Virus record (IMG/VR): IMGVR_UViG_3300034072_000616
Span: 1 to 26,861 of that record
Reading direction: 5' to 3' (one strand)
From: a virus
Length of the DNA stretch: 26,861 bases
In this document: one piece after another, positions 1-26,861 of the stretch
Numbering within the stretch: position 1 is the stretch's first letter
Layout of the letters: each line of letters opens with the position of its first letter
Translations under genes and position numbers: made by a program
The notes under the pieces: model-generated
What the model was told of the DNA's origin: nothing
Databases searched by the model: none
What the model saw: the letters and a program-made list of their open reading frames with translations, nothing else

Positions 1-159
1 TTTGATGGGCCGCTGACCGACGCTGAGAACGCCATGATCGACGCGGCATGGGAGAAGCACAAGGCTGCGCGTCCCGATGAGCCAGAAGTTGGAGCGAGCG
101 ACGTTTGGTATCGCGGGTGGGAGTGCGCAGTAATGACAGACCAGATTGGAGATGAATGA
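1..159 (+). CDS. Hypothetical protein, C-terminal part only
   Basis: An open frame runs from the left edge to a TGA at 157-159 and encodes 52 residues rich in acidic and aromatic residues, including VWYRGWECAV. The start lies outside the window. I do not recognise the family; fragments of this kind are common in small phage accessory proteins. The next gene starts inside its stop codon (ATGA overlap), so it belongs to the same rightward operon. The frame is supported by that overlap and by the same coupling pattern repeating through the next four genes. Confidence 0.6.
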   Translation, partial: FDGPLTDAENAMIDAAWEKHKAARPDEPEVGASDVWYRGWECAVMTDQIGDE

Positions 160-416
160 TGGCACAGAATAGCACGATCGAAGTTTTCAGCGAACGCGGT
201 CAGCTTTGGACCCGCTGGCATGGCGGAACGGAAGCGCCCAAGGACTGGAACGGCGGGCGCGTCTTGCTGGCCTGCGGCGAAATTCTGCACCCCTATCAGA
301 GCGACATCCCGTTCGATTGGGAGCAGGATGTTTCGGAAACTGGCTGCGTCGAGCCTGGCTGCATTGTCGGTTACACGTCCGTCAATTGGCCTACCCCTGC
401 GGCAGACGCATCATGA
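156..416 (+). CDS. Hypothetical phage protein (86 aa)
   Basis: The start codon overlaps the stop of the upstream frame (ATGA) and is followed at once by a second ATG, so translation may begin at either codon. The protein is small, acidic and aromatic (LWTRWHGG, PFDWEQD) with two cysteines near residues 64 and 69. There is no membrane segment or signal peptide, and I recognise no family. Its stop overlaps the next start (ATGA at 413-416). The operon position among other small phage genes suggests an early or accessory role, but no function can be assigned. Confidence 0.6.
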   Translation: MMAQNSTIEVFSERGQLWTRWHGGTEAPKDWNGGRVLLACGEILHPYQSDIPFDWEQDVSETGCVEPGCIVGYTSVNWPTPAADAS

Positions 417-787
417 CCCACAACGAACCAGACCATTTTCCCGACGCCAGCAAAATGGTTGACCTCGCCGCCCGGATCGAGAGGGCGGAGGGGCCGGATA
501 GGGCGCTGGACCTTGAGATTGCCCGCCTGCAAGACGCAGTGGTCATGCGCCGCAATGATGATGACACGGCGAACGAGGAATATACGCACTGGCGCTACAC
601 CGGATCGCTGGACGCTGCCATGCAGTTGGTGCCGGAGGGGTATAACTTTTCGGTTGATCGCATTGATGGGCGTGGTGGCGCTGTGGTCAATCCATCCAGT
701 TTTTCAAGCACGGCAGCAATAGCCGACGCAGCCACCCCCGCGCTCGCCCTATGCGCCGCCGCCCTACGCGCAAGGAGTGCGTCATGA
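413..787 (+). CDS. Phage ABA-sandwich-like domain protein
   Basis: This 124-residue protein starts at an ATG overlapping the previous stop; the frame is open further upstream, but that extension would run antisense-like through the previous gene. The first 45 residues contain a charged helix (LAARIERAEGPDRALDLEIARL). The C-terminal half has the pattern YTGSLDAAMQLVPEGY, a short beta region, then ATPALALCAAALRAR. This layout (YT-x-S-x-DAA-x-x-LVP followed by a final Ala-rich helix) is what I recall for the small 'phage ABA sandwich' domain found in early phage operons. Its function is unknown. It is coupled to the next gene by another ATGA overlap. Confidence 0.6.
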   Translation: MTHNEPDHFPDASKMVDLAARIERAEGPDRALDLEIARLQDAVVMRRNDDDTANEEYTHWRYTGSLDAAMQLVPEGYNFSVDRIDGRGGAVVNPSSFSSTAAIADAATPALALCAAALRARSAS

Positions 788-1020
788 CCGAACAGGATAA
801 GCCGCGTTGCGAGACGTGCAGGTATCGCGGGGAACTTTACGCCCTGCCAGATCACGGCATTGCTGGACAGAATGGCATGGGAGGCATGACCTTCAAGTGC
901 CGCCGCCACGCGCCTCTTATCACGGGAGGCTTGCACTCCCCCACCATGACAGTTTGGCCCGTCATCCGACTGGACGACTGGTGTGGCGACCACCTGAAAG
1001 GACAGACCGATGACCGATAA
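784..1020 (+). CDS. Small Cys-rich hypothetical phage protein
   Basis: I chose the ATG at 784 because it overlaps the previous stop (ATGA); an in-frame ATG at 751 would add 11 residues inside the upstream gene. The 78-residue product has a CETC pair near residues 9-12, a FKCRRH motif near 38-43 and a late DDWCGDH. Four Cys with nearby His suggest a small zinc-binding fold. Its C-terminus overlaps the start of the Lar-like gene by 11 bp. No catalytic motif is visible, and function is unknown beyond probable metal binding. Confidence 0.6.
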   Translation: MTEQDKPRCETCRYRGELYALPDHGIAGQNGMGGMTFKCRRHAPLITGGLHSPTMTVWPVIRLDDWCGDHLKGQTDDR

Positions 1021-1720
1021 GCCGGAACTGAAACCGTGCCCGTTTTGTGGTGGGCCTGCGCAAATCGTGTCTGGTGCGCCGGGATGCCACTATCTCCGCT
1101 GCGAGGCTTGCGGTGCTGCAAGTGACGATAGGTCCATGGAATGTGCCATCGCCGCCTGGAACACCCGCGCCACCCCACAGCTAGACGCATCCGCGCTGGT
1201 GGAGGCAATCGTTGAAGCTGCATTGGATGTCGCGAACGTTGTCAGTTACGACGGCTATTACGAGATCGACCGTGATGCAGCCGTCCGCGCCGCCCTTCAG
1301 CATGGGAGGCACAGCATGGATAAGACAGCGGAACAGATGGTCCGCCCTGCTGGTGATTACGTCCTGGTGCGAGAGATCGAAACGGTGACTGGCGACTTTT
1401 ACACCGAGCCGGGCGAGCCGTTCTATCGGATCGAGATTGACGGCTTCTGCGCTGACTTTGATTACCGCGATGCCGCCGACAATTTCGCCGCAGCCATCAA
1501 TGCTCGTATCGGCGCCCGCCCTGCTGACGGGGGTATGGTGGAGAGGGTGCAGGACATGCTTGTGGCGGCCTATAAAGCGGGCGCAACGGCGGTGCATAAC
1601 TCTTGGGTTGAAGGCACGAACGGCAGCGAGCCTGACTTTTACGAAGCCGCCAGTGATTACGCCCGCGCAGCCATCGCCGCCATGGGTAGCGCGGATATGG
1701 GCAAGGGTGGGGAAGGGTGA
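1010..1720 (+). CDS. Lar-like restriction-alleviation family protein
   Basis: Residues 8-53 carry the small zinc-ribbon pattern of the Lar family: CPFCGG at 10-15, a second pair CEAC at 31-34, and AIAAWNTR at 46-53. Rac-prophage Lar modulates type I restriction in E. coli, but most phage proteins of this family have no tested role, so restriction alleviation here is inference. The rest of this 236-residue protein is an acidic extension (about 60-236) that I do not recognise; it contains DFDYRDAADNFAAAINARI and AASDYARAAIAAM. Typical Lar proteins are much shorter, so the extension is unusual. It is the last gene of the + operon and ends 12 bp from the convergent late block. Confidence 0.65.
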   Translation: MTDKPELKPCPFCGGPAQIVSGAPGCHYLRCEACGAASDDRSMECAIAAWNTRATPQLDASALVEAIVEAALDVANVVSYDGYYEIDRDAAVRAALQHGRHSMDKTAEQMVRPAGDYVLVREIETVTGDFYTEPGEPFYRIEIDGFCADFDYRDAADNFAAAINARIGARPADGGMVERVQDMLVAAYKAGATAVHNSWVEGTNGSEPDFYEAASDYARAAIAAMGSADMGKGGEG

Positions 1721-1732
1721 TAGGCGGCAGAT

Positions 1733-2317
1733 CTACTCGCCGCTCACCTCGATCGCGCTGACCTCTCGCGCCCAAGCCTGCAGCGCGACAAGCCTGTCGA
1801 TGCTGGCTTGGCCGTCCGTCATTCGGGCAGCAAGGTCCGCACAGTCGGCGGCACCAAGAGCTCTGCAGGTGGCGTCGGGATCGCCGGGCACTGCCGCGTT
1901 TCCGCCACCACCGTCACCGGCTTCAAGGGTTGCGAGCCGTGCGCGCAGGCGGTCAGCGCGGGCAGCATAAGTGCGGGTGCGAGTTTCCAGGTCACGGATC
2001 GTCCTTTCGTTGATGGCGGCGGCCTCGGCGGCGACGCGCGCGGCATTCTGTTCGTCGAGCGCGCGCGCAGCCTCCCGGCCCTTCATGATGTTCTCGACGG
2101 TCTGTTCGTGCGCGAGGCGTTCCTCGGCGATCATGCCGTTTGCATCGCTGAGCTGATCGGTCAGGTCGCGATGATCAATGCCCCAGCTGCGGAACGTCCA
2201 GAGCAGGGCCAGCACCAGCCCCAGCGTGATCGCCTGCCACGGATAGTCGCGGATCAGGCCCAGCGCCGCGCGCAGCAGCTTGCCGAGGCCGCCGAGCAGC
2301 CAGAAAACGATCTGCAT
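1733..2317 (-). CDS. Rz: i-spanin (Rz-like)
   Basis: The 194-residue product has one N-terminal membrane segment (about 27-45, ITLGLVLALLW) followed by a long charged alpha helix (about 50-135, heptad-like Glu/Arg/Ala) and a Gly-rich hinge near 135-141. This is the inner-membrane spanin layout. The ATG at 2317 was chosen because a strong Shine-Dalgarno (GGGAGGG) precedes it and the holin stop is only 1 bp away. A separate o-spanin reading frame lies wholly inside the gene, as in lambda Rz/Rz1. It is the last gene of the lysis cassette and should fuse inner and outer membranes with its partner. Two Cys (151 and 159) lie in the periplasmic tail. Confidence 0.8.
   Translation of the reverse strand: MQIVFWLLGGLGKLLRAALGLIRDYPWQAITLGLVLALLWTFRSWGIDHRDLTDQLSDANGMIAEERLAHEQTVENIMKGREAARALDEQNAARVAAEAAAINERTIRDLETRTRTYAARADRLRARLATLEAGDGGGGNAAVPGDPDATCRALGAADCADLAARMTDGQASIDRLVALQAWAREVSAIEVSGE
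1819..1995 (-). CDS. Rz1: o-spanin (Rz1-like lipoprotein) nested in the i-spanin gene
   Basis: A different frame inside the i-spanin gene encodes a 58-residue protein starting at GTG 1995. An AAAGGA Shine-Dalgarno lies a few bases upstream, which favours this start over an earlier in-frame one. Residues 5-17 form a lipoprotein signal ending in a lipobox (LTAC at 14-17), so Cys17 should be lipidated and the mature protein held in the outer membrane. The mature part is proline-rich (PAIPTPPAELLVPP), as is typical for Rz1-type o-spanins. Total nesting within the Rz frame is a known architecture. Together the two proteins span the periplasm at lysis. Confidence 0.8.
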   Translation of the reverse strand: MTWKLAPALMLPALTACAHGSQPLKPVTVVAETRQCPAIPTPPAELLVPPTVRTLLPE

Positions 2318-2318
2318 C

Positions 2319-2636
2319 TCACCCTCCCTTGATCGACTTGATGATGCCGGCGAGCGCCTGGCCACCGAACAGGAACGCGACCAGCCAGTAGAGCGCATCG
2401 GGATAAGCCTTCAGCAGCGCCGCCATGGCAGCAGCCATGCGTAAACCCGCACCGGGCACAAAGGCCTCGACAAAGCCGACAATGACAACCCCGAAGCCCA
2501 TTGTGACAACCCCCAGCGCCCAGAGCAGGGCGGGGCGCGCAAGCCGGATGATCGCCGCCTGCCAATCAGGCACCGCATGATCGAGCGCAAAGGGATCGTC
2601 GGTGCCTGCATTGCCCTCAGGGTGCAGGTCGGTCAC
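2319..2636 (-). CDS. Holin, three-TM type
   Basis: This 105-residue protein has a polar acidic N-terminus (1-25), then hydrophobic stretches at about 33-56, 63-76 and 81-99, and ends in a short basic tail (IIKSIKGG). The pattern fits the small three-TM holin family (GTA_holin_3TM type) found in alphaproteobacterial phages and gene transfer agents. The start overlaps the endolysin stop (ATGA), and the i-spanin begins 1 bp after its own stop, giving the order endolysin-holin-spanin. It would permeabilise the inner membrane to release the endolysin. The family call rests on topology and context rather than a diagnostic motif. Confidence 0.75.
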   Translation of the reverse strand: MTDLHPEGNAGTDDPFALDHAVPDWQAAIIRLARPALLWALGVVTMGFGVVIVGFVEAFVPGAGLRMAAAMAALLKAYPDALYWLVAFLFGGQALAGIIKSIKGG

Positions 2637-3229
2637 AACATCAGCTTTCGCGCGCGGTTGGTCTGCGCGATGCGATCAGCCAGGCCGTTGGTCCCGCCGT
2701 TGATCAGCCGGGTGACGCGCATGATGTCGTCCGCGTCGGCCGCCGCGTTGATCTTTCGCGACTGCCAGTAATCGAGCGCGATGCGCAGGCCGATGCCGGG
2801 CTGTGCCGCAAGCGTTGGTTCGGCCTCCAGCGGCAGCCCAAGGCGAGCGCCGACCGCGCGATAGTTCGCGCGTCCGGTCAACTGGATAGGCCCACGCCCC
2901 TTGTAGCGCCGCCCGTCACCCTTTGAGGTATTGCCGAGGTCGCGCCGCCCCTCATAGGCCGCGCCGCTGGCGATCTCCTCCATGTAACGGAAAAGGCCGG
3001 ACTCATGGGCAAGCTGCCCCATGAAGTGCGTCAGGCGTAGCGGGGTGAAGATGGCATAGGAGCCGCCATGCTGAGCCAGCGATGCGCCGATGCCCTCGCA
3101 ATTCGCCCGGTTCTGCCCGCGCGACATATACAGGCACAGAGCCATCATGGTGCGCGGCCCGTTGATGCCATCGATCGCGCCTGGGTTATAGCCAGCGGCA
3201 AGCAGGCGCTGTTGAAGTTCGCGGATCAC
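2633..3229 (-). CDS. GH19 endolysin with N-terminal peptidoglycan-binding-like segment
   Basis: The 198-residue protein starts at a GTG overlapping the upstream stop (GTGA). Residues 4-32 (LQQRLLAAGYNPGAIDGING) resemble one repeat of a PG_binding_1 domain. Residues about 55-198 form a GH19 chitinase-like lysozyme domain: QLAHESG with probable catalytic Glu76, MEEIASGAAYEGR (second acid candidates 84-85), YKGRGPIQLTGRANY (109-123, the family signature) and VTRLINGG (172-179). Such phage enzymes cleave the peptidoglycan glycan backbone. There is no signal peptide, so export relies on the holin encoded next. Confidence 0.85.
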   Translation of the reverse strand: MIRELQQRLLAAGYNPGAIDGINGPRTMMALCLYMSRGQNRANCEGIGASLAQHGGSYAIFTPLRLTHFMGQLAHESGLFRYMEEIASGAAYEGRRDLGNTSKGDGRRYKGRGPIQLTGRANYRAVGARLGLPLEAEPTLAAQPGIGLRIALDYWQSRKINAAADADDIMRVTRLINGGTNGLADRIAQTNRARKLML

Positions 3230-3489
3230 CGTCCCGTCTCCTTATCCATGCGCTCCTTCAGCGCGATTGTGTTGCTGTCGATGCGCTCAAGCCTGACGAG
3301 GATCTGCGTCATCTCGGCAGAGCGCGCGCGGTCGGCGGCTTCCACCGAGACGATCCGCTTTTCGTGGTCCTGCACCGATTGCCAAAGCGCGCCGCCGCCG
3401 AACGCGAGGCCCAAAACGTTGATGATGAGCGCCCCTGCGGCGATGTATTCTGCGCGTTGCACCTGCGATCCTTGTTGCGAATTAGGCAT
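3226..3489 (-). CDS. Small membrane protein with coiled coil, lysis-associated
   Basis: The 87-residue protein has one hydrophobic segment (about 14-38, YIAAGALIINVLGLAFGGGAL) followed by a heptad-rich helix (about 40-80, with RLERIDSNTIALKERM). The ATG at 3489 has an AAGGG Shine-Dalgarno. It sits directly before the endolysin (GTGA overlap) and after the tail fibre, a place where phages often encode accessory holins or XhlA-like proteins; XhlA, however, has its TM at the C-terminus. I take it as a lysis-cassette membrane protein of unknown exact role. Confidence 0.65.
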   Translation of the reverse strand: MPNSQQGSQVQRAEYIAAGALIINVLGLAFGGGALWQSVQDHEKRIVSVEAADRARSAEMTQILVRLERIDSNTIALKERMDKETGR

Positions 3490-3525
3490 GGGCGGTGCCC
3501 TTGCGGGTGAGGTCGGCGTCGGGGG

Positions 3526-5130
3526 TCATCCGAAGAGTGCCCTAATGCCGAACTCGCCTTCGATTTTGTGTTGAAGGATCCCCGGATGGTTGAAGCCATT
3601 GGCCAAGCACAGATCGCCCAAGGCGATTCCCATCGAGCCGGCCCCCTCGCCGTAGTAGATCATCGATACGTCGATGAAGGCTGCGGTGCGGCCGCCATAG
3701 CCCGGCGTCTCGGCTGCGCGGCGAAGCGCTCGATTGACGCGGAGCCAGTTGGTATCAGTCGCCGCAACTCCACGCGGGCGGCTGCACCCCCAAACGATGA
3801 CGCCCTTTTTCCCGCCTTCGTAGGCCTCGTCGATCATCAACCTGACCCGGTTGAAGAACTGCGTTTCCCCGCCAGCAGTCGAAACCGCAGGAATATCATT
3901 CATCCCCGTCGCGATGATGCCGCAATCAGAGCCATCTCCAGCCCAAGCCGCAAGCCGGGTCGGGTTGGTCATCCCAAGCTCGGCGTCATCAGCGCTGGTG
4001 CCCGCGATCGAATAATTTCGGTAATCGATCGCGCCGCTGTAGCGCACGCTTGCAGCTGTCAGCAGCTCCCAGGTACGCCCGAAACGGGTGTGAATGTTCT
4101 CGACGCCACCGTTGTTGAATCCGCCCGGCACAGCGTCCACAAGGTCACTGCCGATGATGCCTTCGCGCAGATAGGTGTTGTCGGTGCCGGAAGCCTTGGC
4201 AACGTCGCGCAGCGGCCCGTTTGGAACCGTCGCGCTGGGGACGGCACTTTGAAGGGCGGTGATGCTATCGCCCATCGCGCTCCAGATCGTGTCATCGCCC
4301 TTTTCCAGAGCATTCAACAGTGGGCGGATAGCTTCCTGGTTGCGGCGGCGATCGGCTTCAAACTGGCGCTCGTATTCGCGGGCGATGCCGTGGCGAATGT
4401 TCCAGAGCTTGACCAGCTCGACGCCAGATGCGGTGACTCGCGCATTGAACAGCGGCAGGCGCATGTCGATAGCCGTTTGCCCGACCATTTTGGTGCCGAT
4501 GTTCGGCAGCACTTCAGCAGCGTCTCGGGTCCGCTCCGTTCCCTTGACCACATCGACATTGGCGTAGAACGGATCGACATAGATCAGGTCATAACGCTCA
4601 TCGCTTGTGGTGTAGCTGACCAGCACGTTGCGGGGTGAGCCTGCGGTTGCCCTTCCAAGCGCACCAGTGCGGAGGTCCGCGATATAGTCCGTGCCGGCAA
4701 CCAGCACAGCAGAGGTTGAGGCGTCCTTGACGACCAGATTGGTGACGTTGCCGCCTTCCAGCTTTGTCGACAGGAAAGGCCATGCAGCGATCCCGTTCAC
4801 ATAGGTCAGCGTATGCGCCGCATCGGTGACGGTGCTTGTGGCTGGGGCGTCCAACGTGACCGTCTCGGAAAACGGCGTCCGGCCATTGACCCCCGTGGTG
4901 GTATAGGCACCGGACACCGTGACTGCGCGGCCTGTTGCAGCGGCTGTCGCGTCTACAACCTCGTCGCCAATCGTATAGCGGCCTGCAAAGCCAAGGATTT
5001 CGTCGACATAACCTGCGGCCTCATCAGCAGAGGCAGCGGCTTCGGTAGCCTTTTGCGCTGCCAAAGCCGTATTTTCGCCGAGCTGGAAGATGACAGGCTG
5101 GGAGACCGGTTGAACGACGACATCGGGCAT
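3526..5130 (-). CDS. Tail fibre / receptor-binding protein with SGNH (GDSL) hydrolase domain
   Basis: This 534-residue protein starts at an ATG overlapping the upstream stop (TAATG). The N-terminal 50 residues are Ala-rich and helical, and residues 50-175 are Thr/Val-rich beta structure (fibre-like). Residues about 280-534 form an SGNH hydrolase: GDSIT at 287-291 (Ser289 nucleophile), YRNYSIAG at 370-377 (block II Gly), GMND at 409-412 (block III Asn) and NGFNHPG at 511-517 (His515). Such domains on fibres usually deacetylate or esterolyse surface polysaccharide. Asn511 stands where many relatives have the triad Asp (DG-x-NHP). It is the first long gene after late promoter A and leads into the lysis genes. 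Confidence 0.75.
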   Translation of the reverse strand: MPDVVVQPVSQPVIFQLGENTALAAQKATEAAASADEAAGYVDEILGFAGRYTIGDEVVDATAAATGRAVTVSGAYTTTGVNGRTPFSETVTLDAPATSTVTDAAHTLTYVNGIAAWPFLSTKLEGGNVTNLVVKDASTSAVLVAGTDYIADLRTGALGRATAGSPRNVLVSYTTSDERYDLIYVDPFYANVDVVKGTERTRDAAEVLPNIGTKMVGQTAIDMRLPLFNARVTASGVELVKLWNIRHGIAREYERQFEADRRRNQEAIRPLLNALEKGDDTIWSAMGDSITALQSAVPSATVPNGPLRDVAKASGTDNTYLREGIIGSDLVDAVPGGFNNGGVENIHTRFGRTWELLTAASVRYSGAIDYRNYSIAGTSADDAELGMTNPTRLAAWAGDGSDCGIIATGMNDIPAVSTAGGETQFFNRVRLMIDEAYEGGKKGVIVWGCSRPRGVAATDTNWLRVNRALRRAAETPGYGGRTAAFIDVSMIYYGEGAGSMGIALGDLCLANGFNHPGILQHKIEGEFGIRALFG

Positions 5131-5522
5131 TACACAGCTCCAAGCAGAGTGAACAGCCCGCCGGCCAAAATGTAGGGCGGGTCAGACGGGGGAATAATGG
5201 TCATGGCGTATGGGAAGCGCTGAACCCATCGCGTGCCGACTTCTGTCGGCAATTCGGCAGTGCTGGGCAGACCCTCGGAATCAAGCGATAGTTCGTAAAA
5301 CGTGAAGCCGTCATCAAACACCGGGCCAAGTGTTTCCATAACGGCAAGATCGGTCGGTGCGTCAGGCTGGGTCTTGATGCGGCCAACCAGGTCGAACCCG
5401 GTAAAATCGCCTTGGATTCTGACCTGCATTTTCCAGGCGTATCCACGAAACGCATACGGCACTGCATCAGCCCGCTTGCCCTGAGACTCAAGAGCCCGCA
5501 GCCATTCCTCAAATCGCTCCAT
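5130..5522 (-). CDS. Hypothetical tail/baseplate connector, Ig-like
   Basis: The 130-residue protein starts at ATG 5522 with a strong GGAGG Shine-Dalgarno and ends overlapping the fibre start. From residue 30 on it follows a pattern I recall from small beta-rich connector domains before fibres (BppU N-terminal-like): WKMQVR, DLVGRIKT, YELSLDSEGL, RFPYAMTI and a final ILAGGLFTLLG. Location between the tip proteins and the receptor-binding fibre supports a structural adaptor role. There are no catalytic motifs, and the specific family is unsure. Confidence 0.5.
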   Translation of the reverse strand: MERFEEWLRALESQGKRADAVPYAFRGYAWKMQVRIQGDFTGFDLVGRIKTQPDAPTDLAVMETLGPVFDDGFTFYELSLDSEGLPSTAELPTEVGTRWVQRFPYAMTIIPPSDPPYILAGGLFTLLGAV

Positions 5523-5523
5523 G

Positions 5524-5574
5524 TCAGTTCCTCCGCGCGACTGCGGTTAACCGTACTTGGCACTCCGTAATCAT
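5524..5574 (-). CDS. Possible micro-ORF 2 in the promoter A leader
   Basis: A 16-residue frame (ATG 5574 to TGA 5524) starts by overlapping the stop of the preceding micro-ORF (ATGA) and ends 1 bp before the ATG of the next gene. Its last codons contain that gene's Shine-Dalgarno. The encoded peptide resembles nothing I know. The chain start-stop-start arrangement suggests translational coupling from the promoter down to the 130-residue protein, but so short a frame could arise by chance. Confidence 0.2.
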   Translation of the reverse strand: MITECQVRLTAVARRN

Positions 5575-5621
5575 TGGATCGCGTCGCGATCACGCGCTGT
5601 CGGGTGAAGTATGGCAGCCAT
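5571..5621 (-). CDS. Possible leaderless micro-ORF 1 after promoter A
   Basis: This frame encodes 16 residues (17 if the ATG 3 bp upstream is used). The ATG at 5621 lies 11 nt beyond the conserved TA of late promoter A, the same spacing as the DUF2213 gene from its promoter. If the promoter model is right, the transcript begins at about this ATG. The stop overlaps micro-ORF 2. A coding role is inferred only from spacing and overlap; it may be a leader peptide or have no function. Confidence 0.2.
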   Translation of the reverse strand: MAAILHPTARDRDAIQ

Positions 5622-5632
5622 CATCAGTGAAG

Positions 5633-5666
5633 TAGGGCAGTCTGTCCGCCGCTGTTACCGCCGTCT
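5633..5666 (-). promoter_or_regulatory. Late promoter candidate A (before fibre and lysis block)
   Basis: The element RGACGGCGGTAAC (5654-5666 on the complement) is followed after 19 nt by TA (5634-5633). It lies between the Mtd-N-like fibre gene and the fibre/lysis block, 131 bp before the annotated start at 5522. Five copies with identical spacing occur in the window, all in the direction of late transcription. Confidence 0.6.
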
Positions 5667-5685
5667 AATTGACGCCCCGGCTCTG

Positions 5686-6264
5686 CTAAGCCTTGACCTT
5701 GAGGAAGAACCCGCCTGCGCCGTCACTGGTCTTGTAGATGTCGCCAGTGGAGAGACCGCCCGAGCCTGCTGCTGCGTCGCTGGCATAGGTCGGCGCATTG
5801 GCGATTTTCACGATCCCGCCCGTCCTGATTGCGATCGCGTCAATTGCGCCTTCGATGCTCAACGTTACGGTCGAGCCCCGAACGATAATCGGCACCCAAG
5901 CCACGCCTGACCTGTTGAAGGCCTGGATTGTGCCTGTGGGCGCATCAATCTCGATACCCTGCGCACCTCCGTTGCTGACCGCGAATGTGGTGGAAGGCGA
6001 ATCCGTGCCGACGCCCAGTCGAGAAAGACCGACAATTTCGCCGCCGGCTATATCAACATCATCCGCGTCTTGGGCTGCCAGCGTACCAAGCGCTGGCGGC
6101 GGGCCGCTGGCGTAAGCAAGATCATTCCATGCGGTGCTGCCGTCGCCATACTTGACCTTGCGCGTGTCTGTCTCCAGTCCCGGTTCGCCAAGCGCCAGCG
6201 TCGGGTTTACGCTTGTCCAGTTGGTTGCCGTGTCGCGGCGGAGGCGGATCTTGCGCTCGGTCAT
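5686..6264 (-). CDS. Tail fibre protein with Mtd N-terminal-like domain
   Basis: The 192-residue protein starts at an ATG overlapping the J-like gene stop. Residues 4-50 (IRLRRDTATNW, LALGEPGLETDTRKVKYGDGSTAWNDL) match the small N-terminal domain known from major tropism determinant and many fibre proteins, where it attaches the fibre to the tail tip. The rest is beta-rich with short hydrophobic repeats (VGTDSPSTTFAVSN, IEIDAPTGTI) and ends FFLKVKA, as in trimeric fibre shafts. No reverse transcriptase or template repeat is in the window, so diversity generation is not indicated. It lies directly upstream of promoter A. Confidence 0.65.
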   Translation of the reverse strand: MTERKIRLRRDTATNWTSVNPTLALGEPGLETDTRKVKYGDGSTAWNDLAYASGPPPALGTLAAQDADDVDIAGGEIVGLSRLGVGTDSPSTTFAVSNGGAQGIEIDAPTGTIQAFNRSGVAWVPIIVRGSTVTLSIEGAIDAIAIRTGGIVKIANAPTYASDAAAGSGGLSTGDIYKTSDGAGGFFLKVKA

Positions 6265-7901
6265 GGCGCCGCCTCGGTCGTCGCATCGCCGCCATCAAGC
6301 TCTGATGTGTCGGCGTCGTCAATGCCCTGCACGATCGGGTTCAGTGAGAAGTCATAGGTCGATGGCGGCGCGGCCTGCACCGGGGGCTGTTCTTCTTCAT
6401 CCCAGGCATAGATCAGCGGGCTTTCCTCGCGCAGCACGACAGGCACGGTGCCATCAACGCGATGCTCCATCTCGGCGACGCGAAAGAGCTTGTCCACCCA
6501 ACCCAGCGGCGCGAACGATAGCTCGATCGGGCTGTTCTTGCGGATGCGCCAACCGGTGGCGTCGAGCGTGCAGGTGAACGCCCCGCCGAACTGCTGGCGC
6601 TGCAAACGCTGTTTCGCAAGCCGCTGCGCCTGGCTGGCAGACTGCACCATGGGCAGGTCGAAGGTGTCGATACGGTCGATGCCGTCCACGCTCGCCAGCT
6701 CGATCTGCGGATAGTCCACGGGCTGATAGAGCGCATTGTCGCTCGGGTCCGTGAATATCCCGCGCACGATGTTGAAGGTCTCGTCGAGCGCCGGGGTCTG
6801 CCGCCACTCGAACTCGCCAAGCACGTTGTCGGTCGTGAAGCTGGCTTGCGGCACGGCAAGGTCATTGTAGAACACGAACAGCCTAAGCTTGCCGCCGACA
6901 TCGTCGAAATCGGCGTACATGCTCGCCTTGAGCGCGTCGATGACGGTGGTGGGGCTGTCAGCCTCCGAGAACACACCATCGCTGCGATAGCGCGGCTCCG
7001 TCCCGCCCGCCGCGAGCGAGATTTCATCGTCGCACAAATTGGCGGCCGCAATGAACGATTCCAGATCGATGCGCTGTTTCGGGATGCCGAGCCCCACCGC
7101 CAACTTTCCGTTGATCCGCCAGCCCAGCAGATACCAGAGCAGTTGCAGCGCAGGATTGCGCGCCGCATCGTTATCCCACGCCCAGGTCGACTGATTATCG
7201 GCGCGCTGGGAGCCGCTGCCCCCCGGAACGGTGCTGTCGAGGCGGGGGTCATAGACCTTCGCGCCCTTGCCCCTGATCGTGATGCGCGACGGGATCGACT
7301 GGGCGAACGGGCTCTCGGTCTTCTTGCTGTTGCCGGTCAGCTTGAAGCGCAGGTGGATATAGGCCAGCCCGGTGAATCGCCTGGTGCTGCCCATGCGCGC
7401 GCTGATATTGATGGCGTTGGCGGCGCTGCCCTCGGTGCGCGTGGCGACCGTCAGATAGCCGACAAACTCGCCTTGCACGCTGCCGCCTGCCGTCCATGCG
7501 AGCTTCTCGTCGAACCAGATTTCGTCGATCGACTGCACGGCATGGCTGGCGTTCACGATGAAGCGGTGCAGATAGGTCTGGTTGTCGGTGTATTCCTGAT
7601 CGCGGATATCGGTCGCCATCGCGGTCTGGCCGAACACGATCTTGCGCGGCGTGCGCGGGTCTATGCTGGCATTGAGGCGACTGATGGATTCCGGGCTGTT
7701 GCGCGGGGCTTGCGGCTTCTTGGCGAGCAGCGAGGCACCGATCGACAGGATGGATGACGCCGTGAGCAGCGCGCCCGCGCTGATGCCCGCTACCGTGGTC
7801 GAAAGCGCGCCAGCGATACCAAATGCAGCCGCGCCGCCCGTCGCGATGGTGATGGCAGCAATGGCGGTGACCGCAGCCGCGATCTTGAGAACCTTCGCCA
7901 T
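6261..7901 (-). CDS. Tail tip / central fibre protein J-like (phage-tail_3)
   Basis: This 546-residue protein opens with a hydrophobic Ala/Gly-rich segment (about 5-60) as in many J/tip-attachment proteins. It continues through RKIVFGQTAMATDI, LHRFIVNASHAVQSIDEIWFDE, a central region with AANLCDDEISL and SEADSPTTVIDALKASMYADF, and a hub-like part RIDTFDLPMVQSASQAQRLAKQRL. These are features of the lambda J-like 'putative phage tail protein' family. It is about half the length of lambda J, so host-binding functions are probably carried by the separate fibres downstream. It overlaps the K-like gene stop by 1 bp. Confidence 0.75.
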   Translation of the reverse strand: MAKVLKIAAAVTAIAAITIATGGAAAFGIAGALSTTVAGISAGALLTASSILSIGASLLAKKPQAPRNSPESISRLNASIDPRTPRKIVFGQTAMATDIRDQEYTDNQTYLHRFIVNASHAVQSIDEIWFDEKLAWTAGGSVQGEFVGYLTVATRTEGSAANAINISARMGSTRRFTGLAYIHLRFKLTGNSKKTESPFAQSIPSRITIRGKGAKVYDPRLDSTVPGGSGSQRADNQSTWAWDNDAARNPALQLLWYLLGWRINGKLAVGLGIPKQRIDLESFIAAANLCDDEISLAAGGTEPRYRSDGVFSEADSPTTVIDALKASMYADFDDVGGKLRLFVFYNDLAVPQASFTTDNVLGEFEWRQTPALDETFNIVRGIFTDPSDNALYQPVDYPQIELASVDGIDRIDTFDLPMVQSASQAQRLAKQRLQRQQFGGAFTCTLDATGWRIRKNSPIELSFAPLGWVDKLFRVAEMEHRVDGTVPVVLREESPLIYAWDEEEQPPVQAAPPSTYDFSLNPIVQGIDDADTSELDGGDATTEAAP

Positions 7902-8308
7902 CAGACCCTCCAGGCTTTTTGCCAGGCGGCGCGCTGGATCGTGACCAGCCCCTCGGCTTCGCCTTCTTGCCCGACGAACAGCCCGGTCGTGCCGTCACAC
8001 ACGCCAAGCGCTTCTCCGGTCCAGACGAGATCCCCGCGCCGCGCATGGCTCGGCGGGATAGTGGGCAGCATGGTGTCAACGGTGGCGTCGAGCGTCCCGG
8101 CACCATAGCGCGACAGGGCCAGCACAGAGCCTTGCGCGGTCGAGTAGCGCCCCCGGAATGCAGCCGCGATGTCGGTGTCCGTCATGGCGAGAACGGCGTT
8201 GGCGGAATGGAGGGCGCAGTCGTGGTCGCCGTAGCAAAATGGCTTGCGCCGCACGCTGGCCAGATACTCTGACAGCCGGGCATCCCAATCGGATCTGCGC
8301 GCGATCAC
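7901..8308 (-). CDS. DUF6950-like tail tip protein (K-like, NlpC/P60-related)
   Basis: The 135-residue protein starts at GTG 8308 overlapping the upstream stop (GTGA). Residues 20-45 read RRKPFCYGDHDCALHSANAV, with Cys31 in the place of the NlpC/P60 nucleophile, then DTDIAAAFRGRYSTAQG and HARRGDLVWTG. This is the signature I recall for the DUF6950 family, which sits at the lambda K position in many alphaproteobacterial phages. A peptidoglycan endopeptidase role at DNA entry is likely by position but not proven by motif. It lies between the L-like and J-like genes in a fully coupled run. Confidence 0.7.
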   Translation of the reverse strand: MIARRSDWDARLSEYLASVRRKPFCYGDHDCALHSANAVLAMTDTDIAAAFRGRYSTAQGSVLALSRYGAGTLDATVDTMLPTIPPSHARRGDLVWTGEALGVCDGTTGLFVGQEGEAEGLVTIQRAAWQKAWRV

Positions 8309-8955
8309 TGGAAATCCACCCTTGGCTGACCGATCGGCCCGCCACCGGGGCCACCACCACCCGTGCCAGCGGTGGCAGGGTTCGAATTGATGCCGTTCGC
8401 AATGGCGATGGCGGCGCGCGCGGACAGGTCGCCGCTGTCATAGCGCTCCTGGTCGAGATAGGTCCGGTTGCTGGCAGCGCGGAACGCGGCGAGATAGGTC
8501 TCGATCGTGACGCGGATGATCTGCCCCTGGTCATTCCCGCCGATGTCGAGCGCGGTCATGTAGCCGGTGTAATAGGCCTGGTATCCGCCCTGTTGCACGT
8601 TCGCGGCGTTGCGGACGATGCGCCAGAGCCGGGCGACGCGGCCCTGCCAGTTGGCACGGTCGCCGATGGTGGCCAGCGTCTCGTCGTCGATACCAGGAAG
8701 GCCAGACAGTTCGGCCGTCACGCTCTCGCTGCCACCCTCGCGCACCTGCACCGACGAGATATTGACGAACGCCGCGCCTATGCCGGTGAACAGCTGGCCG
8801 TCGAGGTCAGCGTCACCCGTCCCGCTCGGCGTCCAGTCTGCGCCCGAGGTATTCGCGCGCACCGGGTCACCATCGATGTCGAGAAAGGCGAACCAGACCG
8901 GCTTGATGATGCGGGCATCGAGCGCCGCCGCTGCTGTGCTGTCGGGGAGGCTCAC
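8305..8955 (-). CDS. Minor tail protein, L-like position
   Basis: The 216-residue product starts at GTG 8955 overlapping the preceding stop. It includes VWFAFLDIDGDPVRANTSGADWT, a middle region on baseplate-like beta structure (VREGGSESVTAELSGLPGID, WQGRVARLWRIVRN) and ARAAIAIANGINSN, ending in a Gly-rich tail (GTGGGGPGGGPIG). By gene order (TMP, M, L, K, J) it is the lambda gpL analogue or another hub component. I recall similar sphingomonad phage proteins annotated only as hypothetical. There is no visible Cys cluster for an Fe-S centre, unlike lambda gpL. Confidence 0.6.
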   Translation of the reverse strand: MSLPDSTAAAALDARIIKPVWFAFLDIDGDPVRANTSGADWTPSGTGDADLDGQLFTGIGAAFVNISSVQVREGGSESVTAELSGLPGIDDETLATIGDRANWQGRVARLWRIVRNAANVQQGGYQAYYTGYMTALDIGGNDQGQIIRVTIETYLAAFRAASNRTYLDQERYDSGDLSARAAIAIANGINSNPATAGTGGGGPGGGPIGQPRVDFQ

Positions 8956-9557
8956 AGGTTCTCCACCAGCGAAAGCTCGGTGCCAGACACCGACTGCGAA
9001 TAGGCCAGCGAGAACCCCGCATCGGCATTGGACACAGGAATGAACGGGTCGCCGGTTTCCACCACGGCATTATTGGCTGGCACCTCGTTTAGCGCGGGCT
9101 CGAATTGCGCCGTCGCCTGGCCGCTGCTGTTCGTCACCAGATCCGCGGTCAGCCCCACGGTGCGCCAGTGACCAGACGGCAGCGGCACGGTCATGAATTG
9201 ACCGGCGCGCAGGATGCGGGTCGAGGGAGCCATGCCGTCGAGCGGCAGGCTGTATCCGTCGCCAGTTGCGGCATTGACCAGCGGCTTGGGACCGTAATGG
9301 CGGTTGCAGGGCAGGGGCAGGCGGAACCAGTTCTGCTGCCCGCGCAACGACAGCAGGAAGGCACGCCAGGCGCGTTCCTGCTCCTCGGTGGTGATGTCGA
9401 CGATGGAGATGCGCGCCGCCCAGACCTCGGCACCGGGCAGGCCGATGATCTGCCGCCGTCCGGTCCAGATCGATCGGTTCTGCTGACCGGGCACGGACAG
9501 GTCGAGCGAGGTCATTTCCCATGCGCCGGGATCGTCGGGGAGATAAACCTCGGTCAT
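8952..9557 (-). CDS. Distal tail protein, M-like position
   Basis: The 201-residue protein has an ATG overlapping the tape measure stop. Motifs: LPDDPGAWEMTSLDLSVPGQQNRSIWTGRRQ, then EEQERAWRAFLLSLRGQQNWFRLPLP, and a C-terminal half of beta strands (ILRAGQFMTVPLPSG). The central part resembles tail proteins placed after the tape measure, where distal tail or baseplate ring proteins are encoded. The role as tail-tube cap or ring is inferred from gene order and coupling to the L-like gene (GTGA). Confidence 0.6.
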   Translation of the reverse strand: MTEVYLPDDPGAWEMTSLDLSVPGQQNRSIWTGRRQIIGLPGAEVWAARISIVDITTEEQERAWRAFLLSLRGQQNWFRLPLPCNRHYGPKPLVNAATGDGYSLPLDGMAPSTRILRAGQFMTVPLPSGHWRTVGLTADLVTNSSGQATAQFEPALNEVPANNAVVETGDPFIPVSNADAGFSLAYSQSVSGTELSLVENL

Positions 9558-12187
9558 ATGCGCGGCCTGCTGCTGCGGCGAAGCGCCTCGGATGCGCCTG
9601 CGTCCACGATCGCGGGGGCGGTAGCGCGCACCACCTCGACCGACACGCCTTGCGCGATGGTCTGGACCTGCGATGCAAAGCCCTCGCGCTCCTCGATCAC
9701 GATGCGGACCGTGCCGCCTGCGGTTGCCCCACCGCGCACCGCGTCCATGCGTCCCAGCGGCACGATGTTGCCCCCGGTGGATGGCCCGACGAACCCCTCG
9801 ACGCGGCCAGGCGATGCGCCCTCGTTGATGCGGTAGACCTGACCGGGCGCGACGGGGCCGCCGCTGGCGCGAGCAAAAAGCGAGCCGATCGTCTTGCCGA
9901 TGGAAAACACCTTGGACGCCGCGCCAGCAAGCCCACTGCTGGCAGAACCGCCGCCGCCACTGCCGAACAAGTTTTCGGCCAATGGCCTGATGACAGCCTG
10001 CTGGATCGCAATGCGAAGCAGATCGGCGACAATGGACTTGGCAACGCTGCTGAATACATCGCCCAGCGATTCGGCATTCAGTATCGCATCGACGAGCTGG
10101 TCGTTCAGGTTTTGCAGGCCATCGATCGCGATGCCTTCGACCTGATCGTTGATATTGTTGCCGGAGATGGTCAGGTCGCGCAGGAAGCGTTGGCCCGGCG
10201 ACTGGTTGGCGAGGTCGCTCTCGGTCCGAGCCTGCTTTTCGAGCGCGCCAAGGACGGCTAGGCGAGCACCAGCAATTCGCTCCTGAACATCGGTGCTGGA
10301 CAGCAGGGAAAGAACGAGTTCCTGCTCCGCTTGTGCTTGGCTGGCCTGGAGGTCGAGCAACCTGTTTTCGAGGCGTGCGCGGTCCTCTCTCGTCGTGGCG
10401 AGCGCGAGACTGGCGCGAACCAGATCCTGCTCGTTCTGGTTTGCTGCCGTGGCGAGATCAAACTGGTCCTGTGTCCGCTGGTCGAGACGACGCAGGGAAT
10501 CGGTCACGCTCTTGCCGAGTTCGCGGCCCTTGTCGGCAGCCTGACGGATATCGGCGTCGGAGAGACCTCCTGACGTGCTGCTCGAACTACTACGGCGGCG
10601 GCTCGACGGCGCGGCGACCGCCGCCACACGCGATGGCGCAGCGCCCTTTATAGCCGCGTCAATGGATGCCAGCCCTTTTTCGAGACCGGCAATCCGCGCC
10701 TGTGCATCTGCCACGCCCTGCCGCGCGGTCGCCTTGCGCGTGTCGCCCGTGCCTTGGATGAACAAGCCGCCGCCGGGCGTGGTCGCACCGATCGACGCCT
10801 GGTTCTGTGCTGCGGAAAAAGCCTTGGCGCGTGCTAGCTCGGCCTGCGCAAGCACCAGCGAGGCGCGGGCGCTTTCCAGCTTCTTCTTGGTGTTTTCACG
10901 CTCGGCCTGGGCAAGCTTCAACGCTTCCTCTCGTGCCTTGCCATGGGCATTGGCCAGTCGCTCTGCGGCCTCTGCGGCGGGACGCGTCGCCTCTGCGGAA
11001 ATCTCTTGCGCGCGGGCATGCGCCTTGGCCGCGACTGTTGCCTCGCTGGTTTCGGTGAACAGCGTGCCGAGTGCGAGCGCAACCGCCGTCACCGCCAACC
11101 CGATGCCCACGGGCCCGAGCAATGCGGCCTGCAACCCGCGAGCGGCGAATGCGGCTGCTTCCATGCCGGTTGCGGCTCCTGCCAGGCGAGCCTGCAGGGC
11201 AAAGGTCGCCGCCCCGACAACGCCCATGCTTGCGGCAGTCCCGCCAAGAGCGGCCTGCGCAGCAACATTTGCCGCCACGAACCGAACCGCGATGGTCGAT
11301 GCCAGCACCGCAATGGCCGGAATGACGATATCGAGATTATTGGCGAGCAGCTGGAGGCCACCCGCGATTGCCGCACTCGCCCCATTGGTCGCGGCAGCCT
11401 GCCCAACATAAACCGTCAGCTGGCTGTTCAGCGATTCGAACGCGCCCGCGATGGTGAGGGTGGCCTTGCTGGCCTGGCCTTCAAGCTGGCTGCTGCCTGC
11501 GAGGATGGCGGCGAAGAAGTCGCGGCTCGATACCTCTCCGGCAAGCACGGCCTCACGCAGCTTGGCAACACTTCCTCCGAAGCGCTCCGATGCTGCGGCG
11601 GCCTGCAAGAGCGGACGCAAGCCGCCCTCATTCACCTGGTTGAACTCTTCCGCGCGCACCGTCCCGCTGGCGAGCGCCTGTTGCAGGCCAAGGATCGCGC
11701 CGGATGCCTGCGTCGCGCTCGTCCCCGTGATCAGCAGCGCCTGACTGGTCGCCTCGGTGAGCGCAAGGAGCTGGTCTTGGCTGGCACCAAGCTCGCGGCC
11801 CGCCTGCGACGCATTGCCAAACAGTTCGGCGAGCGATTCAATGCTGACCCCATAGCGCCCCGACAATTCGAGCAGCCGGCTCTGCACCGCCTCAAGGTTT
11901 GCGCCTTCAAGCCCGGCCACCTTCAGGCTGTTCTGCAACCGGGTGAAGCCGTCGATCAAGCCGACCAGCTCGCGGCCCGTAAACGCCGTTGCAAAGGTCG
12001 CGGCAAGCCCCTTGATCGACGAACCGATGGCCCCGCTGGACTTGCGCATCTGCGCCTCAAGATCGCGGACACGCTTTTCCTGCAGGCCGAGCTGCTGATC
12101 GACCGTCTTGGTCGCGCGTCGTACATCGCCGAGATAGCGATCAACCTGCGCGCGCAATTCGAGGATGACTGGGTCGATTTCAGGCAT
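9554..12187 (-). CDS. Tape measure protein
   Basis: This 877-residue protein sets tail length. The N-terminal ~280 residues match the TMP_3 type: LRAQVDRYLGDVRRATKTVD, FTRLQNSLKVAGLEGANL, LLELSGRYGVSIESLAELF, TSATQASGAILGLQQALASG and FNQVNEGGLRPLLQAAA. Hydrophobic segments follow (about 285-315 and near 365-390), then long Ala/Glu/Lys coiled coil, a Ser-rich linker and a Gly-rich C-terminus. At about 0.15 nm per residue the tail would be near 130 nm (inference). It begins at ATG 12187 without a clear Shine-Dalgarno; promoter candidate B ends 10 nt before this ATG, so the message may be leaderless. It is preceded by the frameshift tail-chaperone pair, as in most siphophages. Confidence 0.85.
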   Translation of the reverse strand: MPEIDPVILELRAQVDRYLGDVRRATKTVDQQLGLQEKRVRDLEAQMRKSSGAIGSSIKGLAATFATAFTGRELVGLIDGFTRLQNSLKVAGLEGANLEAVQSRLLELSGRYGVSIESLAELFGNASQAGRELGASQDQLLALTEATSQALLITGTSATQASGAILGLQQALASGTVRAEEFNQVNEGGLRPLLQAAAASERFGGSVAKLREAVLAGEVSSRDFFAAILAGSSQLEGQASKATLTIAGAFESLNSQLTVYVGQAAATNGASAAIAGGLQLLANNLDIVIPAIAVLASTIAVRFVAANVAAQAALGGTAASMGVVGAATFALQARLAGAATGMEAAAFAARGLQAALLGPVGIGLAVTAVALALGTLFTETSEATVAAKAHARAQEISAEATRPAAEAAERLANAHGKAREEALKLAQAERENTKKKLESARASLVLAQAELARAKAFSAAQNQASIGATTPGGGLFIQGTGDTRKATARQGVADAQARIAGLEKGLASIDAAIKGAAPSRVAAVAAPSSRRRSSSSSTSGGLSDADIRQAADKGRELGKSVTDSLRRLDQRTQDQFDLATAANQNEQDLVRASLALATTREDRARLENRLLDLQASQAQAEQELVLSLLSSTDVQERIAGARLAVLGALEKQARTESDLANQSPGQRFLRDLTISGNNINDQVEGIAIDGLQNLNDQLVDAILNAESLGDVFSSVAKSIVADLLRIAIQQAVIRPLAENLFGSGGGGSASSGLAGAASKVFSIGKTIGSLFARASGGPVAPGQVYRINEGASPGRVEGFVGPSTGGNIVPLGRMDAVRGGATAGGTVRIVIEEREGFASQVQTIAQGVSVEVVRATAPAIVDAGASEALRRSSRPRI

Positions 12188-12188
12188 G

Positions 12189-12434
12189 TCAGTTGGCTAC
12201 ACCGCGCGCACCTGCCGCGTTACCGCCGTCCCTGTGCGCCTTGAGAAACCGTTTGAGACCATCGCTGGCCTGCCGGTCGGGCTTGTCGCTGCTGTGCGCT
12301 TCATTGTGCGCCTCAAGCGCTTCGAGATAGTCGGACAGGTCGAGCGTGCGCCAGTCGAGCCCCATCGCCCCACAATTGGCGATCAGCTGTCCTTTTCGGT
12401 ATCGCTCAGGCTCTCGCCGGGGGCCGGTTCCGCT
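12189..12434 (-). CDS. Tail assembly chaperone extension read by -1 frameshift
   Basis: In the -1 frame relative to the chaperone gene, an open frame runs from the A9 slip site to TGA 12189, one base before the tape measure ATG. A -1 slip would fuse residue 131 of the chaperone to 81 new residues (total 212 aa), containing DWRTLDLSDYLEALEAHNEAH and a basic LKRFLKAHRDGGN tail. This mirrors lambda G/GT, where the longer product links the chaperone to the tape measure. An internal ATG at 12365 with a poor Shine-Dalgarno could instead start a separate 58-residue protein. Promoter candidate B lies within its last codons. Confidence 0.6.
   Translation of the reverse strand, partial: SGTGPRREPERYRKGQLIANCGAMGLDWRTLDLSDYLEALEAHNEAHSSDKPDRQASDGLKRFLKAHRDGGNAAGARGVAN
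12198..12231 (-). promoter_or_regulatory. Late promoter candidate B (tape measure)
   Basis: RGACGGCGGTAAC at 12219-12231 on the complement is followed after 19 nt by TA at 12199-12198. Ten bases separate this TA from the tape measure ATG, which has no Shine-Dalgarno. If TA is at -12/-11, the first transcribed base is the A of that ATG. The element overlaps the end of the chaperone extension, where it is read as Asp-Gly-Gly-Asn. Confidence 0.6.
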
Positions 12435-12826
12435 TTTTTTTTAAGCTCGACGCCAAAGATCGCGGCGGACAGCACGCGCCATGCCTGGACGACACCCTCG
12501 GACAGCGGGCGCGCCGGATAGGCATATTGCTCGACCAGCTGTTTTGCACGGATCGGGCCGACTTCGATCTCCTCGCCATGCACCATGCCGGAATTGCCGC
12601 CGATCAGGGCGAGCCGCAGCACATCGAGCACGTCCTTTGCATGGGCGGAGCCGCCACCCAGGAACGAAAGGTCGCCGTCTGCCGTGCCACCGATAGCCTG
12701 GCGCAGGCTTTCCTCGATCGCCAGCATCGGGCGTCCGGTTACGCGCTCGAGCTCCACCACCTGCGGCAGCGGAAGCCAGAACACATATTCGCCGTCGCCG
12801 AACGGCATCTCGACGCGGGTTTGCAT
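12383..12826 (-). CDS. Tail assembly chaperone, GTA-gp10-like
   Basis: The 147-residue zero-frame product starts at ATG 12826, 4 bp after the tail tube stop; the frame is open further upstream but that part lies inside the tube gene. Residues 8-45 (FGDGEYVFWLPLPQVVELERVTGRPMLAIEESLRQ) match the TAC_11/GTA-gp10 family of tail assembly chaperones. Near residue 128 it has three AAA lysine codons in a run of nine A (12434-12442), a classical slippery site. The position between tail tube and tape measure is the conserved place for this chaperone pair. Most ribosomes would stop at 12383; a minority would make the longer fusion. Confidence 0.8.
   Translation of the reverse strand: MQTRVEMPFGDGEYVFWLPLPQVVELERVTGRPMLAIEESLRQAIGGTADGDLSFLGGGSAHAKDVLDVLRLALIGGNSGMVHGEEIEVGPIRAKQLVEQYAYPARPLSEGVVQAWRVLSAAIFGVELKKKAEPAPGESLSDTEKDS
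12434..12442 (-). promoter_or_regulatory. Slippery A9 sequence for programmed -1 frameshift
   Basis: Nine consecutive A on the complement, read in zero frame as CTT AAA AAA AAA GCG, permit tandem slippage A-AAA-AAA by -1. Just 3' of it a short palindrome (CCGG, three C, CCGG) could act as a stimulator. The +1 frame closes after a few codons, while the -1 frame stays open to the tape measure gene. Confidence 0.65.
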
Positions 12827-12830
12827 GGGA

Positions 12831-13277
12831 TCAGACTGCGGCCGTCCAGGTCCAGGTGCCATCGCTGGCGAGCGTGATTTCGCCGCTGCTGTCGCCATTG
12901 GCGTCGAGCGACATGTTGGCGCTGGTCAGATTGAACGCCCCGGCGAAGGTGCCCATCAGGTCGCCGGTATCGGTGCCGTCGTACTTGTAGAGCTCGACCT
13001 TGTAGTTCTTGACCACGCCCAGCGCATCATCGAACGCCTCGATGTCGGCCTTGTCCACGCCGCCGGTTCCGGTGATGTCCATCTGCTTCGATGTGGTCTT
13101 GGAGCGGCGCACGGCGGGCTGGCCAGGCTTGGCGCAGTCGCGGCGGTTGCGGTCGCTCGTGTTCGCAACGCGGTTGATTGAGACGTTTTCAATACCGCAG
13201 ATGGCGGTGAACACTTCCGGCGTCGCACCATCGCCGACCTTGATCAGCGCAAAATCACTTTCGTTCGGAATCGACAC
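12831..13277 (-). CDS. Major tail tube protein
   Basis: The 148-residue protein starts at GTG 13277 with an AAAGGAG Shine-Dalgarno. Its sequence fits the tail tube family: DFALIKVGDGATPEVFTAICGIENVSINR at the start, a central KTTSKQMDITGTGGVDKADIEAFDDALG, then YKVELYKYDGTDTGDLMGTFAGAFNLTSANM and a beta-rich end. Length is within the usual 130-180 residues for siphophage tube proteins. Promoter candidate C would give it a 23-nt leader. No sheath gene accompanies it, which argues for a non-contractile tail. Confidence 0.8.
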   Translation of the reverse strand: MSIPNESDFALIKVGDGATPEVFTAICGIENVSINRVANTSDRNRRDCAKPGQPAVRRSKTTSKQMDITGTGGVDKADIEAFDDALGVVKNYKVELYKYDGTDTGDLMGTFAGAFNLTSANMSLDANGDSSGEITLASDGTWTWTAAV

Positions 13278-13310
13278 AGCGCGGGGCTCCTTTCACAGTT
13301 GGAGCCGTTC

Positions 13311-13344
13311 TAAGCCGCCTCAGTCGCCTTCGTTACCGCCGTCC
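13311..13344 (-). promoter_or_regulatory. Late promoter candidate C (tail tube)
   Basis: RGACGGCGGTAAC at 13332-13344 on the complement, then 19 nt, then TA at 13312-13311. The predicted start of RNA near 13300 leaves a 23-nt leader that contains the tail tube Shine-Dalgarno. The upstream part overlaps the end of the 82-residue gene, where it again encodes Asp-Gly-Gly-Asn. Confidence 0.6.
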
Positions 13345-13568
13345 CGAGCGCCGCCCTCAATCACCTCGAACCCGGCCCGGCGCTCGTCGGGTTCGTCCAT
13401 GGCGTTCGCGATTGGCAGGAAATTAAGCGCGAAAGCCGCTTCTTCCATGCCGATGCGTTCGAGGCGGTTGGCCATGTTGGAGAGGTCATCGCCCGATAGC
13501 TGCCCGTTCTTGAGCAGCTGCGCGATCAGCACTTCCAGAACCGGGTCGATGGGGGGAGGGGATGTCAC
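13320..13568 (-). CDS. Small hypothetical tail-region protein (82 aa)
   Basis: A frame starting at GTG 13568 encodes an acidic helical protein (ILIAQLLKNG-like region, DDLSNMANRLERIGMEEAAFALNF) ending in a Gly/Asp tail. There is no obvious Shine-Dalgarno, so the start is uncertain. It lies between the tail terminator (DUF3168) and the tail tube. I recall short acidic proteins at this position in related phages but no function for them. Its last 25 bases hold the upstream half of promoter C. Confidence 0.55.
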   Translation of the reverse strand: MTSPPPIDPVLEVLIAQLLKNGQLSGDDLSNMANRLERIGMEEAAFALNFLPIANAMDEPDERRAGFEVIEGGARDGGNEGD

Positions 13569-13589
13569 CGGGGCAGCATAGCACCGCGG

Positions 13590-14033
13590 TCAGGGCTGCG
13601 CCAGCACCCGGGCATTGATCTGTGCCAGATAATGGAACGCCTCGGGTTCGTCGTCCTGCAACAGCTGCATGTCGGACAGGCGGATTCGCGCCGTGATGCC
13701 GGTGTCCAGTTCGATGCGGTTGTCGCTCAGCGCCGCCTCGATGCGCTCGCCGATGCGGCTTGCGTGATCCTCGGCTGTCTCGACCACCTGCGTGCCGGAC
13801 TTGCGGGGATAGGCGAAGGCGTGAACATCCATGGTGATCGCGCCGCCATCGACGCAGGATTGCCGCAGCCGCAGGGTCAGCGGCGGGCCGAGCTTGATGA
13901 ACGGGAAGGGGCGCGAGCTGGGCGTCGCCTGGCTGTAGATCGACGAGGCGGGAACCAGTGCGGTTAGCGGTGCATCACCCTTGAGCTTTGCGAGCACGGC
14001 GCGGCGCAGCAATCTTTGCAGCCCCTTGGCCAT
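13590..14033 (-). CDS. Tail terminator / completion protein (DUF3168)
   Basis: The 147-residue protein begins at ATG 14033 with a strong GAGGAGG Shine-Dalgarno, so the 59-bp overlap with the upstream small gene is probably real. Motifs: AVLAKLKGDAPLTALVPASSIYSQATPSSRPFPFIKLGP, then MDVHAFAYPRKSGTQVVETAEDHASRIGERIEAAL and a final FHYLAQINARV. These fit DUF3168, related to HK97 gp10-side joining proteins and lambda gpU, which closes the tail tube at the head-proximal end. Gene order (gp10-like, DUF3168, tube) agrees. Confidence 0.8.
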   Translation of the reverse strand: MAKGLQRLLRRAVLAKLKGDAPLTALVPASSIYSQATPSSRPFPFIKLGPPLTLRLRQSCVDGGAITMDVHAFAYPRKSGTQVVETAEDHASRIGERIEAALSDNRIELDTGITARIRLSDMQLLQDDEPEAFHYLAQINARVLAQP

Positions 14034-14172
14034 CGGCTTCCTCCTCGATCAGTGCGCCTGCGGCCCGTGCGGCGTCGGCAATGGGCTGGGCAACGTCGTG
14101 GGCACCAGCGGGATAGGTGACGGTCGCTAGAGGCGTCCGATACGTCCACGGCGCTTTCAAGGTGATGTTCAT
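13975..14172 (-). CDS. Small hypothetical protein (65 aa)
   Basis: The ATG at 14172 overlaps the stop of the gp10-like gene (ATGA) and has an AAGGAAG Shine-Dalgarno inside that gene. The product begins MNITLKAPWTYRTPLATVTYPAG, a short beta hairpin-like stretch, followed by an Ala-rich helix and a basic end. It extends 59 bp into the DUF3168 gene in another frame. I recognise no family; small proteins of this type with a 'YPAG' motif occur in head-tail joining regions of phages. Confidence 0.55.
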   Translation of the reverse strand: MNITLKAPWTYRTPLATVTYPAGAHDVAQPIADAARAAGALIEEEADGQGAAKIAAPRRARKAQG

Positions 14173-14573
14173 CCGCTTCCTTTCACCAGCTTGTTCATCT
14201 GCTCGACATAGCGCTTGCGGATCTCGGGCAGCTTCTTGTCGCGCGCGGCTCTCACGTGTGGCCTTTGCTGCATCTTGCTCGTCCCGAATTCCAAGGCGCG
14301 CGCATATGGAGCTTTTGACCGAAACTCTGCTGTGAGCGAACCCGTTTGCACAGCCTCAAAATTAGCTTGAAGGACTCCAGTGTCCCGGTTCGGCGGTTCA
14401 TTCGGCTTCGATGGAACGTGATCTTTTCCAGAGACAGAACCCGCAGACACAAGCCGAAAGGCCTCCGCCCTTATTGTGTCGGCACCTTCATAAGCGATTG
14501 CGCCGGCCAATTGTATAACCCGCTTGCTTGCCAGTCGCTTGAGGCGATCAGTGTGCCTTTTCCCGCCTTTCAT
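14169..14573 (-). CDS. HK97 gp10-like head-tail joining protein
   Basis: I place the start at ATG 14573 (134 aa) because it overlaps the HNH gene stop (ATGA) and yields the usual opening MKGGKRHTDRLKRL; an in-frame ATG at 14600 would add nine residues. Motifs: AGAIAYEGADTIRAEAFRLV, PNEPPNRDTGVLQANFEAV, and the characteristic APYARALEFGTSKMQQRPHVRAARD near residues 90-115. The family joins head and tail (tail completion). The adjacency of an HNH gene just upstream shows that the mobile gene was accommodated without damage here. Confidence 0.85.
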   Translation of the reverse strand: MKGGKRHTDRLKRLASKRVIQLAGAIAYEGADTIRAEAFRLVSAGSVSGKDHVPSKPNEPPNRDTGVLQANFEAVQTGSLTAEFRSKAPYARALEFGTSKMQQRPHVRAARDKKLPEIRKRYVEQMNKLVKGSG

Positions 14574-15136
14574 AGCCACCCCCACCGATCGCCGCGCCAT
14601 ATCTTCTGTATCGCCTCGGCCCGCACCCCGAATTTCCGCGCGACAACCCCAGAATTATGGACCCCTTTCATCGTCCTGATTTCAATAACCTCCGCCTCGG
14701 TTAGCTTAGCGTTGGCACTGTTTTCGCCACGATTGTCGGTCCCATGCACCAAGCGGTCCATCATGTTCTCGGATGGCGAAGCCCACCTTAGATGAGCTGG
14801 ATTGACGCAGGTCGGATTGCCGCAACTATGCGCAGCGTGCGGCCTGTCAACTGGCGCGTCGCCGTGCGCCCAGAAACACATCAATCGGCTCGCTCTACGC
14901 GAATATGGGTGAGTAACCTTGCCATATCCATGCTGATCTGTTCCGAACGGCCATAAAAGGCACTCATCGCCATCATGGGAGATGTGCGCTTCGAGCCACT
15001 TTAGCCCTTCAAGGCGATGCTCGCCCCCCAAGGGGTCGCCATGCCGCAGGAAGCGGACATAGTGCGCCTTGCACCACCCGCGAGAATTCACGCGCTTGCC
15101 GCAGCCTTCAATTGAGCATAGACGGGTATCAGCCAT
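14570..15136 (-). CDS. HNH homing-type endonuclease (copy 1)
   Basis: The start at ATG 15136 has a GAGGAG Shine-Dalgarno and gives 188 residues; the upstream in-frame extension runs through the hairpin leader and is rejected. Residues 7-25 form a small Cys/His cluster (CSIEGCGKRVNSRGWCKAH). Residues 98-120 hold the HNH core, AAHSCGNPTCVNPAHL, with His103, Asn112 and His115. The C-terminus (145-185, LTEAEVIEIRTMKG, NSGVVARKFGVRAEAIQKI) is a helix-turn-helix for DNA recognition. It sits between head-tail connector genes, as homing endonucleases often do in phages, and has a leader in common with two other genes of the window. Confidence 0.85.
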   Translation of the reverse strand: MADTRLCSIEGCGKRVNSRGWCKAHYVRFLRHGDPLGGEHRLEGLKWLEAHISHDGDECLLWPFGTDQHGYGKVTHPYSRRASRLMCFWAHGDAPVDRPHAAHSCGNPTCVNPAHLRWASPSENMMDRLVHGTDNRGENSANAKLTEAEVIEIRTMKGVHNSGVVARKFGVRAEAIQKIWRGDRWGWL

Positions 15137-15165
15137 TTTCGACTCCTCAACAGTCGGTTTGGTTA

Positions 15166-15199
15166 GGGCTGGCAGGTGTTGGTAGCACCTGTTCAGCCC
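15166..15199 (-). promoter_or_regulatory. Hairpin leader of HNH copy 1
   Basis: On the transcript strand an outer stem GGGCTG/CAGCCC encloses an inner stem CAGGTG/CACCTG with loop CUACCAA, an unpaired AA on the 5' side and a C on the 3' side. It is followed by TAACCAAACC. The base of the stem lies 29 nt before the ATG. A possible sigma70-like promoter TTGGCA-N17-CATAAA (15204-15232) ends just 5' of it, so the RNA would begin with the hairpin. Confidence 0.5.
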
Positions 15200-15246
15200 G
15201 TCATTTATGGCAGAAAACTGCCGATTTGCCAAGGCATAAGCACCCT

Positions 15247-15624
15247 TCATCCGATCAGCCGCCCCTGGCACTCATAGCCGATGCCAGCCGGATCGCGCGC
15301 CGCACTCAACAGCGACCATGTGCCGGCGCGGGGGCCATCTGTCACCACAATGCTCGCCTCGGTGGTCAGCGTGCCCGCCAGCGATGCGGACAGCACCAGA
15401 ATGCGAACGTCCGTCTGCTGGAAACCCTCGGTTTCACGCATCGCGGTGGTCGCTGCGTCGAACTGGCACTTGCACGGCAGATCAACCGGCGTGCCGGGCG
15501 TCACGATCGAGCCGCCGTCGTCATAGACCGGCGTGCCGGGCCACGATGCCGTCGCGTCAATGAACGGGCCACCGAATGCCTCCGAAAAGCCCGTGGCGAG
15601 ATTGGCGAAGATCTGGTCAAACAC
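15247..15624 (-). CDS. Head-tail connector protein (head closure-like)
   Basis: The 125-residue protein starts at GTG 15624 within the end of the DUF4054 gene (8-bp overlap). It reads FDQIFANLATGFSEAFGGPFIDATASWPGTPVYDDGG, then DLPCKCQFDAATTAMRETEGFQQTDVRILVLSASL and GPRAGTWSLLSAARDPAGIGYECQGRL. The closing pattern (GTW..L, D..G..YECQGR) is typical of small beta-barrel head-tail adaptor or head-closure proteins. Position after DUF4054 agrees. The next annotated element downstream is the HNH cassette, which separates it from the gp10-like gene. Confidence 0.65.
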   Translation of the reverse strand: MFDQIFANLATGFSEAFGGPFIDATASWPGTPVYDDGGSIVTPGTPVDLPCKCQFDAATTAMRETEGFQQTDVRILVLSASLAGTLTTEASIVVTDGPRAGTWSLLSAARDPAGIGYECQGRLIG

Positions 15625-15988
15625 GGGCAGGGGGTGTCCATGCGAGGCGCGGGCCGCCGAAATTGCGGCGCATCAGTTCCAGATACTCGCGACCATAGAC
15701 CGTGGCGTCGTACCCGGTGCGCGAGGCTGCGGCGTCGGTGATGGTGGCGCTGAACGTGCCCGATTTGAAGCTGGTCACGCCCGCTGCGATGTTGCCGGTG
15801 CCTTGCCCACCCTCTGCGAGCCGATGCGCCGCATAGGCCATCACGGCGCGCGCGCGCGTGTCTTCTGCCCAGCTTGCCGTTTCAGTCTCGCCCTCGTCGA
15901 GCCAGACCTGCACAACGGCATTGTCGAGCGCGGCGAACGCGGCGTACCGGGCGCGGAACTGGTCAGGCGTGGGCGCAGTGTAAGCCAT
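15617..15988 (-). CDS. Head-tail connector (DUF4054)
   Basis: The 123-residue protein starts at ATG 15988 with an AAGGAAC Shine-Dalgarno. MAYTAPTPDQFRARYAAFAALDNAVVQVWLDEGE and the helix EDTRARAVMAYAAHRLAEGG followed by the YDATVYGREYLELMRR end match DUF4054, an all-helical gp6-like connector that binds the portal ring. Its place after the capsid genes is as expected. It begins a short distance after a stem-loop at 16010-16039. Confidence 0.75.
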   Translation of the reverse strand: MAYTAPTPDQFRARYAAFAALDNAVVQVWLDEGETETASWAEDTRARAVMAYAAHRLAEGGQGTGNIAAGVTSFKSGTFSATITDAAASRTGYDATVYGREYLELMRRNFGGPRLAWTPPARV

Positions 15989-16009
15989 GGTTGTTCCTTA
16001 AACGGGGAA

Positions 16010-16039
16010 GGCCGCGCCCGCCCGTGAGCGAGAGCGGCC
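16010..16039 (-). terminator. Possible stem-loop between capsid unit and connector genes
   Basis: GGCCGC at 16010-16015 pairs with GCGGCC at 16034-16039 around an 18-base GC-rich interior, in the only sizeable gap (16 kb region, 74 bp) of the head genes. On the transcript it is followed by TTCCCCGTTT, which is not a good U-tract. It might attenuate transcription or protect the capsid message end; a terminator role is uncertain. Confidence 0.25.
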
Positions 16040-16062
16040 CCCCAATCCCCCGATTGAACCGG

Positions 16063-16353
16063 TTATGCCTGGCCAGCAGCTTCCCGCGCCAGTTCGATCG
16101 CGGCAATGATGTCGGCCTTCTTGGTGGCGTCACCAAGGTCGATTTCCTCGGCTTCGGCCAGCGCCTTGAGGTCGGCGACGGTCAGGGAGTCCAGGCCCCC
16201 TTCGCCGTCACTGCCCTCGAAATAGCCGGTTTCAAACGTGCCCGCGTCAGCCTCGGCTTCGACGCTCTCGCCCTTCTCGAGCATGATCAGGGCGCCGCCG
16301 CTATAGAAGCCGCGCGGGCCGTCGCTGATGTTGGTGATAGTCTGCTTTGCCAT
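16063..16353 (-). CDS. Small head-region protein with C-terminal HeH/Rho-N-like fold
   Basis: The 96-residue protein starts 2 bp after the major capsid stop. The N-terminal half (ITNISDGPRGFYSGGALIMLEKGESVEAE) is beta-like, as in capsid accessory proteins. The C-terminal 45 residues (LDSLTVADLKALAEAEEIDLGDATKKADIIAAIELA) resemble a small helix-extension-helix (HeH/LEM or Rho-N) module. Proteins of this build commonly follow the capsid gene in siphophages. A decoration or connector role is possible but unproved. Confidence 0.6.
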   Translation of the reverse strand: MAKQTITNISDGPRGFYSGGALIMLEKGESVEAEADAGTFETGYFEGSDGEGGLDSLTVADLKALAEAEEIDLGDATKKADIIAAIELAREAAGQA

Positions 16354-16355
16354 GA

Positions 16356-17453
16356 TCAGATTCCATCCCGATAGACGATCGCCTTGGGCAGACGAACCTC
16401 GGTGCCACCGACATTCAGGATGCCACCGACTTCATAGGTCATGCTGCTCTTCTGATACGGCGGCAGGAACTCGTGATCACCGGGCAGGTGGAACTGGGCG
16501 ACCTCGCGCGAGCTGTCGAGCGCGACCATGCGGTCGGTGCCCGACGCGCCAGCGCCAGCCAGTTCGCGGACCGGAACGAACCGGATGTTCTCGCCGCCAT
16601 CGCGCGCGCCACGGATGTAGGACAGGATCGTGCCCGAACCGTCCGTCATGCGGGTCTGCTCGATATAACGCAGCTTCTGCGTCGGCAGCAGCACGGTGTC
16701 GGCGACATGGGTTTCCAGGGTGCCGGTTTCGACCGCATTGACGCCTTCCCAGATATCACGGCTGATCTGATCTGGAGTTTTGTTGCCCCACGGACGGGCG
16801 TTGGTTCCTCCGTTCTGGTTTCCATCCGCAGCAACGTTCGCGGTCGGTGCCGATGCGTTGTTGATCAGGCCGGTCCAGCCCTTTTCCGAAGTCGCGGCAC
16901 CCGGCGTGCGGCCAGTCATGGCCACCGAGCGCTTGAACGCCTGCGCAGCCTTGTTTGCGGCCATCGCCTTGTCGGCGGAGAGCGAGCGACCCAGCTTCGC
17001 AGCGCGGTTCATTTCCTGCAGATCCCACTCGTAACCGATACCGGCGAGGTGGAAGCCACGGGTGAACTGGTCCATGGAGGTGCCGGCATAGGGCATGTCG
17101 AACGCCTTGCCCGCAAGGAACTCAGCCTTGCCAGCCTGGTCCATGCTGTAGAAAACCGTCCCGACATCCCACATATCGCCATCTTCATTGATGGTGATGA
17201 TGCCGGTGAGGTCGTAGCTGGGGTACTTCCGCATATAGACCTGGGTCTCGATGCGGTGCAGCTGGGGGGTCAGGAAGGCATAGCCCACCTGGGCGTCCTG
17301 AATGAAGCTGTGCACCTTGTCCGCGAAGGTCGCGGCATAGGCTGCGTCGCGCGCTTCCCATTCGCGCATCACGCGCGCCTGGGTTGCTGCATCGGCTGCA
17401 AAGAACGATTCGATGTCGTTCATGAAGCTGTCGAAAGTCGTGATAGCGTTCAT
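16356..17453 (-). CDS. Major capsid protein (DUF2184-like)
   Basis: The 365-residue protein starts at ATG 17453 with AAGGGG as Shine-Dalgarno. It contains AYAATFADKVHSFIQDAQVGYAFLTPQLHRIETQVYMRKYP, then the middle RGFHLAGIGYEWDLQEMNRAAKLGRSLSADKAMAANKA, and the end FHLPGDHEFLPPYQKSSMTYEVGGILNVGG. These are what I recall for the DUF2184 group of HK97-fold capsid proteins, in which encapsulin-like helices precede a beta-rich P/A domain. It follows a cement protein and DUF2213 protease, which is the standard neighbourhood of this family. Confidence 0.85.
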   Translation of the reverse strand: MNAITTFDSFMNDIESFFAADAATQARVMREWEARDAAYAATFADKVHSFIQDAQVGYAFLTPQLHRIETQVYMRKYPSYDLTGIITINEDGDMWDVGTVFYSMDQAGKAEFLAGKAFDMPYAGTSMDQFTRGFHLAGIGYEWDLQEMNRAAKLGRSLSADKAMAANKAAQAFKRSVAMTGRTPGAATSEKGWTGLINNASAPTANVAADGNQNGGTNARPWGNKTPDQISRDIWEGVNAVETGTLETHVADTVLLPTQKLRYIEQTRMTDGSGTILSYIRGARDGGENIRFVPVRELAGAGASGTDRMVALDSSREVAQFHLPGDHEFLPPYQKSSMTYEVGGILNVGGTEVRLPKAIVYRDGI

Positions 17454-17465
17454 TGTTTCAGCCCC

Positions 17466-17936
17466 TTAGCGCTTGGCGATGCGGCAAAGGCCGCCACCGG
17501 TAACAGTTTCGTCGAAGATCCAGCCGGTCGCGATGTGCGTAGCATCCGCAGCCGTTGCGCCGATGCCATCGGCAGCACCGCCACCCGTGCCAACGGTCAC
17601 CGCAGCGCCGTCCGTCACGTTTCCGGTCACGGTCACGTAGATTGCCCCGCTGGTCATGATCGCAGCGGTATCGTACTGCTGATATTCGTCGGCATCCTGA
17701 CCCGCGATTGGAGCCTGAGCGGTCGTGGCGATGGTCCAGCCCAGGAAGGTTGCCAGCGTGCCGACCGTGCTGGTGCAGCCATGGTCACCGCTGCCGCGAT
17801 AGACCGGGCGGCCGAATCCGATGCCACCACTGGTTTCCACCGTGCGGCTGATGCGGTTGGAGGTTTCGCCATTGGCGACCATGCCGGGATAACCGGCTGC
17901 GAGAGTTTCGGTGTAGACGGTCTGAAGTTCGGCCAT
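17466..17936 (-). CDS. Structural cement / head decoration protein
   Basis: The 156-residue protein has an AAGGAGGG Shine-Dalgarno before ATG 17936. VYTETLAAGYPGMVANGETSNRISRTVET and FGRPVYRGSGDHGCTS are typical of the 'structural cement protein Gp24' family that stabilises capsids; the rest is beta-rich (GAIYVTVTGNVTDGAAVTVG). Location between DUF2213 and the major capsid gene fits this role. Expression should be high, agreeing with the strong ribosome site. Confidence 0.75.
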   Translation of the reverse strand: MAELQTVYTETLAAGYPGMVANGETSNRISRTVETSGGIGFGRPVYRGSGDHGCTSTVGTLATFLGWTIATTAQAPIAGQDADEYQQYDTAAIMTSGAIYVTVTGNVTDGAAVTVGTGGGAADGIGATAADATHIATGWIFDETVTGGGLCRIAKR

Positions 17937-17949
17937 CGGTCAGCCCTCC

Positions 17950-19047
17950 TTATGCGATGTTGCGGAAGCGGCGGGCTGCATCGCGGATGGATGCAGTGTT
18001 CGCCATCGGGTTGGTGGGGCGCACGATGTTATGCACGATCGAGCTTGCGGCCTTCGCATCGGCGGTCAGCGCATCGAACCGGGCCTCGACATAATCGTCG
18101 GACTTGTCGGTGACATCGATCGCGGCGGCGTCCAGAGCCATGCGGCGAACCTCGGCAACGGTCTTGCCCTTGGTCTCGCCCAGCTTGTCCCCGACGACTG
18201 CCTTTGCCTTCGCGACCACTTCGGCCTTCGCATCGGCGAGCGCGTCGATTGCAGCCTGGTCGACGACCTTCTTCTTCAGTTCGTCAATCTCGGCGTCCTT
18301 TGCCGCCATGGCCTTGTCGTGGGCGCTCTTCGCATCAGCCAGCGCGGTTTCGGCGGTGCTCGCCTTGTCCTGCAGCTTGGCGATGGCCGCAGACACCGCA
18401 TCGGCGTCCGACAGATCGACCTGCAGGCCGTCCAATGTGATCTTCTTCACGGCATTTCCTTCTTGAAGCGCGGCGACTGCCGCAGGGTTGGCGTCACAAA
18501 CAGCGATGGCGTCGGCAATGCGACATTCGGGGCCAGCGCGACCACGATCGACCAGGGCGATGTGATTGCCGACGATGGCCGTCTGCTTGACATCGTAGGC
18601 ATGCCCCTCGGGCGTGGTGCCGGGGGTGAAGTCGAGCGTGGTCTGGTAGCCGTTCGACAACTCGCGCTTGCCAGACTTGACCGCGGCGATCGCGGCGGCA
18701 TCGGTCAGCATCAGGTCGAACGAGACGTATTCGCCATCACGGACAGCACCCATGACGGTCCCGCGCGCGTGCTCGCGCCAGTTGTCGGCGGTCACTGCGG
18801 TTGTGGGGTGATCGTTGGTGATGGGCTTGCCGATGAAGCTGGCAATGCTGGCGCGGTCGAATACCTGGTCGCCGCTGCGATAGACCTTGACTACCGCCTT
18901 GTCGCGCAGGCCGTGGGCGTTATCGGGGTCAACCTCGGATCCGGCGTAATCGTAGAGGCCGGTCCGGGCAGCACGGGCGCGCACAGCAAGGAATCCCTCG
19001 CGAGTGGTCTTGGGCGCGTCGAGCGTCAGATGGTCGAATGCGATCAT
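17950..19047 (-). CDS. DUF2213 prohead protease fused to scaffold
   Basis: This 365-residue protein combines an N-terminal DUF2213 domain (about 1-185) with an Ala/Lys/Asp-rich coiled coil (about 210-300, KLQDKASTAETALADAKSAHDKAM and similar). Conserved positions: NDHP around His80, ELSNGY with Ser131, and NHIALVDRGRAG with His162, the probable catalytic set of an HK97-protease-like fold. The coiled-coil part would serve as internal scaffold. The ATG at 19047 has no Shine-Dalgarno; promoter candidate D ends 11 nt upstream, implying a leaderless message. It heads the protease, cement and capsid group. Confidence 0.8.
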   Translation of the reverse strand: MIAFDHLTLDAPKTTREGFLAVRARAARTGLYDYAGSEVDPDNAHGLRDKAVVKVYRSGDQVFDRASIASFIGKPITNDHPTTAVTADNWREHARGTVMGAVRDGEYVSFDLMLTDAAAIAAVKSGKRELSNGYQTTLDFTPGTTPEGHAYDVKQTAIVGNHIALVDRGRAGPECRIADAIAVCDANPAAVAALQEGNAVKKITLDGLQVDLSDADAVSAAIAKLQDKASTAETALADAKSAHDKAMAAKDAEIDELKKKVVDQAAIDALADAKAEVVAKAKAVVGDKLGETKGKTVAEVRRMALDAAAIDVTDKSDDYVEARFDALTADAKAASSIVHNIVRPTNPMANTASIRDAARRFRNIA

Positions 19048-19058
19048 GCCCCACGGGA

Positions 19059-19092
19059 TAAACCGCGCGGGTGGGGAGGGTTACCGCCGTCT
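19059..19092 (-). promoter_or_regulatory. Late promoter candidate D (DUF2213-capsid group)
   Basis: RGACGGCGGTAAC at 19080-19092 on the complement, 19 nt, then TA at 19060-19059. The predicted start of RNA falls one base before the DUF2213 ATG. This copy is purely intergenic: the preceding gene ends at 19103. Confidence 0.65.
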
Positions 19093-19102
19093 TAGGGTGC
19101 AA

Positions 19103-19285
19103 TCAGGTGGGAGTGGTTATCTCCGCTGGCTGCTCGCAATAGTCAGCCATCGCCTGCCATCGGGCGTCCCAATCATCGCCGCGCATGTGCGGCGGCACGA
19201 TATGCTCGGCGATGCCCTGCATCACGCGCGCCGGGTTGGCCGTTGCGAGGTCGATATCGCAATCCCCATGTCGCTTATCGCCCAT
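19103..19285 (-). CDS. Hypothetical accessory protein (60 aa)
   Basis: The ATG at 19285 overlaps the preceding stop (TGATG); a GTG one codon upstream is an alternative. The product is acidic with two Cys and two Trp (DWDARWQAMADYCEQPAE). It lies between the morphogenesis genes and DUF2213, where head genes normally adjoin, so it is probably an accessory (moron-like) gene. I recognise no family. It ends 11 bp before promoter candidate D. Confidence 0.5.
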   Translation of the reverse strand: MGDKRHGDCDIDLATANPARVMQGIAEHIVPPHMRGDDWDARWQAMADYCEQPAEITTPT

Positions 19286-19602
19286 CACTCACCCCCTGCC
19301 AGAATGGCGTCGATCATGGCGGTCCATGCGTTGACCGCTTGGTTATTGGCCATCAGCTTGCTGCCACGCCCGTCAGCGATGGACGCATATTGACCGGCTC
19401 CAACCTCGGTATCGAGAACCTGCTCTCCACCCGCTTCGGTCATCGCCTCATCCGGCTCCCGGATTGCGGCCAGGACGGTGCGGGCGCTGTCAACAAAGAG
19501 CGTCCAGATCGGCGCTGGCGGCGACACGTGCGATATCTGCTTGTCTGGATCATGGCCATTTTCGACTGCCAATGCACGCGCGGCGCGTTCGAGCGGGGTC
19601 AT
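19285..19602 (-). CDS. Hypothetical accessory protein (105 aa)
   Basis: The start ATG 19602 overlaps the stop of the winged-helix-like gene (ATGA); the frame is open seven codons further but that part is antisense-like. It begins TPLERAARALAVENGHDP, an opening I have often seen in small phage early/accessory proteins, and has a middle APIWTLFVDSARTVLAAIREPDEAM and C-terminal helix AVNAWTAMIDAIL. Occurrence within the late head genes is unusual and points to a gain in this lineage. Function unknown. Confidence 0.55.
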   Translation of the reverse strand: MTPLERAARALAVENGHDPDKQISHVSPPAPIWTLFVDSARTVLAAIREPDEAMTEAGGEQVLDTEVGAGQYASIADGRGSKLMANNQAVNAWTAMIDAILAGGE

Positions 19603-20057
19603 GCCGCAATATCCTCGTTCCAATCACTATCATCAATGATAGCTTCCGACCATGGCCGCATTCCGGCAGCTTCAATCGCCTGTCGATTTTCCGGCGTGGC
19701 AGGGATGAATGAGAAGGCATAGCTATCGCCAAGTCCGCCGCCGTAGGTTTTTACCTGCAAGCTCTCTTTAAGCGCGTCATTGCCTTCAAAGACATAGCCG
19801 GTACGCGATCCCCAATCGTATTGGCTTTCGCGATAGAACTTTCCGCTTTCCCATAGCCGCTTGCTCATCGCGCTATGGGTGTCAATGCGGGTGATTTTGC
19901 CTGTCTTGCGGTGGCGATAGACCATATGGCCGTTGCGGTTCAGAACTTCGAGCGCGCGCTTGCGGGGCACGCCTGCGACGCTTGCGATTTCAGAATAGGT
20001 CGTGCCGTCCTTAAGCTTGAGCAGCTGGCGGGCGGCGTCTAAGATCGGCTTAGCCAT
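19599..20057 (-). CDS. Winged-helix-like protein in a homing-type cassette
   Basis: The 152-residue protein starts at ATG 20057; upstream in-frame sequence is the hairpin leader and is excluded. Residues 17-58 (DGTTYSEIASVAGVPRKRALEVLNRNGHMVYRHRKTGKI) look like a winged helix with a basic recognition helix and wing. The rest (FYRESQYDWGSRTGYVFEGNDAL, TPENRQAIEAAGMRPWSEAIID) I do not recognise; it has no HNH, GIY-YIG or LAGLIDADG motif. The gene is preceded by the same hairpin leader as both HNH genes, has the same stop/start overlap with its successor (ATGA), and is less GC-rich than the structural genes by eye. It may be a DNA-binding partner, or a new kind of inserted gene. Confidence 0.6.
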   Translation of the reverse strand: MAKPILDAARQLLKLKDGTTYSEIASVAGVPRKRALEVLNRNGHMVYRHRKTGKITRIDTHSAMSKRLWESGKFYRESQYDWGSRTGYVFEGNDALKESLQVKTYGGGLGDSYAFSFIPATPENRQAIEAAGMRPWSEAIIDDSDWNEDIAA

Positions 20058-20083
20058 ATCGAACTCATCCTTCGTTGTGGTCA

Positions 20084-20117
20084 GGGCCGGGCGCTGTTGA
20101 CGCAGCGTTCCCGGCCC
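20084..20117 (-). promoter_or_regulatory. Hairpin leader of the winged-helix-like gene
   Basis: Outer stem GGGCCGGG/CCCGGCCC, unpaired AA on the 5' side, inner stem CGCTG/CAGCG, loop CGUCAA. The 3' flank is TGACCACAAC, the same as for HNH copy 2. The base of the stem is 26 nt before the ATG. A weak sigma70-like candidate TTGGAT-N16-TACACA (20122-20149) is just 5' of it. Confidence 0.5.
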
Positions 20118-20140
20118 GTCTTGTGTAGCACATTGCTGCG

Positions 20141-20992
20141 CTAATCCAAAATGAGAACCGCCCTTTCGGTGCATCCACAATTAATAGGTACGCCAGCCCG
20201 GTCTGATGGCGGCGGTGGCTTCTTGACAGTTTTGCCTTGGTATTTCTGCCCGACACGCTCTTGGCTTTCGGAATAGAGATTGCCGTTGCGCGCTTTGTGC
20301 TCTGGCCTAAAATCCGGCTTCCCAGAGGACACCCACTCGAAGCTGTCGATTCCTGCTTGGCGGCGGCGTTCTTGGTTTAGCTCTGCTCCAAGGCTGGTGA
20401 GCTGGTCGCTGGCAATGTTTTTGGCTCGCCTTCTACTCATGGCGATCACTTCCTGAAGCTCTGCAGCCACCTTGTTCGCTGGTTTACGCTCCCGGAATCC
20501 CTGAAACACTACGTTCGCAATGCGCTGCTTTGTCTGGTCTGAGACAGAACTGACGAGGCTGACATTTTGCTCAATCACAGAGGCGACTGTCTGCCTTACG
20601 TCTTGTGGGCCTATCAGATTATCCAGCGACACATTCGTTGCAGTAAGCACATTGCCCACCCAGCGCCTGCGATGCCACGCCTCGACGCTCTCGGACCAGC
20701 GCCCTATGGCGAACCGCAGCGACACGATGACGCCGGACACGGACGACGATGCGGCCTCAATGCGCGCCGTGACATCAGCCGGGGCGTCGGTCTGTAGCTC
20801 GCTCAGCGACTGCGCATAAGCGGCGGTGATGCTTTCCAGCGAGGCTGACCAGATCGCGATCACCGGGGCGTAGACACTGGTGTAGAGCGCGGTTGCCTGT
20901 AGCGCGGTCGGGGTGATCGGGCGCAGGATAATGACGAGGCGGCGGGGATTGCGCGCCCTTCGCGTCATGTCTGCCAGGTCGAAGGACGCCAT
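20141..20992 (-). CDS. Phage head morphogenesis protein (SPP1 gp7 / Mu F family)
   Basis: The 283-residue protein starts at ATG 20992 overlapping the HNH copy 2 stop (TGATG). The N-terminal half is helical (TALQATALYTSVYAPVIAIW). The C-terminal half carries the family core: FQGFRERKPANKVAAELQEV, SRRRAKNIASDQLTSLGAELNQERRRQAGI, FEWVSSGKPDFRPEHKARNG and a terminal PINCGCTERAV. This minor head protein family binds portal or DNA inside the procapsid. Gene order places it after the portal, with only the HNH gene intervening. Confidence 0.85.
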   Translation of the reverse strand: MASFDLADMTRRARNPRRLVIILRPITPTALQATALYTSVYAPVIAIWSASLESITAAYAQSLSELQTDAPADVTARIEAASSSVSGVIVSLRFAIGRWSESVEAWHRRRWVGNVLTATNVSLDNLIGPQDVRQTVASVIEQNVSLVSSVSDQTKQRIANVVFQGFRERKPANKVAAELQEVIAMSRRRAKNIASDQLTSLGAELNQERRRQAGIDSFEWVSSGKPDFRPEHKARNGNLYSESQERVGQKYQGKTVKKPPPPSDRAGVPINCGCTERAVLILD

Positions 20993-21558
20993 CAGGTCAA
21001 TCGTCCATGGCGAGCGCTGAACCCATGATCCATCAATGCGGATTGCCTTGCTGCTACCGCATCCTGAAAATCAGAGAAGTGGCCCAGAGTGGTTTCTTTG
21101 CCGTCGACCATGATCCGAGCGCGCCACTTGCCCCGAGTGGGTCGCCAGCTAACGCCGGTCACGCCGCTCGTATTACAGCTTTTGCCAGCGGCATTGCGCA
21201 GGTTCATCGCATGGCTAACTGATTGGAGATTGGACCACCGATTATCGCTTCGCACACCGTTGATATGATCAATGTCTGCCTCTGGCCAACTGCCTGTTTG
21301 GATTGCCCAGATGACCCGATGCGCCAAATACAGCCTGCCGTTGATTGAGCCGTGGTAATACCCGTGGTTGCCTATATCGGTAAAAGCCTCATTGCCTGCG
21401 TTGCGGCCATTCCAAGCCGCTGCTTTGCGCACGGGGCTCATCACGCCAATGGCGAAATGGCATGGCTTACGAACAAGCCAAAACAGCTTTCCGGTTTCGG
21501 GTTCGTAGCGGAGTAGTTGACGCAGCAATTCTGCATCAGGTAGGGGCTTATTAGCCAT
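20992..21558 (-). CDS. HNH endonuclease with AP2 domain (copy 2)
   Basis: The ATG at 21558 has a GAGGTG Shine-Dalgarno and gives 188 residues, the same length as copy 1 though the sequences are not alike. Residues 20-30 are the common 'ETGKLFW' opening. The HNH_3 core is at 95-120: DIDHINGVRSDNRWSNLQSVSHAMNLRN (His98, Asn106, Asn110). Residues 131-180 form an AP2 DNA-binding domain (SGVTGVSWRPTRGKWRARI, ETTLGHFSDFQDAVAAR). This pair of domains is the usual build of phage HNH-AP2 homing endonucleases. It stands between portal and morphogenesis genes. Confidence 0.9.
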   Translation of the reverse strand: MANKPLPDAELLRQLLRYEPETGKLFWLVRKPCHFAIGVMSPVRKAAAWNGRNAGNEAFTDIGNHGYYHGSINGRLYLAHRVIWAIQTGSWPEADIDHINGVRSDNRWSNLQSVSHAMNLRNAAGKSCNTSGVTGVSWRPTRGKWRARIMVDGKETTLGHFSDFQDAVAARQSALMDHGFSARHGRLT

Positions 21559-21586
21559 GAACGCACCTCGTATGCGGTTGTGGTCA

Positions 21587-21620
21587 GGCTCGGCGGCGTG
21601 TTGGTAGCATCCGTCGAGCC
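21587..21620 (-). promoter_or_regulatory. Hairpin leader of HNH-AP2 copy 2
   Basis: Outer stem GGCTCG/CGAGCC, inner stem CGG-AUG/CAC-CCG with one bulged G on the 3' side, and the same seven-base loop CUACCAA as copy 1. The 3' flank is TGACCACAACC. The base of the stem is 28 nt before the ATG. A weak promoter candidate TTGCGC-N17-TAGGTA (21627-21655) lies 5' of it. Confidence 0.5.
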
Positions 21621-21665
21621 GCAATTTACCTAGCATTTCCGCCGTTTTTGCGCAAACACTAAGCA

Positions 21666-23585
21666 TCAGCTTTCCTCGATTTTCGCCCGCCAGTCTTCAT
21701 CAATACTTTCGAAAATCTCCGGGCCGAACCGCAGCACGCCGCGATAGGGCTCGATCGCATCGACATCGACCTCGGGCGCGTTGTAGGAAATCGTCACGTG
21801 CGGCTGATATTCGGGCCAATCCCACGATGCACCGGCATTGCGGATCTGTTCATGCCGCCATGCGAGGCGCGACGATCCGAACAGCAGCACAACGGCCTCG
21901 CCATCCTTGCCGAGCCGTTCGACCAGGCGCGGGCCACCGGGGTTGATGACCAGCGTGCCGTCCTTTTCCTCGTTCCAGTCGTTCGCTTCGACCTTGAGCC
22001 AGTCGATTGGCTGGCGGCTGAACGCGATGGTCACGTGCATGTCGCTGCCATCGATCGTGGTCGCAATGCCCTGCGCCTTGGCCCATGCGATCAGGTCGCC
22101 GCTGTTGAGCAGCTTGCGGTGCACGTAGAGCGGGCGCGGGGTGGCATCCTGCAATGCCTGCGCATCATTGGCCGCCCGGCGCAGATCGTCGTCGCCTGCG
22201 CCGCCGCGAGATATCGGATCACCTCCTTCCTCTAGACCACCAAGATCATCATCGCTCGGGTCAGCCTGCTCGAGCCCATACCGCTCATCGTCGGAGAGCG
22301 GCAGGAGCGCAGCCTCAAGCTCGGGCCACATGCCCTCATCGATGGCCCAGGACTGCACCGCCTGCGCAAAGGCACGGTCGGGGATGGTCGCGGTTTCCTG
22401 AATGATCTTGATCGTCTCGGCCTCGGCCTTGCGTCGTTCCGCCTCGGCCTTCTGGTCGGGCATGTCGAGCGGCGCCCATTCGTACCATTGCCCATCGGGA
22501 ACGCTGCCGATCGCGGATTGCAGCAGGTAGCGGTCGAATCGCTCCAGGCATGGCGCAAGGTCGAGTTCCTGCATTGCCCGGATCTTCTTGTTCCAGTCGG
22601 TCTGCTGGCTCTCGCCGCTGCTGTTCATGCCCTCCGGTGCGCGGCCCAGCAGGCGGGTGGCCGGAATGTCGGAGACGGCCGCGACGAACTCGCCGTAACT
22701 GTTGAGGATGTCCTTGGCCCCGGCAAAGCTGTAGCTGCTGTCGTCGATCTTCTCGCCGCCTTTGCCCTCGCCATCGCCTGCGTCGTAGATGAAGGCGTTG
22801 TGGATGCTCTCGGCCATGGCAAGGATCGACATGCGCGCCGCCACCTGATCGGTGCCGGTCTGCGTCGAGGCGAGCTCCATCAGCCGCGGGATGCCAATGC
22901 GCAGGGTCCGGGCCTTGTGCATAAGGGCTGCGAACGAGGCGCGGGCGCTGTCGCTGTCGGCAACCGCATCAAGCACTTGCTGGACAGTACTCTCGCCCCA
23001 ATAGGCGTCGTGGCCGGCATAGGTGATCATAGCCAGCGAGGCGGTGGTATCGGCGCGGAACGGAATCACGCGCGAAGGGTGGAGCGTCTGCTGGCCGCCT
23101 TGACCGGTGAGCGTCCACATGACCGGATCGAGATAGCCGGGCTCTCGCGCGTCTTCCTGATACTTGCTGAACGACAGATGCCAGCGCGAGACGACGTTGA
23201 CGTAGGCGAGCTGGTCGCGGCCGATATTGGCGGGTGCGGGCTCGCTCGGGTTTCCGGGCAGGCCGAGGATAAGGGCACCACCGCCCATGCCGCGCAGCAC
23301 CTCGACCTGGCGCACCTTCTGCCGGATCATCAGCCGCTTCTCGAGCGCCTCGACCGCGCTGATCTGTTCCGACTCCAGCTTCCACTCACGCCATTCGCGC
23401 ACCATGTCCATGGCAGGAATCTGCACGATCTTGCGCATCAGCGGTGAGCCGGAATAGGCCTGCGCGATCTGGTGCTGCGTCATCGGAACGGCGGTGTAGG
23501 TGTTCGCCGTTCGGGGGTCGCGGCCTGTGCCTGTCCCTGCGATGGCGTTCTGCAGGCGGTCGATGAGGTTCAGCACTTTGCCCAT
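21666..23585 (-). CDS. Portal protein fused to Acb1-like 2H phosphoesterase
   Basis: The 639-residue protein has a DUF1073-type portal domain (about 1-430): TAVPMTQHQIAQAYSGSPLMRKIVQIPAMDMVREW, then LADIPATRLLGRAPEGMNSSGE-like region and ARMSILAMAESIHNAFIYD. An acidic linker (about 430-475) leads to a C-terminal domain (about 483-639) beginning LYVHRKLLNSGDLIAW and holding two HxT motifs, MHVTIAF (His517, Thr519) and PHVTISY (His596, Thr598), the 2H phosphoesterase signature. DUF1073 portals with such an end are related to anti-CBASS Acb1, which degrades cyclic nucleotide signals. The ATG has no Shine-Dalgarno; promoter candidate E ends 10 nt before it. Confidence 0.8.
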   Translation of the reverse strand: MGKVLNLIDRLQNAIAGTGTGRDPRTANTYTAVPMTQHQIAQAYSGSPLMRKIVQIPAMDMVREWREWKLESEQISAVEALEKRLMIRQKVRQVEVLRGMGGGALILGLPGNPSEPAPANIGRDQLAYVNVVSRWHLSFSKYQEDAREPGYLDPVMWTLTGQGGQQTLHPSRVIPFRADTTASLAMITYAGHDAYWGESTVQQVLDAVADSDSARASFAALMHKARTLRIGIPRLMELASTQTGTDQVAARMSILAMAESIHNAFIYDAGDGEGKGGEKIDDSSYSFAGAKDILNSYGEFVAAVSDIPATRLLGRAPEGMNSSGESQQTDWNKKIRAMQELDLAPCLERFDRYLLQSAIGSVPDGQWYEWAPLDMPDQKAEAERRKAEAETIKIIQETATIPDRAFAQAVQSWAIDEGMWPELEAALLPLSDDERYGLEQADPSDDDLGGLEEGGDPISRGGAGDDDLRRAANDAQALQDATPRPLYVHRKLLNSGDLIAWAKAQGIATTIDGSDMHVTIAFSRQPIDWLKVEANDWNEEKDGTLVINPGGPRLVERLGKDGEAVVLLFGSSRLAWRHEQIRNAGASWDWPEYQPHVTISYNAPEVDVDAIEPYRGVLRFGPEIFESIDEDWRAKIEES

Positions 23586-23595
23586 GATGCAGGGG

Positions 23596-23629
23596 TATGC
23601 TGGATCGTGCCCGGGTGTTACCGCCGTCT
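23596..23629 (-). promoter_or_regulatory. Late promoter candidate E (portal)
   Basis: RGACGGCGGTAAC at 23617-23629 on the complement begins within the TAG stop of the terminase gene, then 19 nt, then TA at 23597-23596. Ten bases separate TA from the portal ATG; with TA at -12/-11 the first base of RNA is the A of that ATG. No Shine-Dalgarno precedes the ATG. Confidence 0.65.
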
Positions 23630-25064
23630 AGAGGGCGTTGGACAGGTCGTAGGCGTATCCGATCGGCAGCGCGACGATATCGAACGCGCGCGATGTGCTG
23701 TCCGCGTCGTCATCGTGCTTGGCAGTGGGGAAGCCTTCAAGCGCCGTAAACCAGCGCTCGTTCCACTCGCCGCGCAACACGTCGACATTGCCCGCCTCGG
23801 CCTGCGCAGAGAATGGGCTGAACCGGGTTATCTTGTCCCCGGTTTCGGTCGATGATCGCACGGTGTAGCCAGCCAGCGCGAGCTTCATGTTGGCCACCTG
23901 GCTCTTGCCAGCCTGCCCAGGGTCTTGCGGTAGCGAAATGGTGCAGGCCTTGCCATCCTGGCTTGCGGTGTTCTTGAGCAGCCGCTCGACGCCAGCAGGC
24001 GACAGGCAATCATTGACGTTATCGACCACGATGTAGCGGCCATCCGGCATCCGCCCAATTTTCGTGCCGCTCGTCGCATCGGGATCGGGGGTGTCGGCAC
24101 TGCGCGGCGTCGCGGCCAAGTCCCATCCGCGACCGAACACGGTTCCTGCCGGAATGGCATCCACAACGCGGCACCATGACCGCTGGAAGTACAGGCCGGC
24201 AGCGGGCCTGATCTTCCAGTTGCCACCCAGCAACCGCTCGCGCTCGACCATGGGCAGGGCAAGCAGGGAGGCCATGTATCCCGGGTCGGCCGCCATCAGC
24301 GCCTTGTTGTCGGTCAGCTTGGCCGGGATGAACGTCAGGGACTTTGGCGGAATCGGAACGCTTTCGCCCGCCTCGTTGAGCATCGTGTATTGCTCGAGGT
24401 CTGCCGGATCATCGGCCCAGCGCAAGTCTTCGCCGACGCGCACGAACCAGCGCAGCACCCCGGCGCGTTCAGGAATCGGCAAGCCAGTATCCTGATCGAT
24501 CCACCACGAAATGAGATCGGCAACCCAGCTATCGGCGTCGGGGTTGCATGTCGCGCGGATGTAAGGTCGCACGCCGCACATCGATCGGTTGCGGCTGACC
24601 ATGTACCAGAACTGCACCGCGCTGAAATGCGTCAGCTCATCGAAGCAGATCAGCGGGATCTGCGAACCCTGCCAGTTGAACCGGGTCTTATCATGTTCAA
24701 GGTGTGCAAAGCTGACCGATGCGCCGCTTGGGAACGCCCAGGACAGCGTGTGCTCCTTAGGGTCACCACCGACCTGCGGATATAGCACCGCGCTCTCGTC
24801 CCACAGACCGCCTTCGTTGCGAATCTGGACTGTCGAGCGCCGGAAGAACACGGCACCAAAACCGGAATTGCCGATGTGCCGCAGCGGCTCCATCAGCAGG
24901 CCCCAGGTTTTTCCGCCACCTGCGCCGCCGCCGTAGATCGCGATGTCAGCGGGTGACGAGAGGAACGCGGTTTGCGGGCCGGGCTGCGGCTTGATCGTTT
25001 CAGCGGTTATCTGCGGGCCGCCGTTGTGACCTATGCCAGGTTGAATGTGTGCGATGGCGTTCAT
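23628..25064 (-). CDS. terL: Terminase large subunit
   Basis: The 478-residue packaging motor starts at an ATG overlapping the small subunit stop (ATGA). The ATPase domain has Walker A GGAGGGKT (46-53), an adenine/arginine region FFRRS (73-77) and Walker B LICFDE (138-143), followed by the coupling motif ATCNP (171-175). The nuclease domain has acidic positions at Asp315 (GWDLAAT), Asp381 (QDPGQAGK) and Asp451-454 (HDDDADS). It binds the portal and drives DNA into the prohead. The stop codon lies within promoter candidate E. Confidence 0.95.
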   Translation of the reverse strand: MNAIAHIQPGIGHNGGPQITAETIKPQPGPQTAFLSSPADIAIYGGGAGGGKTWGLLMEPLRHIGNSGFGAVFFRRSTVQIRNEGGLWDESAVLYPQVGGDPKEHTLSWAFPSGASVSFAHLEHDKTRFNWQGSQIPLICFDELTHFSAVQFWYMVSRNRSMCGVRPYIRATCNPDADSWVADLISWWIDQDTGLPIPERAGVLRWFVRVGEDLRWADDPADLEQYTMLNEAGESVPIPPKSLTFIPAKLTDNKALMAADPGYMASLLALPMVERERLLGGNWKIRPAAGLYFQRSWCRVVDAIPAGTVFGRGWDLAATPRSADTPDPDATSGTKIGRMPDGRYIVVDNVNDCLSPAGVERLLKNTASQDGKACTISLPQDPGQAGKSQVANMKLALAGYTVRSSTETGDKITRFSPFSAQAEAGNVDVLRGEWNERWFTALEGFPTAKHDDDADSTSRAFDIVALPIGYAYDLSNAL

Positions 25065-25546
25065 TCGGAGGCCGGGCCATCCCTTCCATTGTCCGGCAGC
25101 GCAAAGATCGCGACGGCGGGCGCAGTGGCGGGCAGATCTTTGCCATCCTTGCCAGTGATCTCGCGGCGATTGGTGAACGCGTTGCCCATTTCCTCGGCGG
25201 CCTGCTTGTGCAGTTGCGCGGCGAGGGGGTAATTGCCTTTCCGTTCAGCCGCCTGTGCCATGCGGTGTAGCGCCCGCAGCCTGGTCGATCTATGTGCGAT
25301 CGGAACCTGTGTAGCATCGCTGATAAAAGCCGTCCGCGCGGCCCCAAACATCTCTCGCCATTTCGGTGCGAGATTGCGCCCGGCATGCTTGGTGGGATCG
25401 TGCGCCTCTACGACTTGACGCGAAACCTCAATGCCGAACTCGTCCTTGACGGCGGCAGCGACTTGGCTAGGAGTGTCGAAAGCGGCCAAGGCGTTGATAA
25501 TGAAGCGCTTTACCTCATCGGGGAGTGATGGTTTCTTTGCTGCCAT
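25061..25546 (-). CDS. terS: Terminase small subunit (DUF2280)
   Basis: I chose ATG 25546 (161 aa); a TTG two codons earlier is also possible. KPSLPDEVKRFIINALAAFDTPSQVAAAVKDEFGIEVSRQVVEAHDPTKHAGRNL is the DUF2280 signature: a helix-turn-helix (about 22-45) for recognising the packaging site. Next come APKWREMFGAARTAF, a helical RLRALHRMAQAAERKGNYPLAAQLHKQAAEEMGN oligomerisation part, and an acidic tail. It overlaps terL by 4 bp, the usual arrangement. Confidence 0.85.
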   Translation of the reverse strand: MAAKKPSLPDEVKRFIINALAAFDTPSQVAAAVKDEFGIEVSRQVVEAHDPTKHAGRNLAPKWREMFGAARTAFISDATQVPIAHRSTRLRALHRMAQAAERKGNYPLAAQLHKQAAEEMGNAFTNRREITGKDGKDLPATAPAVAIFALPDNGRDGPASE

Positions 25547-25559
25547 GGTCAAGTGTCCG

Positions 25560-26177
25560 TCATGCTACGGCGCGCAGGCAAGTGCCACACACGCCTGCGA
25601 TCGATGCACGCCCGATCGTCGGACCCGCATTCGCGGCATCGACCATGGCAGACACGCCAGCGGCATCTGCTCCGTAGCGCGCCACGACGCCGACGAACTC
25701 CTCGACATCGTGGCCCCTGATGCAGAACGACGGCGAACCGTCCTGGCTGAACTTGGGCATCCCGTAATCGTCAAGCTTTTGCGCACAGTGGTAGAGCTCG
25801 TGCTCGACGAGCGCGCAGAAAGATGGGTCATCCATGCTCGCGGCCGCACCAGCGTGGAATGTGATCAGGAAATCCGGCACATCGCCAAACCATTCCTGAA
25901 TCTGCTGCATCGCTCTCGCCTTCTGCCATTTACCCATCGCCATCGGAGGCATCAGTTCGGCCTGGCCAAGCACCGTCCTCATGTTCCGGCTGTTGTCGCA
26001 GTTCGTCCACAGGAAGCCGATAGCCGCATCCTGCAAATGGGCGTGGTCGATGTTCTCGAGCGAAGCACTGGCATTGATGAACGTCTCGAACACCCATGCG
26101 CGCAATTCGTCGTCCGGCACGAAAATTTCCGTGAGTTCCAGCGGGTCGAGCAGGCGCGTCGGCGGCTGAGGTCTCAT
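25560..26177 (-). CDS. Putative phage metallopeptidase
   Basis: The 205-residue protein (start ATG 26177, weak GGGG ribosome site) has HELYH at 126-130 within FCALVEHELYHCAQ, the HExxH zinc-protease motif, and GHDVEEF at 155-161 as candidate third ligand region. DFLITFHAG precedes the motif. This matches the 'putative phage metallopeptidase' family I recall beside terminase genes. The substrate is unknown. The C-terminus has a CGTC pair. It is the gene directly before the terminase operon. Confidence 0.7.
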   Translation of the reverse strand: MRPQPPTRLLDPLELTEIFVPDDELRAWVFETFINASASLENIDHAHLQDAAIGFLWTNCDNSRNMRTVLGQAELMPPMAMGKWQKARAMQQIQEWFGDVPDFLITFHAGAAASMDDPSFCALVEHELYHCAQKLDDYGMPKFSQDGSPSFCIRGHDVEEFVGVVARYGADAAGVSAMVDAANAGPTIGRASIAGVCGTCLRAVA

Positions 26178-26181
26178 CGCT

Positions 26182-26430
26182 TCAATCCCCGCTCGTCTCA
26201 GCGATATCCCCGGCCCACTCGCCGGTGTCAGCCAGGGCTCCAAGTTGAACGCACGCGTCCAGCATTGCCTCGACCGGGTCTTTCCCGCCACCGATTGCCA
26301 TGGGATCGCAATCGACATCGGCTTGCGGGAAAATGGCGCAAATCCATTCGCGGCTATCTTTGGACCATGTAGAAACCACCATCCCTTCGCGCGGGAATTT
26401 GGTTCGGTCGATTTTCTTCATCCAGGTCAT
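26182..26430 (-). CDS. Hypothetical protein (82 aa)
   Basis: The start at ATG 26430 has a GGAGGAACGAA ribosome site and overlaps the upstream stop by 4 bp; the longer in-frame extension is rejected. The product reads KIDRTKFPREGMVVSTWSKDSREWICAIFPQ, then KDPVEAMLDACVQLGALADTGEWAGDI, suggesting a small alpha/beta domain. No family recognised. It is 4 bp before the metallopeptidase gene. Confidence 0.6.
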   Translation of the reverse strand: MTWMKKIDRTKFPREGMVVSTWSKDSREWICAIFPQADVDCDPMAIGGGKDPVEAMLDACVQLGALADTGEWAGDIAETSGD

Positions 26431-26729
26431 TTCGTTCCTCCGTTGAGCCGCAGCCCCATGACATACCGCTTGGCCCGGTCGGACCTGCGATGCGGCCGCA
26501 CCGGGCAACCGGTGATCCGGCTGCGCGCGGCCCGCAGTTCGTCGCCGCCCGATTCCTCGATCCAGCGTGCAATCACGCGCCAGTTGGTGCGGTAATGCTC
26601 CATCAGTTCCTTCGAGTGCCCCATCTCGAGGAAGCGGTCGCGGAAATCGCGGGGGCAGGGGCGTTGCGGACGCTCGAGCCCGGTGTCGTGCCGCCTGCCA
26701 TCGGATCTGCGGCTCTCGGTGGCCATCAT
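26427..26729 (-). CDS. Hypothetical basic HTH-like protein (100 aa)
   Basis: The start ATG 26729 overlaps the stop of the gene at the window edge (ATGA); a second ATG follows at once. The protein is basic, and FRDRFLEMGHSKELMEHYRTNWRVIARWIEESGG looks like a helix-turn-helix of the type that binds DNA, followed by Arg-rich DELRAARSRITGCPVRPHRRSDRAKRY. Position before the terminase genes would fit a regulator or a packaging accessory protein, but this is inference. Confidence 0.55.
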   Translation of the reverse strand: MMATESRRSDGRRHDTGLERPQRPCPRDFRDRFLEMGHSKELMEHYRTNWRVIARWIEESGGDELRAARSRITGCPVRPHRRSDRAKRYVMGLRLNGGTK

Positions 26730-26861
26730 TGCGTGCCCTCTTTGCTGAACCGCAGCGTGCCGTCTGCGTCGAGATAGCCCTGCGTGATGCCGATCTGGCG
26801 CCAGCGGGGCGGCCATGCGTCGACATCGGCCTGTGTGACGTGCCCAGCCTTGAGGGCAGCA
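26726..26861 (-). CDS. Hypothetical protein, C-terminal part only
   Basis: An open frame enters from the right edge and ends at TGA 26726, giving 44 residues (VDAWPPRWRQIGITQGYLDADGTLRFS). The start lies outside the window. Its stop overlaps the next gene's ATG (ATGA), showing it belongs to the same leftward operon. I recognise no family. Confidence 0.55.
   Translation of the reverse strand, partial: AALKAGHVTQADVDAWPPRWRQIGITQGYLDADGTLRFSKEGTQ

Follow-up and report, generated by a model that had tools for sequence, protein, structure and literature searches.

The late region and the repeated element

The DNA analysed here (the window) is a virus fragment of 26.9 kb (26,861 nt) that contains the late region of a siphovirus, with genes for TerL, portal, protease, capsid, tail and lysis proteins. 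Two HNH endonuclease genes (20992-21666 and 14570-15271) lie between structural genes inside the late operon, and the gene at 20992-21666 had no homologue among the relatives compared.

A scan of the whole window found exact copies of the 13-bp box RGACGGCGGTAAC at 5654, 12219, 13332, 19080 and 23617, every one of them on the minus strand, which is the direction of the late genes. A first-order Markov model predicts 0.0009 copies. No sixth exact copy was present in the window, and one additional match appeared when two mismatches were allowed; GACGGCGGTAAC was the commonest 12-mer in the window. In all five copies a TA dinucleotide follows exactly 19 nt past the box, and none of the 19 spacer columns holds an invariant base across the copies. 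The boxes precede the genes for the portal (start at 23585), the head maturation protease (19047), the major tail protein (13277) and the tape measure protein (12187), and the region before the ORF that starts at 5522 (Table 1). A first-pass annotation had described five copies and no others, one orientation along late transcription, a TA after a variable spacer of exactly 19 nt and a location before late genes, and each of these points agreed with our scan. When the TA is taken as positions -12 and -11, the ATG falls at +1 for the portal and tape measure genes and at +2 for the protease gene. A search of the late strand for sigma-70 consensus promoters, with hexamers like TTGACA and TATAAT at a distance of 16-18 nt, gave no match.

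Table 1. Features of the late region in the window and boxes carried by relatives
Feature	Position	Strand	Remarks
Late promoter copy 1 (box-N19-TA)	23596..23629	-	Predicted +1 at 23585, the A of the portal ATG; predicted leaderless
Portal gene	21666..23585	-	PHROG 146, E 8.5e-107; start at predicted +1
Late promoter copy 2	19059..19092	-	ATG 19047 at +2; predicted leaderless
Head maturation protease gene	17950..19047	-	PHROG 530, E 2.4e-88
Inverted repeat, protease	19049..19076	-	CCCCAC (19076-19071)/GTGGGG (19054-19049); TA in loop, 3' arm adjoins ATG
Late promoter copy 3	13311..13344	-	Predicted +1 at 13300; 23-nt leader, SD AAAGGAG, GTG start 13277
Inverted repeat, tail tube	13285..13306	-	GGCTCC (13306-13301)/GGAGCC (13290-13285); 5' arm at -6..-1, 3' arm over SD
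Major tail (tube) protein gene	12831..13277	-	PHROG 1407, E 1e-14
Late promoter copy 4	12198..12231	-	ATG 12187 at +1; predicted leaderless
Tape measure protein gene	9554..12187	-	PHROG 3336, E 1.5e-50
Late promoter copy 5	5633..5666	-	ATGs at 5624 and at 5621 (+2) for a 17-codon ORF; the following SD-led gene starts at 5522
Candidate late activator, small HTH protein (MMATESRR...)	26427..26729	-	Upstream of metallopeptidase-TerS-TerL; start 26729 or 26726
CAACGGCGGTAAA box			G007, G014
TGAGGGGTATAAA box			G009, L067
GCGGCGGGAA box			'Synechococcus' phages Ssp-JY40, Yong-M3-232
CGTCCGTAG box			G011, G013, L018, L051; spacing uncertain by one base
CAGCGTCGGTAAC box			L315
CCGCCGTAAT box			L075

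The element in related phages

Relatives were collected as IMG/VR records found via the portal and the terminase. In the structural-gene relatives, the RGACGGCGGTAAC-type box occurred 47 times in the forward and 6 times in the reverse direction, against 10 and 13 for control strings. All matches inside any one whole record share one strand, and motif-rich records hold 2-7 copies each, before late genes. The genes that follow the box are homologous late genes, and the N19-TA spacing is unchanged. The earlier reading of the element as a late promoter, for which strand bias in relatives and position relative to gene starts had been proposed as checks, is supported on both counts.

We examined 115 distinct class-A sites from relatives, which were selected by GACGGCGGTAA alone, so that the A at -11 played no part in their selection. 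A-11 was present in 94% of these sites (background 19%), T-12 in 66% and T-44 in 89%; the spacer positions carried at most 0.22 bits each, and the T-7 of the sigma-70 -10 element was not conserved among the sites. The first ATG lay 31 or 32 nt past the box in 66 sites and 30-33 nt past it in 78.

The hosts named in the genome collection belong to Blastomonas, Novosphingobium and Sphingomonas. In the whole genome of Blastomonas natatoria (4.0 Mb), all five box-spacer-TA matches fell in one prophage on a single strand, as did all four matches in N. ovatum. In three relatives (G004, G017 and G019), a terminator-like GC-rich hairpin with its T run lies immediately upstream of the box of the head-tail gene, an arrangement that fits a fresh start of transcription at that point.

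Start codons and predicted leaderless mRNAs

Start positions were taken from protein alignments, with the in-frame ATG or GTG nearest the aligned start chosen in each gene, and distances were measured from A-11. The start codon lay 9-13 nt past A-11 in 34 of 36 portal genes, 43 of 44 protease genes, 9 of 10 head-tail genes and 6 of 11 tape-measure genes; the other tape-measure genes start 26-28 nt past A-11. The tail-tube genes start 29-35 nt past A-11 in 22 of 22 cases, all with a Shine-Dalgarno (SD) sequence, and GTG is allowed there. ATG was the start codon in all 92 genes of the near-start group, whereas GTG was used in 10 of the 27 genes of the group with an SD leader (Fisher 8e-8), with a small bias towards ATG possible because ties in the choice of start were resolved to ATG.

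Leaderless translation needs AUG. The mRNAs of the portal, protease and head-tail genes and of some tape-measure genes are probably leaderless, and the tail-tube genes are predicted to differ from this group by the presence of an SD leader. Leaderless mRNAs are common in Caulobacter, in which 375 have been mapped (PMC4117421).

These distances also bear on two other explanations of the repeats. The first-pass annotation had named a repressor stoperator series as its main alternative; in such a stoperator or operator series, transcription would be blocked by an immunity repressor bound to the 13-bp asymmetric sites. The sites do resemble the stoperators of mycobacteriophage L5 in being 13 bp long, asymmetric, of single orientation and intergenic (PMC9283540). 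However, A-11 stands at the fixed 19-nt spacing in 94% of the sites, start codons occur at +1/+2, the copies are few and lie before late genes, and the sites lack the additional promoter elements that would enclose an operator; a stoperator series is very unlikely on these grounds.

The second explanation is an element that acts on the mRNA at the level of translation, comparable to the start-associated sequences found in cluster K mycobacteriophages, and the constant distance to the start codons of several genes speaks for it. However, the cluster K elements were proposed to act beside the start codon (PMC3203893), whereas the present box ends 31-32 nt before it. The tail-tube starts lie about 20 nt farther away and have their own SD sequence, yet they follow an identical box-N19-TA; it is the TA, rather than the start codon, to which the spacing is constant. 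We find a translation-level element hardly credible.

Inverted repeats at the tail-tube and protease promoters

At the tail-tube promoters, the stretch from the TA to +1 pairs with the SD region, and in 14 of 22 promoters the last base of the 5' arm is at -1 or -2, counted from the predicted start. The arms paired better with their own partners than with partners exchanged between phages (z 6.5; 0 of 5000), and a control region gave a z of 1.3. At the protease promoters, the arms flank the TA and the 3' arm lies next to the ATG; the same comparison of own with swapped partners gave a z of 6.4 (0 of 5000), a statistic that refers to the group, the instance in the window having been seen by eye and by folding. 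No inverted repeat was detected by this test at the portal and head-tail promoters. The arm sequences are lineage-specific at both the tail-tube and the protease promoters.

The layout at the tail-tube promoters, with the 5' arm upstream of the predicted start and the 3' arm over the ribosome-binding site (RBS), is that of gene e of phage T4. We infer that the purpose of the repeats is to leave upstream read-through RNA untranslated at the tail-tube and protease genes: on such RNA the repeat would hide the start, and transcripts begun at the promoter itself would escape the masking. If transcription started about 8 nt earlier than predicted, the tail-tube hairpin would instead be a 5'-terminal stem-loop.

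A small helix-turn-helix protein as candidate activator

When motif-bearing and motif-lacking relatives were compared, one small ORF tracked the class-A box. In the gene order it is followed by genes for a metallopeptidase, TerS (DUF2280) and TerL. The product has about 100 aa and a core that reads RPCPxDFREvFleLGwskeIeeHYrTNWRvIrRWIeEsGGeeLraeR. It matched no Pfam or PHROG family at E<=1 save one chance hit, had no sequence match in PDB, and was not recognised by Pfam or PHROG models as a GafA/GafY, MotA, Ogr, Mor/C or Q regulator. An AlphaFold2 model of moderate confidence (mean pLDDT 72.8; 81-87 in the helical core) placed helices 38-45 and 49-59 in an arrangement like a helix-turn-helix (HTH), and a Foldseek search with the model gave no significant PDB match. 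In L295 (3830-4720), a longer ORF (252 residues shown) seemingly contains three tandem domains like the HTH core.

The small HTH protein is present in nearly every relative. Loci retrieved by this protein alone carried 69 boxes in the forward and 1 in the reverse direction, compared with 8 and 7 for controls. Conversely, among loci retrieved by the box alone, some of them from phages already in the comparison set, the protein was encoded in 8 of 33 promoter-like cases versus 1 of 84 others (p 1.5e-4), in 8 of 8 cases on the same strand as the box. In two relatives (L318 and L291), the regulator gene itself has a box upstream at the leaderless distance, which suggests autoregulation. Taken together, the sequence comparisons indicate that the small HTH protein is likely to be the activator that works the late promoters; it could alternatively be a DNA packaging or other factor.

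Neighbouring genes were also considered. DUF2280/TerS and the PhageMetallopep protein were both rejected as the regulator, since each occurs across several box classes and is missing from motif-bearing phages, and the window ORF at 26182-26826 is a shadow frame of the regulator ORF. The gene at 25560-26318 received the label 'transposase' from PHROG 513 and matched Pfam PhageMetallopep with an E of 1.1e-35; the PHROG label looks wrong. The portal and the regulator of the window are near-identical to those of one relative (G001, L246-L248), at 91% and 92%. The metallopeptidase-TerS-TerL cassette that lies between them in the window (23628-26318) nevertheless gave no hit to G001, and this packaging module appears to have been swapped.

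Variation of the box and its probable pairing with the candidate regulator

Iterated profiles detected the small HTH protein also in relatives that lack the class-A box, and these relatives carry other boxes at the equivalent position. Ranking of k-mers in these relatives was swamped by codon bias, and the boxes were read from aligned upstream regions of homologous genes. The boxes differ between lineages (TGACGGCGGTAAC, CAACGGCGGTAAA, TGAGGGGTATAAA, GCGGCGGGAA and CGTCCGTAG; see also Table 1), and the TA and its spacing are retained. Two of the phages, Ssp-JY40 and Yong-M3-232 (L244, L245), are recorded from Synechococcus and carry a promoter and regulator system of alphaproteobacterial type; they may actually infect an alphaproteobacterium that grew in the same culture.

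With boxes curated by hand, a Mantel test correlated box similarity with similarity of the small HTH protein at r 0.39, and at a partial r of 0.35 (p 0.002) when the portal, protease and morphogenesis proteins were controlled for. Box similarity was uncorrelated with TerL (-0.19) and the protease (0.04). The correlations with the portal (0.51) and the morphogenesis protein (0.52) were higher than that with the small HTH protein, so that the test did not single out the latter over these two proteins, and part of the pairing may be due to linkage or common descent. Three phages (G029, G031 and G032) have a class-A box despite divergent small HTH proteins. Pairing of box and regulator is thus supported by these comparisons, not proven.

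The same two results favour an alternative in which the sites are promoters whose box is read by another phage protein or by an ECF-type sigma factor of the host. In addition, GGTAAC of the box resembles GGAAC, the -35 sequence of EcfG promoters. However, phages whose hosts are related differ in their boxes and share the architecture, a pattern incompatible with reading by a fixed host sigma factor. As for another phage protein, the small HTH protein occurs in nearly every relative and retrieves boxes by itself. A phage sigma factor in particular is disfavoured, because sigma region 2 was found in none of 16 phage records, which are possibly incomplete, in a search that detected its controls; sigma region 4 gave weak, partial HTH hits only. 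The T7-type polymerase profile PF00940 gave no match either in the phages or in the control, and so is not evidence of absence. A reader of the box other than the small HTH protein seems improbable.

Proposed mechanism and significance

The conservation and strand bias of the element, its distance to start codons and its association with the small HTH protein point to a real, group-wide class of late promoters with a strong candidate activator. We consider it likely that each copy is a late promoter in a class that has its own activator, recruits the host polymerase and serves leaderless and masked starts. The 13-bp box at -44 to -32 would replace the -35 element, T-12 and A-11 would be all that is left of the -10 element, and transcription would start about 11 nt after A-11. 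The small HTH protein would bind the box and recruit the host's RNA polymerase, carrying the main sigma factor, to promoters that are otherwise without elements, and this recruitment would turn on the portal, protease, tail-tube, tape-measure and distal units together late in infection. The leaderless-looking starts, the regulator and the inverted repeats are additions to the first-pass annotation.

A wider proposal, to which we give an even chance, is that alphaproteobacterial siphophages hold mutually specific pairs of promoter and activator, each comprising an HTH core of about 60 residues, a diverging box at -44 to -32, a bare TA at -12/-11, leaderless starts and promoter-embedded hairpins that silence read-through of key structural genes. 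If the pairs are mutually specific, they would offer ready orthogonal promoters for use in alphaproteobacteria, and also a natural series on the joint change of a very small activator and its site.

The system would represent the late-gene switch of a set of phages and prophages of sphingomonads, a group with almost no members among the named phage records that were searched, and its candidate regulator falls in no described family; if the reading is true, phages would make leaderless structural-gene mRNAs in hosts related to Caulobacter. The suggestion in the first-pass annotation that the element may be a new class is plausible, as the open papers searched yielded no published consensus and the candidate activator lacks a Pfam, PHROG or PDB sequence match.

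Comparison with known systems

Among known systems, mycobacteriophage stoperators and start-associated sequences are likewise short, asymmetric, oriented, intergenic repeats; the former bind a repressor and terminate elongation (PMC9283540), and the latter are tied to translation starts (PMC3203893). Unlike the element in the window, neither is coupled to an A at -11.

The proposed promoters would work like the middle promoters of T4 (MotA/AsiA, sigma appropriation; PMC6755090), at which a phage DNA-binding protein reads a box that replaces the -35 element and the host polymerase reads the -10 side. They differ in the sequence and position of the box, in retaining only the TA of the -10 element and in that no AsiA-like partner was identified. 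The candidate regulator also has no MotA match in Pfam or PHROGs and, unlike MotA, would serve late structural genes.

From the gene transfer agent (GTA) clusters of Rhodobacter and Caulobacter, GafA and GafYZ are known as activators devoted to head and tail genes of phage type, and they act at degenerate host promoters (PMC9638019, PMC11150451). GafA is larger, with a DnaA-like domain, and is annotated as DUF6456; GafY, together with IHF, binds at a distant upstream site, and one promoter is served by GafZ as an anti-terminator (PMC9638019, PMC11150451). In the phages described here, by contrast, several promoters share a rigid box at -44 to -32, and the regulator has about 100 aa.

The inverted repeats find their parallel in T4 gene e, where the promoter likewise overlies the 5' strand of a repeat that masks the RBS (PMC3014915). 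Late transcripts of gene e lack the 5' arm of the masking hairpin, and since the promoter lies over that strand, only transcripts that start there are translated well (PMC3014915). Gene e serves lysis, whereas the repeats of the present phage group, with arms that vary between lineages and a masking role that is predicted, serve the tail tube and the protease.

Follow-up and report, generated by a model that had tools for sequence, protein, structure and literature searches.

C4 and other phage antisense RNAs control phage genes. Among plasmids, the antisense RNA RepX of the IncQ group lies over the ribosome-binding site and start codon of repA, folds into two stem-loops and holds RepA down; it is FinP-like and binds FinO (PMC8136791). 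The genes for T4 I-TevI and segB and for Aeh1 mobE have structures that sequester the ribosome-binding site, with promoters nearby (PMC2988022). In the literature that we searched, which did not cover subscription journals, RepX is not described outside IncQ plasmids. Here we consider a 26.9-kb stretch of viral DNA (the window, by which we mean the whole of this stretch) in which gene X occupies a variable slot, bordered by a Mu-F-like head gene on one side and by a small conserved gene on the other. Comparison of sequences across related loci makes it probable that X is a cargo gene in an exchange slot marked by a structured leader, and that this leader works as a RepX/repA-type module for control by antisense RNA. 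The slot and the leaders in the window are laid out as follows:

19599 to 20057, minus strand: gene X, encoding a 152-aa cargo protein with a winged-helix-like N-terminus and a C-terminal alpha/beta domain of no assigned family
19285 to 19602, minus strand: downstream gene (MTPLERA...), right border of the slot, kept in relatives
20141 to 20992, minus strand: gene for the Mu-F-like head morphogenesis protein, upstream of X, left border of the slot
20052 to 20117, minus strand: leader of X, including its start codon (model R3, 69.2 bits, E 1.3e-14)
15131 to 15199, minus strand: leader of HNH_b, gene 14570-15136 (R3, 68.7 bits, E 1.7e-14)
21553 to 21620, minus strand: leader of HNH_a, gene 20992-21558 (R3, 49.4 bits, E 4.6e-10)

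The covariance model R3 was trained on 53 sequences, none of them from the window, and it recovers exactly these three leaders there, all on the coding strand; its other matches in the window are two weak ones (16.6 and 18 bits), which represent the reverse of the hairpins of two of the same leaders. Both HNH genes encode real HNH_3 proteins (E 3.6e-15 and 3e-6). Recovery by a model free of window sequences bears out the observation, made in a preliminary description of this DNA, that X shares its leader with both HNH genes, and the overlap of the stop of X with the start of the next gene reported there is present as ATGA at 19602-19599. The leader had been given as 83 bp, and 83 nt do separate the ATG of X from the stop of the upstream gene (20141-20143); that figure stands, with the amendment that the conserved block is wider: it begins some 35 nt upstream of the hairpin and reaches approximately codon 14 of the ORF. 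An Rfam search with the leaders gave no match to the C4 family.

Alignment of all leaders with MAFFT yielded no consensus structure; the structure was assigned by hand on 12 clean sequences, which were then realigned with a covariance model. In the X leader the helices are:

20084 to 20117: P1, a long GC hairpin with arms GGGCCGGG/CCCGGCCC, inner stem CGCTG/CAGCG and loop CGTCAA
20060 to 20074: P2, a small hairpin CGAA/TTCG whose loop contains the Shine-Dalgarno region; all five model pairs covary
20054 to 20080: P3, a three-pair helix of CCA (20078-20080) with the TGG (20054-20056) of ATGGCT, enclosing P2

Between P1 and P2 lies the linker CCUGACCA. Covariation is strong in P1 and P2, with both sides changing in 16 of the 19 pairs, and the leader has a covariation score of 0.484, as against 0.117 when shuffled and at most 0.05 with slid partners; P3 shows few changes, which gives it weaker support than P1 and P2. 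Within the window the P1 loop differs between X (CGTCAA) and the two HNH genes (CTACCAA in both HNH_a and HNH_b), and a search with a variant loop pattern gave no matches.

This arrangement is shared with the repA leaders of IncQ plasmids. Model R2 matches the IncQ1 repA leader of pSRC15, which is outside its training set, with 49.6 bits (E 1.1e-13), and the Rfam family RF00043 (R1162 RNA) in turn matches the HNH_b leader with 37.1 bits (E 0.004), a score below its gathering score of 55. The RF00043 matches in the window are at 15129-15200 and 21551-21621, none being listed for the X leader itself. In both sequence and secondary structure, then, the leader is RepX/R1162-like. As an aside on the Rfam entry, its model, which ends in AUGGCUAC, seems to run in the direction of the repA mRNA, opposite to the antisense RNA for which it is named.

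Three tests, based on wobble pairs, promoters and tails and none of them tuned for an antisense answer, agree in favoring the strand opposite the gene as the one from which an RNA would be made. Firstly, counting distinct arm contexts, the non-Watson-Crick pairs of P1 and P2 comprise 63 A-C pairs, which are G-U on the opposite strand, and 8 G-U pairs, the models having been trained on the coding strand and counting G-U as paired. The bias has a p of 1e-11 if the contexts are independent, a value that is too small since the sequences are related. Secondly, the profile of 81 cargo genes has TA at +17/+18 and CAA at +39 to +41, which, read on the opposite strand, correspond to a -10 and a -35 separated by 17 nt. 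Unrelated cargo genes carry this backward, sigma-70-type promoter signature at a constant position within their first 14 codons. Over 25 cargo families without mutual blastp similarity the backward promoter scores 11.84, compared with 8.78 (sd 0.33) for codon shuffles, a z of about 9, and with at most 9.94 at other positions of the ORFs. X, scoring 15, is among the best, and none of its 300 codon shuffles scores as high. Thirdly, a T-rich tail (at least 4 T in 8 nt) is found past P1 on the opposite strand in 58 of 82 leaders, against a background of 11%; the tail of X is imperfect. The signals at X on the two strands are:

20017 to 20045, plus strand: antisense promoter-like site, TTGAGC-17-TAAGAT, within codons 5-14 of X
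20051 to 20126, plus strand: predicted RepX-like antisense RNA of about 75 nt, with the T-rich tail GTCTTGTGT
20122 to 20149, minus strand: sense promoter-like site, TTGGAT-16-TACACA with an extended TGC; a weak match, supported by the family profile

The predicted antisense RNA is complementary to the start codon of X, the ATG at 20057, to its Shine-Dalgarno region and to the whole leader, a coverage of start codon and ribosome site that follows from the predicted start site, and it folds into two stem-loops (-37.5 kcal/mol, z -4.7). A strict consensus scan at X recovers neither promoter nor terminator, and therefore the case for an antisense RNA rests on the family and not on X alone. The sense strand also folds well, and the enrichment of YUNR kissing-loop motifs, being seen on both strands, does not discriminate between them.

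We propose that the promoter in the first 14 codons of X (plus strand, 20017-20045) would drive an RNA that starts near codon 2-3, runs back over the start codon, P2, the linker and P1, and terminates at P1 and the T-rich tail, P1 on the plus strand being a candidate terminator hairpin. This RNA, fully complementary to the 5' UTR of X, would pair with it, and translation would be blocked or the message destabilized. Shown by the sequences are the leader with its covarying helices, the strand bias, the antisense promoter signature, the kinship with IncQ, the slot and the exchange of its cargos; production of the RNA and repression by it are our inference. Each cargo gene, that of X among them, is probably held at low expression by an antisense RNA of its own that covers its ribosome site and start codon. 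A further promoter-like site, directly upstream of P1, could supply X with a short mRNA.

The leader might instead act solely in the sense strand, its hairpins restraining translation at the ribosome site and start codon as in the mRNAs of T4 homing endonucleases, with no antisense RNA involved. We consider this rather unlikely, in spite of several features that it accommodates well: the Shine-Dalgarno region is held in the loop of P2, P3 pairs with the bases after the ATG, I-TevI, segB and Aeh1 mobE provide a precedent (PMC2988022), and just upstream of P1 the sense strand has a promoter-like profile of its own, with a TGnTA peak at -13, a TTG peak at -33 and 17 nt as the commonest spacing. 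However, the wobble pairs favor the opposite strand, the backward promoter signature in unrelated coding sequences is left unexplained, and the known IncQ relative is an antisense system. A sense riboregulator had been our first favorite and was demoted by the wobble-strand test together with the antisense promoter profile. Transcription from the sense promoter-like site is expected to start at the base of P1. The -10 of this site overlaps the sequence that would form the antisense tail, which prevents a full separation of the two signals, and the A-rich stretch adjoining P1 could belong to the sense -10 region. Antisense control of the cargo genes, which remains our preferred reading, can coexist with a sense function, and a sense promoter may be present as well, which would make each cassette self-sufficient.

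The slot behind the head gene was surveyed with the head protein as bait and without reference to the leader, giving 74 loci with downstream sequence. In 38 of these the leader follows directly on the head gene, invariably on the same strand; nearly half (36 of 74) have no leader at the slot, which speaks against the reading proposed here. About half of the genes behind the leader encode HNH proteins of several families, and the rest encode small proteins of unrelated families. Comparison of relatives for presence and absence of X, as called for in the preliminary description, reveals that X is not constant at the locus. In the closest relative (L012, with a head protein 81% identical) the leader precedes a truncated zinc-finger HNH gene and X is missing, in L075 an 86-aa gene stands behind the leader in its place, and X is likewise replaced in L080 and others. 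The site is thus differently filled among relatives, and its content is mobile or exchangeable cargo. The zinc-finger HNH remnant of L012 (5936-6085) lies behind an intact leader and is accompanied by a decayed copy of the downstream gene. The slot cargo of L090 (4624-5277) is PD-(D/E)XK-like by eye and has no Pfam match, and the near-identical phage L092 has an unrelated 151-aa protein there.

As for the protein itself, X had been characterized as a winged-helix-like N-terminus joined to an unrecognized C-terminal domain, with no known nuclease motif, and had been suggested to be an unrecognized nuclease, a DNA-binding partner of the HNH enzymes or a cargo gene. The domain division agrees with an AlphaFold model of moderate quality (pLDDT 67, pTM 0.50), with which fold searches returned weak winged-helix matches only. 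A weak winged-helix signal aside, no Pfam or PHROG family matches X better than chance, and searches of Pfam, PHROG, PDB and folds recovered no nuclease motif or fold, the moderate model leaving room for a divergent fold. The only full-length homologues found are from a Reyranella genome (50%) and a Bdellovibrio plasmid (about 27%; this protein is extended at its N-terminus). Neither is a known nuclease, and the residues conserved across the three proteins do not make up a recognizable catalytic set. At the Reyranella locus the leader is absent, and the homologue lies near an excisionase-like gene, as judged by eye. Phage records searched with X by DNA and by protein gave nothing useful, and a Bacteroidales match of 47 residues (L014) was dropped because it seemed to be a short stretch of local similarity within a gene unrelated to X.

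A role of X in homing, as an unrecognized nuclease or as a DNA-binding partner of the HNH enzymes, is improbable. It would fit the slot and leader held in common with the HNH genes, the winged-helix-looking N-terminus and the occurrence of the PD-(D/E)XK-like protein of L090 in the same slot, but X has neither a nuclease motif or fold match nor an evident catalytic set, its Reyranella homologue does without the leader, and the slot is common to many plainly different small proteins. That the shared leader points to a nuclease or an HNH partner finds no support: about half of the genes behind it in this slot encode small non-HNH proteins of unrelated families. Thus, of the three earlier suggestions cargo holds up best, X being one cargo among many and looking like an ordinary small passenger gene of a phage; there is no sign that it encodes a nuclease, and X is probably a DNA-binding regulator or another accessory protein.

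The notion that the leader marks mobile cassettes proves correct for the neighbors of X. The HNH_b cassette, leader included (14557-15242), is inserted precisely where a stop and a start codon overlap as ATGA, and L012 has the corresponding empty site at 10049-10059. Empty sites are also seen in near-identical phages, where L119, L123 and L131 lack a 740-bp insert present in L126, with 93-97% identity around it. In L126 (4061-5068) this insert of leader and HNH gene is flanked by the diverged 3' end of the head gene, a tract of about 220 bp in phages otherwise 97% identical, which resembles the footprint of co-conversion during homing. Further loci capture the exchange of one cargo for another: in L054 and L080 the sequence is the same from upstream, across P1 and as far as the 5' arm of P2, beyond which the genes are unrelated, L090 and L092 share 93% identity across the leader and 96-99% after their unrelated cargos, and in L098 and L088 the cargo breakpoint is in or adjoining the leader. 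Such exchange would involve recombination, either inside the leader or at the stop codons of the borders, and is probably driven in part by the homing of HNH cargos. A purely HNH-specific leader was considered and dropped, half of the slot cargos being other proteins and plasmid genes also carrying it. That the leader serves chiefly as a DNA element (a recombination joint or transposition end), its RNA structure being incidental, has very little to recommend it, for although the cargo breakpoints of these three pairs of phages lie in or beside the leader, its covarying helices, its placement at the Shine-Dalgarno region and start codon and its strand bias are features of RNA, and it also precedes resident plasmid genes such as repA.

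The leader is found at E 1e-4 or better in 22 of 385 alphaproteobacterial genomes, where several copies precede non-HNH proteins starting with MAD or MAE, and also in actinobacterial and cyanobacterial phages. One alphaproteobacterial genome encodes two paralogous proteins (MADSDNTRTLPTRRAVLLG...), each behind a leader (L178 and L190), which suggests use of the leader outside phage structural operons. A gene in the transfer region of plasmid pCY-VIM has the same leader (L018, 1502-1571), and the module is therefore not tied to repA, even on plasmids. A control module is a better reading of the leader than a homing signal. The preliminary description was right that the leader is meaningful and that X is no fixed gene, and it is the leader that is of more interest than X. 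More speculatively, and with considerable doubt, one may envisage a portable antisense-RNA module that spreads with phage and plasmid cargo and helps in its exchange, the P1 loop setting specificity and cassettes with the same loop silencing one another in trans. If this were true, a resident prophage could silence the homing endonuclease or other cargo of an incoming phage. Under our main reading, the antisense RNA of one plasmid family would become a widespread control module of mobile genes, explaining how nuclease and accessory genes are carried harmlessly inside phage structural operons, and its searchable signature would flag cargo genes that, like X, are otherwise unrecognizable; mutual silencing of mobile genes via matching RNA loops also becomes testable.

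Among known systems, the IncQ1 R1162/RSF1010 repA leader has the same two-hairpin form, a CCUAACCA linker and an AUGGCU start, and RepX itself is an antisense RNA of two stem-loops over the ribosome-binding site and start codon, as is predicted here. The two differ in that IncQ1 RepX/repA controls a replication helicase and copy number, whereas here dozens of unrelated phage cargo genes are involved, and in that the phage leaders have other loop sequences and an extra promoter-like site adjoining the hairpin. By way of RepX as it has been described (PMC8136791), the likeness extends to FinP/traJ and plasmid antisense controls, in which a short RNA of two stem-loops acts on a 5' UTR. The T4-type homing endonuclease genes (I-TevI, segB and mobE) resemble the present ones in that a structured 5' UTR restrains a phage homing endonuclease, but their hairpins act in the sense strand and each is its own, whereas here one RNA family, apparently antisense, serves unrelated genes. 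Free-standing HNH cassettes and phage morons also place a gene with its control region between the stop and start of structural genes and leave empty and filled sites in near-identical phages; what sets the present slot apart is that the control region comes from a shared RNA family and that about half of the cargos are not nucleases.
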